Shown: piece by piece, positions 1 to 62,025 of the stretch | Layout: each line of letters begins with the position of its first letter | How positions within the stretch are numbered: position 1 is the stretch's first letter | NCBI RefSeq assembly: GCF_000317225.1 | Contig: NZ_AJLL01000049.1 | Location: forward strand, 1-62,025 | Direction of reading: 5' to 3' | Origin: Fischerella thermalis PCC 7521 | Lineage (GTDB): Bacteria; Cyanobacteriota; Cyanobacteriia; Cyanobacteriales; Nostocaceae | DNA: 62,025 bases | Program-made: the position numbers and the translations under genes | Notes under the pieces: model-generated | Told to the model about the DNA's origin: nothing | Seen by the model: the letters and a program-made list of their open reading frames with translations, nothing else | Databases searched by the model: none

Positions 1-36
1 TTGTTAATTCATGACGCAACAACCGCGTCAAACTAA
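1..36 (+). CDS. possible 3' end of an upstream gene
   Basis: Frame 1 is open from the window edge and stops with TAA at 34-36, only 2 bp before a hairpin at 39-78. That layout fits the tail of a gene followed by its terminator, but eleven codons are too few to identify anything. It could equally be chance. Confidence 0.2.
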   Translation: MLIHDATTASN

Positions 37-38
37 AT

Positions 39-78
39 AAACTCAGAGGCGCTCTCTAAAGGGGGCGCTTTTGAGTTT
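39..78 (+). terminator. hairpin, possible terminator
   Basis: AAACTCA at 39-45 pairs perfectly with TGAGTTT at 72-78, and an inner GCGC pairs with GCGC. The tract after it is only weakly T-rich, so termination is not certain. It follows the possible gene end at 36. Confidence 0.4.
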
Positions 79-130
79 ATAACCTGGTAATAGGTAATGG
101 TAAAAACCAATGACCAACAGCGAAGCATTA

Positions 131-278
131 TATTGTAAGCAATTAGCCGAACTTGATATTACTTGAGTTCAATACTCGTGAAATTTATTTCTTAGCGGAC
201 GAAAAAGTAGGTGCAAGATCTCAGTTAGCAATTTTTGCTGATGTTCCCTTATGGGATCGCACTTTTTGCTCTAGTTAG
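131..278 (+). pseudogene. short coding remnant with frameshift
   Basis: One frame reads KQLAELDIT and then stops. From 165 another frame continues as EFNTREIYFLADEKVGARSQ and on to a stop at 276-278. The two pieces read like one protein split by a frameshift. I do not recognise the family. It may be the relic of a small gene or a chance open frame. Confidence 0.25.
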
Positions 279-334
279 TAACAAAACAAAATCAACATTA
301 TTTTTTGTGTTGAAAATGTAGTGAACTACTAAAT

Positions 335-426
335 AGGACTTACGCAGTGGTTACGGTAAAACGAACCGCAAAGGACACAAAGAACGCAAAGGAAAGAGGC
401 TTTCAGAGGTTTTTTGCGTAAGTCCT
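335..426. mobile_element. MITE-like element with 12-bp terminal inverted repeats
   Basis: The left end AGGACTTACGCA (335-346) is the perfect reverse complement of the right end TGCGTAAGTCCT (415-426). The 92-bp element has no coding capacity. Its interior carries the 'accgcaaaggacacaaagaacgcaaagg' class of repeat, also seen inside two genes of this window. Near-duplicate CTAAAT lies outside both ends (329-334 and 428-433), close to but not exactly a target duplication. A solitary right end of the same kind lies at 15748-15759. Confidence 0.7.
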
Positions 427-672
427 CCTAAATTATTTATGAAAGATAAAATCTCCGACTTTGCAAGAGTTGTTGGAGATTTGAGGTTGGTGGCTGGAGA
501 ATTAATTGATACTTAATTTATATTTAAAATTGACTTAATTTTGCTTTTAAGTTTCATTAATCTAAAATTAAGAGACTGATATAGTTACACAAAAAATTAA
601 ATCAAAAATTATCTAAATTACTTAAGGATATTAGGTTAAGTCGAAAAAATATTCAGAAGTAATAAAACTAAC

Positions 673-2814
673 ATGACCAAATCTAAAGAGATAGTCAAAA
701 CTATAAACTTCAACGACTCACAGTATTACTTTAATCGTGAATTAAGTTGGTTAGAGTTCAATCGTCGAGTTTTGCATGAGGCGTTAGATCACCGTACTCC
801 TTTACTCGAAAGGCTTAAATTTACGGCTATCTTCAGTTCTAATTTAGATGAATTTTTCATGGTTCGTGTGGCAATACTTAAAGATCAAGTGCAAGCACTC
901 CTAAGCCAACGAACTCCAGATGGACGCACGCCACAGGAACAATTAGAAGCGATCGCTCAACTTTTGCGTCCTATGGTGGTAGAACAACATCATTTGTTTG
1001 AGAAGGTGCTACGCAAAGAAATGGCATCTCACGGTATCCATCTTCTCAATTACCCGGACATCACTAGAGAACAGCGTTTTTACCTAGAAGAATTATTTAA
1101 ACAACGAATTTTTCCGGTTCTTACACCTCTAGCTGTAGATCCGAGTCATCCCTTCCCTTTGATGGCAAATCTCAGTCTCAACTGGGCGGTAGTTGTCAAA
1201 GATCCAGTTACAGGAGAAGAAAAGTTTGCTAGAGTTAAAGTCCCCAATATTCTGCCTCGATTTATTGCCTTACCCAAAGAATTAGAAACACAAAACGGCA
1301 AATTAAACCATTGGACTGGTATACCAATTGAACAGGTAGTAGCTCATAATTTAGATGCCTTGTTTCCAGGCATGATCATTAAAGAATATCACCTGTTTCG
1401 ATTGACTCGTAAGGCTGACATCTCAGTAGTAGAAGAAGAAGCAGATGATTTGCTACTAGCAATTCAACAAGAATTACGCGGGCGACACTTTCGTGGTTCT
1501 GTAGTGCGGTTGGAAATTCAACCATCAATGCCCAAATCTTTGCGAAAGATGCTGATGCAAGAAATGGAACTGTCTGCAAGTGATATCTATGAAATAGATG
1601 GTTTAATCAATTTAAAGGATTTAATGTCTTTCATGGCTTTGCCATTGCCTGAACTTAAAGACAAACCTTGGACACCTGTAATTCCATCTCGTCTGCGTCA
1701 TTTTCATCAACCAAGTAATATTAGTCAATTAGACGAAGCAGAAAATATTTTCTCTGTTATTCAGCAAAATGATTTGCTAGTACATCATCCCTACGAATCC
1801 TTTAGCGCTTCTGTAGAACAATTTATCGCCCAAGCTGCCCGTGATCCTCAGGTACTGGCGATCAAAATGACACTTTATCGCACTTCTGGGGATTCTGAAA
1901 TTGTGAGTTCGTTGATTTCTGCGGCAGAAAGTGGTAAACAAGTTGCTGCCCTTGTAGAATTAAAAGCCCGTTTTGACGAAGAAAATAATATTAATTGGGC
2001 GCAGAAACTAGAAAAATCCGGTGTACATGTCGTTTATGGATTGGTAGGATTGAAGACTCACACCAAAATAGTGCTGGTGGTACGTCAAGAAGGAGAGAGG
2101 ATTTGCCGTTACGTCCACATCGGTACTGGTAACTACAATCCCAAAACAGCCAAATTATACACTGATTTAGGACTGCTGAGTTGCCGAGAAGAATTAGGCG
2201 CAGATTTAACAGATTTATTCAATTACCTAACTGGCTATTCTTGTCAGAATTATTACCGCAAGCTACTAGTGTCCCCCGTAACTATGCGCGATCGCATGAT
2301 TGCCCTGATTCGCCGTGAAATCGAACATAGCCAAAACGGTGAAAAGGGTCGGATCATCGCCAAAATGAACTCCTTGGTAGACTCCCAAATCATTGCTACC
2401 TTGTACGAAGCATCACAAGCTGGTGTAGAAATTGACTTGATTATTCGGGGTATATGCTGCTTACGTCCCGGTGTTCCCGATGTCAGCGCAAATATCCGCG
2501 TCATTAGTATTATCGGTCGCTTTTTAGAACACTCACGAATTTTTCACTTCCACAACAATGGACACGATGAAATATATATCGGTAGTGCTGATTGGATGCC
2601 TCGCAACCTAGATCGACGGGTGGAAGCCGTGACACCAGTGGAAGATCCAAAGATTTTACAAAACTTGCAAAACATTCTGGAAATCATGCTGGCAGACAAT
2701 CGCCAAGCTTGGGAACTAAAATCAGATGGTTCTTATATCCAGCGACATCCTGGCAAAAATGAACTAGAACGTCATAGCCAAAATATACTCATGGGAATGG
2801 CATCAAAATCATGA
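673..2814 (+). CDS. ppk1: polyphosphate kinase 1
   Basis: Transfers the terminal phosphate of ATP to polyphosphate reversibly, at the membrane or in the cytosol. The 713-residue length matches the family (E. coli about 690). It opens with the family N-terminal motif FNRELSWLEFNRRVLHEA. The autophosphorylated histidine is expected at H463 in LKTHTKIVLVVR, and the second conserved histidine at H620 in FLEHSRIFHF. YVHIGTGNYN lies just after the first. The four-domain PPK1 layout appears complete. The ATG at 673 is taken because the N-terminal domain starts within 20 residues. It stands alone, with no adjacent ppx. Confidence 0.97.
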   Translation: MTKSKEIVKTINFNDSQYYFNRELSWLEFNRRVLHEALDHRTPLLERLKFTAIFSSNLDEFFMVRVAILKDQVQALLSQRTPDGRTPQEQLEAIAQLLRPMVVEQHHLFEKVLRKEMASHGIHLLNYPDITREQRFYLEELFKQRIFPVLTPLAVDPSHPFPLMANLSLNWAVVVKDPVTGEEKFARVKVPNILPRFIALPKELETQNGKLNHWTGIPIEQVVAHNLDALFPGMIIKEYHLFRLTRKADISVVEEEADDLLLAIQQELRGRHFRGSVVRLEIQPSMPKSLRKMLMQEMELSASDIYEIDGLINLKDLMSFMALPLPELKDKPWTPVIPSRLRHFHQPSNISQLDEAENIFSVIQQNDLLVHHPYESFSASVEQFIAQAARDPQVLAIKMTLYRTSGDSEIVSSLISAAESGKQVAALVELKARFDEENNINWAQKLEKSGVHVVYGLVGLKTHTKIVLVVRQEGERICRYVHIGTGNYNPKTAKLYTDLGLLSCREELGADLTDLFNYLTGYSCQNYYRKLLVSPVTMRDRMIALIRREIEHSQNGEKGRIIAKMNSLVDSQIIATLYEASQAGVEIDLIIRGICCLRPGVPDVSANIRVISIIGRFLEHSRIFHFHNNGHDEIYIGSADWMPRNLDRRVEAVTPVEDPKILQNLQNILEIMLADNRQAWELKSDGSYIQRHPGKNELERHSQNILMGMASKS

Positions 2815-3010
2815 AAAATCAGAGATGGTAAACAACAAACTCCAAAACTCCGCGTGCCTTTGCGTTTCAAAACACTATGATTTTCCATGTATGCATGACA
2901 TCGTAAATATGTAAAAATTAAAAACTATGCATATCTGCAATCAGGTTTACAAGTCTTGCAACCACAGACCTGATCCCAAATAAGCCCAAATCACGCTGAA
3001 ACAATCTACC

Positions 3011-4198
3011 ATGAAGGCAGTATTCGCTCGAAGTCTCCCTCGTAACGTCTGGTTTTTGGGCTTTGTCAGCCTGCTAGCTGATGTAAATTCCAAGATGATT
3101 CAATCTGTCCTACCCTTGTTCTTGGTTTCTGTTTTGGGAACAAATCTGATTACGGTAGGGTTTATTGAAGGCATAGCCGAATCAACTGCCTCTGTATTAA
3201 AGGTGTTTTCTGGCGCACTCAGTGATTATTGGGGACGACGAAAGGAACTGGCAGTGGCAGGATATGGGCTATCTACCCTAGTGACTCCACTTTTTGCCCT
3301 CTCCACAAGTCCGGCTTGGGTACTAGTGGCTCGGTTTTTAGACCGGATCGGCAAGGGGGTTCGGGTTTCTCCCCGTAATGCTTTGGTTGCAGATGTTACT
3401 CCCGTTGCACAACGTGGTGCTGCCTATGGATTGCGACAATCCTTAGATACAATCGGTGCTTTCCTTGGGCCCTTAATTGCAACGGCGCTATTGTTCCTGT
3501 CTGCCCAAAATTTTCGCTTAGTATTTTGGTGTGCAGTGCTTCCGGGTATAATTGCGATCGCGCTCTTGGTGTTTGGAGTACACGAATCCCCTCAAGTTTC
3601 AGAAGCAAAACACAATCCTCTTCAATGGAGCGCTCTCAAAAGTTTGGGTAAAGATTACTGGATGTTAGTCGTGGTAGCGCTATTGTTTAACCTGGGTAAT
3701 TCCAGTGATGCATTTTTATTGCTACGTGCCCAACAAACAGGTATTCCTACATCCCTAATCCCCCTGAGTTTTGTTGTTATGAATCTTACCTATGGCTTGA
3801 GTGCTTATCCCATTGGTGTGTTATCAGATCGGATTGGGAGAGTAGGATTACTAATTGCTGGATTTACTCTGTTTGCCTTTGTGTATCTTGGCTTGGCTTT
3901 TGCTCAGACACCTTGGCAGATTTGGGGACTTTTTGCACTTTATGGTTTGTACTTAGGCAAAACTCAAGGTTTACTGTTGGCTTTAGTTGCTGATCAAGTG
4001 CCAAATACCTTGCGTGGTACTGCCTTTGGACTGATTAATCTAGTAACAGGTGTGGCAATTTTGCCCGCTAGTTTGTTTGCAGGAATATTATGGCAAAAAG
4101 TTGGTTATCAAGCGACATTTATGCTTGGAAGCGTGTTAGCGATCGCTGCGATTTTGGTCTTGGTACTGAGTTTTAGGTGTAATCACAAGTTTTTGTAG
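3011..4198 (+). CDS. MFS transporter, substrate unknown
   Basis: A 395-residue integral membrane protein with about twelve hydrophobic segments. The loop after helix 2 has the MFS motif A form (GALSDYWGRRKE), and a conserved stretch DRIGKGVRVSPRNALVAD follows helix 4, typical of a drug/metabolite-efflux-like MFS subgroup. A second motif-A copy, GVLSDRIGR, sits at the start of the second half. The substrate cannot be read from sequence. Its last 16 bp overlap the convergent antitoxin gene. Confidence 0.85.
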   Translation: MKAVFARSLPRNVWFLGFVSLLADVNSKMIQSVLPLFLVSVLGTNLITVGFIEGIAESTASVLKVFSGALSDYWGRRKELAVAGYGLSTLVTPLFALSTSPAWVLVARFLDRIGKGVRVSPRNALVADVTPVAQRGAAYGLRQSLDTIGAFLGPLIATALLFLSAQNFRLVFWCAVLPGIIAIALLVFGVHESPQVSEAKHNPLQWSALKSLGKDYWMLVVVALLFNLGNSSDAFLLLRAQQTGIPTSLIPLSFVVMNLTYGLSAYPIGVLSDRIGRVGLLIAGFTLFAFVYLGLAFAQTPWQIWGLFALYGLYLGKTQGLLLALVADQVPNTLRGTAFGLINLVTGVAILPASLFAGILWQKVGYQATFMLGSVLAIAAILVLVLSFRCNHKFL

Positions 4199-4413
4199 AC
4201 CTCGCCATCATTTTCTGCAATAGCACGACGCAACTTTTCAGAATTAATGGCATCTTCTGGGGCTTCTAATCGTTTGAGGTCTTCTAACCCGATAATTGCA
4301 ACTACTGCTTTACCGTGTCTTTCAATTACAATACGTTCCCGTCCATACTCGACACGATTTATTATTTCTTGGAGATTGGTACGGGCTTGTGTTGCACTGA
4401 TAGAATTTGTCAT
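4183..4413 (-). CDS. orphan YefM/Phd-family antitoxin
   Basis: A 76-residue protein beginning MTNSISATQARTNLQEIINR, the classic YefM/Phd DNA-binding N-terminus. The C-terminal tail is charged and would normally wrap a RelE/YoeB-type toxin. I start it at the ATG at 4411-4413, where the family motif begins, not at an upstream in-frame ATG that lies inside the operator. No toxin gene follows: downstream it runs at once into the convergent MFS gene, overlapping it by 16 bp. It is therefore an orphan, or acts as a stand-alone repressor. The promoter is predicted to be autoregulated through the palindrome at 4418-4455. Confidence 0.85.
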   Translation of the reverse strand: MTNSISATQARTNLQEIINRVEYGRERIVIERHGKAVVAIIGLEDLKRLEAPEDAINSEKLRRAIAENDGEVYKNL

Positions 4414-4417
4414 TTTA

Positions 4418-4455
4418 AATAAAATGTACAAAATACATATTTTGTACATTTTATT
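4418..4455. promoter_or_regulatory. 38-bp perfect palindrome, YefM-type operator
   Basis: Two perfect 18-bp arms (4418-4435 and 4438-4455) flank a 2-bp centre. Each arm contains TGTACA, the core recognised by YefM-YoeB in E. coli. It sits 4 bp upstream of the antitoxin start on the minus strand. Placement plus core motif strongly suggest autoregulation by the adjacent antitoxin. Confidence 0.8.
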
Positions 4456-4583
4456 ACAGCTATTTTCTTAGCCATCGAAACGTGGTAGATTCCGAATGCC
4501 CGGATTTTTGAGTACTGCAAATTTGCTACACAATTTATTTGTTGATTCTCAAGGAAAAGGCTGAATTTTCAAGGATTTAGAGG

Positions 4584-5768
4584 CTATGAAACCTGTTGCC
4601 AATATCGATAAGCTGTATATGCCATCGTCACAACCCCAGTGACGATCGCTGATTCATCGATTTCAAATTGGGGATGGTGTAGTGGGTAGTTAATAACCCT
4701 ATCTTTAAAACCCACACCTAAACGAAACATACTACCAGGAGAGCGTTCTAAATATACAGAAAAATCTTCCGCACCCAGAGAGGGTTCGGGTAAAACTTGC
4801 ACGCGATCGCTTCCCCAAGCTTCTTCTGCGGATGATTGCAATAACTGTGTCAGGAAGTAGTCATTTTGGACACTAGGAATACCCTGGCGATAGTTGACTT
4901 GATATTTTGCACCGTAGGAATTACAAACACTAGCAACTATTCTTTCAATCCAGTTAGGTAAGTTAGCACGGGTTTCAGGATGGAGCGATCGTACTGTTCC
5001 TAACAATTGGACTTTATCAGCTATTATATTCGGCGCTCTACCACCGTTTATTTTTCCTATGCTCAATACTACCGGACGCAAAGGATTCTGGGTGCGGCTA
5101 ATTGCTTGCTGTAGTGTGGTAATAACTTGCGAAGCTATCCAAATAGCATCTATTGCTTCGTGGGGACGAGCGCCATGACCTGATTCGCCCATAATAATAA
5201 TCTCTAAATCATCAGCCGCCGCCGTCAACGCGCCATAACGTACACCAATTGAACCTGCGGGGATAGAAGGGAAAACATGAACACCCAATATACCACTAAC
5301 TTGATCCATTGCCCCATCTGCTACCATCCAGCTTGCCCCCTGGGCAATTTCTTCGGCTGGCTGAAATAAAAATCGTACCTTCCCAGAAATCTCCTCGGCA
5401 ATTTGAGCCAAGATCATGGCAGTTCCTAAACCAACTGTGGTGTGAACATCATGACCACAAGCGTGCATAATACCTTCTATAAGGGAGGCGAATTCTAAAC
5501 CACTACGTTCCTGTATGGGCAAAGCATCCATATCAGTACGAATTGCCAAGATCCGTTTATCCTCGCCTGTACCTTGTAATTCTCCAATTACACCTGTTTT
5601 ACCTACTCCTTCTTGTACATGCAGTCCACTGGAAGATAAAACTCCAGCAACAAACGCAGCTGTTTGGTACTCTTGACCACTTAGTTCTGGATGAGAGTGG
5701 ATGTGACGACGAATTTCTATTAGGCGCGGAGCTATGGTTGTTGCTAAATCTTTAATACGGCTAAGCAT
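4584..5768 (-). CDS. M20-family N-acyl-amino-acid amidohydrolase
   Basis: A 394-residue metallo-amidohydrolase of the HipO/IAA-amino-acid-hydrolase group, which removes acyl groups from N-acylated amino acids. The metal-site motif MHACGHDVH starts at residue 101 (C104, H106), preceded by HSHPELSGQEY near the N-terminus. GHGARPHEAIDAI in the lid/dimerisation domain and GAEDFSVYLE near the C-terminus are also family hallmarks. Length is normal. No operon partner; the preferred substrate is not known. Confidence 0.9.
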   Translation of the reverse strand: MLSRIKDLATTIAPRLIEIRRHIHSHPELSGQEYQTAAFVAGVLSSSGLHVQEGVGKTGVIGELQGTGEDKRILAIRTDMDALPIQERSGLEFASLIEGIMHACGHDVHTTVGLGTAMILAQIAEEISGKVRFLFQPAEEIAQGASWMVADGAMDQVSGILGVHVFPSIPAGSIGVRYGALTAAADDLEIIIMGESGHGARPHEAIDAIWIASQVITTLQQAISRTQNPLRPVVLSIGKINGGRAPNIIADKVQLLGTVRSLHPETRANLPNWIERIVASVCNSYGAKYQVNYRQGIPSVQNDYFLTQLLQSSAEEAWGSDRVQVLPEPSLGAEDFSVYLERSPGSMFRLGVGFKDRVINYPLHHPQFEIDESAIVTGVVTMAYTAYRYWQQVS

Positions 5769-6221
5769 TTTTCAATTATTTTAAAGTCTTTAGTTTAATG
5801 ATAAAGAAGTGTTAACCGACCAATAACTTTTAGCCCACACCAATAAGTGTTGCTGAGCCAAGTTATTGTAAAATAATTGACAAATACTTTTACATTGAAA
5901 GTACTGCACAGTCAAGAGTAATTTAGCTCGTTCTCGGTATTTAGCTCTTGACTATGCCAATTTTAGATTTTGTGAAAAGCATTCCGGAGCTAGGCGACTA
6001 AAAGTTGCAGCTACACACACAAAACCCACCTTCGTGGGTTAAACTCCTTGATTTTGAGTTGATCCACGTAGGCGAACGCGTGTTTGTATAGCCGCAATTT
6101 CTAATTGTAGGGCTAGGTGCTTTTCAAGACAGCCATTCATAGGCGATTTGCCCACAATGAGCATATGAAAATATGATTCTTCCTACACCCCTACAACTAC
6201 TTTCAAGCCATTTATTCAGTG
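5769..6221. other. intergenic region with two hairpins, no gene
   Basis: About 450 bp between two minus-strand genes. AGTCAAGAG near 5910-5918 pairs with CTCTTGACT near 5945-5953. AACCCAC/GTGGGTT forms a tight hairpin at 6023-6040. The rest resembles dispersed Nostoc-type filler (CGTAGGCGAACGCG). No convincing open frame. Confidence 0.5.
6023..6040 (-). terminator. hairpin terminator candidate downstream of the pentapeptide gene
   Basis: AACCCAC (6023-6029) and GTGGGTT (6034-6040) form a 7-bp stem with a 4-nt loop. Read on the minus strand the stem is followed by TTTTG. It lies about 180 bp after the pentapeptide-repeat stop. It may instead be a dispersed repeat. Confidence 0.45.
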
Positions 6222-6785
6222 TCACTCTGCAAAGCAGGTCGAGCCATTGATATTGTTATTGTTAAATTTATTACACTGCCCCGCTGAGAAACGCTGTAAA
6301 GACCACCAATAAGGCTTATTAGAAGTGATCACGCCATTAGGTAGAGTGGTGACTCGGAAGTTTGCGCCTCGATAATTAGTCAATTGTTCTCTAGCACCTT
6401 TGAGGTTCGCACCTTCTAGATTAGCACCAATAAAACCAGTAAAACTCAGATTTGTATTGTCCAAGGATGCTGCTTTTAGGTACGCTCCTGTAAAGGAAGT
6501 CCCTGTGAGATTCGCTCCGGTTAATGTAGCACTTTCCAGATTAGCACTTGTGAGATCGGCATTTGTGAGATTAGCACCAGTTAAAATAGCTGTTTTTAAG
6601 TTAGCCCCGCGTAAATTTGCTCCAGTCAAATTCAATCTACTTAAGTCAGCACCACTTAAATCACACCGAGGACAAGAACCTGTTGCTTTTAACTGGTCTA
6701 AATCTAGTTGATTAAAAGCAAAAGCCTGGTTTGTTAATCCTATAAAAGTTAACAAAGTCGCTGTGGCAATAATCTGGCATTTCAT
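6222..6785 (-). CDS. secreted pentapeptide-repeat protein
   Basis: 187 residues. The N-terminus is a signal peptide (MKCQIIATATLLTFIGLTNQ, cleavage likely after AFA). A short CPRC segment follows, then about twenty A(D/N)Lxx pentapeptides (for example LTGANL, LRGANL, ANLEGANL) spanning roughly residues 40-135, which should form a right-handed quadrilateral beta-helix. The C-terminal 50 residues are non-repetitive with two cysteines. Likely periplasmic; the role is unknown, as for most cyanobacterial pentapeptide proteins. Confidence 0.88.
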   Translation of the reverse strand: MKCQIIATATLLTFIGLTNQAFAFNQLDLDQLKATGSCPRCDLSGADLSRLNLTGANLRGANLKTAILTGANLTNADLTSANLESATLTGANLTGTSFTGAYLKAASLDNTNLSFTGFIGANLEGANLKGAREQLTNYRGANFRVTTLPNGVITSNKPYWWSLQRFSAGQCNKFNNNNINGSTCFAE

Positions 6786-7075
6786 GTTTTTTACAGTATT
6801 TATAAAGTTGAGAATTCACTTAGGTGATGTATTGTTATCATTATATGACTGATGCAAAAATTTATCGGTATAAAGCAGATATCAAGGAACTGTAAAACTA
6901 CTGTAAAATCTCACAATTTCCCTGGTCAAAACCAGACAAAGTTCATACAATGAAAAAATCAAACTTTATACTGAAACTCTATAACGAAAATATTACATTC
7001 CCCCAAGCTGGATTAAACAATAGGCAAGGGGGAATTCTTATTTTTGGTATGAAAATTTACAGGGATAGAGGACTG

Positions 7076-7165
7076 GAGAGGTGGGGTGATGGGGTGATGG
7101 GGAGAATAATATGGTCACTAATTCTCCCTTGTCCCCCTTCCCTTGTCACCTTTTCTCCGACTCGA
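7076..7165. repeat. G-rich dispersed repeat, inverted copy of 8986-9190
   Basis: Contains GGTGATGGGGTGATGGGG. Positions 7099-7123 match 24 of 25 bases with the reverse complement of 9110-9134. CCTTGTCCCCC follows, the complement of the GGGGACAAGG unit at 9051-9070. The two copies flank the kinase gene in opposite orientation. Confidence 0.7.
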
Positions 7166-7179
7166 CCCCTGATCGCTTG

Positions 7180-8943
7180 TCAATAACGCCAGCCCAACAA
7201 GCGCAATCCAGGCACAACTAGGTAATGACTCACTCCCAACCAAAAACTAACCACAACGCCTACAAAGCCAAAAAAGCCTATTTTCCACAATAATTCAGGC
7301 AAATGATGGGTAGGGCTAAAAAAATCGTTGAATATGGTCGGTGGTAGTCCCAAATAAAGCAAAAATGCAAACGGTAGCGCTGTACCAAAAGCAGTAACCA
7401 CAGCATGAACTAGATGATGGCTACGCAGACCTAAGCCCAGGGTAAGCAGTGAAACTGCGGCTAAAATCAATGCTACTAATCCTTCACCATCTTCTTTTGG
7501 TGTGATTAATTGTAGAATCAACCAGCCAAATCCATAGCCAAAAATTCCCATCAGTGATGCCACTAAAAACCGTCGTCGCTGACCATAGCCTCCGGCTGTC
7601 ACTATTCCCCATGCAGTACCAAACCCAGCACCAGCAAACAACAGGATCTCTGATCCCGATATAGAGTGACTGTTTCCTAGCAGGGGGGATAACTGACTAG
7701 ACAAAAATTCGCCAACTTCTTTTCCCCATTCTGTGCGATAGGCTAAAACATAACCAGAAAAAGTACCCGCAGCAGCGCCAATACTGGTGAGAATCATTGT
7801 CCAAATTGTATCTAGACAAGCTCGGAAAACTTGAGCGATCGCGCCGAATACGAAAAGAATAATTTGAACAATGCTTTGAGCAGAATTAACAACAGAGTTT
7901 TGAATTTGTTTTCTAAAATCAGATAAAACTCCCAGAATCGGAGATAATTTAGTGTTGGCGATCGCTACAGTTACACTACCAGTATTTGTTCCAACACGAT
8001 TTGGTAGTGCCTGAACAATCTGTGTCAAACGTCTTTGAAGAATCACCGTATTTGCTGGACGCGATCGCGCTTCTTCCTGCATCATTTCATCTAGCAAATC
8101 TGCTAATTGCGGGTCAACATTACGTTGCGATCGCCAGTGCAACTCGCCTGTTAAGGGATCTTCTAAGTCCACCGGATGCTTACCCGTCAACAACTCAATC
8201 ATTGTCCGCCCCAAAGCATAAAAATCAGCACTAGGTTCAACATGACCACCCAGCACTTGTTCCGGTGGACTGTAACCAGAAGAAAACAACTTTGTAGATC
8301 GTGGCTGAGAACCAATATTGGCTGCACCAAATTGTTTTGCTCCACCAAAATCAATCAGTACCAGCTGACTCTCCCATTCCCCCCGTTGAGAAGGGGGAGT
8401 ACGCAGCATCAAATTAGAAGGCTTGATGTCACGATGAATAATATTGCGTTGGTGCAAGTGGTGTAAAATTTCCACAGCTTGACTTAACCAGTTCAACACC
8501 AACTCTGGTGGACATCCTTGAGGATATTGCTTGTATAGTATTTCCTCCAAAGTCTGACCATGAATTTTTTCCATCACCAAACAAGGCAAAGTCTGTTGTC
8601 CCTTACCATGAACCCAAATGCGTTGAAAATAACCATCTGGATCGACCCTGGGAACACCTGGATGTCGCAACTTGCTTAAAACCGCCGCTTCTTGGGCAAA
8701 CAATTCTCGTGCTTTCGGTGATTCTTCTACCAACACTTTCAGCACTTTTTCTGTTTGTGTCTTTTGATCCCAAACTGTGTAAATTTGGGCAAAACCTCCC
8801 GATCCCAAACGCGCTGTCGGGACATAACGGTCTATCAGCTGTAGAGGCGCACCACAGCAACTACAAAATTTGTGTCCCCAAAGCTGGGGATAGGGACGCA
8901 GACAGTCTGGATTGATGCAGTGAATTTCACTAGTGTTGAACAC
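7180..8943 (-). CDS. Ser/Thr protein kinase with zinc-ribbon-like head and membrane C-terminus
   Basis: 587 residues. Residues 8-35 hold paired cysteines (CINPDC, then CSCC), a small zinc-ribbon-like head common in cyanobacterial kinases. The Hanks-type kinase domain runs from about 40 to 310: glycine loop GSGGFAQIY, catalytic IIHRDIKPSN with HRD at 170-172, DFG in VLIDFGGAKQ, then SPPEQVLGG and the conserved D in DFYALGRT. Residues 360-587 contain about five to six hydrophobic segments, so the kinase faces the cytoplasm from a membrane anchor. The signal sensed is unknown. Repeats bracket the gene on both sides. Confidence 0.92.
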   Translation of the reverse strand: MFNTSEIHCINPDCLRPYPQLWGHKFCSCCGAPLQLIDRYVPTARLGSGGFAQIYTVWDQKTQTEKVLKVLVEESPKARELFAQEAAVLSKLRHPGVPRVDPDGYFQRIWVHGKGQQTLPCLVMEKIHGQTLEEILYKQYPQGCPPELVLNWLSQAVEILHHLHQRNIIHRDIKPSNLMLRTPPSQRGEWESQLVLIDFGGAKQFGAANIGSQPRSTKLFSSGYSPPEQVLGGHVEPSADFYALGRTMIELLTGKHPVDLEDPLTGELHWRSQRNVDPQLADLLDEMMQEEARSRPANTVILQRRLTQIVQALPNRVGTNTGSVTVAIANTKLSPILGVLSDFRKQIQNSVVNSAQSIVQIILFVFGAIAQVFRACLDTIWTMILTSIGAAAGTFSGYVLAYRTEWGKEVGEFLSSQLSPLLGNSHSISGSEILLFAGAGFGTAWGIVTAGGYGQRRRFLVASLMGIFGYGFGWLILQLITPKEDGEGLVALILAAVSLLTLGLGLRSHHLVHAVVTAFGTALPFAFLLYLGLPPTIFNDFFSPTHHLPELLWKIGFFGFVGVVVSFWLGVSHYLVVPGLRLLGWRY

Positions 8944-8985
8944 AACCGCTCAAAGACAATGGCTGATGTTGATTATAATCAGGAG

Positions 8986-9190
8986 CCGGGGTAATGGGGA
9001 TAGGGGAAAGGGGATTGAATTAGGGATCGGGGATTGGGGACAACGGGGACAAGGGACAACGGGGACAAGGAGGACAAGGAGGACAAAGAGGACAAGGAGG
9101 ACAAAGGGGAATTAGTGACTATATTATTCTCCCCATCTCCCCACCTCCCCACACTCCCCACACTCCCCATCTCCCCAGTCCCCACCTCCG
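8986..9190. repeat. compound G/C-rich repeat with GAGGACAA tandem tract
   Basis: Starts with GGGGACAACGG units, then about five tandem 9-mers of the form GAGGACAAG (9068-9107), then a unique core shared in inverted form with 7099-7123, then CCCCATCTCCCCACCTCCCC-type units. The purine-rich left half and pyrimidine-rich right half can fold back on each other. Related sequence is inserted in frame in glgP and in the polyketide synthase of this window. Confidence 0.75.
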
Positions 9191-9194
9191 GTCC

Positions 9195-10802
9195 CTAACA
9201 ACTAAACCCATCCCAGGCTATGGGAAAAGTATGTTCTAAGACGGAACAAAAGTCTTGATTGTTGCTGTTGGTTTCCTCGTCCAAGACTTTGACGACCTTG
9301 TTATAAATTTCTTCTGCTTGTTGAGGAGAATCGCCAATGCTGGTTAAACCTAACTTGCCAAATTGGGAAAGACAACCCATCAGATGAAAAACTGTGCCTG
9401 TTTCTGTGCCAGTGTCAAAGTGCAGCCTGTGATGGGCGATGATGTCCATTAAGTCGTTGGGTAAGAGTCCTTGATAACGGTCTTTTTGGAGGTTGTCGGT
9501 GGCGATGTAGTATTTAGGACGTCCTTGCTGGGAGTAAAACAAGCCTGTGGAAAAGTCGTAACGACCGTTAGTTAATAGTTTTAAGGTCATAAAGGGGTGG
9601 GTGGTTCCGCCTTTACGTAGGTTAATTTCTATTGCTTGCATATCCCATTGTCCATTGCCTTGGTCAACAGCGATAAAATCGACGCCAAATCGTTCGAGTG
9701 CGCCTTTTTCTGCAAGTTTCATCCCAATTTTGGTTCCTAACAGTTGTAGCTGTAGACGATAAGTTTCATCCGCAGGAAATCGACAACCAAGGTAAACTTG
9801 TCCGTCAGGACCGCCAAGAATTTGGTCATGGGTAGAAAGAATTTCTACTTCGCCAAGAGGTGTGATCCGTCCTTGGACACTGGGCGATCGCTTGACTTCA
9901 CCCTCGACAAACGCTTCTACAATTGCCCCTAACTCACCAATTCGTCCCGAAAAGTTTTCCCATGTTTCTTGGCTAGCTTGAAAACGGATATGGGGTAAGC
10001 GATCGCTAATCGCTGCTAAGCGTTCGCCATGGGAACCACCAGGAGGTGCAATATCCGCAATTGGTCTTAAGTCTAATAGGGCATTTCCTTCTCCCGATAT
10101 GCCCTCGTTCAGCTTAACCACCATTCTTTTTAAGTTTGGCTGGCGTTCCCACAACTGCACGGCTGCTTCTTCCAAATCGGCAACACTCTTAACTAAATCA
10201 CTGCCATCTGGATGTGGCACTCCGGTTTCTGCAAATATTTGACGGCTACCACTTTTTGTTCCCCAAGTCTGCAATTGTGGTGCAGCAGCATACAGTGGTA
10301 CACCCAATTTTACAGATAACTCTGCTTCTAATGGTGTGGAATTATAGCATATCATAAATGATTTGTCTAGCCTTAAGGCTTGACGAATGCGATGGAGCAA
10401 GCGGGGACGTTCTAAAATTTTTTGACTGAGGGGTTTTAGGGAAGAATCATAGGTGGATAGTAATAGCAAGCGATTGCGAGCGTGGGAAAATGGGATTCCC
10501 GGCAACAGCTGTAAATAATAGTCGATAATACTGGGGTGCAAAGGCACAGATGTCACGTAGATGAGACGATTGCGGGGATTCCACAAACGAATAAGTGAGA
10601 ACAATAATCGCTCTTCGTAGTGTTCGTAACCTTCGACTTTTCTAAGTTCTCGCTGATCGATGCTAAGAGAGGGAACAACTAATATATCTACATCACTGCT
10701 TTCGCTAGGGCCTTCAATACTTTGCCAGCGATCGCGTAAAGTTAACTGAAGACATTCAAATGAGTCAGTTTGCTCTAAATTAGTAATGTTAAATATTTGC
10801 AT
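9195..10802 (-). CDS. ATP-grasp ligase, PGM1 peptide-ligase related
   Basis: 535 residues. The N-terminal third resembles the pre-ATP-grasp domain of PGM1-type peptide ligases (VDILVVPSLSID, then YEERLLFSLIRLWNPRNRLI). The centre has ATP-grasp features (MVVKLNEGISGEGNALLDL for the nucleotide lysine and glycine loop; QAIEINLRKGGTTHP for the metal-binding E and N near residue 405). The family activates a carboxylate as acyl phosphate and couples it to an amine. No biosynthetic partner is adjacent, so the substrate is open. Other possibility: a generic carboxylate-amine ligase. Confidence 0.75.
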   Translation of the reverse strand: MQIFNITNLEQTDSFECLQLTLRDRWQSIEGPSESSDVDILVVPSLSIDQRELRKVEGYEHYEERLLFSLIRLWNPRNRLIYVTSVPLHPSIIDYYLQLLPGIPFSHARNRLLLLSTYDSSLKPLSQKILERPRLLHRIRQALRLDKSFMICYNSTPLEAELSVKLGVPLYAAAPQLQTWGTKSGSRQIFAETGVPHPDGSDLVKSVADLEEAAVQLWERQPNLKRMVVKLNEGISGEGNALLDLRPIADIAPPGGSHGERLAAISDRLPHIRFQASQETWENFSGRIGELGAIVEAFVEGEVKRSPSVQGRITPLGEVEILSTHDQILGGPDGQVYLGCRFPADETYRLQLQLLGTKIGMKLAEKGALERFGVDFIAVDQGNGQWDMQAIEINLRKGGTTHPFMTLKLLTNGRYDFSTGLFYSQQGRPKYYIATDNLQKDRYQGLLPNDLMDIIAHHRLHFDTGTETGTVFHLMGCLSQFGKLGLTSIGDSPQQAEEIYNKVVKVLDEETNSNNQDFCSVLEHTFPIAWDGFSC

Positions 10803-11160
10803 AATTTTACCCCTGCTTTGCTCCTTCAGAGGGATTGCTTAATTTCAGATATATCCTAAGGAATAATTGATTGCGATTGTATGCAATACTTCTTTGAAAT
10901 TGTTTGGTTGATTGCTGAAATTTTACGATGTTGCACGTAAAATTTCCGTGAAAATTAGATATTGGTTATTGGGATCAATATATAGTAAATCATCCATTAA
11001 TCAGGCCTAAAAAACAAGAGTTAAGTTTATTGCTTAAGTTATACTTAGAAGAAATAATTTTGCTTGCATAAATTTACTTCTCAAGATTGAGAGATTTTTA
11101 TTTTGTTTATATCTTGAGAATGATAAATCACAATAAGTTAACAGTTAATTTAATTACTGA

Positions 11161-11388
11161 GAGGAGCGATTTATTAATCAGGTAGAGTCGTGTAGTGAGG
11201 TTCCCTTGTCAAATAAAGAGCGTGCTTTTGGTGTGAGGATAAAATATTTTGTTGGCATACTTTTGCTCCGGCGGCAATTAGTAAGCTAAACATTATCTAG
11301 AGAGTAAAACAATAGCTCGCCAATGACAACAGGGTGTAGTCGTAAGAACTAAACCTTGGATTGAATTTTCGATCCAAGGTTAGTTTTT
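11161..11388 (+). ncRNA. candidate small RNA ending in intrinsic terminator
   Basis: The only basis is an orphan terminator (stem 11352-11361 / 11372-11381, then AGTTTTTG) preceded by about 190 bp of non-coding, higher-complexity sequence. I recognise no known cyanobacterial RNA family (not Yfr1, not tmRNA, not clearly 6S). The 5' end is a guess. It could be the SDR leader with an attenuator. Confidence 0.25.
11352..11388 (+). terminator. intrinsic terminator or attenuator
   Basis: AACCTTGGAT (11352-11361) and ATCCAAGGTT (11372-11381) form a perfect 10-bp stem with a 10-nt loop, followed by AGTTTTTG. It lies about 65 bp upstream of the SDR start, so it would either end an upstream small RNA or attenuate SDR transcription. 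Confidence 0.7.
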
Positions 11389-11453
11389 GACTAATAGTTA
11401 GTAGTTAATAGTTAGTAGTTAATTGGAACAACCAACAACCAAAGGAGAAATGT

Positions 11454-12314
11454 ATGCCAGAAAAAAAACCATTACAACCACCACAACACCAAGAAAAACA
11501 ACCAGGAATAGAGTCAGAAATGACGCCCAAGCCAAAAGCAGATGATTCTCAGTATCAGGGAAGTGGCAAATTAAAAAATAAAGTGGCACTAATTACAGGC
11601 GGAGATAGTGGTATTGGGCGTGCTGTAGCGATCGCTTTTGCAAAAGAAGGTGCAGATGTAGCGATCGCTTATCTCAATGAACATAATGATGCTAAAGAAA
11701 CTAAACATTTGGTAGAAGCACAAGGACGAAAGGCAGTTACTATTTCTGGCGATATTGGTGATGAAACCTTTTGCCAGCAGGCTATCCAACAGACAATAGA
11801 TGAATTTGGCAAGCTTGATATTCTTGTCAATAATGCTGCGGAACAACATCCCCAAAAAAGCATTGAAGATATTAGCAAAGAACAACTAGAACGGACTTTC
11901 CGCACAAATATTTTCTCAATGTTTTTCTTAACTAAAGCAGCATTGCAGCATCTGCAAGAGGGCAGCAGTATCATTAATACGACTTCTGTTACAGCTTACA
12001 AAGGTAGTCCAGAATTGCTTGATTATTCTTCGACAAAAGGTGCGATTGTTGCCTTTACTCGTTCTCTATCGCAAGGTCTAGTAGAAAAGGGAATTCGCGT
12101 GAATGCTGTAGCTCCTGGTCCAATTTGGACACCTTTAATTCCTGCTACTTTTCCAGAAGATAAAGTGGCAAATTTTGGTAAACAAGTACCAATGCAACGA
12201 GCAGGACAACCAGAGGAAATTGCTCCTAGTTATGTATTTTTAGCATCCGATGATGCTTCTTATATAACTGGTCAAGTCCTGCATACGAACGGTGGTACTA
12301 TCGTCAATGGTTAA
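11454..12314 (+). CDS. SDR-family oxidoreductase, stress/glucose-dehydrogenase-like
   Basis: 286 residues. An N-terminal proline/lysine-rich extension (about 40 residues) is followed by a Rossmann fold: TGGDSGIGRA for the dinucleotide, VNNAAEQ, and the catalytic Y191xxxK195 in DYSSTKGA. The extension and the NNAAEQHPQ motif place it with the YdaD/YghA/GSP39-like SDRs, which are often stress-induced NAD(P)H-dependent dehydrogenases. AAGGAG sits just upstream of the ATG, supporting the start. The substrate is unknown. A hairpin 65 bp upstream may affect its expression. Confidence 0.92.
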   Translation: MPEKKPLQPPQHQEKQPGIESEMTPKPKADDSQYQGSGKLKNKVALITGGDSGIGRAVAIAFAKEGADVAIAYLNEHNDAKETKHLVEAQGRKAVTISGDIGDETFCQQAIQQTIDEFGKLDILVNNAAEQHPQKSIEDISKEQLERTFRTNIFSMFFLTKAALQHLQEGSSIINTTSVTAYKGSPELLDYSSTKGAIVAFTRSLSQGLVEKGIRVNAVAPGPIWTPLIPATFPEDKVANFGKQVPMQRAGQPEEIAPSYVFLASDDASYITGQVLHTNGGTIVNG

Positions 12315-12467
12315 ATGTTTATTAGTTGTTTGTTCATAGTTGTTTGTTGTTTGGATGAAAACAATCAACAACCAACAAATTCATTTACCTTTCATTTGAG
12401 AGATGAGCTAGCCTTGAACAATTGATAATATAGCAAAAAAGATTGAAATCAATAAAAACTGTCTATT

Positions 12468-12725
12468 ATGTCATCTCAAACACGTTTACATGGTACGGAA
12501 TTAGTAGATTGTGCTAGAGCAAATGCCAAGCAGGGAATTGAAACTGCTGCTTATCAGTGTGGCTATGGTGATGATTTGAATACCTTTGCCCAAGAATTAA
12601 GAAAAGCTTGTGAAGAAATGAACTTGCAAGCTAAGGAACTTACTGATCTGATTATTGATCAAGACATGATGCTGAATTTGGGTGAAGGTGAAATTGTAGC
12701 GCCTGATAGCGATTCACAACTTTAA
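12468..12725 (+). CDS. small conserved hypothetical protein
   Basis: 85 residues, soluble, acidic, probably alpha-helical: TELVDCARANAKQG, then a glycine-containing turn CGYGDD, then a long helix (FAQELRKACEEMNLQAKELT). Three cysteines. No motif that assigns a function. It resembles small hypothetical proteins common in filamentous cyanobacteria. It follows the SDR gene by 153 bp on the same strand, so co-transcription is possible but unproven. Convergent with mgtE. Confidence 0.7.
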   Translation: MSSQTRLHGTELVDCARANAKQGIETAAYQCGYGDDLNTFAQELRKACEEMNLQAKELTDLIIDQDMMLNLGEGEIVAPDSDSQL

Positions 12726-12771
12726 CAGTTATCAGTTATCAGTTATTAATTTTATAATTTTGATAACTGTT
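12724..12771. terminator. bidirectional hairpin between convergent genes
   Basis: AACAGTTATCA (12724-12734) pairs perfectly with TGATAACTGTT (12761-12771) across a 26-nt AT-rich loop. It begins at the stop of the 85-residue gene and lies before the mgtE stop, a natural place for a shared terminator. Confidence 0.45.
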
Positions 12772-12813
12772 AGCTGGCTTAACTCCTGACCTAAAACAAC
12801 TCTGTTAAGGCAC

Positions 12814-14217
12814 TCATACATTTAAGATCATCCTTGCTAGATTGAAGTAAATTAATACACCTAAGACATCCACTGCTGTAGTTATAAATGGTGCTGACAT
12901 CAACGCCGGATCTAAACGAAATAGGCGAAACAAAAACGGTAGTGCGGAACCAGAAACAGAAGCCAAAACCGAAATTGCTACAAGACTGCTACCAACTGCG
13001 ATCGCTACTGGTAAATTCTTTTGCAGAAAGAAAGCCCAGATAGTGGCGATCGCACCTAGCATGATTCCCAGCAACGCACCCGCCAACCCTTCGCGGACAA
13101 CCACTTGCAACGGACCTCCCAGGGCGCGAATTTCTTCGGTATGCATCCCGCGAATAACGACTGTGGAAGATTGAGCGCCGACATTACCACCTGTACCCGT
13201 CAACAGGGGAATAAACGCCGCTAACACGACCACTTTTGCCAAAATATCTTCTTGGGACTTAATAATTGTGCCGGTGATCGTGTTGGTGATCAGCAAAACA
13301 AACAACCAAAGTACCCGCTTACGAGCCACTGTCAGCAAATTAGCCTGGAAATAGCTGTCACCATCAGATTGCACACCACCACCCACAGTATAGATATCCC
13401 TGGTGTTTTCCTCTTGTAAAATATCAATCACGTCATCAACGGTAACAATACCCACAAGCCGCTCTTCTCGGTCTACCACAGGTACAGCTAAAAAGTCATA
13501 TCTTTGGATCAATCTGGCTACTTCTTCTTGATCTGTATCTGTATGGACAGACAGGACATCGCGAGTCATGATTTCGCCTATTATCTGCTGTGGTTGAGCT
13601 GTCACCAACTCCCGCAGCGATAAAATTCCCGTCAAGCGCCTAGCTGCATCCGTGACGTAAAGATAGTAAATCATCTCGCTAGCATTGGCTAAGCTGCGAA
13701 TCCGCTCTAGAGTTTCTGCGGCGGTAAAATTTTCTTTCACAGAGATCAACTCCGGGGTCATAATTCGTCCAGCAGTACCAGCTTCGTAACCCAACAGTTG
13801 CGCTGTAGATTCCCGTTCGGCTGGACTCAGTTGTTCTAAGAGACGCTTGACAATTTTTGCTGGTAACTCATCGAATAACTTGGCTCGGTCATCCGGTGAC
13901 ATTTGCTCGACAATCTCGCGGACTTCCTGACTTCTGAGTTCTTCTATTAATCGTTCTTGTACACCGTAGTCAAGATATTCGTAAACTTCGATCGCCTCAT
14001 CTTTGGAAAGTAAGCGAAAAGCGATCGCGTGCATTGCTTCTGGTAATCCTTCTATAGCCTCAGCAATATCTACAGGCTGCACGGGGACTAAAATAGCTTT
14101 AGCTCCACGTAAGTCTCCTACTTCCAACAAACTTTGTAATTGCGCTCGCACTAGATCCCGCAATTCCCTGCGTGACACATCTTGGAGAGTAGAGGAGTTA
14201 CTATTTGGAGTTTGCAT
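12814..14217 (-). CDS. mgtE: magnesium channel/transporter MgtE
   Basis: 467 residues with the full MgtE layout: an N-terminal helical superhelix domain (about 20-140, with EQMSPDDRAKLFDELPAK), two CBS domains (about 145-270, ending VVDREERLVGIVTVDDVIDI), a plug helix, and five C-terminal membrane helices. The selectivity region PLLTGTGGNVGAQSSTVV is intact. The CBS and N domains sense cytosolic Mg and close the pore. Imports Mg (possibly Co) across the inner membrane. No Mg riboswitch was recognised in its leader. Confidence 0.95.
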   Translation of the reverse strand: MQTPNSNSSTLQDVSRRELRDLVRAQLQSLLEVGDLRGAKAILVPVQPVDIAEAIEGLPEAMHAIAFRLLSKDEAIEVYEYLDYGVQERLIEELRSQEVREIVEQMSPDDRAKLFDELPAKIVKRLLEQLSPAERESTAQLLGYEAGTAGRIMTPELISVKENFTAAETLERIRSLANASEMIYYLYVTDAARRLTGILSLRELVTAQPQQIIGEIMTRDVLSVHTDTDQEEVARLIQRYDFLAVPVVDREERLVGIVTVDDVIDILQEENTRDIYTVGGGVQSDGDSYFQANLLTVARKRVLWLFVLLITNTITGTIIKSQEDILAKVVVLAAFIPLLTGTGGNVGAQSSTVVIRGMHTEEIRALGGPLQVVVREGLAGALLGIMLGAIATIWAFFLQKNLPVAIAVGSSLVAISVLASVSGSALPFLFRLFRLDPALMSAPFITTAVDVLGVLIYFNLARMILNV

Positions 14218-14388
14218 AGTGACAACGAAGGTGATGCGATTGTGTATAGTTTGCCCAATTTCAACATGGGAAAATAGATTTTACATTGATCCCGGATTTT
14301 GCGATCGCAACCACTTTCACAGATCCAATTTGAATCAAACAACCCCCAGTAGAGGGGAAAGTGGGAATGGGAAAAAATAAATTTATTG

Positions 14389-14446
14389 AAAGCGGCGGGA
14401 AACCCTATCTCCTCGTGGGTGGGGAGGAAAGCCGCCCCGCTGCTTT
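14389..14446. repeat. imperfect palindromic repeat with 11-bp ends
   Basis: AAAGCGGCGGG (14389-14399) and CCCGCTGCTTT (14436-14446) are inverted with one mismatch. GGTAATGGGTAATGGG heptamer units follow at 14447. It sits just outside the left end of the insertion sequence. Confidence 0.6.
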
Positions 14447-14484
14447 GGTAATGGGTAATGGGCAGAAATGTTGAATGTTAAGAA

Positions 14485-15600
14485 AAGTTAGATAAAAATA
14501 GCCCAAAATATGGTATTTTTGGGCAAAGGATTACAATATATTAGTTTGATTGTGATTATAAATTCATTTCCAACAATTGTCAAAGACATCCTGAAAAGCC
14601 TGCCAAAAAATGATTATCCGCTATTGAACAGTCGTTTATTCTTTGAGTGCTGGCTATCGTATGCTCTAGATAACAGTTTAACAAGTATGCGAGATTTATT
14701 TAAACGATTAAATAACACAGGATTTGATGTAGATATTTCTACTTTTTCTAAAGCCAGTTCTCACGACGCACACAAACCATGTCAAGAAATTTATCAGAAA
14801 TTAAATGCGCAATTGCAAAAGAAATCTCATAAAAAATTACATGATAAATATGCAATTTGTCCAATTGATTCAACAATGGTTACTTTAACCAGCAAGTTGT
14901 TATGGGTATTAGGACATCATCAAGTTAAGCTTTTCAGCTCTTTCAATCTATCTACTGGGAGTCCAGAAGATAACTTCATCAATTTTGGGCATGACCATGA
15001 TTATAATTTTGGCTCAAAAATGATGTTTGGTTTAGCAACAAATGCTATTGGAGTAATGGATAGGGGTTTTGCTGCTTTAAAATTTATTCAAGAATTATCT
15101 CAAGAAAATAAATATTTTGTTTTGCGAATAAAAAATAATTGGAAGCTAGAATTTTCCGACTCAACTGGATTAATTAAAGTTGGTACATCTGATGATGCCC
15201 AAGCCTATAGAGTTATTAGTTTTTGTGATTTAGACACGAAAACAGAGTTTCGCTTGGTGACTAATTTACCTACTGATGGAGACGCAGCAGTTACTGATGA
15301 TCAAATTAGGGATATTTATCGCTTACGTTGGGGAGTTGAATTGCTGTGGAAGTTTCTAAAGATGCATTTAAAGCTTGACAAATTAATTACCAAAAACGTC
15401 AATGGTATTACCATACAAATTTACATTAGTTTAATAGCATATTTGATTTTACAGCTTGTATCTATTCCCCAGCAATGGGGACATACACTATTATATAAAT
15501 TTCGTTATTTACAATCCTGTATGTGTCAAAAAATCAGTTATGTTCATTGGCTTGAGGAGATAATTTTATGTTGACTATTTTAGGATTTTTAGAGATAGTT
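14485..15600 (+). mobile_element. IS4-family insertion sequence, about 1.1 kb
   Basis: A single transposase gene (14510-15574) lies between imperfect terminal repeats. The left end AAGTTAGATAAAAATAG... and the reverse complement of the right end AACTATCTCTAAAAATCC... share the (A/C)TAAAAAT core with a gap. Exact borders and target duplication could not be fixed by eye. Confidence 0.6.
14510..15574 (+). CDS. IS4-family transposase, apparently intact
   Basis: 354 residues. DDE catalytic residues fit at D120 (PIDSTMV), D184 (GVMDRGF) and E277, the last inside the IS4 signature YRLRWGVELLWKFLK (Y..R...E......K). The frame is uninterrupted, so the element may still be active. The N-terminal 30 residues are hydrophobic and the true start could lie slightly downstream. 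The gene has a lower GC content than its neighbours. Confidence 0.88.
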   Translation: MVFLGKGLQYISLIVIINSFPTIVKDILKSLPKNDYPLLNSRLFFECWLSYALDNSLTSMRDLFKRLNNTGFDVDISTFSKASSHDAHKPCQEIYQKLNAQLQKKSHKKLHDKYAICPIDSTMVTLTSKLLWVLGHHQVKLFSSFNLSTGSPEDNFINFGHDHDYNFGSKMMFGLATNAIGVMDRGFAALKFIQELSQENKYFVLRIKNNWKLEFSDSTGLIKVGTSDDAQAYRVISFCDLDTKTEFRLVTNLPTDGDAAVTDDQIRDIYRLRWGVELLWKFLKMHLKLDKLITKNVNGITIQIYISLIAYLILQLVSIPQQWGHTLLYKFRYLQSCMCQKISYVHWLEEIILC

Positions 15601-16517
15601 TAATCAAATATGTAAAGTTTTGTATCGACATGCAACTTTTCTGATGCAGACAACCTTACTATTATCTGTCTTTCAACGCAGGCAGGTGGTTAGCGATCGC
15701 CTATTTCTTCCTGATTCATTCCATGCATTTTATGCCTATTTTGTCAATGCGTAAGTCCTGAAATAACCATTACCAATTACCCATTACCCATTACCTACTG
15801 ACAACTTTTTGATAACGGCTGAAAACCTCTGCTAGAATTGCAACTTAATACTTTCTTTGAACAACTCTCAAAAGGGCTGTAAAATGTTCCTGCAAAATGG
15901 TTAATTGATCTGAGTCGATGGAAAAGGCAGTTAATCGTGCTTTCATCATCGCTTGTTATTTACTTGCCAAACAATATTCTCTCAAGGTAGTTTAAATAGT
16001 GTCAATCTAATAACTGCGTGAAAACACCATTTTTAATGTAGAGGTGAAAAATCTTGAGTTATTATTTTTCCGTAAGTCTTCTTTAAAACTTAATATTTGT
16101 GTATATAAGAACTTAGAGATCATATTAAATTCATCATGTCAATATGGTTAAGACTGCCTATTTACTTCACCCCTCAGTGCTAATTGTGATATCTAAAAAT
16201 TTATATCTACTTCTTAATTTGTTTTTATATCTTAGGGTATATGACTTATTCATAAAGTTATGGAAAAATTTATTACCTTCTAACACTTAGTAAAAATGGT
16301 TGCTATTGATAGATCGGTTTTAAACTAAGAAGTACTCCTTAAAATACTTAGAGTTGATAAAGAAATCAAATAGAAAATGAAATACTTCTAAAATTTACAC
16401 TTACGTCTTTCTACTCTTGCTAAACTGACAAATCTTATCTAAATATGGTTTAGCGATCCTAAAGCTAGTTTATTTATTAGTAATCTCAAACCTGCTTACT
16501 GAAGTTAAATAATACCT
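15601..16517. other. 900-bp gene-free region after the IS
   Basis: Holds a solitary MITE end TGCGTAAGTCCT (15748-15759), a tandem CATTACC/AATTACC tract (15765-15798), and AT-rich sequence. The longest open frames are under 30 codons and show no coding character. It probably includes the promoter of the GAF-phosphatase gene, which I cannot place. Confidence 0.55.
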
Positions 16518-17915
16518 GTGCCTGTGCCTAAACTGCCTTCTGAACCTACCGACAGTAATAGTAGTGCCACAACAGATGTTACTCCAGTTGTGGCGCTGAA
16601 AGAACTCGTGGCAAGGCTGCACCGGGAGCAAAACAAAATCCAAGATTTGCTGAGTTCTTTAGGATTTGCCCTGAGAAGCTTCAATAACTTAAACCAGTTT
16701 TTGGAGTTAATCCCGCTAATGGCAACAAGAGTAACAGACGCAGATGGTAGCGCCCTGTTTCTCTACAAACCAAATGGTCAAGTTAGGCTAGAACAGCTAC
16801 ACTGGCAGGACAGTCGCCAAAGAAAAAATATCCGTAAAGCATTAGAGACAGTAAGTAGTCAAATTACACATCAGCAAAATGTATCTGGGCTAGCAACTAC
16901 CACCAGTATTTTAGACGCCCAGATGCATTACCATTTGGGACCGGATGTACAAATCTTTGGTACGGCAATTCTAGTCAAGCATTTAGAAAGGGGATGGCTT
17001 TATGTTTTAAGCCGCGATCCTGACTATGGATGGACAGAAACCAGACAAAAGTTAGTTAGATTAGTCGCAGATCAAACGGCAGTCGCAATTGAAAACGATG
17101 AATTGGCTGTAGAACTAAGGAAAAAAGAACGCTTAGACCAAGAATTAGAAATTGGTGCCGAGATTCAACGGCGATTATTACCACGTCAATGCCCTAGTAT
17201 TCCGGGAGTAGTTCTGGCTGCACGCTGTAAACCAGCAAATCGTGTAGGCGGAGATTACTACGACTTTGTTCCTACCAATCACAACTTAATTTTGCCGCCC
17301 AATGCCAGAGAAACTGCGGAATCTGGTCGTTGGGCTTTGGTAATTGGTGATGTGATGGGAAAAGGAGTCCCCGCAGGTCTGATTATGACTATGATGCGGG
17401 GAATGCTACGGGGCGAGGTGTTGCATAGTAACACCCCAGCACAGATTTTGCAAAACTTAAATCGAGTCATGTATGCGGATTTAGAAAATTCTAACCGCTT
17501 CGTCACCTTGTTTTATTCAGAATATGACCCGAAAACCAAGCTGTTATCCTACAGTAACGCAGCACATAACCCTCCCATGTGGTGGCACGCCAGTACAAAA
17601 ACAGTGACGCGTTTGGATACTCTGGGGATGTTAATTGGTTTGGATGCTAATAGCCAATACGAAAATGGTCAAGCACAGTTAGAGCCAGGAGATACAATTA
17701 TTTACTATACAGATGGCTTGACCGATGCCGCAGCTGCCAGTGGCGATCGCTTCGACGAAGAAAACCTCGTTCGTGAATTCAGCCTTGCTTGTAGATATTG
17801 TAATGGCCCAGAAGAAATACTAGATTACTTATTTGAGCGAGTGCAACAATTCATCGGTGCTGAAAAACAGAACACCGATGATATGACGTTGGTGGTATTG
17901 CAAGTTAGTAATTAG
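16518..17915 (+). CDS. GAF-domain PP2C (RsbU/SpoIIE-type) phosphatase
   Basis: 465 residues. A GAF domain (about 45-195) is followed by a short coiled linker (LRKKERLDQELEIGAEIQRRLLP) and a PPM phosphatase domain (about 215-465). Metal-binding aspartates are visible in VGGDYYDF (D246), VIGDVMGKG, YTDGLTDA and NTDDMTLVVL. Such proteins dephosphorylate anti-sigma-factor antagonists in partner-switching pathways. The likely start is GTG at 16518; a second in-frame GTG follows two codons later. No anti-sigma partner gene is adjacent. Confidence 0.9.
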   Translation: MPVPKLPSEPTDSNSSATTDVTPVVALKELVARLHREQNKIQDLLSSLGFALRSFNNLNQFLELIPLMATRVTDADGSALFLYKPNGQVRLEQLHWQDSRQRKNIRKALETVSSQITHQQNVSGLATTTSILDAQMHYHLGPDVQIFGTAILVKHLERGWLYVLSRDPDYGWTETRQKLVRLVADQTAVAIENDELAVELRKKERLDQELEIGAEIQRRLLPRQCPSIPGVVLAARCKPANRVGGDYYDFVPTNHNLILPPNARETAESGRWALVIGDVMGKGVPAGLIMTMMRGMLRGEVLHSNTPAQILQNLNRVMYADLENSNRFVTLFYSEYDPKTKLLSYSNAAHNPPMWWHASTKTVTRLDTLGMLIGLDANSQYENGQAQLEPGDTIIYYTDGLTDAAAASGDRFDEENLVREFSLACRYCNGPEEILDYLFERVQQFIGAEKQNTDDMTLVVLQVSN

Positions 17916-17966
17916 TTAGTTGTTAGTTGTTAGTTATTGGGTGTTTGTTCCAATCAACAATCAACA

Positions 17967-19001
17967 TTAAAATACCGTCGTCCACCCTTCCTCTTGAGTA
18001 TCTTTCTTGGTGTAGGAAACACCATCCACTTTAATACCTTCTTGATTGAGAAGAGATATGGTTCCACCTTTGTTGGAAAACTGAACATCTTTTCCACTCA
18101 AAGGCACTTTCACAACTCCACCAGGTTCAATTTTGAATCCATCTAAACTGGCTTTTTGTTTGAGTTGGTTAACGATCGCCCAACCTGTTAAATCTACTTT
18201 TTTCGGTGAAGGGTTAATTAAAGTGATTGATTCTTTGCCGAAATCTTCTCCACTAGGATTAAGTAGGGCAGCAATAATTTTTACCTGTGGCTTGACTACT
18301 GGAGTATCCGGTATTTCTGGTTCAGCTCCCACATTTTGATCGATGGGATTACCTGTTTTGTCATCTGTATGGAAAGACTGAGATTGGAATGCAAAAAAGG
18401 CAGCAACCCAATACTCTTGGGAACTAGATTTATAGTGAATTAATAACGCTCCATCTTGATAAACCCCATTATCCTTGGTAAATCTACCACTGCTGCCTTG
18501 ATTCATGTGTATGTCATGAACGCCTCTACCTGGTTGGAAACCAAATATTTTATCAGGCTTATCTTCTGGTCCCCAGGGTTCACCAAAAACGTAGATATCA
18601 GCTTTCGTTTCAATTGCCCTTTGAATATATGAGTCAATAAACTCATTGAGGTCGTTATTTTCTCCAGGAACAGTATAGGGCAAAGCTTTCATCTTATTGA
18701 CTTTAAACAAATTGCCCCGGATGTAATCCAGGGCAATTCCTCCAGCTTGTCTTTGAGAAACTTCAATTTTGTTGAACCCAAAGTCTAATTTTTTCAGCTT
18801 TTCAGTAATGTAGTGTTCAAAATTACTATCGATTAAGTACAACAAATCATAGGGTTGCTGAACAGACCGAACGTTGATTGCTAAGCGATAGTTAAACTTA
18901 CCGTCTTTGGCATGTACTTGATAGTGTGGAGTATCATCGTCTAATTCCATCTTGCCAGCGATCGCATGACACTTTAATACACCGTAATCTTTCAAACCCA
19001 T
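17967..19001 (-). CDS. DUF2278 (YukJ-like) protein with C-terminal lamin-tail domain
   Basis: 344 residues. The N-terminal 220 residues fit DUF2278, known from Bacillus YukJ (start MGLKDYGVLKCHAIAG; middle RGVHDIHMNQGSSG). After a PDTPVVKP linker the last 100 residues read as an immunoglobulin-like lamin-tail domain (LTGWAIVNQLKQKASL, FSNKGGTISLL). No signal peptide is obvious. Function unknown; lamin-tail domains in bacteria often accompany nucleases or surface proteins. Confidence 0.8.
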   Translation of the reverse strand: MGLKDYGVLKCHAIAGKMELDDDTPHYQVHAKDGKFNYRLAINVRSVQQPYDLLYLIDSNFEHYITEKLKKLDFGFNKIEVSQRQAGGIALDYIRGNLFKVNKMKALPYTVPGENNDLNEFIDSYIQRAIETKADIYVFGEPWGPEDKPDKIFGFQPGRGVHDIHMNQGSSGRFTKDNGVYQDGALLIHYKSSSQEYWVAAFFAFQSQSFHTDDKTGNPIDQNVGAEPEIPDTPVVKPQVKIIAALLNPSGEDFGKESITLINPSPKKVDLTGWAIVNQLKQKASLDGFKIEPGGVVKVPLSGKDVQFSNKGGTISLLNQEGIKVDGVSYTKKDTQEEGWTTVF

Positions 19002-19474
19002 AAATCTTGTCCTTGTGATGAAAATGACTAAGTTTTTTGTGTTGCTTACGTTTAGTGATCAGCAATCAAGTCTTATATCTAGTTTTGGAATAGCAAAGAG
19101 CGATCGCTATTCCAATAACGGTTTCAGATTTTACTCTGTTTTTTTATTAGTAACCTGAGTATTGAAATTAGTTAATCGTATTATTAATTACAATTGTTTA
19201 CTTGTTTTTACATCATTATCCCAAATCATAACTTGCAATGATCAAACACAGCAGTACCCCCAACGGGTAACATTTATCGAGCAAAAAGAGTTCACCAGAG
19301 GGGCTAGGGTTTTTAAACACAACTTGGTATCAGTTATGGAAGCATCAGTTGCTTAATTTTTTTCAAAACTTAACAATATTTAGGACGATTTGCGAACACA
19401 GTATAAAAAATTGGCAACATTAGCAAAATACAGACAACAATAGCGATAGCTAGACGTGGAGTTCTGTTAAGCCT
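19002..19474. other. divergent intergenic region, no gene
   Basis: About 470 bp between the divergent DUF2278 and glgP starts. It contains the hairpin at 19085-19115 and AT-rich sequence with T and A runs. Short frames here (for example 19162-19356) lack coding character. Confidence 0.5.
19085..19115. promoter_or_regulatory. 10-bp perfect inverted repeat containing HIP1
   Basis: TTGGAATAGC (19085-19094) and GCTATTCCAA (19106-19115) are perfect inverted copies, with GCGATCGC overlapping the right arm. It lies between two divergent genes. It could be an operator or only a hairpin-forming repeat. Confidence 0.35.
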
Positions 19475-22120
19475 ATGCAGCCAATTCGTACATTTAATGT
19501 CTCACCTTCTTTGCCTGCGCGACTCGAACCACTACGCAAGCTGGCATACAACTTACTTTGGGATTGGAACGTTGAAACTAAAGATTTATTTCGCCGTTTA
19601 GATCCTGATTTATGGGAATCTAGCCGTCATAACCCTGTCTTGATGCTAGGAACCATCAGCCAAGCACGGTTGTTAGAAGTAGTGGAAGATGAAGGCTTTT
19701 TGGCACAAATGGATCGTGCTGCTTTGCAGATAGAAGACTATCTCAAAGAACGCACTTGGTATGAGAAAACGAGGGACAAGGGATCGGGGACAAAGAACTG
19801 GGGACAAGGAAGTAATTCTTCTCCTTCGTCTTTCCCCAATTCCCAATCGCCGATCCCTAATACCCGATCCCCGGAATGCTACGCCTATTTTTCTGCTGAG
19901 TTTGGACTTGTGGACTGTTTGCCTATCTATTCAGGGGGCTTGGGTGTACTCGCTGGAGATCATTTGAAGTCTGCCAGTGATTTAGGGCTTCCCCTGGTCG
20001 GTGTGGGTTTGCTGTACCAGCAAGGCTATTTTGCCCAGTATTTAAATGCTGATGGCTGGCAACAAGAGCGTTACCCGATTAACGACTTTTATAATATGCC
20101 TTTGCATCTAGAACGCAACCCGGATGGTTCAGAACTGCGAATTACAGTGGATTATCCAGGGCGCACAGTCTATGCTAGGGTTTGGCGTGTGCAAGTGGGA
20201 AGAGTGCCATTGTACATGCTGGACACCAATATTGAACCCAACAATCCTTATGATCACGACATTACAGATCAACTGTATGGTGGTGATATTGATATGCGTA
20301 TCCACCAGGAAATAATGTTGGGTATTGGTGGCGTCAGGATGTTGAAAGCGTTGGGGTATAACGTCACCGCTTACCACATGAATGAAGGACATGCAGCGTT
20401 TTCTGCCCTAGAACGTATCCGGATTTTAATTCAAGAACAAGGGCTGAGTTATATTGAAGCGAGGCAAGTGGTAGCTTCTACAAATATATTTACCACCCAT
20501 ACACCAGTACCAGCTGGAATCGACTTGTTTCCACCAGATAAAGTTTTGTACTATTTGGGACACTATGCAGAAATTTTTGGTTTAAGTAAAGACGAATTTT
20601 TAGCGTTGGGACGAGAGAGTACGGGTGATTTATCTTCGCCTTTTAGTATGGCAGTGCTAGCGCTGAAGATGGCAACATTTTCTAATGGTGTGGCGCAGCT
20701 GCACGGTACGGTGTCAAGACAGATGTTCAAGGGTTTGTGGACCGGTGTACCAATCCAAGAAGTGCCAATTACTGCTATTACTAACGGTGTTCATGCCCGT
20801 AGTTGTGTAGCTAAATCAACTCAAGAGTTATACGATCGCTATTTAGGTCCAAATTGGTCATCAGCACCAGTGGATCATCCCCTGTGGGACCGGATGAACG
20901 CGATTCCCGATGAAGAGTTGTGGCGAAACCACGAACGCTGTCGCTTGGATATGATTTTGTATGTGCGGGAGCGCTTAGTCAAACATTTACGCGATCGCGG
21001 TGCATCTCCTAGCGAAATTGCCCAAGCCCAAGAAGTCCTCGATCCTTACGTTTTAACGATTGGCTTTGCCCGTCGCTTTGCCACCTACAAACGTGCTACT
21101 TTATGGATGCGTGATATAGAACGCATCAAGCGGATTTTATTAGGTAACAAAGACCGCAAGGTACAATTTGTCATTGCTGGTAAGGCACACCCTAAAGATA
21201 TTCCTGGCAAAGAACTTATCCGCGAAATTAATCATTTCATCCGCGAAAATAATTTGGAAAAACAGATTGTGTTTGTTCCAAATTATGATATACATATTGC
21301 CCGGTTGATGGTGGCAGGTTGTGATGTCTGGTTAAACACACCCCGTCGCCCCCGAGAAGCCTCTGGTACTAGTGGCATGAAAGCAGCGATGAATGGATTG
21401 CCAAATTTAAGTGTACTTGATGGTTGGTGGGATGAAGCGGATTATGTCCGCACTGGTTGGGCAATTGGCCACGGGGAAATTTACGATGATCCCAATTATC
21501 AGGATGAAGTAGAAGCAAACGCTCTGTATGACATCTTAGAAAAAGAAGTCGTAGCGTTATTTTATCATCGCGATGCGGACGGTTTGCCCAGACGCTGGGT
21601 AGCCAAAATGAAAGATGCTATCCGATTAAATTGTCCCTTATTTAACACTGCGCGAATGGTGCGAGAGTATGCACAAAGAGCATATTTCCCTGCAAGCGAT
21701 CGCTACCATATCCTGACTGGTGATAATTACGCTCCTGCCAAAGAACTGGCTGCTTGGAAATTAAATCTCGGTGAACATTGGTACAATATCACCATCAAAG
21801 ATATTGATGTCTCTGTCGGCCCTGATATTGAGGTTAACCAAACTGTTACTGTTAAAGCCAAGGTTGATTTGGCAACTCTCACAAATAACGATGTACAGGT
21901 AGAACTGTATCAAGGTGCAGTAGATGCCAGTGGTGAGATTGTCAACGGTGTACCACTAGTAATGGAATACCAAGGAGAAGATGACCAAGGTTTAAGTATT
22001 TACAAGGCTGATGTTTTGTATACTACTTCTGGTTTGCAAGGATTATCTTTGCGTGTACTACCTAAACATAAGTACCTTTCTAGTCCTTATGAGCCAAGGT
22101 TAATTTTATGGGCACAGTAA
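19475..22120 (+). CDS. glgP: alpha-glucan (glycogen) phosphorylase
   Basis: 881 residues, GT35 family of the type common in cyanobacteria and actinobacteria. Releases glucose-1-phosphate from glycogen using pyridoxal phosphate; the PLP lysine is expected at K636 in GTSGMKAAMNG. Other family motifs: YFSAEFGLVDCLPIYSGGLG, THTPVPAGID, GFARRFATYKR. Residues 99-134 are a low-complexity insert (KTRDKGSGTKNWGQGSNSSP and on) that the family lacks; its DNA is a copy of the intergenic repeat seen at 8986. The insert precedes the first conserved core strand, so activity is probably kept. The last 15 bp overlap the convergent DUF429 gene. Confidence 0.95.
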   Translation: MQPIRTFNVSPSLPARLEPLRKLAYNLLWDWNVETKDLFRRLDPDLWESSRHNPVLMLGTISQARLLEVVEDEGFLAQMDRAALQIEDYLKERTWYEKTRDKGSGTKNWGQGSNSSPSSFPNSQSPIPNTRSPECYAYFSAEFGLVDCLPIYSGGLGVLAGDHLKSASDLGLPLVGVGLLYQQGYFAQYLNADGWQQERYPINDFYNMPLHLERNPDGSELRITVDYPGRTVYARVWRVQVGRVPLYMLDTNIEPNNPYDHDITDQLYGGDIDMRIHQEIMLGIGGVRMLKALGYNVTAYHMNEGHAAFSALERIRILIQEQGLSYIEARQVVASTNIFTTHTPVPAGIDLFPPDKVLYYLGHYAEIFGLSKDEFLALGRESTGDLSSPFSMAVLALKMATFSNGVAQLHGTVSRQMFKGLWTGVPIQEVPITAITNGVHARSCVAKSTQELYDRYLGPNWSSAPVDHPLWDRMNAIPDEELWRNHERCRLDMILYVRERLVKHLRDRGASPSEIAQAQEVLDPYVLTIGFARRFATYKRATLWMRDIERIKRILLGNKDRKVQFVIAGKAHPKDIPGKELIREINHFIRENNLEKQIVFVPNYDIHIARLMVAGCDVWLNTPRRPREASGTSGMKAAMNGLPNLSVLDGWWDEADYVRTGWAIGHGEIYDDPNYQDEVEANALYDILEKEVVALFYHRDADGLPRRWVAKMKDAIRLNCPLFNTARMVREYAQRAYFPASDRYHILTGDNYAPAKELAAWKLNLGEHWYNITIKDIDVSVGPDIEVNQTVTVKAKVDLATLTNNDVQVELYQGAVDASGEIVNGVPLVMEYQGEDDQGLSIYKADVLYTTSGLQGLSLRVLPKHKYLSSPYEPRLILWAQ
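19769..19876. repeat. dispersed repeat inserted in frame within glgP
   Basis: GGATCGGGGAC and GGGGACAAGGAAGTAAT units on the left are mirrored by TTTCCCCAATTCCC and CCGATCCC on the right, giving a fold-back structure. Its length keeps the glgP frame. The GGACAAGGAAGTAAT unit recurs in the polyketide synthase gene near 46740. Confidence 0.75.
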
Positions 22121-22915
22121 GTAGTGACTAGGACGAGGGAAGGAGGATAAGGGAGAAAATTCCTCCCCCTCTCCCCGATCCCCTATCCTCTGGGGAACAA
22201 CTATGTAACCTGTGGTGCGATCGCCTAGTACTAGGTTACGTTGTTCTCCCCAATACCACCAATATGCTGCTACGTAAGCGCAGATTAAGCTATCTAGTTT
22301 GTCTTCGGCTGCTTTGAGTGCTGCGCCTTTGGTGGGGATTTGGGGGAGAAGTGAACCGCGAAGGCGCAAAGTACACGAAGAAGGTTCTAAGGTAGGTAGG
22401 GTTTGTGTAATGTGATTGTAGAGTTTGATCAGTTCTTGGCGGCGATCGCTCAGGCGTCCTTTTTTATACTTGAGGATGCGTTCTAGGTTGAAGAGATGGA
22501 CAATAGCAGGGTGGGGAAAGACTTCGATTTGATATCTGCCGGGTTTTTGCGGTTCGATGGTGGGGGCGTGGGCGAAGCCACGAGATTCTAGCTCTAAGCC
22601 AAAGTTGACGGTGCGTTGGGCGAAGGGAAGATTAAGATTGGCGGGGTAGCAACCGGCGTGGTATTTACCGAAGTGTTTATGGGTGAGTTTGTCGGGGAGG
22701 CGGCTACCGGTGGCGTTGGGGATGAGAGTCGGGGCGTCTACGGCGATGACGGCACTTTCACCTGGTGGAACGCAAGTATCGACCCAGTTGAGGATGTCTG
22801 CAATTGCTTCTTTGCGATCTAAATCGAGGATTTGTAGTTGCTGATCTGCCCATTCTATGCAGCATAGTCCACTTGGTTGCGATTTCCAGCCTAAGTCAAT
22901 GCCTAAAAATTTCAT
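22106..22915 (-). CDS. DUF429 protein (predicted RNase H-like nuclease)
   Basis: About 269 residues starting MKFLGIDLGWKSQPSG, an RNase H-like first strand with a catalytic-type aspartate. AVDAPTLIP is the second strand and LDSLICAYVAAYW the usual C-terminal helix. I prefer the ATG at 22913-22915 over an in-frame GTG four codons upstream. Two oddities: TLEPSSCTLRLRGSLL is encoded by an inserted repeat (22351-22385), and the last 25 residues come from a G-rich repeat (about 22130-22195). The C-terminus overlaps glgP by 15 bp. The biological role is not established. Confidence 0.8.
   Translation of the reverse strand: MKFLGIDLGWKSQPSGLCCIEWADQQLQILDLDRKEAIADILNWVDTCVPPGESAVIAVDAPTLIPNATGSRLPDKLTHKHFGKYHAGCYPANLNLPFAQRTVNFGLELESRGFAHAPTIEPQKPGRYQIEVFPHPAIVHLFNLERILKYKKGRLSDRRQELIKLYNHITQTLPTLEPSSCTLRLRGSLLPQIPTKGAALKAAEDKLDSLICAYVAAYWWYWGEQRNLVLGDRTTGYIVVPQRIGDRGEGEEFSPLSSFPRPSHYLLCP
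22351..22385. repeat. ACCGCGAAGGCGCAAAG-type repeat inside the DUF429 gene
   Basis: The sequence is closely similar to 44491-44524 in the polyketide synthase and to 363-400 in the MITE-like element. It keeps the reading frame of the host gene. Confidence 0.7.
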
Positions 22916-23235
22916 CGGTTTTATCACCAGGTTATTTTAACTGGATACTTTGCTATCAAAGGATCACAACTAACTAAAATTATATTTTCGATATTTGATT
23001 GAGTAACTAATAATCTATCAAAAGGATCTTTGTGATGGAAATGTAATGCGCAATTACGAATTACGAATTATCAATACAACTAAATTCGCTCTATACCAAG
23101 GAGCCAGAAATCTCTGACAAGGAAATGGCAGCCTTAGCGCAACATGGTAATGGGCGATCGCAATAAGTACCCACGTCTTTATTTTGCAATAAAAGTTGCA
23201 AAATTGTAATAAATTTGTTAAATTTAATTTATGTG
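22916..23235. other. intergenic region upstream of the photoprotection block
   Basis: About 320 bp. An AATTACGAATTACGAATTATC tandem near 23050 and a HIP1-like TGGGCGATCGC at 23152. AT-rich near the pseudogene start. No gene seen. Confidence 0.5.
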
Positions 23236-23503
23236 ATGCCCCAAAAACAAAAAGCAGAACTTATAAAAAGCGATTTAGTGGCTGAAGAATTCGGTAGGCT
23301 GAACAACTACGCCATCGAACCTAACAATAACGTGATGGATCAGCTTCAGTTTGGCTTTAACTCAGTATGCAGAAAAATGAACGGAGACGTTAGCCATGAT
23401 TGGTTTTGTTTCGTTCCTGGTTCTAGTAGTCCTGACTAAGCATACACAGGCTTCTAACAAATTGAGCTTCACTAGATATCCTCAACACTTTTGCAAAATA
23501 TAA
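23236..23503 (+). pseudogene. decayed high-light-inducible protein gene
   Basis: Frame 1 from ATG 23236 reads the HLIP N-terminal motif EEFGRLNNYAIEPNNN and then GFNS. The next expected HLIP residues appear in another frame: YAEK at 23366-23377, and LAMIGFVSFLV from 23390, where intact HLIPs read YAEKMNGRLAMIGF. Only MNG (23378-23386) stays in frame 1. The open frame 1 otherwise ends in unrelated residues at 23439. At least three small indels have broken the gene. The intact relative is at 23809. Confidence 0.78.
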
Positions 23504-23514
23504 GGATGAAACTA

Positions 23515-23751
23515 ATGAGAACTAATGTTGGCTTGACTAATCCCTCTCTGCTCAATCCCGTTGTCTTCAGATCCAGTTTCAATCACTTTGAGAAAATCAA
23601 CGCAACTCAAGCTTGGTCACTGTTTTTCACTGGAGGTAAAGAAGATAAGGCACTGGGCCTAAGCTCCACAATAGGTCGTTTTTTCAACCTTAGCTTGATC
23701 GCGATCGCTATTGCAAGTATCTTCTGGACTTTCTGTCTGCGACCTTTTTAA
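23515..23751 (+). CDS. small single-pass membrane protein in the HLIP-OCP block
   Basis: 78 residues from ATG 23515, preceded by AAGGATGA. The N-terminal 50 residues are polar (NPVVFRSSFNHFEKINATQAW) and the C-terminal part is one membrane helix (FFNLSLIAIAIASIFWTFCL). No chlorophyll-binding ExxNxR motif, so it is not an HLIP. Not recognised. It lies 57 bp upstream of the HLIP start, with OCP beyond, which suggests a thylakoid role in the same stress response. Confidence 0.65.
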   Translation: MRTNVGLTNPSLLNPVVFRSSFNHFEKINATQAWSLFFTGGKEDKALGLSSTIGRFFNLSLIAIAIASIFWTFCLRPF

Positions 23752-23808
23752 ACGAGCATGGAGACGAGAAGCAGAGTCATTACCAAAATTAACTCCCAGG
23801 AAACTGTT

Positions 23809-23991
23809 ATGACCCAGACAAACATCACCTCGCCAATAAACGAAAACCATAAGCGCAATTCTTGGCTTTGGGGATTCACACCCCAGACTGAACTCTGGAA
23901 CGGTCGTTTAGCCATGATTGGCTTTATATCTGCCGTCCTGATTGAAATGTTTTCCGGTCAAGGCTTCCTTCACTTCTGGAGTATTCTGTAA
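23809..23991 (+). CDS. hli: high-light-inducible protein (HLIP/Scp)
   Basis: 60 residues. One chlorophyll-binding helix with the motif ELWNGRLAMIGFISAVLIEM (E..N.R chlorophyll ligands). Binds chlorophyll and carotenoid in the thylakoid and quenches excitation near photosystem II assembly. I start it at ATG 23809, which has AGGAAA 6-8 bp upstream, and not at the in-frame ATG at 23758. The next gene is ocp, 77 bp on, making a photoprotection unit. Confidence 0.9.
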   Translation: MTQTNITSPINENHKRNSWLWGFTPQTELWNGRLAMIGFISAVLIEMFSGQGFLHFWSIL

Positions 23992-24068
23992 GTCAGCAGT
24001 TGCTGTAACAAGAATCAACAGGTTAATTTGAATCAATTCATGTAATTTCGTTCTGGAGATTTTGAAAA

Positions 24069-25028
24069 ATGTCGTTTACTATCGAATCTGCACGCTCTAT
24101 TTTTCCTGAAACTGAAGTTGCTAATGCAATTCCAGCTATAGTTGAATCATTCAATCAGCTCAGTGCTGAGGATCAGTTGGCTTTACTTTGGTTCGCCTAT
24201 ACCGAGATGGGAGTTACAATCACTCCTGCTGCTATGGGAGCAGCCAATATGGTCTTCGCAGAAAAAACCTTGACTCAAATCAAGCAGATGTCTGCTAGAG
24301 AGCAAACGCAAGTGATGTGCGATCTGATTAACCATGCTGACACTCCTATCTGCCGTACATATTCATCTTTCGGCACTAATGTCAAGTTGGGCTTCTGGTA
24401 TCAGTTAGGCGAGTGGATGAAACAAGGAATCGTTGCTCCGATTCCAGAAGGTTATAAACTGTCTGCACAGGCATCAGATGTCCTCCAAACCATCCGTCAA
24501 CTTGAAGGGGGTCAGCAACTCACCGTATTACAAAATATAGTCGTCAACATGGGGTATGCTCCAACAGTTAGCGCCCAAAAAGTTAAAGAACCTGTGGTTC
24601 CACCTAAAGATATCGCACCCCGAGCTAAAGTTAGCATTGAGGGCATCGACAACTTGACAGTCCTCAGCTACATGGAGAATATGAACGCCTTTGACTTCCA
24701 AGGGGCTGTGGCTTTATTTGCTGAAAATGGTGCCTTGCAACCCCCTTTCCAAGACCCAATTGTCGGTCAGGAGAACATCCTCGCCTATATGCGCGAAGAA
24801 TGCTATGGACTCAAGCTCATACCAGAGCGGGGGATATCTGAGCCAGCAGAAGGAGGATTCACCCAGGTTAAAGTGACGGGTAAAGTGCAAACTCCCTGGT
24901 TTGGTGACAGTGTTGGCATAAATCTAGCATGGCGGTTCTTGCTCAATCCGCAAGGTAAGATTTTCTTTGTGGCAATTGACGTGCTGGCAACTCCCCAGGA
25001 ACTACTTAACATGGGCTTTATCCAGTAG
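24069..25028 (+). CDS. ocp: orange carotenoid protein
   Basis: 319 residues, full two-domain OCP: an N-terminal helical carotenoid/phycobilisome-binding domain (about 1-165), a linker, and an NTF2-like C-terminal domain. Ketocarotenoid contacts are present at their usual numbers: Y44 and W110 in the N domain, Y201 and W288 (NLAWRFLLN) in the C domain. E244 is present but its salt-bridge partner R155 is replaced by glutamine (TVLQN where Synechocystis has TVLRN). Blue light normally breaks that bridge, and R155 is needed for phycobilisome docking. No frp gene follows. It may be an OCP2-like or other paralogue. Confidence 0.95.
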   Translation: MSFTIESARSIFPETEVANAIPAIVESFNQLSAEDQLALLWFAYTEMGVTITPAAMGAANMVFAEKTLTQIKQMSAREQTQVMCDLINHADTPICRTYSSFGTNVKLGFWYQLGEWMKQGIVAPIPEGYKLSAQASDVLQTIRQLEGGQQLTVLQNIVVNMGYAPTVSAQKVKEPVVPPKDIAPRAKVSIEGIDNLTVLSYMENMNAFDFQGAVALFAENGALQPPFQDPIVGQENILAYMREECYGLKLIPERGISEPAEGGFTQVKVTGKVQTPWFGDSVGINLAWRFLLNPQGKIFFVAIDVLATPQELLNMGFIQ

Positions 25029-25086
25029 AACATGTTTAGGGTGTTTTGGGATGTGGATCCGACAAGTTCCTCAATTTAGTTCTTAA

Positions 25087-25218
25087 ATGCTAGAGATTTT
25101 TATGAATTGGGTCAAGGTGCTTGCTCAAGATCCCCTCCCCCAAGATGCGCGCAAGGCTCTGACAATTTTTCCAACCCGTGTAGAAGAAGGCAGTGTCTGG
25201 GTGGGTCTAGAAGGGTAG
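25087..25218 (+). CDS. possible 43-residue protein downstream of ocp
   Basis: An uninterrupted frame from ATG to TAG encodes MLEIFMNWVKVLAQDPLPQD and a further 23 residues ending VWVGLEG. The composition is protein-like, but no family is recognised and there is no strong ribosome-binding site. It could be the remnant of a longer gene. It is not an FRP gene. Confidence 0.3.
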   Translation: MLEIFMNWVKVLAQDPLPQDARKALTIFPTRVEEGSVWVGLEG

Positions 25219-25401
25219 AGTTGGTAAATACTCTGTTAGAAAGAGGTTATTGAAGTAGCGCCCAACCCATTTACATCTGCATAACCCTCCAAACCTCTAA
25301 AACAGGGGGTTTCTTTGTTTTTATCAAGCTCAATTATTAGCAATACTATTCGTTGAACCTTGGGTGCAAAATGAATTGAAGAAGTCAGAGATCAGAAGGT
25401 T

Positions 25402-25432
25402 AATTACAGGGGGATTCCGACCCCCAGTAATT
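25402..25432. terminator. strong hairpin between convergent genes
   Basis: AATTACAGGGGG (25402-25413) pairs with CCCCCAGTAATT (25421-25432) with one mismatch and a 7-nt loop. It lies between the plus-strand photoprotection genes and the stop of the minus-strand radical SAM gene. Confidence 0.6.
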
Positions 25433-25449
25433 GCATACCATTAAAGCTC

Positions 25450-27030
25450 TTAAACAGTGACTAAATCTTGTTCCACAGCATTAGGCATAGTCAGTGGATC
25501 AAATCCTAACTGCTGAGTAATGCGCTCTCTAGCTAAAATCCGATATTGCCAAAAATGTTCCCCAGCCGCACATAAACCCAAATACATATTCAGGAATTTA
25601 GGCTTGGTACGTAGAATCGCCCACAGCTGTTGCCAAAACTGAAGTCTAGTTTCCCGGCGTTGCCAACCTTGACGCCAGAGTAACTGGATGACTAATCTAA
25701 TCCCTTTTCCGGGAGGAAAATACACTGTTTGCTGGAGGTAGGGATTAGGTTTGATTTTGAGGCATTGTTCAAAACAACGTCGCAGATAGTTTTTGGGTTC
25801 GTACATTGTCCACATCGCCTCTACATATTCTCTGGCAACTTCAGCCATTGGACGAGTTGGGACAAAGTTCATTAAGGCATTTTGATCTCCCACCTCTTCA
25901 CCACCGAAACCTTCTAATAATCGCTGCTCCTGTTTTAGTCTTTGCCACAGCGCTGTGTTGGGGACAGCTTGTAAAATTCCTAGCATGGGTTGAGCAATGC
26001 TAGTTTGTTCTACAAAGGCTTGAATCCGCTCACCCGCACCACTGCGTTCGCCATCGAAGCCAATGATAAATCCTGCATAAATAAGTAATCCAGCTTGATG
26101 GATTTTCTGACAGGCTTCTACTAAAGGATTGCGGGTATTCTGATACTTACGAGTTACTTGCAGACTGTCTTGATCGGGGGTTTCTATACCAAGAAAAACT
26201 GCGTAGAATCCAGCCTGAGCCATTAAATCCAATAACTCTGCATCTTCTGCGAGATTTACAGAAGCTTCAGTCCAAAAAGTAAAGGGATAATTGCGCTCCT
26301 TCATCCAAGGAATTAACTCTCGTAGCAGGCGTTTAACATTACGCTGATTGCCAATAAAGTTATCATCCACCATGAAGATTGAACCACGCCAACCTAAGTC
26401 ATAGAGGGTTTGCAGTTCTGCTAGAGTTTGACTTGGTTCTTTGGTACGGGGTTTGCGACCATAGAGATTGATAATGTCACAGAATTCGCAGTTAAAAGGG
26501 CAACCCCGGGAAAACTGAACTGCCATCATAAAATATTTATCCCGCTGGAGTAAATCAAAGCGAGGCATAGGACTTTGAGTCACATCTGGTTTTTCACTGG
26601 CGCGGAAAATACCTTGCTCTTGATTTTGGGCGATCGCTTCTAAAAATTGCGGAACTGTAATCTCCCCTTCGTCTAAAATTAGGTAATTGGCTCCTGCATT
26701 GAGGGCAGCTTCTGGTATTGAAGTTGGATAAGAACCACCTACTGCTACTTTTTTCCCTAGCTGTGCTGCTTTCTGAATCTGGGCTAGAAAATCTTCTTTT
26801 TGGGCAATCATCGCAGAAAGAATCACAATATCACACCATTGCCAATCTGCATCCGTTTCTGAGCTAACATTGCGGTCATAAAACCGAATTTCCCATTCTG
26901 CTGGTAGCATAGCAGCGACAGTAATAATACCCAGTGGTGGAATAGATGCCTTTAATCCTGCGATTTTCATGAATTCATCGTAAGACCAAAAAGTTTTAGG
27001 AAAGCGGGGATAAAGTAACAATGCTTTCAT
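25450..27030 (-). CDS. B12-binding radical SAM protein
   Basis: 526 residues from ATG 27030, where the family start MKALLLYPRFPKTFWSY begins; 20 upstream in-frame residues are unlikely to be used. The N-terminal cobalamin-binding-like domain (about 1-140) is followed by a radical SAM core with the 4Fe-4S cysteines in RGCPFNCEFCD (C..xxxC..C). A DUF4070-like C-terminal region follows. Relatives include hopanoid C-2 methylase HpnP and BchE-type enzymes; I cannot separate these by eye. Probable role is methylation or other radical chemistry on a lipid or pigment precursor. Confidence 0.88.
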   Translation of the reverse strand: MKALLLYPRFPKTFWSYDEFMKIAGLKASIPPLGIITVAAMLPAEWEIRFYDRNVSSETDADWQWCDIVILSAMIAQKEDFLAQIQKAAQLGKKVAVGGSYPTSIPEAALNAGANYLILDEGEITVPQFLEAIAQNQEQGIFRASEKPDVTQSPMPRFDLLQRDKYFMMAVQFSRGCPFNCEFCDIINLYGRKPRTKEPSQTLAELQTLYDLGWRGSIFMVDDNFIGNQRNVKRLLRELIPWMKERNYPFTFWTEASVNLAEDAELLDLMAQAGFYAVFLGIETPDQDSLQVTRKYQNTRNPLVEACQKIHQAGLLIYAGFIIGFDGERSGAGERIQAFVEQTSIAQPMLGILQAVPNTALWQRLKQEQRLLEGFGGEEVGDQNALMNFVPTRPMAEVAREYVEAMWTMYEPKNYLRRCFEQCLKIKPNPYLQQTVYFPPGKGIRLVIQLLWRQGWQRRETRLQFWQQLWAILRTKPKFLNMYLGLCAAGEHFWQYRILARERITQQLGFDPLTMPNAVEQDLVTV

Positions 27031-27898
27031 AGTTGTAATTCTCTTATTCTGAAGCTTTGCTATTATGAATCCTGATTTCTGCATCTCCATTGCAGATATG
27101 CAGAAAAATCACATCTAGTCGTCTGTCTCCAGACAGATATTGAGAGTAAAAGCAAATTTCCAGTCGTCAGGTTTTCAGCAATTTTACAATCTGCCAAATC
27201 AAAGTTTTTTTGGTAAAACTACAAGGAATAGGCAATACGAGCCACTCTAGTAAAGCTTTCATCAGCAAATACCCGATGAAAAAATAATCAATTACTTCTA
27301 AGGTTACTGCTAGTTTTTCTGAACAGATTTTAAATTTTATCTATTTTTATAAAGTAATTATACCAGCCCTTTGGTGGTGCGATCCTAAACAATAAGTTTT
27401 CTTTGTGCCTTGGCGTCTTTGTGGTGAAAAAATAAATTTTATTTAACCACCAAGACACTAAGACACCAAGTTGAATTAGCAAAAAGCAGGAAGATGACGG
27501 TTACTGATCTCCAAATCTACGGAATTAGACCAGAAGGTATTATCGAACTTTCCACGTCAAGCAATTTTGGAATTTCGCAAAGGTAGAGGCTTGCAATATC
27601 CAAGATTGAATGAAGTATACGATAGTTTGTTTGCTATACTTCGACAGCTAGGGCAACCAACAGATGCTTAACTGGCACTAATAAGGGCTACCCTACAGGG
27701 ACAAAGGAAGCATATTATCAAACTCAAATGTTTTGTATCTAGCATATCTGCCTGTTGATTCCACAAGTGCTGACTTTGTTGCAGTAGCGATCACGCAAGA
27801 AATTGGGGTCGGGTATCGGCTTCCCTTTGATTCCCCAGTCCCCTTTTTGCCCATTTTTAAGTATCTTTGAAAAAAGTTAAAACTATTAATCCTACGTT
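27031..27898. other. 870-bp intergenic region with repeat and coding relic
   Basis: Holds a hairpin TCTGTC/GACAGA (27122-27137), a palindromic dispersed repeat (27401-27470), and an open frame without a start ending at 27671 (TELDQKVLSNFPRQAILEF, then RKGRGLQYPRLNEVYDSLFA). The relic looks protein-like but I do not recognise it. The trpS promoter should lie in the last 200 bp. Confidence 0.5.
27401..27470. repeat. palindromic dispersed repeat (GACACTAAGACACCAAG family)
   Basis: The left arm CTTTGTGCCTTGGCGTC... and the right arm ...ACCACCAAGACACTAAG are imperfect inverted copies around an AT-rich loop. A second copy with the same right arm is at 48533-48599. Confidence 0.75.
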
Positions 27899-28912
27899 AT
27901 GTCTGTCAGGCAAAGAGTTCTTTCTGGTGTTCAACCAACTGGTAACTTACATTTAGGAAATTACTTAGGTGCGATTCGGAATTGGGTAGAAGGACAAAGC
28001 CAGTATGATAATTTCCTGTTTATAGCTGATTTACATGCTGTTACTTTACCACACAACCCGGCAGAACTAGCTAAAAATACTTATACCTTGGCTGCTTTAT
28101 ATCTAGCTTGTGGTCTTGATTTAACCCATTCCACGATTTTTGTACAATCTCACGTCCCTGCTCACACTGAACTTACTTGGTTACTCAACTGCATTACACC
28201 CCTCAACTGGCTGACAGATATGATCCAGTTCAAAGAAAAGGCTGTCAAGCAGGGTGAAAACGTGGGTGTTGGTTTGTTAGACTATCCTGTGCTGATGGCT
28301 TCTGATATTTTGCTCTACGAACCGGATAAGGTGCCAGTAGGGGAAGACCAAAAGCAGCATTTAGAACTAACACGGGATATTGTTAATAGGTTTAATCACT
28401 TATTCGCCAAACCAGATCAACCAGTATTGAAGTTACCAGAACCTTTGATTCGTAAGGAAGGGGCTAGGGTGATGAGTTTGACGGATGGGACAAAGAAAAT
28501 GTCCAAGTCTGATCCTTCGGAATTAAGCCGGATCAACTTGCTAGATTCAGCGGATGAAATTGCCAAAAAAATCAAGAAATGTAAAACTGATCCGACTCGC
28601 GGTTTAGAGTTTGATAATCCAGAACGACCAGAAAGTAATAATTTGTTAACTCTGTATATGGTGCTGTCTGGCAAAACTAAGGAAGAAGTCGCTACTGAGT
28701 GTCAAGATATGGGCTGGGGACAATTTAAGCCTTTGCTGACAGAAACAGTCATCAATGCCCTCAAACCCATCCAAGAGAAATATCAGGCGATAATGGACGA
28801 CAGGGGCTATTTAGAGTCTGTTTTACGACACGGAAAACATAAAGCAGAGGCTGTTGCTAACCAAACTTTAGCAAAAGTTAAAGCGGCAATGGGATACTCC
28901 ACACCATTATGA
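27899..28912 (+). CDS. trpS: tryptophanyl-tRNA synthetase
   Basis: 337 residues, class I synthetase charging tRNA-Trp. The ATP-binding signature appears as PTGNLHLGNYLGA near the N-terminus (HLGN as the HIGH variant) and KKMSKSDPS as KMSKS. The tryptophan-pocket region contains GVGLLDYPVLMASDIL, with GEDQKQHLELTRDI following. Length is typical. It stands 50 bp upstream of the metF-like gene on the same strand. Confidence 0.97.
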   Translation: MSVRQRVLSGVQPTGNLHLGNYLGAIRNWVEGQSQYDNFLFIADLHAVTLPHNPAELAKNTYTLAALYLACGLDLTHSTIFVQSHVPAHTELTWLLNCITPLNWLTDMIQFKEKAVKQGENVGVGLLDYPVLMASDILLYEPDKVPVGEDQKQHLELTRDIVNRFNHLFAKPDQPVLKLPEPLIRKEGARVMSLTDGTKKMSKSDPSELSRINLLDSADEIAKKIKKCKTDPTRGLEFDNPERPESNNLLTLYMVLSGKTKEEVATECQDMGWGQFKPLLTETVINALKPIQEKYQAIMDDRGYLESVLRHGKHKAEAVANQTLAKVKAAMGYSTPL

Positions 28913-28961
28913 GGTTTTCTGGGTAGGGTGAGTTGTGTTATAGCTTTACCCAAAGACAGAA

Positions 28962-29903
28962 ATGCTCATTTTTATGCTGGATACTCAAAATCCAACTTCT
29001 TTAACTTCTTTTCGGACAGCAGCAAAAGCTGGTCAATTCCTAATTACCGCCGAGGTAGCACCACCAAAAGGCGGTAATCCAGAACACATGCTCAAAATGG
29101 CGGCGACCCTTAAGGGGAGGGTTCATGCTGTCAATATTACCGATGGCAGCCGGGCAGTTTTACGGATGTGTCCGGTGGTGGCATCGGCAATTTTATTACA
29201 ACATGGCATTGAACCAATTTGTCAGATTGCTTGTCGCGATCGCAACCGCATTGGTTTACAAGCTGATTTAATGGGCGCTCATGCGCTCGGCATCAGAAAT
29301 ATCCTAGCCTTGACCGGTGATCCTGTGAAAGCAGGTGATCATGCTGACTGCAAAGGTGTGTTTGACTTAGAATCTGTGCGACTGCTGCAAGTCATACAAA
29401 AGCTGAATCATGGCGTTGATTACAATGATAAACCTTTAAATGATGGGGCACTAGATTTATTTCCTGGTGCAGCAGTTGATCCGCAATGTCCAAGTTGGTC
29501 AGGTTTGCAAAAACGATTTGAACGCAAATTAGAAGCAGGAGCCCAGTTTTTTCAAAGTCAATTAATTACCGATTTTGAAATCCTAGAAAAGTTCATGGAT
29601 AAAATCGCTGCTGATTGTGGTAAGCCAATTTTAGCCGGAATTTTCTTGTTGAAATCGGCAAAAAATGCCCTATTTATTAATAGGTGTGTTCCCGGTGTAA
29701 ATATTCCCCAACATATTATTGATAGATTGGCGCAAGCAAAAGATCCTTTAGAAGAAGGGATGAAAATTGCAGCGGAACAGGTACAAATTGCACAGCAATT
29801 GTGTCAAGGTGTCCATATGATGGCAGTGAAACGCGAAGATTTGATTCCGCAAATTTTAGAGATGGCTGGAGTGACACCAGTTAATCAAATGGTATCACTC
29901 TAA
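28962..29903 (+). CDS. metF: methylenetetrahydrofolate reductase
   Basis: 313 residues, FAD-dependent TIM-barrel family that reduces 5,10-methylene-THF to 5-methyl-THF for methionine synthesis. Family features: TAEVAPPKGGNPEHML (catalytic-type glutamate), VNITDGSRA, LALTGDPVKAGDH and FFQSQLITD. A second in-frame ATG at 28974 could be the real start. The protein may also serve acetogen-like or accessory C1 roles in the wider family, but in a cyanobacterium the MetF role is the simplest reading. Confidence 0.87.
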   Translation: MLIFMLDTQNPTSLTSFRTAAKAGQFLITAEVAPPKGGNPEHMLKMAATLKGRVHAVNITDGSRAVLRMCPVVASAILLQHGIEPICQIACRDRNRIGLQADLMGAHALGIRNILALTGDPVKAGDHADCKGVFDLESVRLLQVIQKLNHGVDYNDKPLNDGALDLFPGAAVDPQCPSWSGLQKRFERKLEAGAQFFQSQLITDFEILEKFMDKIAADCGKPILAGIFLLKSAKNALFINRCVPGVNIPQHIIDRLAQAKDPLEEGMKIAAEQVQIAQQLCQGVHMMAVKREDLIPQILEMAGVTPVNQMVSL

Positions 29904-29927
29904 AATAATGGTTTCTCAGTTCAGATC

Positions 29928-29950
29928 CCCGACTTTTTGAAAAAATCGGG
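29928..29950 (+). terminator. hairpin downstream of metF
   Basis: CCCGACTTTTT (29928-29938) pairs with AAAAAATCGGG (29940-29950) with one mismatch and a single-base loop centre. It lies 25 bp after the metF stop. There is no classical T-run after the stem, so it may be a dispersed palindrome instead. Confidence 0.4.
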
Positions 29951-30095
29951 TATCTATAATCCTTCACAATTAATGTGGTAAAACACTAGGTGAGCGTTCG
30001 CATTTTTTTTGTTGATTGAAGAGAGTGCGATCGCTCTTTTTATTCCTCTATTGCTAAACTAAAATACAACCCTCACTTCTGGCAAAGGTAATCTT

Positions 30096-30467
30096 ATGAC
30101 CTCTGCAACCAATCCAACCACCGACCTCACTCCTTTCCCTGATCACACTCAACTTCCTGAGTCTGACGGTACATTTGTGAAAAATTGGCAAGAACATCCG
30201 CAAAGTATTTTACTGACTGACTCCATTACACCCGTCCTTCAGAAATTACATCCCGATAGTCAATATTGTATTGGTCAGGACTTAGGCATTTACTGGCGAT
30301 TAACTGATCCCCCAGAGAAAGGAGCAGAAGCACCGGATTGGTTTTATGTAGGGAATGTACCGCCCTTGCTCAATGGTCAAACACGGAGGGAGGCCGAACA
30401 AGAACGCCAAAGGGCTGAACGTTTGGCTGAACAATTGCGATCGCTTGGGGTTGAACCAGAGGCTTAG
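30096..30467 (+). pseudogene. Uma2-family protein with catalytic core deleted
   Basis: 123 residues. The front half fits Uma2 (DUF820) proteins: FVKNWQEHPQSILLTDSITP, then YCIGQDLGIYWR, then APDWFYVGNVPPLLNGQTRR. In full-length relatives about 100 residues of PD-(D/E)XK-like core follow; here the sequence jumps straight to the usual C-terminal coil EAEQERQRAERLAEQLRSLG. The frame is kept, so a short protein may still be made, but nuclease activity is not expected. Confidence 0.75.
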
Positions 30468-30558
30468 TATTTTTGGACTGTGGCTTAAAGGTGCGATCGC
30501 CCCAGCAAGCTATAATCTCAAAAAGCTATTCAACATAACAAACTAAAAGAAGTCAACT

Positions 30559-30813
30559 ATGGCTCAAGTCTTGGTTGAAGACCTAGACCCCATCATCCTA
30601 GAAAAGCTAGAAATCCTTGCTCAACAGCATGGTCACTCTTTGCAAGCAGAAATCAAACACATCTTGGAGATGGCAGTACAAAGCCAGGCAACTTCAAGCA
30701 AGCCAGTCAATATGGCAAAGGCGAGAGAGGCTGCTTTCCAAATGCGGCTACAGTTAGTGGGTAGCATCCATACCGACAGCGCAGAACTCCTTAGAAAGGA
30801 GAGAGAAAAGTGA
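30559..30813 (+). CDS. FitA/RHH-type antitoxin
   Basis: 84 residues. The N-terminus MAQVLVEDLDPIILEKL and HGHSLQAEIKHILEMAV form a ribbon-helix-helix DNA-binding fold; the C-terminal tail is the toxin-binding part. The stop overlaps the PIN toxin start by 4 bp (GTGA), the hallmark of a translationally coupled toxin-antitoxin pair. Expected to repress its own promoter. Confidence 0.85.
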   Translation: MAQVLVEDLDPIILEKLEILAQQHGHSLQAEIKHILEMAVQSQATSSKPVNMAKAREAAFQMRLQLVGSIHTDSAELLRKEREK

Positions 30814-31238
30814 ATCGGTACGTGATTGATGCCACTGTCGCTGTCAAATGGTTCATCCCAGAGATTAACAGCGAAAAAGCAGCTCGTCTTTTGGACGGAA
30901 ATTATGAGTTAATAGCCCCAGATTTACTGCTACCTGAGTTTGGTAATATATTGTGGCAAAAAGTTCAGTTAGGAGAAATTACCCCAGAAACGAGTCGCAG
31001 AATTATATATAACTTCAAAACAGTAATGTTGCAGACTTATCCTTCAACATTGTTGTTAGAAACTGCTGTAGAAATGGCTAACACTTTAGCACAAACTGTA
31101 GATGAATGTTTTTATCTAGCTCTTGCTTTTATGGAAGAATGTCAGCTTGTCACAGCTGACCGCAAATTTTATAACGCGCTCAAAATAAGCTTTTTTGCCG
31201 ATAATCTTCTCTGGGTAGAAGATATTGCTAATTTGTAG
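30810..31238 (+). CDS. PIN-domain (VapC-like) ribonuclease toxin
   Basis: 142 residues. The four acidic PIN residues are present: D7 (YVIDATVAV), E43 (LLPEFGNIL), D98 (TVDECFYLALA) and D117 (LVTADRKF). Likely cleaves RNA (tRNA or rRNA in characterised relatives) with Mg. It starts at GTG 30810 inside the antitoxin stop. The complete active site suggests a functional pair. Confidence 0.88.
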   Translation: MNRYVIDATVAVKWFIPEINSEKAARLLDGNYELIAPDLLLPEFGNILWQKVQLGEITPETSRRIIYNFKTVMLQTYPSTLLLETAVEMANTLAQTVDECFYLALAFMEECQLVTADRKFYNALKISFFADNLLWVEDIANL

Positions 31239-31315
31239 TCGCACTCTTATTTTATCCACTCGTGTTGCTAATAGGTAATTGGGGTATTATCCCCATCACC
31301 CCATCACCCCACCCC

Positions 31316-32590
31316 TCACACCCTTTCTTTAGCTGGTGGCGTGATACCCCACTTGCTTAATCCTTGTGAAAGTTCATTTAAAAATTTCAAGTCCTCTTTA
31401 GGTAAAGAATGAAGGGAATTTTCTGTTCTTTCCAAAAATAGAAAAGCTTGTCGGAACTGAGTTGGTGTTGCTTCAATCGGTGAGTTGAGGTGACAAGGAA
31501 TAATCCGTTGAAAATCCCAACTCGCTACTTGATTAGCCCATTTGATAGTTTTTTCTGGGTCTCGGTTCAGAATTAAAGTTTGCAGGATGGGTGCAACAAA
31601 TAAGCGTCCGTCCCCCCTTAGGGCATCAAAAGACTGTTGCCAGTCATTCCACTTAAAGGGAAATAAACCGAAATAGGCTTTCTGAGAACGATCTGGCGCC
31701 CCCAAAGCATGACGCAAGACTTGCCTCGTACTAATTACTTCCAGCGCACTCGGTTGGAAGTAAAAAGCAAATAAGACAATTCGCTGCCACCCCTTACGAC
31801 GGTTAGCCTCAGTGTCAAAAACAATGTGGAAGGCGTCGTCTCTGGCATGAAACAGTAGAGGATAGGGGTCAAGTTGAACTATTGGCGGTGGATTTGCGGG
31901 GATAGACAGAACTATATCCGTGACTAGCAATGTACGCGATCGCTTATGGAAAAATGCAACTTCGGCAAATCGTCCTACCCCCAATTCAATCGGTCCAAGA
32001 ATTGCGTAGTCAAACTCATCGGCAAAGGGTGTATCACTGCTATTGGGTGGAAGTACATGAGTACGTCCTCTTGGTAAACCCAGCCAACTCAGGGGCAGGT
32101 TGAGAGGAAAACTCCACTGCTTCGGGGCTACAAAGACTTGTGCTTGGGGAAAACGTCTGGCAAAAGGGCCGACAAAGACTTTATGTTCTAAACCAGAAAT
32201 GGTAGGCAGAATAATATATTTAACATCCCCGTGTTCTGTCACTAATTCTTCAACAAGGCGGATACATTCTGGGGTTGGTGCGATCGGTGCGTAAACGAGG
32301 AGTCCACCTGCTTCTAACTTCACAACAGTCATGCGAATAGGCACGACAACATAGAAAATCCCTTGTATCTGGTCAAATGTCCAAATTGTATCTTTTACTA
32401 CTTCTTGCCGGAGTGTGCGTCGTCTGCCAAATGGGTAGAGTGGTAAAACAGGCCAGAAAGGCCAAGACCAATCTTTTAAACAGATGTCATCCTGTTGTGT
32501 TTGCATATTTTGCGTGTTCATCGTGGTTTTCTCCACGACTCGATCCTCCCGAATCCCCAAGGCTGAGAATATTTTATCTGAATATCTCAA
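31316..32590 (-). CDS. DUF4336 domain protein
   Basis: 424 residues, soluble. It matches the cyanobacterial DUF4336 type, distantly metallo-beta-lactamase-like (KYIILPTISGLEHKVFVGPF; FFHKRSRTLLVTDIVLSIP; IIPCHLNSPIEATP). Some expected metal-binding histidines are not evident, so enzymatic activity is uncertain. The N-terminal 23 residues may not belong: an in-frame ATG at 32521 (MNTQNMQ) is an alternative start. Function unknown. Confidence 0.75.
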   Translation of the reverse strand: MRYSDKIFSALGIREDRVVEKTTMNTQNMQTQQDDICLKDWSWPFWPVLPLYPFGRRRTLRQEVVKDTIWTFDQIQGIFYVVVPIRMTVVKLEAGGLLVYAPIAPTPECIRLVEELVTEHGDVKYIILPTISGLEHKVFVGPFARRFPQAQVFVAPKQWSFPLNLPLSWLGLPRGRTHVLPPNSSDTPFADEFDYAILGPIELGVGRFAEVAFFHKRSRTLLVTDIVLSIPANPPPIVQLDPYPLLFHARDDAFHIVFDTEANRRKGWQRIVLFAFYFQPSALEVISTRQVLRHALGAPDRSQKAYFGLFPFKWNDWQQSFDALRGDGRLFVAPILQTLILNRDPEKTIKWANQVASWDFQRIIPCHLNSPIEATPTQFRQAFLFLERTENSLHSLPKEDLKFLNELSQGLSKWGITPPAKERV

Positions 32591-32811
32591 ACCAGCTGTC
32601 TTGAAAATAGGGTAAAGGGTAAAGGTGAAAGGGGAAGGGGAAGAACATAGGAATCGGAGATTAACTTAACAGCAAACCCATAATCCATCTGTGTACCCTG
32701 CAGGAAGCCGCGCTTGGGCGCGTCTACATCTGTGTTCATCTGTGTTCGTTTAATTCATCTCCTCGTTGTAAGCGATCGCCCTGGGGTTCTAGCATGAAAA
32801 TTCTTAAACCA

Positions 32812-33492
32812 TTATCTGTTTCCTTTTAAAAGCTGTTTAACTTCTGCTTCCTGCCTCTTGTCTCCTTTGATCCAAATCGCCAGTCCACCTCCACGCCCAC
32901 GTGCTGCGATCAAATCTTCGGTCACAAGAAAGAAAGCAAAAAAGGGTAGTTTGGCAATAGATTGATTGTAGAAATCTTCTGTTTGACTCTGACCGCCTCG
33001 AATCTGTTGTTTGTAGACAACACGACCAAACAAGCTGATTTGCATTTGGGTAAAATCAAAAGCCAACAAGTTTTTCTTTCCCAAATATCTGGCTGGCCCT
33101 GTAAATTTTAACAACAGACCGCCAAGTTGTACTTGATTACTTATTTCCCCTTTGTCAGCAGCTATGTCTGTTGCAGCAAAACAAATGTGTGCCGCCCCAA
33201 ACTTTGGTAAATAAAAACCCCTACCTAATTCAATTCCTCGCCTATTTTTACGTTTGCGAGTTCCAGTGGTAAAACATAGTCGCCACTGACCAAGTAAAGA
33301 TGTCAAGGGATAAGTTAATTTTTTTTGCTTAGCAGCTTTTTCTGCTTGGAGTAAGGCATTTACCACTGTTGGGACGGCAGGGCGATCGCTTGCTTCTCCC
33401 CGATATGCAGAAACAGCCTGCTCAAGTACAGTTGTAAAATGTTGTAAAGTTGGTGATGTTAATTCAGGCGATCGCATTGATTTAATCCTCAT
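32812..33492 (-). CDS. PAP/fibrillin-like (plastoglobulin) protein
   Basis: 226 residues. LLGQWRLCFTTGTRK, GRGFYLPKF and the C-terminal LIAARGRGGGLAIWIKGD resemble the fibrillin/harpin-binding-protein group of plastid-lipid-associated proteins. These coat lipid bodies or thylakoid margins and are linked to photoprotection. No signal peptide. The match is from motif memory only. A second in-frame start (MRSPELT) five codons on is possible. Confidence 0.6.
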   Translation of the reverse strand: MRIKSMRSPELTSPTLQHFTTVLEQAVSAYRGEASDRPAVPTVVNALLQAEKAAKQKKLTYPLTSLLGQWRLCFTTGTRKRKNRRGIELGRGFYLPKFGAAHICFAATDIAADKGEISNQVQLGGLLLKFTGPARYLGKKNLLAFDFTQMQISLFGRVVYKQQIRGGQSQTEDFYNQSIAKLPFFAFFLVTEDLIAARGRGGGLAIWIKGDKRQEAEVKQLLKGNR

Positions 33493-33569
33493 TGAATTAT
33501 GTTTATTTGTTGGTGTTTAGTAATTGATGTTCTTTCCAACCAACAACCAACAACCAACCATCAACAATA

Positions 33570-34520
33570 CTACTGAGGCTTGCGGCTAATAATAGTGCGG
33601 TGGCGAGGGTCACTGTCAACTGTAACTGGTTTTGAGAAACCTACCTCTTCTAATGCTGCTTCCATATCAAAAGAGTAATAATCATCACTCCAAGGTTCAG
33701 TACTTTTCATTAAAGTAAATAAAACTGGTGGCAAATTTTGGATCACAGGAGATTTAGGGTTGTTGTCTACTAACGCAATACAGCCACCAGGACGCAGCAG
33801 TCGCAGCGCCTCGGTAAAAATTGCTTTGCTAGCGTAGTGTGGCAATTCATGAGTCACAAATTGTAAAGTGACAAGATCAAAGGAATTACTTTGCAGTTTC
33901 GTATCTTCCCCCTTAGCATGAAGCCACTGGGATATTTCACCATTGACATCCAAAGTCTTAGCTACAGCTAGCATATAAGGCGACAAATCTAGACCAATTG
34001 TGCGAACAGGATGACTTTGCTTTTTCTGGTAAAAGCGGTGTAAGGCTAAAGTAGAAATACCCACAGAACAACCTATATCTAAGATATTTTTAACTTCTTG
34101 AGGGCCATAAGTTGCCAAAACTTGATGAAAGGTGTCTCGCAAGCGATCATGGGCAGTTTCCCAAGTCAGCTTTTCTTGAGGCCATACCCGCAATGCCATT
34201 GAGTAAGTAGCACTGGGGGCTTCCAAGGCCGCTTGCCAGCAAAGATTTCCTTGGGAGTAGGCATGAAAGGGAACTTGATAGTAGTCGGGGTAGACAATAC
34301 TAGAGTCTACAATCTCTGTTAGTTGCTGTTTTACCCCCGATGCTACCAAACTTTCGTAGTTTTTGCGCCAAGGAACACCATTGTTTTCAGCAGTTTTAAT
34401 GATTACTTGCCTTGCCTGATGTTTCATCAGGTTGTAAATTGGTTTGGTTTGGATAAGTAGATTCACAAATTGAGAGAGCAGTCCTTCACCAGCCCAATCT
34501 GGCTTAATTTTGTCTTTCAT
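33570..34520 (-). CDS. class I SAM-dependent methyltransferase
   Basis: 316 residues. SAM-binding motif I is ILDIGCSVGISTLALHRF near residue 150, followed by TIGLDLSPYMLAVAKTLD (motif II aspartate) and FDLVTLQFVTHELPHYA. The N-terminal 120 residues form a helical cap. Substrate unknown. It lies 78 bp downstream of the fibrillin-like gene's start side, on the same strand. Confidence 0.85.
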   Translation of the reverse strand: MKDKIKPDWAGEGLLSQFVNLLIQTKPIYNLMKHQARQVIIKTAENNGVPWRKNYESLVASGVKQQLTEIVDSSIVYPDYYQVPFHAYSQGNLCWQAALEAPSATYSMALRVWPQEKLTWETAHDRLRDTFHQVLATYGPQEVKNILDIGCSVGISTLALHRFYQKKQSHPVRTIGLDLSPYMLAVAKTLDVNGEISQWLHAKGEDTKLQSNSFDLVTLQFVTHELPHYASKAIFTEALRLLRPGGCIALVDNNPKSPVIQNLPPVLFTLMKSTEPWSDDYYSFDMEAALEEVGFSKPVTVDSDPRHRTIISRKPQ

Positions 34521-34638
34521 CTGAGATTATGTGTAATCGACGCAAGATAACTGTTTATATTTTAGGTTTTAATGTTAATTTACTGAGAAACTACAATCGA
34601 GAACACGAAAATTTATTAAAAAATAAATTCTTTTACCT

Positions 34639-35898
34639 ATGAGTATTCTATTCAACCCAAAATTTCGCCTTTTCCTCGGTTCTGCTGCTATATTATCTGT
34701 TGGTTTCGGTAGTGCCTACTTATATACTCAGTCGAATACTCAACAGCAAATTTCTCTTGCATCTGTTCCAACGAGTTCCATAATTACCAAAAATTTACAA
34801 GCTGAGAATCCAGTTAAACAAAGTAATTTGACATCAAGTTCAGGATTGATATCAGCATCTACCCCCTATCAAGTAATTGATGAATTTAAAAAATATAAAT
34901 ATAGCGTTAATGGTAATCAAATTCTCTCTTCTGCCAAACTTCCAACTAATAAGGTGAGTTTCAACCAAAAAGATTTATTATTTGTTCTTACTAATACTAG
35001 AAAATATTACCAAGACTACGCAAGTCAAGATCCAGATATTCTCCGAACGGGATTACTAGGGACTGCGGGAGTTAGTGTCCAAGATACACTGAAAACCCTA
35101 AATTTTATGATTGCTGTTTTAAAAGAGGATATTGCAAATAATCGCACAACTCGTTTACAAGATCCCAATTTTATCAATACTAATTTTCGAGTCATTAAAT
35201 GGTCTGCTTATAAACCACAAAATCCTAAGCAGAAGAGGTTAAGAATTACTAAGTATGCCGTTTTTACTCATACAGGCTCTAGGAAAAAAACTGCGAATTA
35301 CAATATACCAATTTACAGTTTAAAAGATAACTTAAGTGGTGACAAGTTTTATACTAGATATACTAAACAGGATGTTTTATCAGGTATTTATGAACCTGGG
35401 GGAAGAGAATACGGTAAAGTTGAACCTCTTGCTTATTTGACTCGTCAAGGCTTGGAAGAAGCTTTGATGCAAGGAACAATCTTGATTAACTTTACTGATG
35501 GTTCTCGAGAATTTTTTAATGTAGATAGAAATAATGGAATGTCTTATGTTCGAGGAGTAACACCAACAGCACAAAAGCGCTATTGGTATTTTAGAAAAGT
35601 AAATGCCATTAAAGGCTATGGATATAAGATTGATGCAAAAATTTCCATTAAGCCAGGAGTAACTTTTGCTGGGGATGTATTAAATATTGGTTTAGGTCGG
35701 GTAATTGTAATTGAGTATGGTCAAGGTAAAAATAAACGCCTCAAAATGGGAGTAATTGCCGATACAGGCGGAGCATTTTTACCAAATTTTTATCAGCTTG
35801 ATTTTTTAGCAGGTATTTTTAAGACAAATAAAGATTTTAGCAGGTATATCAGTCAGTTACCCGAATATGCCACAGCCTATATTTTAGTGAAAAAGTGA
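34639..35898 (+). CDS. exported protein with 3D/MltA-like C-terminal segment
   Basis: 419 residues. An N-terminal membrane/signal segment (FRLFLGSAAILSVGFGSAYL) is followed by a Thr/Ser-rich spacer and a body of unknown fold. Near residue 370, LKMGVIADTGGAF resembles the DTGGA core of 3D (double-psi barrel) domains in MltA-type lytic transglycosylases, and GDVLNIGLGRVIVIEYG would be the preceding strands. The expected second aspartate is not clear, so I do not claim enzymatic activity. Probably acts in the periplasm. Confidence 0.55.
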   Translation: MSILFNPKFRLFLGSAAILSVGFGSAYLYTQSNTQQQISLASVPTSSIITKNLQAENPVKQSNLTSSSGLISASTPYQVIDEFKKYKYSVNGNQILSSAKLPTNKVSFNQKDLLFVLTNTRKYYQDYASQDPDILRTGLLGTAGVSVQDTLKTLNFMIAVLKEDIANNRTTRLQDPNFINTNFRVIKWSAYKPQNPKQKRLRITKYAVFTHTGSRKKTANYNIPIYSLKDNLSGDKFYTRYTKQDVLSGIYEPGGREYGKVEPLAYLTRQGLEEALMQGTILINFTDGSREFFNVDRNNGMSYVRGVTPTAQKRYWYFRKVNAIKGYGYKIDAKISIKPGVTFAGDVLNIGLGRVIVIEYGQGKNKRLKMGVIADTGGAFLPNFYQLDFLAGIFKTNKDFSRYISQLPEYATAYILVKK

Positions 35899-35943
35899 AT
35901 ATTTGATATTTCTGAATCAGCCGTTTCAAAGTAACTCGTAAAT

Positions 35944-36034
35944 CTCTTTTTTCTCTGGTGCATTCTCTGGGTCTCTGTGGTTTGTAAATTATTTATTTAA
36001 CCGCAGAGGTGCAGAGGACACAGAGATTAAGAGG
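35944..36034. repeat. palindromic repeat (CTCTGTG / CACAGAG family)
   Basis: The left arm CTCTGGTGCATTCTCTGGG and right arm GCAGAGGTGCAGAGGACACA are imperfect inverted copies around an AT loop (TTTGTAAATTATTTATTTAA). It lies between convergent genes and could terminate both. A sister copy lies at 52026-52108. Confidence 0.72.
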
Positions 36035-36105
36035 AGTTGACTGTCGATAATTTTATCCACTTTTAAAAAGCTACACTTATAAATTTAGGTATGGGATTTA
36101 TCACC

Positions 36106-36801
36106 TTAAAACAATTCTTCTTTGATTAACCGACCATCTTCTATGTGAATTATTTTATCTGCTATATCTAAAACTCTGTTGTCATGAGTCACCATCAAAA
36201 TAGCACATTGCTGTTCCTTAGCCAGTTGTTGCATTATTTCTACAACCTCTCTACCAGACTTACTATCTAAGGCAGCAGTAGGTTCATCAGCTAAGACTAA
36301 TTTGGGCTGGCTCACTAAAGCACGAGCAATAGCTACCCGTTGCTTTTGTCCTCCCGAAAGCTCGCTAGGATAGTAATTAATTCGATGTCCTAATTTAACA
36401 GCATGGAGCATTGCTTCTGATCTCAGGCGAGACTTTCGGTAAGAAATATTTCTGTGTAGTTCAAGTGACATTTGTACATTCTGTCGGGCTGTTAAGAAAT
36501 CCAGTAAGTTGTGAGCTTGGAAAATATAGCCAATGTTGCGGCGTACTTGCACTAATGTTTCATTACTTGCCCCATGTAACTCCCAATCCAAAAATTTGAG
36601 GCTTCCTTCTTGGACAGAGCGCAATCCACCAATCAAAGTTAGTAAAGTTGTTTTTCCAGAACCCGATGGGCCAGATAAAATCACAATTTCTCCAGATTTT
36701 ATCACCAAATTAATGTCAAATAAAATCTGGCTTCGTAATGATTTTTGACCAAAATAGTGATTTAGATTTTTAACGGAAACAACAACTTCTTGTTGAAACA
36801 T
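36106..36801 (-). CDS. devA: DevA-family ABC transporter ATPase
   Basis: 231 residues. Walker [18 protein letters not shown]-loop region [16 protein letters not shown], signature [15 protein letters not shown], Walker [13 protein letters not shown] and the H-loop VTHD are all intact. It belongs to the LolD/MacB-like group and best fits DevA, the motor of the heterocyst-glycolipid exporter. Third gene of a devBCA order, 27 bp after devC. It would power lipid export through DevC, DevB and a TolC-type channel. Beside the synthase cluster it is the likely exporter of that product. Confidence 0.93.
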
Positions 36802-36828
36802 GGATTTTGTAGTTCATTTGATGATAAA

Positions 36829-38001
36829 TTAAAAAATTTCAGCTGGATCTACTACTCGTAATTTATTTGTTGATAAAAATGCAGAAGTTAAGCACATTAA
36901 TAATGTCGCAAATAATATTATTAATGCCTTGTCATAGCTCATAATAACTGGTAACTTAGTAGCATTTTTTGCTAAATCATATAGAAATATAGATATAAAT
37001 ATGCCCGGGATATAACCTAATATTGCCAAAATGAAAGCTTGTTTAAAAACAACACCTAATAAGTATTTATTTTTAAATCCCATTGCTTTTAAGGTTGCAT
37101 ATTCAGCTAAGTGGCTAGATATATTACTATAAAGTATTTGATAAACAACAACTACACCAACAATAAAGCCCATAATTACCATCAGATTAAAGATAAATCC
37201 AATTGGTGTTCTGACACTCCAATAGTTTTTTTCAAAATCAATAAAACCTTCACGTGTCAAAACTTTTACATCTTCGGGTAAGTGAGCTGACAGCATTGCT
37301 AAAACTTTTTGGGGATCAGCACCAGGTTTGAGAGTAAGTAAGCCTATATCTATATATTCGGGAGAACGATCTTGGAATACTTTGATGAAAGTTGAGTAAC
37401 TAATCATTAAATTGCCATCAACTCCAAAGGAAGGCCCTAGCTTGAATAAGCCAGCAACTTTTACTCTATAACCAACTAATGAATTATATCCAAATATTTC
37501 AATACTGACAGGTTCGTTTTGGGAAAATTTTTCTGCAATTGGACCAAATTCTGGACGTGAACCACGATCAAATAAAACTACGTTAGGACGTTTGAGTAGA
37601 TTTAAATTTTCATTAACTTCGGGCAATTTAAAAACCGATTTTGCGGGATCAAAGCCAAGTACATAAATCGGAAATTTCCGACCATTTATTGGATTTTTGA
37701 GTTTAGCAAATTGAACGTATAAAGAGTTGACTGATTCTATATCATCAAAGCCTAATGCTTGATATAAGCGGATGCGTGGAAAACTTTGATTTGAAGTCAA
37801 GGATTTATATTGGGAACTGATTAAAAATAAATCTCCTTCTAAGTTTTTTTGTACTTGTGTAGCACTGGCATAAAGAGCATCTTGGAAGCCAATTTGCATA
37901 AACATCAAAACAGCTACAAATGCAATACCAGCCAAAGCTACTAGAAAGCGAAGTTTTTGTCGAGCTAGTTGTAGCCAGGCTACAGGTATTTTATTTCTCA
38001 T
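36829..38001 (-). CDS. devC: DevC-family ABC exporter permease
   Basis: 390 residues. One N-terminal membrane helix (LVALAGIAFVAVLMFMQIGF) is followed by a large periplasmic domain (about 45-265) and three C-terminal helices with the FtsX-like core (AEYATLKAMGFKNKYLLGVV). This is the MacB/DevC topology. The N-terminus IPVAWLQLARQKLRFLVAL is typical of DevC. It sits between devB and devA with 29- and 27-bp gaps, so one transcript is likely. Confidence 0.93.
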   Translation of the reverse strand: MRNKIPVAWLQLARQKLRFLVALAGIAFVAVLMFMQIGFQDALYASATQVQKNLEGDLFLISSQYKSLTSNQSFPRIRLYQALGFDDIESVNSLYVQFAKLKNPINGRKFPIYVLGFDPAKSVFKLPEVNENLNLLKRPNVVLFDRGSRPEFGPIAEKFSQNEPVSIEIFGYNSLVGYRVKVAGLFKLGPSFGVDGNLMISYSTFIKVFQDRSPEYIDIGLLTLKPGADPQKVLAMLSAHLPEDVKVLTREGFIDFEKNYWSVRTPIGFIFNLMVIMGFIVGVVVVYQILYSNISSHLAEYATLKAMGFKNKYLLGVVFKQAFILAILGYIPGIFISIFLYDLAKNATKLPVIMSYDKALIILFATLLMCLTSAFLSTNKLRVVDPAEIF

Positions 38002-38030
38002 CTTTTAAACCTCAAAACTGAGATTAGAAT

Positions 38031-39239
38031 TTATTCGTGAGATTGCTCAGTGTTTATGAGTACTTCTACTTGTAAGTTAGTAAGGGCTGCTACTCGTTGA
38101 TTATCTGCTGGATTATTGATACGGATCTTGACCTCAACTACTTTATTATCTGTATCTGCTCCTGGATTGTTAGTAAAGATATTTTGTTGAGTAACTTGTA
38201 AACCTATATCTGTTACTGTTCCTTGTATTTCTCCCAGAAAAGCATTGCTAGTAATAGTTGCAGGCTGATCTAAACGTACTTTTTGAATATCAGTTTCATA
38301 GACTTCGGCTACCACATACATCTGATCTGTGCGACCTATCTGAGCAATTCCTTGATTGCCAATGATTTCTCCAGGCCAGGTATAAATTTTTATGATTTGG
38401 CCATCTATAGGCGATCGCACTATGCTTAAATTCAGATCCGCTTGAGCCTGTGCTACTGCTGTTTTTGCCTTCTCAACCTCAGCTTGCGCTGCTTGTATAT
38501 CGGTAGGACGGACTTCAGCAATACTTGCTAGCCTGGCTCTAGCTTCTGTTAACTGTTTTTGCAGAGTGTCGACTGTACGGTTTTGCGTAGCTTTTGCCTC
38601 ATTCAGTTGTTGTTGAACAGTATCCACTCTCAAGCGTTTAGCATCTGCATCGGATGCTGAAATGGCTCCCTCTTGGTATAACATCTGATATCGGCGATTT
38701 TCGCTTTCAGCATTACGCAATTCTGCCTCTAGGCGAGCTATGGTTGCTTGTTGTGCAGATACTTCTCCACGTAACTCAGCTTCTATACGAGCAATAGTCG
38801 CTTTTTGGGCAGCTAAATCTCCTGCTTTTGCTCCTACTTTGACTTGATTGAGACTAGCTTGAGCAACTAGAACTTGTTTTTTAGTGTTTTCTAAGGCTGC
38901 AAGACGAACATAGAAACTATCAAGAAGTGCAATTGTTTGTCCTTTCCGCACCTTCTCTCCTTGCTGCACCAACAGTTGTGCAACTTGAACACCACCTTGA
39001 GAATTAGGAGCAGACAAATTAATCACTTCTCCTTGAGGCTCTAAACGTCCAAGAGCAGCAACAGCACTAATGGTAGGAGAATTAACTGGGTTAACTGAAG
39101 TGTTGTCTACGGATTTAGATCGAAATCTAGAAAAGCTGTAGAGAGAAATTGCACCAATACCTAAAGTCATAGCAATTGCCAGAATTATAGGCAAACGATT
39201 TATAGGTATCGTGATTGGCTGCCTTTGTTTTTGCACCAT
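38031..39239 (-). CDS. devB: DevB-family membrane fusion protein
   Basis: 402 residues. An N-terminal membrane anchor (PIILAIAMTLGIGAISLYSF), lipoyl-like half motifs (GRLEPQGEVINLSAP; QGEKVRKGQTIALLDS), a long alpha-hairpin coiled coil (about residues 115-260, with repeated ATIARIEAELRGE and ATIARLEAELRNA units), then RSPIDGQIIKIYTWPGE and a beta-barrel. Periplasmic adaptor linking DevCA to an outer-membrane TolC homologue. First gene of devBCA. Confidence 0.93.
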   Translation of the reverse strand: MVQKQRQPITIPINRLPIILAIAMTLGIGAISLYSFSRFRSKSVDNTSVNPVNSPTISAVAALGRLEPQGEVINLSAPNSQGGVQVAQLLVQQGEKVRKGQTIALLDSFYVRLAALENTKKQVLVAQASLNQVKVGAKAGDLAAQKATIARIEAELRGEVSAQQATIARLEAELRNAESENRRYQMLYQEGAISASDADAKRLRVDTVQQQLNEAKATQNRTVDTLQKQLTEARARLASIAEVRPTDIQAAQAEVEKAKTAVAQAQADLNLSIVRSPIDGQIIKIYTWPGEIIGNQGIAQIGRTDQMYVVAEVYETDIQKVRLDQPATITSNAFLGEIQGTVTDIGLQVTQQNIFTNNPGADTDNKVVEVKIRINNPADNQRVAALTNLQVEVLINTEQSHE

Positions 39240-39301
39240 AATCTATGCCTTCCTAGTATGAAATTTGTAGACAGACAAATGGCAATAGCTCTGCTCTACA
39301 G

Positions 39302-39484
39302 TCATGGGATTTTCGATTGCTCAGGTACGGGTGGTGTCAATAGCGTCGCTACATCAATTGCCGTTCCAGTTGAAGAATTATCGATTATATAGATAGTGGA
39401 AAATAAACCGGATAAGTTTGGCTTTTGAATTTTGGATGTGATTGTTGCTATCAGAGGATGGATTATAGAAAAAGTATCCATCAC
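39302..39484 (-). CDS. possible 60-residue peptide upstream of devB
   Basis: An open frame (MMDTFSIIHPLIATITSKIQ and on to PPVPEQSKIP) between the regulator-like gene and devB on the same strand. No recognisable motif or strong ribosome-binding site. It may be a leader peptide, a small peptide gene, or chance. Confidence 0.22.
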   Translation of the reverse strand: MMDTFSIIHPLIATITSKIQKPNLSGLFSTIYIIDNSSTGTAIDVATLLTPPVPEQSKIP

Positions 39485-39544
39485 TCTGTAGCAGTGGGAG
39501 CCAATCAGGAATGTGTGTCTGCAATATTGTATTGATTTACGGGT

Positions 39545-39859
39545 TTAGCATACCTCTTTTTTCCTTTTCATAATGTCTAAGTATTCGCTACGAGTTCCAT
39601 CGATGCGGTAGTGGTCACAAATTTGACAGAGTTTTAAAAGATCCAATCGACTAAATACTTTTTGATGCTCAATTCCATTGTCGTTTCTCCACCGCCAAAA
39701 AGTTGTTCGATCAATACGGCGATTGTTTTCAGGCCATCGTCGCCGTGATAAAAACTCTATAAGTTCTTGTTCATAAAAACAGTAGCCTTTTGGCAATCTG
39801 AGGAGTTCTTCTCTTAAATCAGATATTGGTATGAGTGGATCTAGCTCAGATAGTCTCAT
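39545..39859 (-). CDS. small putative DNA-binding protein upstream of devBCA
   Basis: 104 residues, basic. The order RTTFWRWRNDNGIEHQKVFS then RLDLLKLCQICDHYRIDG resembles a helix-turn-helix with a wing, as in small MerR-like or excisionase-like folds. An acidic N-terminus precedes it. No family was recognised with certainty. It is on the devBCA strand, 305 bp upstream of devB, so it could control devBCA or the divergent synthase genes. Confidence 0.5.
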   Translation of the reverse strand: MRLSELDPLIPISDLREELLRLPKGYCFYEQELIEFLSRRRWPENNRRIDRTTFWRWRNDNGIEHQKVFSRLDLLKLCQICDHYRIDGTRSEYLDIMKRKKEVC

Positions 39860-40641
39860 GCCAGCAACTCCATTTAGTTTCGTGAAATTCTAAGCAAGTA
39901 AAAACTGAATGTGACAAGACGTAATCATATCTAATGGCAGATGATGTAATACAGTTATTAAGGTAATTGATGTTTGCAATGTTATTGCCTCCTACTTTAT
40001 CAAAGAATTGAACTTTGTCTTGACTCAATTTAATCACCAACCATAGTCTTTAAGATACTCAAATGCAACTCATATGCAACGTCTTTAAAGAGAAAAAATA
40101 ATTGAGACTAAAATATTAGCATTAATGTTTACAAGCACTTCATGAAAGGCAATATGATTAGTAAAATTGAATTAATAATATATTCCAAACATCTATCATG
40201 AAGTAGAAGAGCTTGTATCATTTCTATGTGATATTAATAACAGTAGATAAATGTTAGAAACTATAGATTAGTACAATAAATTCTTTTAAATCTCTACTTT
40301 TTGGTAGATGCTCATGCTAAGACACTTTCTACATTAGCTTGTATACAATTATCCTCCCTTGTTCTTCTCATCGAAGAGAGTTAGAAGCATAGATTGCAAT
40401 CTCAGAAATAGTATTACCAGTTTGCATAAAACTCAGAGATTTATCTTGTCATCAGAGACAACATAAGGTAAGTTCATAATCAACAATAAAATTCTCTTCT
40501 TTCTTCTGTTTTTCACCTAATTTTCAGACTAATATTCCATCAACACGATTTCTCTCGTAGAAGACATACAATTTATATGCAATTTTAGAAAATAAACTCT
40601 TGGTAGATGAGATAGTGTTAGAAAAAGTTTGAAATGGTGAT
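39860..40641. other. 780-bp AT-rich divergent intergenic region
   Basis: Separates the minus-strand regulator/devBCA side from the plus-strand biosynthetic side. Very AT-rich with several direct short repeats (ATATGCAA-type near 40070). No gene, no NtcA-type GTA-N8-TAC site that I could place with confidence. Likely carries promoters for both directions. Confidence 0.45.
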
Positions 40642-40938
40642 GTGGCTAAAGTTGTTCGCATCCTAAAGAGAATGAAACTACAGCGATTCATGCTCTCATT
40701 GACAAGGTTTGATCATCAGCGGCTAATTTTTCATGCAGCCCGCCAGACAGCTCGTAAAGCTGAAATGGCACGTATCGCGGTGCATGAATGGCTTAATCAA
40801 CACGATGCTGAACTGGAAGAATGGAAAACCAAAACAGCTTCTGAACTGGGAATTAGTATTAGTGAACTTGAAAGGCGGCTATTATCTGCTGCTGAACAAC
40901 AGACAGAATCTAGAAAGAAAAGTAATGATGCTAATTAA
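40642..40938 (+). CDS. small basic helical protein of unknown function
   Basis: 98 residues if started at GTG 40642, or 88 from ATG 40672 (MKLQRFMLSL). Rich in Arg, Lys and Ala with long helices (HAARQTARKAEMARIAVHEW; ASELGISISELERRLLSAA). It may be a nucleic-acid-binding or regulatory protein, but no family was recognised. It lies 400 bp upstream of the synthase on the same strand, with a strong inverted repeat just after its stop. Confidence 0.5.
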   Translation: MAKVVRILKRMKLQRFMLSLTRFDHQRLIFHAARQTARKAEMARIAVHEWLNQHDAELEEWKTKTASELGISISELERRLLSAAEQQTESRKKSNDAN

Positions 40939-40946
40939 CAATACTA

Positions 40947-41012
40947 TTTTGTAGGCAATTGTCAAATTAACGCAGCTAATATAGTTACGTTAATTTACAA
41001 CTGCCTACAAAA
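40947..41012. repeat. long inverted repeat (about 25-bp arms) upstream of the synthase
   Basis: The left arm (40947-40972, starting TTTTGTAGGCA) and right arm (40988-41012, ending TGCCTACAAAA) pair over 25 positions with one mismatch and one bulge around a 15-nt loop. It begins 9 bp after the preceding stop. It could be a terminator, a small mobile repeat or an operator. Confidence 0.75.
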
Positions 41013-41336
41013 AAGACTCGCTAATAATTTCAAATCATAGAAATAAGTTTGTTGCATTTAAGTTGCTACAAAAAAGCAACTAGTCTACAATGAGCAGCAC
41101 GAGTAATAGATGTTATTACTCAGATGCACAGAGTTGGATTAATTTCTTTAGATGAGGTAATCCAAGCTCAAGCTGCTTAACTACTTATGTAGCAAGCTTG
41201 AAGATAGAAATTCTCAACTGCTCTGTCAAACAATCAATGATTTTTTCTAACAATTAATTCCAAACTTGTTTTTTGTAGAGTACATAAATCTTGGTTATTT
41301 CCCTACATTTCCCAAGTAAATAATGAAGATTAAGTC
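41013..41336. other. synthase leader region
   Basis: About 320 bp with a short hairpin AGTTGC/GCAACT (41061-41066 and 41076-41081) enclosing TACAAAAAA. No open frame. It must hold the synthase promoter and leader unless transcription comes from further upstream. Confidence 0.45.
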
Positions 41337-44300
41337 ATGGCTCCTTCTAGAATTGAAGTTGACTTTGCAAAGTTACAAAAAGAAGTTAGCAATTGTGAAC
41401 AGACTTTGGACAAACTTATAAAGGTTAAAAAGATGATGTCTGCAAATGCAACTGAAATCAATAAAATTAACAAAAAACTGCACCAGAATCCTGTTGCTAT
41501 TATTGGGATGGCTTCTATCTTCCCAGAATCTAAAAATTTACAGGAATACTGGGAAAAAATTATTCGCAAAGTTGATTGTATTACCGATGTTCCTCCATCA
41601 CGCTGGAACATTAATGAATACTACGATCCTCACCCCAAAACCCCTGACAAAACTTACTGCAAACGTGGCGGATTCATCCCAGATATCGAATTTAACCCTA
41701 TGGAATTTGGACTTCCTCCCAATGTCTTGGAAGTCACAGATGTTTCACAGTTGCTAGGCTTGGTTGTTGCTAAAGCAGCAATGGAAGATGCTGGTTATGG
41801 TGAAAAAAGCCAATTTAACCGAGAACGCACAGGGGTAGTTTTAGGTGTAGCACTGGCAAGGCAGATGTCAATGCCATTGGCTACTAGATTGGAGTATCCT
41901 GTTTGGGAAAAAGTCTTAAAAAGTAGTGGCTTATCTGATGAAGATACGCAAAAAATTATCGAGAAAATCAAAAGTGCATATGTGCAATGGGAAGAGAATG
42001 CCTTTCCCGGTATGCTAGCGAACATAGTGGCTGGACGAATTGCCAACCGCCTGGATTTAGGAGGAATGAACTGTGTGGTGGATGCTGCCTGTGCCAGTTC
42101 CTTAGGCGCACTTGCGATGTCAATTAGTGAACTAATTGAGCATCGAGCCGACATGATGCTCACTGGTGGAGTTGACACTGACAACTCAATTGTTGCCTAT
42201 ATGTGTTTCAGCAAAACACCAGCTGTTTCCCCAAGCCAAAATCCCAAACCTTTTGATGCCCAATCAGATGGGATGATGCTGGCTGAAGGAATAGGGATGT
42301 TGGTGTTGAAGCGCCTTGAAGATGCGATTCGGGATAATGACCGAATCTATGCAGTTATTAAAGGTATTGGAACCTCCAGTGATGGTCGTTACAAAAGCAT
42401 CTATGCACCTCGCCCAGAAGGTCAAGTCAAAGCTTTGCATCGTGCTTATGAAGATGCAGGATTTTCACCTACTAGCGTAGGTTTGATTGAAGCACACGGT
42501 ACAGGCACCATGGTTGGAGATCCAGCCGAAGTCACAGCTCTCAAAGAAGTTTTCGGGGAAAATAATTGTAAAAAACAACATATTGCACTTGGAAGTGTCA
42601 AATCACAGATTGGACATGCCAAAGCTGCTGCGGGTGCAGCAAGTTTGATCAAAACAGCATTAGCTTTACACCACAAAGTCTTACCAGCAACCATTAACGT
42701 TACTAAGCCGCACCCGAAACTAGGTCTGGAAAACTCACCGTTGTATTTGAATACAGAAACAAGACCTTGGATTCGTTCTCAAGCAGAAGTACCAAGACGT
42801 GCAGGAGTAAGTTCTTTTGGTTTTGGTGGTACGAATTATCACGTTGTGTTAGAAGAATATTCGAGCGAACACGATCGCCCTTATCGTTTACATCATACTC
42901 CCCAGTCGGTGCTGTTATTTGCATCCACACCTGAGCAGTTACTAACACGCTGTCAAGAAATTCTACATCAGTTGCAATCCCCAGAAAGAGAACAGCATTA
43001 TGCAGAACTGATTGCGGCTTGTGCATCATTAGAAATTCCTGCCACAAATGCCAGAGTCGGATTTGTAGCCGAGTCTTTGACTGAAGCTTATAAAGCATTG
43101 CAAATATGTATTGATCTACTCACCAAGAAGCCACAAGCAGAATCGTGGGATCATCCCCAAGGAATTTACTACCGCAAAGCTGGTGTGGCAACAGCAGGCA
43201 AGGTAGTTGCCCTGTTTTCTGGGCAAGGTTCTCAATACCTGGAAATGGGTCGAGAACTAGTGATCAACTTTCCTTGCTTGCGACAGACCTATGGTGACAT
43301 AGATCAGCTTTTCTACAAAGATGACTTGCAGCCTGTTTCAGAAATAGTTTTCCCTCCCCCAGTTTTTGATACAGCCCAAAAACAGGCACAGGTTGCAGCA
43401 TTGCAACGTACAGAGTATGCACAGCCAGCAATTGGGGCATTCAGCGTTGGTCTTTACAAAATATTACAACAGGGAGGATTCAAGCCAGATTTTGTCTTGG
43501 GACACAGCTTTGGAGAATTAACGGCTCTGTGGGCTGCGGGTGTTCTCAGTGAGGAAGATTACTTTTTCCTAGTAAAAGCTAGGGGTCAGGCTATGGCTGC
43601 ACCAAATGATCCTGAGTTTGATGCTGGAGCTATGCTGGCAGTCAAAGGCGATATCTCTCAAGTGGAAGAAGTGATCAAGAATTTCCCCCTAGTGACTATC
43701 GCTAACTTGAATTCCCCTCGTCAAGTTGTGTTAGCAGGAGCGAAAGCTGAAATCGCCCAAGTGCAGGAACAACTAAAAGCGAAAGCTTATTCTACTGTCT
43801 TACTACCTGTTTCCGCAGCTTTTCATACACCCCTGGTAGCTCATGCTCAAAAACCTTTTGCTCAAGCAATTGAGAAAGTGAGTTTCCAAGAGCCAACAAT
43901 CCCTGTTTACACTAATGTCACAGGAGAGCGTTACCCCAATGAACCACAAGCCATTCAAAAAATCCTTAAACAACATCTGATTAATCAGGTACTTTTTAAG
44001 CAAGAGATTGAAAACATTTACGCTCAAGGTGGCTATTGTTTCATAGAGTTTGGTCCTAAAGGCATTCTCACCAGCTTAGTCAAAGATATCCTTGGTGATC
44101 AACCTCATTTAGCTGTGGCTTTAAATGGCAGCTATCAAAAAGATAGCGATCGCTGTTTGCGAGAAGCTGTGACGCTGTTACGTGTCGCTGGTTTACCTTT
44201 ACAAAACCCTGACCCCTACCAAATTGAGCAGAAAGTACCAGAAGTTCCCAAAAACAAGCTGTTGACTGTACAACTAAATGGTAGTAACTACGTCTCAGAA

Positions 44301-47300
44301 AAAACTAAACAGGCTTTTGTAAAAGCTTTGCAAGATGGTCATCAAGTTAGTCTGCCAAAAACAAAAGATAATTCCTCGGAGGTAAATACTCCCCTTACTC
44401 TCCCTGTCCAACAGACAGACTCTTTACCTGTAAATCCAGAGCATACAAACGGTAATCATGCGGGTGTTGCCCAATCTGGGGATGAAGTAATGAACCGCAA
44501 AGACGCGAAGTACGCGAAGAAAGGATTTTTTGATAGACAGATCAAAGAAAATCATCCTGCAAATATGCACAGCCAGGCAGAACAGTCAACAAGTCTAGAG
44601 GCTCCCCAAAATTATCAACTAGTTTTAGATAGTTTAGAGTTCACCCTCATAGAATTCAATCGTCATCAACGTGATATTTTGCGTGTTCATGAAAAATCTT
44701 TGTTGCATCAGACGGAATATACTAAAATCTTTTTCCAGCTGATGCAGCAACAGAATTTATTACTGGGAAATAGTAAATTCCCTCATCAACATGCAGACAC
44801 GAAACAAATTATCATCTCCTACTCTGAGCGCAGCATCATGCGCTTTCACCAGCATCATGGTGAAACATTGCGTGTCCATGAGCAATATCTCAACCATCAA
44901 ACAGAACAAACCAAAAACTTTTTCCAATTACTCCAGCAACATTATGACCAGCTACTTGCTAGCATAAGTACTGAAGAGCTTACAGAATCGCTGCCACAGA
45001 CAACATCCATTGTCAGCTATCAGGATAGTTCTGCTGTTTCATTTCGAGCTAATGGTGGAACTACCGCAGCAGTTGCTACACCCGCTAACGATTTTGTAAC
45101 TAACTTTGAGCCTGTTTTAATCAATGGCGCTAGTCATGGTGTCCACCATAGTAAGAGTAATGGCAATGGTACTTATAAAAATGGCAATCATGACACAAAG
45201 TCAGTTACTGTAACTATCTCTGATACTCCCGCCGTTCCATCGCCAGATGTACCATCAGTACCATTAACCATTGATGAAGCCACCCTCAGCCAAACTCTAC
45301 TCAACGTTGTCAGCGATAAGACAGGCTACCCGGTGGAAATGTTGGAACTTTCGATGGATATTGAAGCAGATTTAGGAATTGATTCCATCAAACGAGTTGA
45401 AATTCTAGGAGGGCTGCTGGAGTTATACCCAGATTTACCCAAACCTAATCCAGAAGAACTGGGACAATTACGCACTCTTGGCCAAATTGTGGAATACATG
45501 CGGACGCTTGTACCGGCAATTTCTCCGGTTGAGTCTGCACCCATACAAACAGCACAAGAAGTTGCTTTGGACGAAGCCAAGACAAGTGAAGAGAGTGATG
45601 TGGTGACACAGCAAATAGAAGATGCGGAGAGTAAAGATATACACATAGCTTCTTCTCCAGTTCCAGTTGCTCTCCCTACTCTAGAAGAACCAACTTCCTC
45701 ACTTCCGTCCCTTGATTTCACTGACCTGAGCCAAATTCTGCTCAACGTTGTCAGTGAGAAGACAGGCTATCCAGTGGAGATGCTGGAACTGTCAATGGAT
45801 ATGGAGGCAGATTTAGGGATTGATTCGATCAAACGAGTTGAAATTCTGGGGGCGCTGTTAGAGTTATACCCGAATTTGCCCAAGCCGAATCCAGAGGAAC
45901 TAGGAGAATTGCGTACTCTTGGTCAAATAGTTGACTATATGAAGCAACAGGCTGAGACCCTGGAAAAAAAAACATTTCCAGTTGAGTCCAACAGCCAGCC
46001 TCCTAAATTAAATCACAATATTCGCCGCAGTCCAGTTAAACTCAAAGTTCTTCCTGAACCAGATGTTTTAGATTTTACCTTACCTGAGCAGCATATCGCC
46101 TTGATTACTGATGATGGGACTACCACAACTTCAGAACTAGCTCTTGCTCTTGGGAAGCGCAACTGGAAAGTAGTTGTTTTGAGTTTTCCCCAAACCTTAA
46201 TTGCCGAACAATTACCTTTACCAGAAGGAATCAATCGAGTTGTGCTGGCAAATTTGAGCGAAGAGCATTTACAAAATCAACTCGAAGCGATCGCTTCTGA
46301 GTATGGTCAAATCGCCGCCTTCATCCACCTTAATCCTGCTAACTATGATGCAAGTAATTGTGTCCGTTATCTGGAAACAGAGAAAGCACTCCTGCGTCAC
46401 GTCTTTCTGATCGCCAAACATCTCAAAGCACCACTGAATCAAGCAGCAAATCAAGGGCGCAGTTGCTTCCTCACTGTTGCTCATCTGGATGGCGAGTTTG
46501 GATTAGGGTATAAAACCAACTTTGGTGCAATCAGTAGTGGACTGTTCGGACTAACCAAAACCCTGAATCAGGAATGGGAAGCTGTATTTTGTCGCGCCAT
46601 TGACCTGAGTCCCGATTTAGATATTCACACATCAGTAAAATATATCCTCGCCGAACTCCACGACCCCAATCAGTTAATTGTTGAAGTTGGATACAGTTCA
46701 CATGGGCGAACAACGCTGGTGTGTGAAGAGGGAAGAGGAGGACAAGGAAGTAATCTCCCCTCTTTCAATCCCCAATCCCAAGTCTTTCTCGTCAGTGGTG
46801 GCGCAAAAGGAATAACCGCTCAATGCGTGATTAAGCTAGCACAGCATTATCAATGCAAGTTTATTCTCCTGGGGCGTTCGTCTGTAGATCCTGAGCCAGT
46901 ATGGGCTGAAGGCTGCTCAAATGAAGGGGAATTGAAAAAACGGATTATGGATGATTTTATCGCCAAAGGAGAAAAGCCCACACCTGCAATGGTGCAGAAA
47001 AAGTATAAGGCGATCGCATCTAGGCGCGAAATTGATACTACCCTGCGAGCGATTGAGCAGGCGGGTGGACAAGCAGAATATCTGAGCGTGGATGTCACTG
47101 ATGCAACACAACTCCAAGAACAACTTAATGTCGCAGTTGAGCGTTTGGGTGCAGTAACGGGAATTATTCACGGGGCTGGTAATTTGGCAGATAAACGCAT
47201 TGAAAATAAAACAGAACGGGATTTTGAAACTGTTTTTGCTGCCAAAGTCACAGGTTTGGAAAACTTACTACGCTGTGTTTCACCCAGTCAACTTAATTAT

Positions 47301-48467
47301 TTAGTCCTGTTTTCCTCTGTAGTGGGCTTTTACGGGAATATTGGTCAGTCTGATTATGCGATCGCGAATGAAATTCTCAACAAGTCAGCTCATCTGGTGA
47401 AACGCAACTATCCCAATTGTCATGCAGTTGCAATCAATTGGGGACCTTGGGATAGTGGTATGGTGACACCGGAATTGAAGAAAGCTTTTGCTGAACGGGG
47501 TATAGAGACTATTCCTATAGAAGTTGGCACTCAAATGCTGGTTGATGAATTGGCACAAGTCAATCAACAAACAACACAAGTAGTCATAGGTAGCCCTCTA
47601 TTGTATGTACCTCAATCTTGCAATTCTGATTTGCAAAAATATCGTATCCAGCGCCGATTAACTTTAGCAGAAAACCCATTTTTACAAGACCATGTGATTG
47701 CTGGTCGTCCAGTTCTACCAGCCACTTGTGCCTTAGCATGGATTGCTAATACCTGTGAACAACTCTATCCTGGTTACAAATCTTTTAATTGCCCAAACTT
47801 CAAAATTTTGAAAGGAATTATTTTTGATGAAACTTTGGCAAAAGAATACACTTTAGATTTGCAAGAGATTTCTAAAAATGATATTGCAGAAATAGAGTTT
47901 GATGCTAAGATATCTAGTAAGAATCAAGAAGGAAAAATTCGTTATCATTTCAGCGGACAGATCAAACTAAAACGTCAAATTCCAACTGCTCCGGTTTATA
48001 ATTCGCTTAACTTAAAACAGGAAGAAATAATTCTCGGTTCTACTACATCACTTTATCAAGACGGGGCAGCAAGTTTATTTCATGGACCTTCTTTTCAGGG
48101 TGTAAAAACTATCTTAAACATCAGTCCGGAAAAGATCACAATAGAATGCAATTTGCCAAAACTCAGGACAAGACAACAAGGACAATTTCCTGTACAAATA
48201 TTTAACCCCTATATCGCAGATGTTCAGATTCATGCATTATGGATTTGGACGCAGTATTTCTATCAAGAAGGTTGTTTGCCCTCAGAAATAAAACTCTTTG
48301 AACAGTTCGCAGCTATCCCATTTAATCAAACCTTTTACGTTTCTTGTGAAGTCAAATCAAAAACAGATTCATCTGTAACTGTTGATGTCATTGCACATGA
48401 TCATCAAGGAAAGATATATAATCGCATGATTGGAGCAAAGGGAACAATTTTGCCTACAAAAAGGTGA
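41337..48467 (+). CDS. PfaA/HglE-type polyketide/fatty-acid synthase, KS-AT-ACP-ACP-KR-DH
   Basis: 2376 residues. Domain order: coiled N-terminus (1-45); ketosynthase (about 50-510) with C252 (DAACASSL), H387 (EAHGTGT) and H427 (IGHAKAAAG); acyltransferase (about 620-920) with S724 in GHSFGE; linker with duplicated helical motifs (about 1095-1215); two ACPs with phosphopantetheine serines S1350 and S1497 in LGIDSIKR, the signature of PUFA-synthase ACPs; ketoreductase (about 1815-2040, GGAKGIT, Y2007); and an N-terminal-type hot-dog dehydratase (H2119 in QDHVIAGRPVLP). HglE makes heterocyst glycolipid chains and PfaA polyunsaturated fatty acids. Residues 1052-1065 and 1798-1817 derive from inserted DNA repeats. 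Likely builds the alkyl chains of the cluster's product. Confidence 0.93.
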   Translation: MAPSRIEVDFAKLQKEVSNCEQTLDKLIKVKKMMSANATEINKINKKLHQNPVAIIGMASIFPESKNLQEYWEKIIRKVDCITDVPPSRWNINEYYDPHPKTPDKTYCKRGGFIPDIEFNPMEFGLPPNVLEVTDVSQLLGLVVAKAAMEDAGYGEKSQFNRERTGVVLGVALARQMSMPLATRLEYPVWEKVLKSSGLSDEDTQKIIEKIKSAYVQWEENAFPGMLANIVAGRIANRLDLGGMNCVVDAACASSLGALAMSISELIEHRADMMLTGGVDTDNSIVAYMCFSKTPAVSPSQNPKPFDAQSDGMMLAEGIGMLVLKRLEDAIRDNDRIYAVIKGIGTSSDGRYKSIYAPRPEGQVKALHRAYEDAGFSPTSVGLIEAHGTGTMVGDPAEVTALKEVFGENNCKKQHIALGSVKSQIGHAKAAAGAASLIKTALALHHKVLPATINVTKPHPKLGLENSPLYLNTETRPWIRSQAEVPRRAGVSSFGFGGTNYHVVLEEYSSEHDRPYRLHHTPQSVLLFASTPEQLLTRCQEILHQLQSPEREQHYAELIAACASLEIPATNARVGFVAESLTEAYKALQICIDLLTKKPQAESWDHPQGIYYRKAGVATAGKVVALFSGQGSQYLEMGRELVINFPCLRQTYGDIDQLFYKDDLQPVSEIVFPPPVFDTAQKQAQVAALQRTEYAQPAIGAFSVGLYKILQQGGFKPDFVLGHSFGELTALWAAGVLSEEDYFFLVKARGQAMAAPNDPEFDAGAMLAVKGDISQVEEVIKNFPLVTIANLNSPRQVVLAGAKAEIAQVQEQLKAKAYSTVLLPVSAAFHTPLVAHAQKPFAQAIEKVSFQEPTIPVYTNVTGERYPNEPQAIQKILKQHLINQVLFKQEIENIYAQGGYCFIEFGPKGILTSLVKDILGDQPHLAVALNGSYQKDSDRCLREAVTLLRVAGLPLQNPDPYQIEQKVPEVPKNKLLTVQLNGSNYVSEKTKQAFVKALQDGHQVSLPKTKDNSSEVNTPLTLPVQQTDSLPVNPEHTNGNHAGVAQSGDEVMNRKDAKYAKKGFFDRQIKENHPANMHSQAEQSTSLEAPQNYQLVLDSLEFTLIEFNRHQRDILRVHEKSLLHQTEYTKIFFQLMQQQNLLLGNSKFPHQHADTKQIIISYSERSIMRFHQHHGETLRVHEQYLNHQTEQTKNFFQLLQQHYDQLLASISTEELTESLPQTTSIVSYQDSSAVSFRANGGTTAAVATPANDFVTNFEPVLINGASHGVHHSKSNGNGTYKNGNHDTKSVTVTISDTPAVPSPDVPSVPLTIDEATLSQTLLNVVSDKTGYPVEMLELSMDIEADLGIDSIKRVEILGGLLELYPDLPKPNPEELGQLRTLGQIVEYMRTLVPAISPVESAPIQTAQEVALDEAKTSEESDVVTQQIEDAESKDIHIASSPVPVALPTLEEPTSSLPSLDFTDLSQILLNVVSEKTGYPVEMLELSMDMEADLGIDSIKRVEILGALLELYPNLPKPNPEELGELRTLGQIVDYMKQQAETLEKKTFPVESNSQPPKLNHNIRRSPVKLKVLPEPDVLDFTLPEQHIALITDDGTTTTSELALALGKRNWKVVVLSFPQTLIAEQLPLPEGINRVVLANLSEEHLQNQLEAIASEYGQIAAFIHLNPANYDASNCVRYLETEKALLRHVFLIAKHLKAPLNQAANQGRSCFLTVAHLDGEFGLGYKTNFGAISSGLFGLTKTLNQEWEAVFCRAIDLSPDLDIHTSVKYILAELHDPNQLIVEVGYSSHGRTTLVCEEGRGGQGSNLPSFNPQSQVFLVSGGAKGITAQCVIKLAQHYQCKFILLGRSSVDPEPVWAEGCSNEGELKKRIMDDFIAKGEKPTPAMVQKKYKAIASRREIDTTLRAIEQAGGQAEYLSVDVTDATQLQEQLNVAVERLGAVTGIIHGAGNLADKRIENKTERDFETVFAAKVTGLENLLRCVSPSQLNYLVLFSSVVGFYGNIGQSDYAIANEILNKSAHLVKRNYPNCHAVAINWGPWDSGMVTPELKKAFAERGIETIPIEVGTQMLVDELAQVNQQTTQVVIGSPLLYVPQSCNSDLQKYRIQRRLTLAENPFLQDHVIAGRPVLPATCALAWIANTCEQLYPGYKSFNCPNFKILKGIIFDETLAKEYTLDLQEISKNDIAEIEFDAKISSKNQEGKIRYHFSGQIKLKRQIPTAPVYNSLNLKQEEIILGSTTSLYQDGAASLFHGPSFQGVKTILNISPEKITIECNLPKLRTRQQGQFPVQIFNPYIADVQIHALWIWTQYFYQEGCLPSEIKLFEQFAAIPFNQTFYVSCEVKSKTDSSVTVDVIAHDHQGKIYNRMIGAKGTILPTKR
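44491..44524. repeat. GAACCGCAAAGACGCGAAG repeat inside the synthase gene
   Basis: Encodes NRKDAKYAKKG in the AT-ACP linker, a peptide typical of the AACCGCAAAG-class repeat when translated. Related copies lie at 22351-22385 and in the MITE at 363-400. The frame is kept. Confidence 0.75.
46728..46785. repeat. GGACAAGGAAGTAAT repeat inside the ketoreductase region
   Basis: Encodes EGRGGQGSNLPSFNPQ just before the ketoreductase Rossmann strand VFLVSGG. The same DNA unit occurs in glgP at 19802-19816. In frame. Confidence 0.72.
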
Positions 48468-48525
48468 TAGTGACAGCCCTTTCAAGGTCACTAAAAACCT
48501 TCAAAAAATTTCCCGAATTTTAGTC

Positions 48526-48600
48526 TTTTCACCTTTGTGCCTTAGAGCCTTGGTGGTTCAAAAGTTAATTTTTCACCACAAAGACACTAAGACACCAAGA
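48526..48600. repeat. palindromic dispersed repeat between synthase genes
   Basis: The left arm CTTTGTGCCTTAGAGCCTTGG and right arm CCACAAAGACACTAAGACAC are imperfect inverted copies. Same family as 27401-27470. It occupies part of the 285-bp gap between the synthase and the PfaB-like gene. Confidence 0.72.
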
Positions 48601-48752
48601 AAATACATGATACTATTTCACGAAAAATCTGATACAGATGTAAACCCTGAAAGTTTTGCTTTATCCAAGTTTTATAATTGCGAATTGCAAATTGTGAATT
48701 GGTATGACACCTTGAAAGACTGGATATGCGTTGTTACAAGGATATTTAAGTA

Positions 48753-51700
48753 ATGGGCATAAATGAACAAATGAAAAATCCTAAAATTGCGATTGTTGGT
48801 ATGGATTGCTTTTTGGGTGGCTGTCAAGGATTAGATACTTTTGAACGCAGCATTTATGAAGGAACTCAACACTTTATTACCTTTCCTTCCCAGGGATCGC
48901 AAGAATTAAACAAGCAAAAGCAGTACCTCGCAAACTATGGCTTTGAAAGTAATTTTACGCCTTTAGGAGCGTACATCGAAGATTTTGAAATAGATTTTTC
49001 AGATTTCCAATTAGCATCTGAGGAAGCAGAAAAGCTAAAACCTCAAGAACTGTTGATGCTCAAGGTTGCTGATAACGCCCTCAAAGATGCAAAATTAGAT
49101 CAAAGAAGTAGGGTAGCAGTTGTTATTGTTGCCGCAACGGAACTGTCTCTACGTCTAATTAATCAAGAAGCAAAAGACGCCATTTCCAATCAGTGGAGTA
49201 TTTCCAGTCTATGGAATTTTCCTGGTCCTTTATTCACACTCATAGCCGAACAACATTCTGTGTGCAAGGCTTTTGAGGTTGCAAAAAAGCTACTTACAAT
49301 CAGAGAAGTAGATGCTGTTGTTGTTGGTGCTGTGGAACTGGCTGAGAATAGCGCTAGTCTTTTAACGAGAAATCAAACGGCAACAGTCAACACAGGCGTT
49401 CATACTTTGAGTTATGACCAGAACGTTAATGGTTGGATGCTAGGCGAAGGTGCAGCCGCCGTAGTCTTGAAACTCCACGAAACAGCACAACAAGATGGCG
49501 ATCGCATTTATGCAGTGATTGATGCCCTCAATATTTTAAAAGATAATTCTTCTTCTCAAACTATCCCTGACTCGAAAGCGGTAACGCAAGTATGTCAACT
49601 CGCTTTTGATATGGCAAGTGTCAAACCCGCAGATATCGGCTATTTAGAAGTTTTCGCCAGTGGAGTTCCCCAGCAAGATGAGTCAGAAATTTTAGGTTTG
49701 CTCCAGGCTTATCGGACTTCTGACCCTGGTCTCAATTGTGCGATCGGTAGTGTCAAAGCCAATATCGGGCATACCTATACTGTCTCAGGAATAGTCAGCG
49801 TCATTAAAACAGCACTTTGTTTATATCACCGTTACATTCCTGGTGTTCCCCATTGGTCTACTCCCAAAATGCCCCAAGCCTGGGAGGGTAGCCCCTTTTA
49901 TGTTGCTCCTGAATCAAGACCCTGGTTTTTAGCCACAGGAGCTACTAAAAGAATTGCTGCCATTAACAGTATGGAGATAGATGGCAGTTACGCACATTTA
50001 ATTTTGTCGGAGGAAGCAACTCAGATACAGCGTAGCAGCAGATATTTAGAGCAAATGCCTTTTTATCTGTTTGCGATCGCTGCTAATGATTGCCCTACTT
50101 TATTAGAACAGCTGCGTGCCTTAGAACAAACAATTGCCAATTCTTCTTCTCTATCTGCTGCTGCAAGCCTTACCTTTACAGCTTATCAACAGCGTCAACA
50201 TGCCACCTACGCGCTGTCCATTCTCGGACGTAATCAAGAGGAATTGACGCGGGAAATTCAGCGCGCTCTTCAGGGTGTTGCTGATGCTTTTAATACAGGC
50301 AAAGACTGGCAAACCCCGGTAGGTAGCTATTTTACGCCCAAACCACTGACTAACAAAGGCAATGTTGCTTTCGTTTACCCTGGTGCTTACAGTTCTTATG
50401 TTGGCATTGCCCGGAATCTCTTCCGCTTGTTTCCCAAAATTTACGAAGATCCTGTCATTCAAAGCGTTTACAGTCGTGTCCTCAACATAGAGAAACTTCT
50501 CTATCCTAGAAGCCTGAGTAAATTATCCACAAAGCAATTAGAAGCCCTCGAACAGCAATTGATCGATGATCCAGTCGCAATGCTTGAATCAGAAGTTGGC
50601 GTTGCTGGACTCTTGAGTGCAATTCTCAAGAATTATTTCCAACTACAGCCCCATTCTGTCTTTGGCTATAGCCTGGGCGAAACTAGCATGATGCTTTCTC
50701 AGGGAATCTGGGCTCACTTTCACGAAGGTAGTGAGGATTTGAACTCATCTGCTTTATTTAAAACACAATTGTCTGGCCCTAAAAACGCAGTTCGTAAATA
50801 CTGGGGATTGACTCAGGAACAGAATAGTGAAGGCAAAGAATTTTGGAGTACATATATACTCATGTGTCCAGTTTCCCGTGTCAGGGAGGCTCTCAAAAAT
50901 GAAGAGCGCGTCTATTTAACTTTAATTAATACTCCAGAAGAAGTAGCGATCGCTGGTGATACACAAGCCTGTCAAAGGATAATTCAAACCCTAAATTGCG
51001 ATGCTTTTCGTGCCCCTTTCAATCATGTAATTCATTGCGAGGCTATACGTTCTGAACACGACGCACTTGTTAAACTAAATACCTTACCTATCCAAAACAT
51101 ACCAAACACCGTTTTTTATTCGGCAGCAGAATATAAACCTATTACCCTCGATAGTCATTCTGTTGGTAACAACATTGCCAAAGTACTTATTCAACAGCTT
51201 GATTTTCCTCGGCTAGTTGAGCGCGTCTGGGAAGACGGTAGCAGAATATTTATCGAAGTAGGCGCTGGAAGTAATTGTTCCAGATGGATTAGTCGAACCC
51301 TCAAGCAAAAAGAACACATCACAGTTTCTCTCAATAAGAGAGGAATAGACGAGCATACTTGTATTGTGAAAGCATTAGCCAAACTCCTCAGTCACAGAGT
51401 CAACATGGACTTATCACCACTGTATTCTCAAGTCCAAGAAAATACCAGACAAATTCAGCCCAAGCTTAGAACCATAACATTGAACGGTAGCGAGTTTAAC
51501 TTCACAGCATTAACCAAGAAAGACCAGAAAAATTTCCAAAATCCAACTTCAGACACTCTGATTCAGAATAATAAAAAACAACAATATAAACCACTTGATC
51601 TAAGGGAATTTGAACGCTTAAATCCTTACTTTCAGCAAGGTCGTATCAAAAGCTTAGAATTTGTAGAAGAATCACCAAAACCTGACTTTACCACAACAGG

Positions 51701-51971
51701 TGAACAACAAAAAAAATACCAGTATCCTCCTACTTCTTCTTTAAAAAAACATAGTTATGTTTCTAAATTACATGTACTAAACTTACGCAATGATTTATAT
51801 CAAAAGCTGAGTGAAAACACATCCCAGTTCACCAAATCTCATGCTAATTTTTTACAATTTCGACAAGAATCACTACTGCAAATTAGTCTAATAATTCAGC
51901 GTCAATTAGATTGTTTGCAGCATATTTTCGATAAAAATGACGTAGATAACGAGCATTCAGCCAGAGAGTAA
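48753..51971 (+). CDS. PfaB-like protein: degenerate ketosynthase plus acyltransferase
   Basis: 1072 residues. Residues 8-430 have a ketosynthase fold (start PKIAIVGMDCFLGG; NIGHTYTVSG with H340), but the catalytic cysteine is replaced: alignment with the neighbouring synthase puts Q167 there (AEQHSVCKAF), and the HGTGT histidine is lost (FASGVPQ). Residues about 530-860 form an acyltransferase with S640 in GYSLGE. The C-terminus repeats a helical pattern seen in the partner's AT-ACP linker (FLQFRQESLLQISLIIQRQL). PfaB in PUFA synthases has this layout and helps set chain length or loading. AAGGA lies 10 bp before the ATG. Confidence 0.88.
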   Translation: MGINEQMKNPKIAIVGMDCFLGGCQGLDTFERSIYEGTQHFITFPSQGSQELNKQKQYLANYGFESNFTPLGAYIEDFEIDFSDFQLASEEAEKLKPQELLMLKVADNALKDAKLDQRSRVAVVIVAATELSLRLINQEAKDAISNQWSISSLWNFPGPLFTLIAEQHSVCKAFEVAKKLLTIREVDAVVVGAVELAENSASLLTRNQTATVNTGVHTLSYDQNVNGWMLGEGAAAVVLKLHETAQQDGDRIYAVIDALNILKDNSSSQTIPDSKAVTQVCQLAFDMASVKPADIGYLEVFASGVPQQDESEILGLLQAYRTSDPGLNCAIGSVKANIGHTYTVSGIVSVIKTALCLYHRYIPGVPHWSTPKMPQAWEGSPFYVAPESRPWFLATGATKRIAAINSMEIDGSYAHLILSEEATQIQRSSRYLEQMPFYLFAIAANDCPTLLEQLRALEQTIANSSSLSAAASLTFTAYQQRQHATYALSILGRNQEELTREIQRALQGVADAFNTGKDWQTPVGSYFTPKPLTNKGNVAFVYPGAYSSYVGIARNLFRLFPKIYEDPVIQSVYSRVLNIEKLLYPRSLSKLSTKQLEALEQQLIDDPVAMLESEVGVAGLLSAILKNYFQLQPHSVFGYSLGETSMMLSQGIWAHFHEGSEDLNSSALFKTQLSGPKNAVRKYWGLTQEQNSEGKEFWSTYILMCPVSRVREALKNEERVYLTLINTPEEVAIAGDTQACQRIIQTLNCDAFRAPFNHVIHCEAIRSEHDALVKLNTLPIQNIPNTVFYSAAEYKPITLDSHSVGNNIAKVLIQQLDFPRLVERVWEDGSRIFIEVGAGSNCSRWISRTLKQKEHITVSLNKRGIDEHTCIVKALAKLLSHRVNMDLSPLYSQVQENTRQIQPKLRTITLNGSEFNFTALTKKDQKNFQNPTSDTLIQNNKKQQYKPLDLREFERLNPYFQQGRIKSLEFVEESPKPDFTTTGEQQKKYQYPPTSSLKKHSYVSKLHVLNLRNDLYQKLSENTSQFTKSHANFLQFRQESLLQISLIIQRQLDCLQHIFDKNDVDNEHSARE

Positions 51972-52025
51972 TAATTTAGCCTTTCAAGCTAGATAAAAAC
52001 TTTCTACAATCAACTTCTCTGTAAC

Positions 52026-52108
52026 CTCTTATCTCTGTGTCCTCTGCATCGGGTTATAAGTTATTAATTTAACCACAGAGGCACAGAGAACACAGAGAGA
52101 AAAAAGAG
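52026..52108. repeat. palindromic repeat (CTCTGTG / CACAGAG family), second copy
   Basis: The left arm CTCTTATCTCTGTGTCCTCTG and right arm CAGAGGCACAGAGAACACAG surround an AT loop. Same family as 35944-36034. It fills much of the gap between the PfaB-like gene and pfaD. Confidence 0.72.
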
Positions 52109-52201
52109 ATTTTACCTTACCAGTCACCTTGAAAGAGCTGAAATCAACAACTAACTAATAGCTTTAACTACAAACTCCCTAGACAATAAAAGGCTAAAAA
52201 C

Positions 52202-53854
52202 GTGACTAGTGTAGACACTTTACCGTATAAAACTTCTCAAAACCTCAAATTTTCCACATTCTTGCCCAATCATAATCAAACTTGGCAAGGTTCTTTAGAC
52301 TCTGTATCTTTTGATGAAGAGGGTATAAAAGCTAAAGTGCTGAATTTAGATAAACCTTGTTACATTGTCAGGATTGAAAGTCAAATCGGCGTCACCAACG
52401 AAGGTTATTTGTACAATTCCAATCATGGACAAGCAGGAAAAGTGGAAATGCTCATAGCTGTTCCACCCCTCAGTATTCAACAATTAGGCGATCCAACTTT
52501 CTTGGAATTTCATGGCGTGAAATACGCCTACGCCACTGGGGCGATGGCTCATGGTATTGCTTCTGAAGAATTAGTAATTGCTCTTGGTAGAGAGAGAATA
52601 TTAAGTTCATTTGGTGCTGGAGGTTTAGCTGCTTCCCGTGTGGAAGCAGCCATTAACCGCATTCAACAAGCCTTGCCAAAAGGACCTTACGCTTTTAACT
52701 TGCTCCACAGTCCTAGCGAACCTGCTATTGAACGCAGTGTCGTTGACTTGTATCTCAAATATCAGATGAGAACAATAGAAGCCTCTGCCTTTCTGGATTT
52801 GACTGACAACATTGTTTACTATCGAGCTGCTGGGCTGGGTTTAAGTGCAGCTAATGAAATCGAAATCAAAAATAAAGTCATTGCTAAAATCTCTCGCAGA
52901 GAAGTTGCAACTAAATTTATTCAACCTGCCCCTACAAACATTCTCAAGCGATTAGTTGAACAAGACCTCATCAGTGAATTACAGGCAAAACTAGCCGAAC
53001 AAGTCCCAATGGCAGATGACATCACTGTAGAAGCAGATTCTGGTGGTCATACGGATAATCGTCCTCTAGTTTGCCTTTTACCTTCAATTTTGGAATTGAG
53101 AGATGAAATTCAAAGAAAATACTGTTACGAACAAGCTGTCAGAGTCGGAGTAGCAGGAGGAATAGCAACTCCCCAATCAGCATTAGCCGCTTTTATGATG
53201 GGTGCTGCTTATATTGTCACTGGCTCTATCAACCAGTCTTGCGTTGAAGCTGGAACTTCTCAATATACAAAACAATTACTAGCTCAAGCCGAGATGACTG
53301 ACGTGATGATGGCCCCAGCAGCTGATATGTTTGAAATGGGAGTAAAACTTCAAGTTCTTAAAAGAGGAACTTTCTTTCCCCTCCGGGCACAAAAACTGTT
53401 TGATTTATACAAAAACTATAACTCAATTGAAGACATTCCACCTTTAGAAAGAGAGAAACTAGAAAAACAAGTTTTTAAAAAGAATCTGGAAGTAATTTGG
53501 AAAGAAACCACTACTTATTTATCTCAAAGAAATCCCGATAAGTTAATTAAAGCTGCCAACAATCCCAAAATGAAGATGGCTCTAATTTTTCGCTGGTATC
53601 TTGGATTGTCGTCTCGCTGGTCTAATTCTGGGGAAAAAGGTCGAGAAACTGATTATCAAATCTGGTGTGGTCCAGCAATGGGTAGTTTTAATGATTGGGT
53701 CAGGGGTTCTTATCTTGCTGATCCAAATAATCGCAAAGTGGTTGATGTTGCTAACCATATTATGAGAGGTGCTGCATATTTATTCCGCATCCAAAGTTTG
53801 AAAATGCAAGGATTGCAAATGCCAGCTACCTACATGCAGTATCGACCACAATAA
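52202..53854 (+). CDS. pfaD: PfaD-family FMN enoyl reductase
   Basis: 550 residues from GTG 52202. TIM-barrel flavoprotein of the PfaD/PksE group, often mislabelled nitronate monooxygenase. Clear family motifs: GSINQSCVEAGTSQYTKQLL, MMAPAADMFEMGVKLQVLKRG and WCGPAMGSFNDWVRGSYL. In PUFA synthases it reduces the enoyl-ACP intermediate in trans. The synthase next door lacks its own ER domain, so PfaD should supply that step. Gene order synthase-PfaB-PfaD matches pfa clusters except that PfaC is missing. Confidence 0.95.
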   Translation: MTSVDTLPYKTSQNLKFSTFLPNHNQTWQGSLDSVSFDEEGIKAKVLNLDKPCYIVRIESQIGVTNEGYLYNSNHGQAGKVEMLIAVPPLSIQQLGDPTFLEFHGVKYAYATGAMAHGIASEELVIALGRERILSSFGAGGLAASRVEAAINRIQQALPKGPYAFNLLHSPSEPAIERSVVDLYLKYQMRTIEASAFLDLTDNIVYYRAAGLGLSAANEIEIKNKVIAKISRREVATKFIQPAPTNILKRLVEQDLISELQAKLAEQVPMADDITVEADSGGHTDNRPLVCLLPSILELRDEIQRKYCYEQAVRVGVAGGIATPQSALAAFMMGAAYIVTGSINQSCVEAGTSQYTKQLLAQAEMTDVMMAPAADMFEMGVKLQVLKRGTFFPLRAQKLFDLYKNYNSIEDIPPLEREKLEKQVFKKNLEVIWKETTTYLSQRNPDKLIKAANNPKMKMALIFRWYLGLSSRWSNSGEKGRETDYQIWCGPAMGSFNDWVRGSYLADPNNRKVVDVANHIMRGAAYLFRIQSLKMQGLQMPATYMQYRPQ

Positions 53855-53900
53855 GACTTAATATTATGTTCGCTTGAATACTTATATTGTCGCGTGGGCT

Positions 53901-53942
53901 GGTAATAGGTAATGGGTAATTGGTAATGGGTAATTGGTAATT
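53901..53942. repeat. tandem GGTAATGGGTAATTG repeat
   Basis: Five to six 7-bp units (GGTAATA, GGTAATG, GGTAATT) in tandem, the short repeat type of heterocystous cyanobacteria. It is followed at 53967 by CAACAACGAAGCATAATAT, similar to positions 114-132, so the larger unit is dispersed. Confidence 0.75.
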
Positions 53943-54044
53943 AAGATACTGATGATTTTCCCATGCCCAACAACGAAGCATAATATCAGTATTCTCCTGT
54001 TATCTAGTTCACAACTTTCCTAACTACTTTTTCTACCTACAGTC

Positions 54045-54962
54045 ATGAAACGTGTATTGGTAGTTTACTACTCACAATCGGGAGATGTGACTCGTGCAGT
54101 CGAATCTTTTACTAAATTTCTCCAAACAGCAGAAATTGAGCTTACCTGGGAGTGTATAAAACCAAAAGATAATTATCCTTTTCCTTGGAGCTTATATAAA
54201 TTTTTTGATGTTTTTCCAGAATGTGTGAACGGGGAGCCGCCGGAAATCTATCCACCGAAATTTGGTAATGATGAGAAATTTGATCTAATTATTCTTGCTT
54301 ATCAGGTTTGGTTTTTAGCTCCATCTTTACCAATTCAGGGTTTTTTAAAATCCAAGTATGCCAAAGTTTTAGAGAATACGAAAGTTATTACTTTAGTAGT
54401 CTGTAGAAATATGTGGCACTCTGCCTCAGAAACGATGAAGAAAATGATTGCTGAAGTCGGAGGAATTCATATTGACAATGTGGTTTTGACTCACCAAGGG
54501 CCACCTTTGGCTACTTTTATCACCACTCCCCGGTTACTGTTGACTGGGAAAAAAAACAGATTTTTGGGAGTGTTACCTGCTGCTGGTGTTAGAGATGAGG
54601 ATATTTATGCACTATCAAGATTTGGGAAGCGGATAGCTAATAATCTCGCAGCCTTAAGTGATTCTTCGCGTCAACCAATGCTTCAAGGACTTGGGGCGGT
54701 TGAAGTGAATCAACGCTATGTCATTCCAGAATTTATTGGGCGCTTGGTATATCGTCCCTGGGCTAAGATAGCTCGTTTTTTTGGTAAACAGGGGAGCTGG
54801 AGCAGAATACCAATAGTCTGCATCTTTGCAGTTCAGCTCATATTTGCTATTCCAATTGTCCTTATAGTTTCCACTGTCGTTCAACTTCTTTTTGCTCCAC
54901 TGATTCATAAAAAAATAGCATCTTATGTTGAGCTTCTCAAATCCCCATCTGGTGTGGATTAG
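54045..54962 (+). CDS. darA: DarA-like dialkylresorcinol-forming enzyme (aromatase)
   Basis: 305 residues. A flavodoxin-like N-terminus (VLVVYYSQSGDVTRAVESF, a phosphate-binding loop) and YQVWFLAPSLPIQGFL match the DarA family, labelled dialkylresorcinol condensing enzyme. In characterised dar pathways DarB forms a cyclohexanedione and DarA aromatises it to a 2,5-dialkylresorcinol. The C-terminus has a membrane helix pair (IFAVQLIFAIPIVLIVSTVV), so the step probably occurs at the membrane. DarB follows 77 bp on. Confidence 0.85.
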   Translation: MKRVLVVYYSQSGDVTRAVESFTKFLQTAEIELTWECIKPKDNYPFPWSLYKFFDVFPECVNGEPPEIYPPKFGNDEKFDLIILAYQVWFLAPSLPIQGFLKSKYAKVLENTKVITLVVCRNMWHSASETMKKMIAEVGGIHIDNVVLTHQGPPLATFITTPRLLLTGKKNRFLGVLPAAGVRDEDIYALSRFGKRIANNLAALSDSSRQPMLQGLGAVEVNQRYVIPEFIGRLVYRPWAKIARFFGKQGSWSRIPIVCIFAVQLIFAIPIVLIVSTVVQLLFAPLIHKKIASYVELLKSPSGVD

Positions 54963-55039
54963 CAGTGAACAATAACTAATTGCTTTCAGGGAAACACGTT
55001 TTAAAATTTAAAGTTTTGCTCAGTTCTTTGGAGAAGATT

Positions 55040-56188
55040 ATGACTTCAGCATATATTACAGGTCTAGGAGTATTTCTACCTAATGAACCGGTAAATAATG
55101 AGGAAATTGAAAATGTTCTTGGGTTAGTCAACGGAAAGCCTTCTCGTTCTAAAAATCGCATCCTCAAAAACAACGGTATCAAATCTAGATATTATGCAAT
55201 AGATCCAAAAACTGGCAAGCAAACCCATACTAATGCACAATTAACAGCCGAAGCAGTACGTATTCTTGTAAAAAACACTAATATTTCGTTAGAAGAAATA
55301 GAGTGTTTGGTTTGTGGCACATCTTCTCCAGATCAGATTATTCCTAACCATGCTCTTATGGTGCATGGAGAACTTGGATGTCCTCCCTGTGAGGTTGTAG
55401 CTACAAGTGGTGTTTGCTGCTCAGGGATGACTGCATTCAAGTATGGATATATGAACGTATCTTCTGGTTGGAGTAAAAATGCTGTAACAACAGGATCAGA
55501 ACTTGCATCAACTGCATTTAAGGGAGTGTACTTTCAACCAGAAATAGAAGCAAAAATTCAAGATTTGGAAGCAAAACCGATCATAGCTTTTGAGAAGGAT
55601 TTTTTGAGGTGGATGCTTTCTGATGCCGCAGCAGCAGTGCTGATAACGGATACTCCTCGTCAAAATGGTATTTCACTTAGAATAGATTGGGTTGAAATCA
55701 TCTCTTTTGCCAATGAACTAGAGACTTGTATGTATGCAGGGGGTGTCAAGAGAGTTGATGGTTCTTTACAAGGGTGGCGGGAAGTCGAAAATCCAGAAGA
55801 ACTATGGAAGGAGAGTTATTTTGCCTTAAAGCAGGATGTAAAATTGCTAGGAGAAAATGTAGTGTCCTATGGGAAAAAAGGCTTGTTACAAGTCCGGGAT
55901 AAACATAGTCTCAAAGCAAATGAGATCACTTGGTGTTTGCCTCACTACTCATCAGAACATTTTAGACAACCGCTTTACGATGAGTTGATGGAAATTGGAT
56001 TTGAGATTCCTTTGGATAAATGGTTTACTAACTTAACCTACAAAGGTAATACAGGTTCTGCCTCTATCTTTGTTATGTTAGAAGAATTAGTGTCATCTGG
56101 AAAACTGGAACAAGGTGATAAAATCTTTTGCCTAGTTCCCGAAAGTGCTAGATTTTTATACGCTTATATGCTTTTGACAGTGGTTTAA
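55040..56188 (+). CDS. darB: DarB-like ketosynthase (KAS III family)
   Basis: 382 residues from ATG 55040, which has GGAGAAG 4 bp upstream; an upstream in-frame start lacks this. FabH-like fold with the complete C-H-N triad: C127 (GVCCSGMT), H302 (CLPHYSSEH) and N337 (YKGNTGSAS). DarB joins two acyl-derived units and closes a 1,3-cyclohexanedione ring. The pairing with darA makes this reading far more likely than ordinary fatty-acid initiation. Acyl substrates would come from the PUFA-type synthase upstream. Confidence 0.87.
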   Translation: MTSAYITGLGVFLPNEPVNNEEIENVLGLVNGKPSRSKNRILKNNGIKSRYYAIDPKTGKQTHTNAQLTAEAVRILVKNTNISLEEIECLVCGTSSPDQIIPNHALMVHGELGCPPCEVVATSGVCCSGMTAFKYGYMNVSSGWSKNAVTTGSELASTAFKGVYFQPEIEAKIQDLEAKPIIAFEKDFLRWMLSDAAAAVLITDTPRQNGISLRIDWVEIISFANELETCMYAGGVKRVDGSLQGWREVENPEELWKESYFALKQDVKLLGENVVSYGKKGLLQVRDKHSLKANEITWCLPHYSSEHFRQPLYDELMEIGFEIPLDKWFTNLTYKGNTGSASIFVMLEELVSSGKLEQGDKIFCLVPESARFLYAYMLLTVV

Positions 56189-56359
56189 TGTGTGCTGCGT
56201 GGCCACTATTCAACAAACTCAACATCGACGGGTGAAGACAGATGCGGTGAATGTTTGCACTACCCGTTATGAAGGAAAAAAACAAGTCAAACCCTCTTCC
56301 CTTATGCTCTCTGCCTTATTGCTTAAAAGATTTAAATAATTGCTCCAGGTTTAATTCAG

Positions 56360-58132
56360 ATGGAAAATCTATTGAGCAAATTGGAAAGTGATATCAATGC
56401 CTACTTTTTAAGGGTGTTTAATGTAAGTACACCTGGCACCGACTTGCTTTTCAGGAGCGAAGGCAGTGAAATCATGTGGGGTCGCTCCGGAAATGATACT
56501 TTTGTGGGTTTGAAACCTGGTGATGACCATTTCGCTCAACCGCAAATGGATATTATCCTGGGTGATGCAGACTTCATGGCAGCGCTAGAGGGTAGTCAGC
56601 TTCGCTGGGACGACAGATTTGTTCTCGGTGATTGGAAACAGCCATATTACACCAGTAGTAAAGGACTTGATTTTGGTTTAAAACAATTTGCTACAATTTT
56701 AGACTTCAATCCTTGGCAAGATGTCATTCAGCTACATGGCGCTCCAAAAGATTACTACTTGCTCAAATCTCCCGCAGGAGCAGCAATATTTTGGAAGCAG
56801 GGAACTGTACCTGACCTTGTAGCTGTTTTGCCTGGCACTCACCATTTGAGTCTTGAGGGAAACTACTTCCAGTATGAGGGTTACACCCCACCACCTGAAC
56901 CAGTACAAGGGAGGATCCAGCAATTGGGAACTGCTGATTTTGACATACTTACAAGTTCAACCACAGATCCCTTTGGCAATTTATATGTAGCAGGAGTAAT
57001 CAGTAGCTCATTCGGAAAAGATAATGCGGGATCTAATGATGTCTTGGTGAGTAAGTATGATAGCGATGGCAATCAGCAGTGGGTTCAACAGTTTGGCACT
57101 CCTTATTCTGACTTAGCTACTAGCATCGTTGCTGACAACAAAGGTAACTTCTATGTAGCGGGAATATCGAAAGGCGATTTTGGAGGAGCCAATCAAGGAG
57201 AAGGAAATTATGATGTCTGGGTGGGCAAGTATGATAGCGATGGTAATCAGCAGTGGGTTCAACAGTTTGGAACTGAACTGATTGATGCTTCCTTTAGCAT
57301 GAAAGTTGATGACGATGGTAGTGTTTACCTCACAGGATTCACTATTGAGCAACAACAGGAAGGATTATTTTTTCAGCCTAATGTCTTTGCGGATGATGCC
57401 TGGGTAACTAAGTATGATAGCAATGGCAACCAGCTGTGGTTTCAACAGTTTGGCAGTTCCGCTTTTGATGAAGCTTATGCTGTAACTGTCAGTAATGATG
57501 GCAGTGTTTATTCTACAGGCTGGACTCTGGGGGACTTGGGAGGAAAGAATGCTGGGCAATATGATGTCTGGATTGCCAAGAATGACAACAATAGTGGTCA
57601 GTTGGAGTGGACGAAACAGTTTGGTACTAAGGATTTTGAATTCCCTAAGGGGATTGACACAGACAGCCAAGGCAATGTCTACATGACAGGATGGACTTTG
57701 GGTAACTTGGGAGGAAAAAATGCTGGATCTAATGATGCTTGGATTGCCAAATATGACAGCGATGGTAATCGACTGTGGATAAAACAGTTTGGCACTTGTG
57801 GTGATGATGCATCCTCGAGCATGAAGGTCGATTCCAATGGCAATATTTTTCTAGTGGGGTATACTGACAAAAACTTGGAAGGAAGCAATGCTGGCTCTAA
57901 TGATGCCTGGATTGCCAAGTACGACAATGAAGGCAAGCAGTTGTGGATTCAACAGTTTGGTACATCCAAGTCTGATGCTGCCACCAGTATTACATTAGAC
58001 AATTTTGGTAATGTCTACGTAACAGGAACTACTGAGGGTTCCTTTGGAGCGATTAATGCTGGGTCAGTGGATAGCTGGATAGCCAAACTTGATTCTGAGT
58101 CAGGTACTTTACAAGATTTTAGTGGCGCTTAA
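56360..58132 (+). CDS. CylK/BrtB-like beta-propeller alkylating enzyme candidate
   Basis: 590 residues. The N-terminal domain (1-180) has a calcium-binding-like stretch (GRSGNDTFVGLKPGDDHF) and DDRFVLGDWKQPYY. From about 185 to 585 seven SBBP-type blades follow, each with a (K)YDSDGNQQWVQQFGT-like strand and a G(N/S)VYxTG turn. This exact layout, RTX-like head plus seven-bladed propeller, is that of CylK, which alkylates resorcinol rings with secondary alkyl chlorides, and BrtB, which forms C-O bonds with chlorinated dialkylresorcinols. R86 is a guess for the CylK halide-site arginine. Next to DarAB and a CylC-like gene this role is strongly suggested. A plain structural SBBP protein is the alternative. 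Confidence 0.75.
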   Translation: MENLLSKLESDINAYFLRVFNVSTPGTDLLFRSEGSEIMWGRSGNDTFVGLKPGDDHFAQPQMDIILGDADFMAALEGSQLRWDDRFVLGDWKQPYYTSSKGLDFGLKQFATILDFNPWQDVIQLHGAPKDYYLLKSPAGAAIFWKQGTVPDLVAVLPGTHHLSLEGNYFQYEGYTPPPEPVQGRIQQLGTADFDILTSSTTDPFGNLYVAGVISSSFGKDNAGSNDVLVSKYDSDGNQQWVQQFGTPYSDLATSIVADNKGNFYVAGISKGDFGGANQGEGNYDVWVGKYDSDGNQQWVQQFGTELIDASFSMKVDDDGSVYLTGFTIEQQQEGLFFQPNVFADDAWVTKYDSNGNQLWFQQFGSSAFDEAYAVTVSNDGSVYSTGWTLGDLGGKNAGQYDVWIAKNDNNSGQLEWTKQFGTKDFEFPKGIDTDSQGNVYMTGWTLGNLGGKNAGSNDAWIAKYDSDGNRLWIKQFGTCGDDASSSMKVDSNGNIFLVGYTDKNLEGSNAGSNDAWIAKYDNEGKQLWIQQFGTSKSDAATSITLDNFGNVYVTGTTEGSFGAINAGSVDSWIAKLDSESGTLQDFSGA

Positions 58133-58212
58133 AAACAGGTATTTAGATGTTGTTTGAAAAACTTCATAACACATCAAATCTTTGATGTTACAGAATCCAT
58201 GAAGAGGGACAT

Positions 58213-59439
58213 ATGATAGATGACACCGAAGAGTCAAAGATAAAAAAACAACTACAAAACAAATCTGATACACCGATCAAGAAGCATTTAAAAGCCACGG
58301 AAATCAACTATCGGCGTAACAGGGAGTCCAACTATACCGAGAAAATAACCGAGTTAGATCAAAGTTTTGATTACAGCAACCACAAAAATCATTATTGGAG
58401 TGACCCTGAGTTTTCAATCCTCTATGGCACTCCACTCTACGATGCAGTTTCCCCCTCACAAAAGATTGCTCTTAATCATCTATTTTGGGTTGGAGGTTAC
58501 AATCTTACTGCTGCTAGCGAAGTTAACACAGCTCTTTACAATCAAGTAACAGGTAGTGTTTTTTACAACATAGGCGGTTACGAAACCCTCTGTCATGAAC
58601 TGGATGTAGAAACTTCACAGGAACGTCACCATATTCATGCTTTTCGCACGATTGGTAACATGACGGAGATGGCCATACTAGGTAAGGTAATAGTTGGTGA
58701 TCCTCTCACAGGGAATGAGTCCAAGGTGATTCAAAAGGGTCTGGTTGGGCGTTTGTCGCCTGGACCAATACGTCAGTTATTCGGCTTTAACTGGGGAAGT
58801 ACACCTTTCTTAGCATCACAATACTATGCCTTGCGCTTCATCGCCAATATGCTTCTCAAGCTAACAGAATACAGCCGTTCTCAGTATTTCAGGAAGTTAG
58901 AAAAGAAAGGTGAGTTTATCCCATCTCCCACGGCTGTCTCTCACTACCATTTCTTGGACGAATCTTTTCATACTACAACTTCGTTGCTGATCGCTCAAGA
59001 ATTGTACAAGGACTTTCCAAAGCCAACAGCTTATGAGAAATTCATGGCAAATTTTTCAATTTACATGATGCAACTTACCATTCTGAATGGGCTTTCTGCT
59101 GGTGCAGTTGCGAGCTTTTCTCCAGACCAACTCTTTGTCATACCCTTAGTCTATAAGATATTACGGTCTCCTCTATTTGGTATGTCTACCCAAGAAGCAC
59201 TCTTTTGGATAGAGAGATGCTTCTGTCATGAGCATGAAGGTTTACATTTGAATTTGAAGTACCATCAACGTCTCATTTCAGAACTGTGCAGATTTTTCGA
59301 CAAACTAGACTACACATGGCCTATTAATCGTGAAATGCGTGTTATGGCTACAGGAGGCTCGATTAGTAAGGCTATCCAAAATAACATTAAATTCTTTCAT
59401 AAGTTCTCCAAGTCTGTTGTCCGTGAGAATACTTATTAG
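58213..59439 (+). CDS. AurF/CylC-like dimetal-carboxylate halogenase or oxygenase
   Basis: 408 residues. A full seven-ligand set is visible: E103, E137 and H140 (QERHH), E219, and H246, E250, H253 (HFLDESFH). The spacing nearly equals AurF (E101, E136, H139, E196, H223, E227, H230), with E219 to H246 exactly 27 as in AurF. CylC-type members of this superfamily chlorinate unactivated alkyl carbons of acyl-ACP, while AurF is an N-oxygenase. A further His/Glu-rich segment, CHEHEGLHLNLKYH (338-351), is unexplained. GAGGG precedes the ATG. The CylK-like and ACP neighbours favour halogenase, but this is inference. Confidence 0.85.
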   Translation: MIDDTEESKIKKQLQNKSDTPIKKHLKATEINYRRNRESNYTEKITELDQSFDYSNHKNHYWSDPEFSILYGTPLYDAVSPSQKIALNHLFWVGGYNLTAASEVNTALYNQVTGSVFYNIGGYETLCHELDVETSQERHHIHAFRTIGNMTEMAILGKVIVGDPLTGNESKVIQKGLVGRLSPGPIRQLFGFNWGSTPFLASQYYALRFIANMLLKLTEYSRSQYFRKLEKKGEFIPSPTAVSHYHFLDESFHTTTSLLIAQELYKDFPKPTAYEKFMANFSIYMMQLTILNGLSAGAVASFSPDQLFVIPLVYKILRSPLFGMSTQEALFWIERCFCHEHEGLHLNLKYHQRLISELCRFFDKLDYTWPINREMRVMATGGSISKAIQNNIKFFHKFSKSVVRENTY

Positions 59440-59454
59440 TTCGTAATGAACGTT

Positions 59455-59492
59455 TTGGCGCTTTAGCGCTTACTAAAAACCCATCAATTCAA
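59455..59492. repeat. GGCGCTTTAGCGCTTAC hairpin repeat
   Basis: GGCGCT and AGCGCT form a short palindrome after the CylC-like stop. It may act as a weak terminator or is a dispersed palindrome. Confidence 0.35.
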
Positions 59493-59605
59493 ACTTACGT
59501 AGTTTAATCTGGATTTGTGCGATCGCTAGCTAGTTGAACAACCCCACCTATGAATTAACGTAATTTTCAGTATTGTCCCAATTCCTTTACTTTACAGGTG
59601 TGAAT

Positions 59606-59911
59606 ATGAGTCAGTCTGTCATTAATTCAGGTGTAAAGCGGTCATATACGGCAGAAGAAATCCAAGCCTGGCTAGTATCTAACATTTCTGAGATGCTGGG
59701 AGTTGAACCCAATGAGATAGATATCCAAGAACCTTTGGATAGTTATGGCTTGGATTCAGCACAAGGGATGGTTCTTGCTAGTAGAGCAGAGAAATTGCTT
59801 GGATTTAAACTATCTCTAATTCTATTGTGGCATTACCCCACAATTGAAATGCTCAGCAAACGTTTAGCAGAAGAATTGGCAGATTCGGATTCAGAGATTT
59901 TTGAGATTTGA
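59606..59911 (+). CDS. free-standing acyl carrier protein
   Basis: 101 residues from ATG 59606 (AGGTG upstream; an in-frame TTG 33 bp earlier is less likely). PCP/ACP fold with the phosphopantetheine serine S51 in YGLDSAQGM. The sequence [18 protein letters not shown] and [17 protein letters not shown] resembles ACPs that partner with acyl-AMP ligases and with CylC-type halogenases (CylB-like). It likely presents an acyl chain to the CylC-like enzyme 166 bp upstream. Confidence 0.9.
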
Positions 59912-59998
59912 ACATAATCCGCTACAAAGAATTTTAGATTTTAAATTGAATGAATCTAAAATTCAAAATCCACAGTCCTATTGAGGGATTCTACAACT

Positions 59999-61870
59999 AT
60001 GAATGCATACGATCTTTTGGAAAATCTGATTCAAAAAGGTGTTCACTTGTGGGTCGATAACGAAAAACTAAATCTTCGTTCTCCTAAGGGAATAATGACA
60101 CCAGAAATGCAAGCAGAACTAACTGCTCATAAATCAGAAATACTAACCTTGCTACGTGATAGAGATGTCACCACTAAAGCTGCTTCTGTTCCACTAAGTA
60201 TGGGACTAAGCCTGCAAACCATTGGTCGTTTAATCGGGGGATTTGTTAAAAAATCAGCTGTGGAATATAAGCCACCAGTTATTGATCCCAGAGTGATGGC
60301 TCAAAAACTAACGGTGACATTTAGACCATTACCAAAGGGTTATAAACAGATAGAAATTATTAAATTTCGAGAAGAACTAGCAGAGAAGCTCAGCAATTAT
60401 GGAGTAAAAATTTTATCTTGGGAAGAAGCAACAACTGAATTTTACTATGATGTTAACTTGCCATTAATTAACTTCAATAAGAGCCTGAAAATTAGGGGGG
60501 TAAAAGCAGAGATAGATGCGGTAATTGATGTAGAAAAAAATCCAAATTTTATCAGAAAATTAGGTGTATATGTAGCAGAAATGCTTTATTATGTGTATTC
60601 TCAATTCATCTTGAATAATCAACATATTTCTGTTTCTAGAATCGCTAAATTGAGTAGTTGGGCAGAAGATCATGTAGCTAAATATATTGAAGATCCAACT
60701 AACACTCAAGTAATTATCCTGAGTGAAATCGATAAGGATTTTGTCAATCCTCTCATCAATTATCAAGAAAAAATAAACATTGGGATAAACACTCTGGTTA
60801 GAACATTTTCAGAAATGGTTATTGGTGTTTCCAAGGACAAAATTTCCATTTTAAATATGAATCTCTCAGATTCTATTTTTCCTAGAAAGGAGATGGAATA
60901 TTTTGTTTTGAATTCCCTGGTTCCTAAAGTTTTTGTACCAATATATCCACTATTACTGAATAGATTTACTTTAGAGCAGTATAAGCCTCATGAATCTAGC
61001 TATGCTGAAAAACTTGTGAAATTAGGTAACGAACTAGCATCTACAGGTCTATTTCCGCCAGGCTTTAAGCTTTGTGAAGTTATCAAAAGGAAATCCCATA
61101 GAGATATTGTGAATGTCATAGTGAATGGGAGGACAGGCGTTTCTTATGGTTTTGTTGCTTATGTTGAACCTCCACAATATGTTGGTGAACCAGAAATAAC
61201 TGAAGATGAGTGGCAAAATCTATTATCTGTTGCAGGATTTAGTAGTGATGAATTTCGTCAGAATGAAAAAGGTAGGTATTACATAAAAACCAAGGTAAAA
61301 GCAGAATATAGATATAAGCAAATCCCAGATATTTGGCTTGTTAGTTCTCGTTCCGGTGCAAACAAAACAGATTTAAACTTGGAAAGCGATATCATTCGGA
61401 TTGGTTTGAAAGAAAAGTTATTTCTGCAATTACCAAATGGTATTAATCCAGAGCTAGTAGATATCAAACCTTCTTATGATATCTATGTCATGCTTGCTAT
61501 TAGTTTGTCTGCTGCCTTATATACACCAGATCTGATTAAAAATGGTGCGCCAATTGTTCACTTCCACGGCTACCCAGCAGCTGAATGGTTTAAACAGAAT
61601 GAATACTGCGTTGGAATCAACAACCCTTCAGTTCCTTGTGGTACTTATGAATCCGGAGTATTGAATTTTTTGGGAATTTCTAGCTTGGCAAATCAACAGG
61701 TAGACAATCCAGCGTTAGTAAGTTTGATAGAACCAGATCATGGCACAAATTTTATAGCTCATGATTTGGAGTATCTAGTACAAAGATTGCAGGCTGGATG
61801 TACACAAGGACAAATTGAACTTGGTGGCAAACATTTTGCTTCTTTGAAGACAAAATTAAGCGATCGCTGA
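59999..61870 (+). CDS. TubC-type docking domain fused to an unrecognised 570-residue body
   Basis: 623 residues from ATG 59999, preceded by GAGGGA at 59983-59988; an in-frame TTG at 59981 would add six residues. Residues 1-52 fit the TubC N-terminal docking domain of NRPS/PKS subunits (AYDLLENLIQKGVHLWVDNE; GIMTPEMQAELTAHKSEIL). The rest is mostly soluble, with no NRPS or PKS domain that I can see. Distinctive stretches: VHFHGYPAAEWFKQNEYCVG and PSVPCGTYESGVLNFLGI near 530-570. The docking domain implies protein-protein contact with an assembly-line enzyme. Function unknown. Confidence 0.6.
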   Translation: MNAYDLLENLIQKGVHLWVDNEKLNLRSPKGIMTPEMQAELTAHKSEILTLLRDRDVTTKAASVPLSMGLSLQTIGRLIGGFVKKSAVEYKPPVIDPRVMAQKLTVTFRPLPKGYKQIEIIKFREELAEKLSNYGVKILSWEEATTEFYYDVNLPLINFNKSLKIRGVKAEIDAVIDVEKNPNFIRKLGVYVAEMLYYVYSQFILNNQHISVSRIAKLSSWAEDHVAKYIEDPTNTQVIILSEIDKDFVNPLINYQEKINIGINTLVRTFSEMVIGVSKDKISILNMNLSDSIFPRKEMEYFVLNSLVPKVFVPIYPLLLNRFTLEQYKPHESSYAEKLVKLGNELASTGLFPPGFKLCEVIKRKSHRDIVNVIVNGRTGVSYGFVAYVEPPQYVGEPEITEDEWQNLLSVAGFSSDEFRQNEKGRYYIKTKVKAEYRYKQIPDIWLVSSRSGANKTDLNLESDIIRIGLKEKLFLQLPNGINPELVDIKPSYDIYVMLAISLSAALYTPDLIKNGAPIVHFHGYPAAEWFKQNEYCVGINNPSVPCGTYESGVLNFLGISSLANQQVDNPALVSLIEPDHGTNFIAHDLEYLVQRLQAGCTQGQIELGGKHFASLKTKLSDR

Positions 61871-61917
61871 ATTTAATTCGATTGAGTACAAATCATGAAA
61901 TACAATATACAATACTT

Positions 61918-62025
61918 ATGTTCTACGACAGAAAACTTTCTCCTTTGGAGCAAGTTATAGAAATCGTAAATCGTCGTGCTGGTGCATACAACATAGTTAC
62001 GATTTGTCGAATTAACGGATTACTC
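61918..62025 (+). CDS. condensation-domain-like acyltransferase, 5' end only
   Basis: The frame is open from ATG 61918 to the window edge (36 codons). It begins FYDRKLSPLEQVIEIVNRR and continues with YNIVTICRING, which resembles the first helix and strand of NRPS condensation and PapA-type acyltransferase domains. The catalytic HHxxxD would lie outside the window. It is 47 bp after the previous gene, so probably in the same operon. Confidence 0.55.
   Translation, partial: MFYDRKLSPLEQVIEIVNRRAGAYNIVTICRINGLL

Follow-up and report, generated by a model that had tools for sequence, protein, structure and literature searches.

Does a PUFA-type synthase that lies beside dialkylresorcinol enzymes, homologues of CylK and CylC and a DevBCA exporter act with them in one pathway, and what would such a pathway make? 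We address this question in Fischerella thermalis PCC 7521, where the window, by which we mean the whole stretch of DNA analysed (62,025 nucleotides), is an entire contig, and where contig C50 of the same genome continues with the rest of a PapA gene, a reductase and a DUF2141 protein. An earlier note on this DNA had named the genes of a candidate hybrid cluster; all of them were found within positions 36106-62025, and profile searches and the sequence bore out the gene calls (Table 1). Our reading, to which we assign a probability of roughly 0.55, is that an hgl-like island made up of an exporter, a PUFA-type synthase, an ACP, a TubC-docked protein and PapA acyltransferases took up DarA-DarB-CylK-CylC, and that the whole serves a joint pathway. 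The earlier interpretation is supported in part: the recurrence of the block, chains from the PUFA-type synthase and an esterified product fit the data, while the novelty of the union, the C-domain, the macrocycle and the place given to the TubC-docked protein are weakened.

Table 1. Features of the cluster, with window positions, strand and basis of assignment.
Feature	Position	Strand	Basis
DevA-type ABC ATPase, divergent exporter	36106..36801	-	PF00005 118 bits; conserved in relatives
DevC-type FtsX permease	36829..38001	-	PF02687 58.3 bits
DevB-type HlyD membrane fusion protein	38031..39239	-	PF13437, PF16576
Small ORF, 104 aa, function unknown	39545..39859	-	97-100% identity in G174, G070, G069, G171, G172
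Small conserved ORF, 98 aa	40642..40938	+	91-97% identity in five relatives; DUF7939 sub-threshold
PfaA/HglE-type synthase, KS-AT-ACP-ACP-KR-DH	41337..48467	+	Profile match, catalytic motifs
PfaB/HglC-like: pseudo-KS + AT	48753..51971	+	Profile match, motifs
PfaD enoyl reductase	52202..53854	+	TIGR02814 657.9 bits; PfaD tree
DarA-like flavodoxin-type protein	54045..54962	+	Adjoins DarB; similarity to other DarA
DarB, StlD-like ketosynthase	55040..56188	+	NF005293; ORF opens at TTG 54980
CylK homologue	56360..58132	+	Match to solved CylK; key residues
CylC-type dimetal halogenase	58213..59439	+	QERHH, HFLDESFH motifs
Exchanged block	55159..59199		Informative-site comparison with G174
Site where G070 carries flavin-dependent halogenase gene	59431..59498		68 unrelated bases in window
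Free-standing ACP, C-terminal tail DSDSEIFEI	59606..59911	+	PF00550; tail comparison
TubC_N-docked protein, function unknown, core of hgl-like islands	59999..61870	+	PF18563
Start of PapA-type acyltransferase, cut by contig end	61882..62025	+	96% over 48 aa to G070 PapA

Hgl-like islands, which were described in 2025 as compact paralogues of the island for heterocyst glycolipids and have no known product, are widespread in heterocytous cyanobacteria (PMC11804610), and the synthase in the window is of this kind. PfaA scored 2229.8 bits against TIGR02813 (cut 1010.1), the PfaB-like protein 157.4 bits against TIGR02816 (cut 144.3) and PfaD 657.9 bits against TIGR02814 (cut 449.25). The DAACASS, EAHGTGT, GHSFG and HxxxGxxxxP motifs of PfaA are intact, and its tandem ACPs, with two LGIDSI sites, mark it as a PUFA-type (Pfa) synthase; the PfaB-like protein carries GYSLG in its AT and lacks the catalytic Cys motif in its pseudo-KS. 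On a PfaD tree of 41 rows, drawn from islands chosen by hand among the matches listed and not as a random sample, 8 hgl rows split from the 33 others with branch support of 100/100, and the window PfaD falls on the hgl-like side of that split, whereas the hgl island that the same genome has on contig C99 falls on the other. The paralogue within the genome stands at 65%, and a role in heterocyst glycolipid synthesis was rejected, the presumed true hgl island being that on C99. If the putative correspondence with Anabaena gene names is right, five ORFs (DevB, DevC and the three synthase ORFs) would match hgdCB + hglEAFGCA, and DevA makes six. Between DevB and PfaA sit both small conserved ORFs, the 104-aa one without a match in a Pfam search. 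Among the 14 cluster ORFs scanned, in an analysis that reached as far as DUF2141 on C50, there was no glycosyltransferase, as expected of an hgl-like island, which lacks one dedicated to heterocyst glycolipids. Neither a fatty acyl-AMP ligase nor a type III PKS was among them; because these two are missing, the PUFA-type synthase is the simplest source of the chains, as the earlier note had proposed in place of a ligase route.

What lies between PfaD and the carrier protein differs among hgl-like islands and may be an acyltransferase, an AurF-like gene, DarAB alone, DarAB with desaturases or DarAB-CylK-CylC. The last arrangement recurs as had been predicted: PfaA-PfaB-PfaD-DarA-DarB-CylK-CylC is uninterrupted in five other genomes of the family, and G038 and G004 hold the same genes with extra genes inserted or the order changed (in G038 six ORFs, two of them encoding a type I and a type III PKS, separate PfaD from DarA; in G004 the cassette is placed behind the TubC-docked gene), from which we conclude that the block is not a product of chance. 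The synteny of the DarAB/CylK/CylC part with the synthase part, on which the earlier note had staked its proposal, is thus unbroken in five genomes and rearranged in two, and there are counter-cases: G042 has the cassette without the synthase, on a contig that begins 4.7 kb before DarA, and the DarAB islands of G033, G035 and G173 have no CylK or CylC, so the synthase and cassette parts are separable.

It is possible, if somewhat unlikely, that these parts represent two adjacent pathways with a common exporter, in which the synthase would make a general hgl-like lipid (a PapA acyl ester) and DarAB-CylK-CylC would turn common fatty acids into a lipid of the bartoloside kind. The lone cassette of G042 fits such an arrangement, as do the bartoloside-like loci G423 and G461, with no PUFA synthase within 20 kb, and the occurrence of the ACP, the TubC-docked gene and PapA in islands without DarAB, but the phylogeny argues otherwise. 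DarAB is found in 11 of the 33 non-hgl islands on the PfaD tree, 10 of which form one clade (95/89) with G004 apart; DarA directly follows PfaD in 9 of the 11; and the PfaB of DarAB islands is 72-97% identical to that of the window, against at most 67% in the next group among the matches listed, as if the synthase had adapted. No genome with full-length DarA was seen to hold a non-hgl PfaB island and DarAB at separate places, and those with DarAB outside such an island (G042, G077, G078 and G082) have hgl-type PfaB matches only, among those listed. The clustering of DarAB islands on the synthase tree, together with the place of the window PfaD in the hgl-like group, supports the joint pathway.

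The resorcinol-forming and chlorinating enzymes were assigned with differing ease. DarA gave no match in Pfam and NCBIfam searches and only a weak flavodoxin-like one in the PDB (E 0.0011), and its call rests on adjacency to DarB and on the DarA proteins in bartoloside-like loci, to which it is 53% identical. DarB, with its Cys-His-Asn motifs, passed the StlD/DarB model NF005293 (570.1 bits, cut 450), matched StlD (5gk0) at 440 bits and fell below the stricter DarB model NF053539 (516.1 bits, cut 550). In the CylC-like protein, QERHH and HFLDESFH correspond to the dimetal halogenase motifs QExxH and HxxDExxH (PMC12101540), which also occur in 10/10 relative sequences; our residue check comprised these two motifs, with two of the nine published residues falling outside both. 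A PDB sequence search with CylC returned chance matches only, and plasmid searches returned only distant homologues (<60% identity). The propeller protein is a CylK homologue that aligns with solved CylK (7fh7) over residues 13-589, through both domains, at 508 bits, its R42, Y401, E371 and A310 occupying the positions of CylK R105, Y473, D440 and E374. The window protein and, in each of the eight relatives, the first CylK copy retain the alkyl-halide residues R105 and Y473, and this retention, with that of the CylC motifs, likewise supports the joint pathway.

In a 2,5-dialkylresorcinol, C-4 and C-6 are free, and together with the strong match to solved CylK, set beside just ~33% identity to BrtB-like proteins, this could point to a cyclophane-like or cross-linked product in which CylK forms carbon-carbon bonds to an unsubstituted ring carbon, as in the cylindrocyclophanes. 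We consider such a product improbable: the ring carbon on which CylK acts, C-2, already bears an alkyl chain in a dialkylresorcinol, the window has no type III PKS, position 374 is Ala in 9/9 genomes, and position 440 is Glu, the residue found at the base position of the O-alkylating BrtB and NglO (PMC8916777, PMC10849952). This combination differs from that of the C-alkylating, cylindrocyclophane-type CylK; it also differs from that of bartoloside clusters, since the Glu is shared with BrtB but residue 374 is Ala and not Arg, and the ORFs scanned contain no glycosyltransferase. Of the two outcomes that the earlier note had offered, macrocyclic or esterified, the PapA pair and the Glu at 440 fit an esterified or otherwise O-alkylated product, and the macrocycle is not favoured in view of the Ala at 374 and the Glu base.

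Within the exchanged block, 478 of 647 informative sites place the window nearer to G174, which belongs to another genus, than to its own genus, compared with 153 of 835 sites favouring G174 outside it; judged from these sites, DarB-CylK-CylC is a unit that has passed between lineages as one block. Four relatives have a flavin halogenase gene at the CylC-ACP site that is missing here: G070 carries ~1.65 kb with this gene, and in the corresponding gap in the window we searched for a remnant and found none. One might therefore suppose a decaying or chimeric cluster, left by block exchange and loss of the flavin halogenase as a non-working set without a product in this strain, and DarA remnants in G175, G195 and G196 indicate that such cassettes do decay. 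With every ORF open, the tested motifs intact and the flavin halogenase also absent from the G038 and G004 stretches examined, we hold this to be very improbable.

Downstream of the cassette, the genes belong to the general island. The earlier note had listed the TubC-docked protein and the carrier protein in one row with the resorcinol genes; of the 33 non-hgl islands examined, 30 have the TubC-docked protein, whether DarAB is present or not, and it was rejected as a member of the resorcinol part. Its partner ACP carries a conserved tail, which suggests docking to the TubC-docked protein, and the same tail precedes the TubC-docked protein in modular PKS clusters, some containing CylC. Pfam at E up to 1 found TubC_N alone in 23/23 TubC-docked proteins, and a PDB search returned the docking domain and weak matches only. 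Its Cys553, His527, His529, Asp586 and His587 are invariant; with its cognate carrier tail, this protein offers a lead to a release or transfer enzyme common to PUFA-type and modular PKS systems. The supposed C-domain start at 61882 proved to be the start of a PapA-type acyltransferase, a family set by Pfam in relatives and by the match to G070 PapA, which together rule out an NRPS C-domain; there is no nitrogen-condensing domain in the cluster. No PapA was seen in the G038 and G206 stretches examined.

Under the joint pathway, PfaA, PfaB and PfaD would assemble a long, carrier-bound acyl chain, and CylC is predicted to put chlorine on an unactivated carbon of an ACP-bound chain. DarB would couple two chains and DarA aromatise the ring to a dialkylresorcinol, whose chloride CylK might swap for an oxygen nucleophile, be it a fatty acid, a phenol or a hydroxyl on some other molecule. 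From the tailed ACP a chain would go to the TubC-docked protein, which would release it or pass it on, PapA would acylate a hydroxyl and DevBCA would export the lipid to the outer envelope. As far as the genes indicate, the product is most likely an exported, chain-chlorinated, O-alkylated and acylated dialkylresorcinol. The report of PfaB as a terminal acyltransferase (PMC12895367) counts for this joint pathway; the DarB score under the strict model, the separability of the parts, the arrangements in G004 and G038 and the lack of a visible PapA in G038 and G206 count against it, as does the possibility that CylC, like its bartoloside counterpart, uses ordinary fatty acids while the synthase makes an unrelated lipid.

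A broader idea, tentative and unlikely to hold in full, is that hgl-like islands are a modular envelope-lipid factory, in which the PUFA-type synthase, the tailed ACP, a new type of release enzyme (the TubC-docked protein), DevBCA for export and, in most cases, PapA stay constant, and an exchangeable slot sets the head group and the C-H chemistry of the chain; here CylK would cross-link or oligomerise a chlorinated dialkylresorcinol through oxygen attack on the alkyl chloride, by analogy with NglO, which oligomerises nostochlorosides. For one version of the hgl-like islands, a product can now be proposed for the first time in testable form. DarAB islands predict a resorcinol lipid that depends on halide and on darB, and Fischerella sp. 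PCC 9431 is among the culturable strains in which this could be tested; strains that have or lack the flavin halogenase, or that have desaturases replacing CylK/CylC, form a natural comparison set.

The union of genes is less novel than had been proposed. DevBCA and the synthase constitute an hgl-like island as described in PMC11804610, in which exporter genes of the hgdCB type adjoin, or diverge from, a synthase of the HglE/PfaA, PfaB/HglC and PfaD/HglA type, and which forms a second island alongside the normal hgl island; in contrast to the islands described there, the window has DarAB-CylK-CylC between PfaD and the ACP, and a term search of the main text of that paper found neither resorcinol nor halogen. 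DarA, DarB, BrtB-type CylK, BrtJ-type CylC and DevBCA in turn share one place in G423 and G461, which rules out that their union was never seen before and gives the joint pathway a precedent in the bartoloside (brt) clusters, known to yield chlorinated dialkylresorcinols (PMC7081238). These loci differ from the window in having no PUFA synthase within 20 kb, in a UDP-glycosyltransferase (in G423) and in Arg at CylK 374, and identities to the window are 53% for DarA, 59-60% for DarB, 32-33% for CylK and 49-50% for CylC. A second precedent is the Azotobacter ars system, in which a Pfa-like type I synthase adjoins resorcinol-forming enzymes and supplies them, but with a type III PKS instead of DarAB and, in the passages covered, no halogenase (PMC3098273, PMC13291983). 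Nostochloroside (ngl) clusters also have CylC and CylK homologues beside a PKS, and NglO, the CylK homologue with Glu at the base position, makes ethers; related CylC-PKS clusters share the TubC-docked protein, whereas ngl itself is a FAAL-started modular PKS with a glycosyltransferase and, in the passages covered, without DarAB (PMC10849952). The cylindrocyclophane cluster shares the CylC/CylK pair and cryptic chlorination but employs a FAAL and the type III PKS CylI, neither of which is in the window (PMC8916777). In the passages covered of the open-licence PubMed Central literature, no PUFA-type synthase with DarAB and CylK/CylC is described, and the cluster may be one of the 8 dialkylresorcinol clusters of PMC8406957. 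The survey in PMC8916777 reports that, apart from bartoloside, no CylK cluster was found to have dialkylresorcinol enzymes; this is amended by CylK-CylC loci that have DarAB in them or next to them, eight in a single family and nine including the window.

The window is one entire contig of a 5.44 Mb cyanobacterial assembly, and its plus strand carries in order genes for a PfaA/HglE-type synthase, a PfaB/HglC-like protein, PfaD, DarA, DarB, CylK, CylC, an ACP, a TubC_N-docked protein and the start of a PapA-type acyltransferase, with DevBCA on the opposite strand. Gene calls, models and motifs bear out the gene reading of the earlier note. The synthase is laid out as KS-AT-ACP-ACP-KR-DH, with motifs of KS, AT, ACP, KR and DH that appear intact, and the PfaB/HglC-like protein joins a pseudo-KS without the catalytic cysteine motif to an AT with GYSLG. 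DarB scores over the cut-off of the StlD/DarB model and under that of the strict DarB model, CylK matches the solved CylK at 508 bits, and CylC contains the published halogenase motifs (QERHH and HFLDESFH). Only the first 48 codons of PapA lie on the window, whose end splits a tandem PapA pair. Contig C50, from the same assembly, opens inside the second PapA, which is 91% identical to its counterpart in G070, a comparison genome of the same genus, and continues into a reductase and DUF2141.

Features of the window, and one further synthase of its genome (G000), by position
Position	Feature	Observation
673-32590	Ordinary genes in the parts scanned	Polyphosphate kinase, MgtE transporter, SpoIIE phosphatase, glycogen phosphorylase-like, radical SAM/B12 protein, tRNA synthetase
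39545-39859	104-aa ORF	97-100% identical in five relatives, 83-86% in G216, G177, G038 and G004; conservation higher than that of surrounding enzymes
52.2-61.9 kb	Region compared with G070	
55159-59199	Best-fitting block, DarB-CylK-CylC	
55051-59250	Block with fixed borders	Fisher p 7e-102, an overstatement of certainty given the linkage between sites
59431-59498	Right edge of block	68 unrelated bases
59999-61870	TubC-docked protein (others at L152-L165)	Common to hgl-like islands and modular PKS clusters; upstream carrier has cognate C-terminal tail
G000:C97:143453-154259	Another PfaA-like synthase	42% in KS-AT part

On its sequence, the synthase part belongs with the hgl-like islands, compact paralogues of the heterocyst-glycolipid (hgl) island. 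In a PfaD tree of 41 rows, eight hgl islands split from 33 others, the window's among them, with support 100/100; frequencies among these islands are not population estimates, because they were hand-picked among the matches listed. Further hgl islands occur in 259 of the 494 Cyanobacteriia that have one, and the same source names the compact 'hgl-like' islands, giving their product as unknown and probably neither heterocyst nor akinete glycolipid (PMC11804610). A second island on contig C99, with a synthase whose KS part is 65% identical to the window's, is presumably the true hgl island of this genome.

Downstream regions were inspected for all 33 non-hgl islands. The TubC-docked gene is present in 30. 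In the type III PKS islands of G033 and G035, each the second island of its genome, roughly 10 kb was covered without meeting the gene, and the G069 contig, counted outside the 30, ends before the gene's position. PapA occurs in most of the 33 and was not seen in the stretches inspected downstream in G206, G038 and the second islands of G033 and G035. The stretch between PfaD and the ACP is variable: it holds one or two PapA genes in G041, G039, G092, G216, G209, G201, G162, G101, G010, G007, G197, G175, G195, G196 and G213; neither PapA nor insert in G206; an AurF-like gene in G117, G118, G128 and G003, and one plus PapA in G004; DarAB alone in G033; DarAB with one or two fatty acid desaturases, replacing CylK/CylC behind DarB, in G173 and G035 (L106, L097); and DarAB-CylK-CylC in the window, G070, G171, G172 and G174, in G038 with extra genes, and in G069 up to its contig end. 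All five AurF-like proteins have EExxH, E replacing the Q of the CylC QExxH; behind PfaD in four islands (L089, L112, L113, L090) the protein is a diiron one of 432 aa. In the second islands of G033 and G035 (L096, L114), the PUFA-type island leads on to an ACP and two PKS genes, one type I with thioesterase and one type III; these islands form their own branch on the PfaD tree and perhaps make another phenolic lipid.

Ten of the 11 islands with DarAB form one clade (95/89) and G004 stands apart, giving two changes on the PfaD tree. Close kin of G004 (G175, G195 and G196; L105, L107, L117) keep only DarA fragments, each roughly 50 codons long and downstream of an hgl-like island, the remains of a lost cassette, and for this reason the cassette may be older in the G004 lineage and have decayed in its kin.

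CylC-like proteins (E 1e-20) are encoded in 116 of 217 family genomes, and only nine of the 217 searched, including the window's, have CylC at an identity of at least 72%; synthase genes accompany it in eight of these nine. The order PfaA-PfaB-PfaD-DarA-DarB-CylK-CylC is uninterrupted in the window, G069 (with two ORFs in place of one PfaA), G070, G171, G172 and G174. Six ORFs separate PfaD from DarA in G038; they include two PKS genes, one type I with thioesterase and one type III, as well as a second ACP, two further enzymes and one call without assignment. In G004 DarA-DarB-CylK-CylC lies downstream of the ACP and the TubC-docked gene. The ninth genome, G042, has DarAB-CylK-CylC on a contig that begins 4.7 kb upstream of DarA; no synthase lies in that 4.7 kb, and the genome's PfaB match is hgl-type only. 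DarA itself was found in 16 of the 217 family genomes (15 full length, one fragment) and in 4 of 388 drawn from the class. G038 also has a tandem CylC pair (L006 / L050), 76% and 73% to the window's, with motifs intact in both.

The alignments argue that DarB-CylK-CylC was exchanged between lineages as a whole tailoring cassette. Window and G070 are 84-97% identical outside these genes and mostly 71-91% inside, where window and G174, a genome of another genus, are mostly 82-94% identical. Among informative sites, namely those differing between G070 and G174, 478 of 647 inside the best-fitting block agree with G174 and 682 of 835 outside it with G070. At the right edge of the block the window has 68 unrelated bases and lacks a flavin-dependent halogenase gene that G070 carries there on a stretch of about 1.65 kb. 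This gene is present in four relatives (G070, G171, G172 and G174), all four copies with the WxWxIP motif typical for flavin halogenases; the window's genome gave distant relatives only, the best at 27%.

Across all 23 members tested, TubC_N is the only part of the TubC-docked protein that Pfam matches. The protein gave no notable match in the PDB either; its mean column identity is 76%, with many invariant residues. It was matched in 42 of the 388 class genomes (E 1e-10), across the enzyme part in 31 and in the docking domain only in 11 (rows counted by hand). The protein is encoded, too, behind the final type I PKS of seven modular clusters (G150, G043, G269, G529, G551, G298 and Gloeothece verrucosa PCC 7822, WP_013334459.1), in four of which CylC was seen (G150, G043, PCC 7822 and, as a part, G269), with a CylK homologue in G043 and an SBBP-repeat protein in PCC 7822. 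The partners of TubC_N domains are short C-terminal tails. One pattern, derived from the same data on which it was scored, finds a SESEIFEI-like tail on the ACP upstream of the TubC-docked protein in the window and 28 of 29 relatives, the sole miss being D for E in G039. By eye the tail is present in four of five further islands (G309 is without it); the pattern is missing from all four ACPs not adjoining a TubC-docked protein and occurs in 1 of 617 other ORFs of at least 150 aa. In the modular clusters, such a tail ends 7/7 PKS proteins upstream of the TubC-docked protein and, by eye, 0/13 other ORFs of at least 700 aa. Our inference is that the TubC-docked protein docks with the terminal ACP, receives its chain and most likely releases it.

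At CylK positions 105, 374, 440 and 473 the window CylK reads Arg, Ala, Glu and Tyr, and the first CylK copy of the eight other genomes agrees at all four; the second G042 copy carries Pro at 374. According to PMC8916777 and PMC10849952, the alkyl halide is bound by Arg105 and Tyr473, and the base, Asp in CylK, is replaced by Glu in BrtB and NglO, the homologues of the bartoloside and nostochloroside clusters. Because the base position of the window CylK is likewise Glu, an oxygen nucleophile is favoured rather than proven. As the product, a long-chain dialkylresorcinol that would be exported has the best support. The pathway is demonstrated at the level of gene content, synteny and motifs, and we infer its chain flow, nucleophile, acyl transfer and product: the PUFA-type synthase would provide the chains, CylC would chlorinate a chain, CylK would O-alkylate and PapA acylate the dialkylresorcinol, which would then be exported.

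The earlier note had called the union of PUFA-type synthase, DarAB, CylC/CylK-like pair and DevBCA undescribed, which holds in part: the literature searched holds no report of the PUFA-type synthase half joined to the DarAB-CylK-CylC half, but each half is already known. Two genomes outside the family (G423, G461) carry CylK-DarA-DarB-ORF-DevB-DevC-DevA-CylC, the ORF being a UDP-glycosyltransferase (scanned in G423), and we take these loci to be bartoloside-type because two residues of their CylK, Glu at 440 and Arg at 374, are features of BrtB according to PMC8916777. DarAB is also close to DevBCA in G077 and G078 (in the latter with two desaturases between), and in G082 lies about 5 kb from a divergent hgl-type DevBCA-PfaA set, from which an AMP-binding enzyme and an ACP separate it; the pairing of DarAB with DevBCA is thus recurrent. 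PMC8916777 also states that, beyond bartoloside, dialkylresorcinol enzymes are not found in CylK clusters, a statement that the CylK loci with DarAB found here amend. In PMC8406957 the CylC clusters of dialkylresorcinol type number 8, of which some come from Nostocales, and the window cluster may be among those of its Fig. S8.
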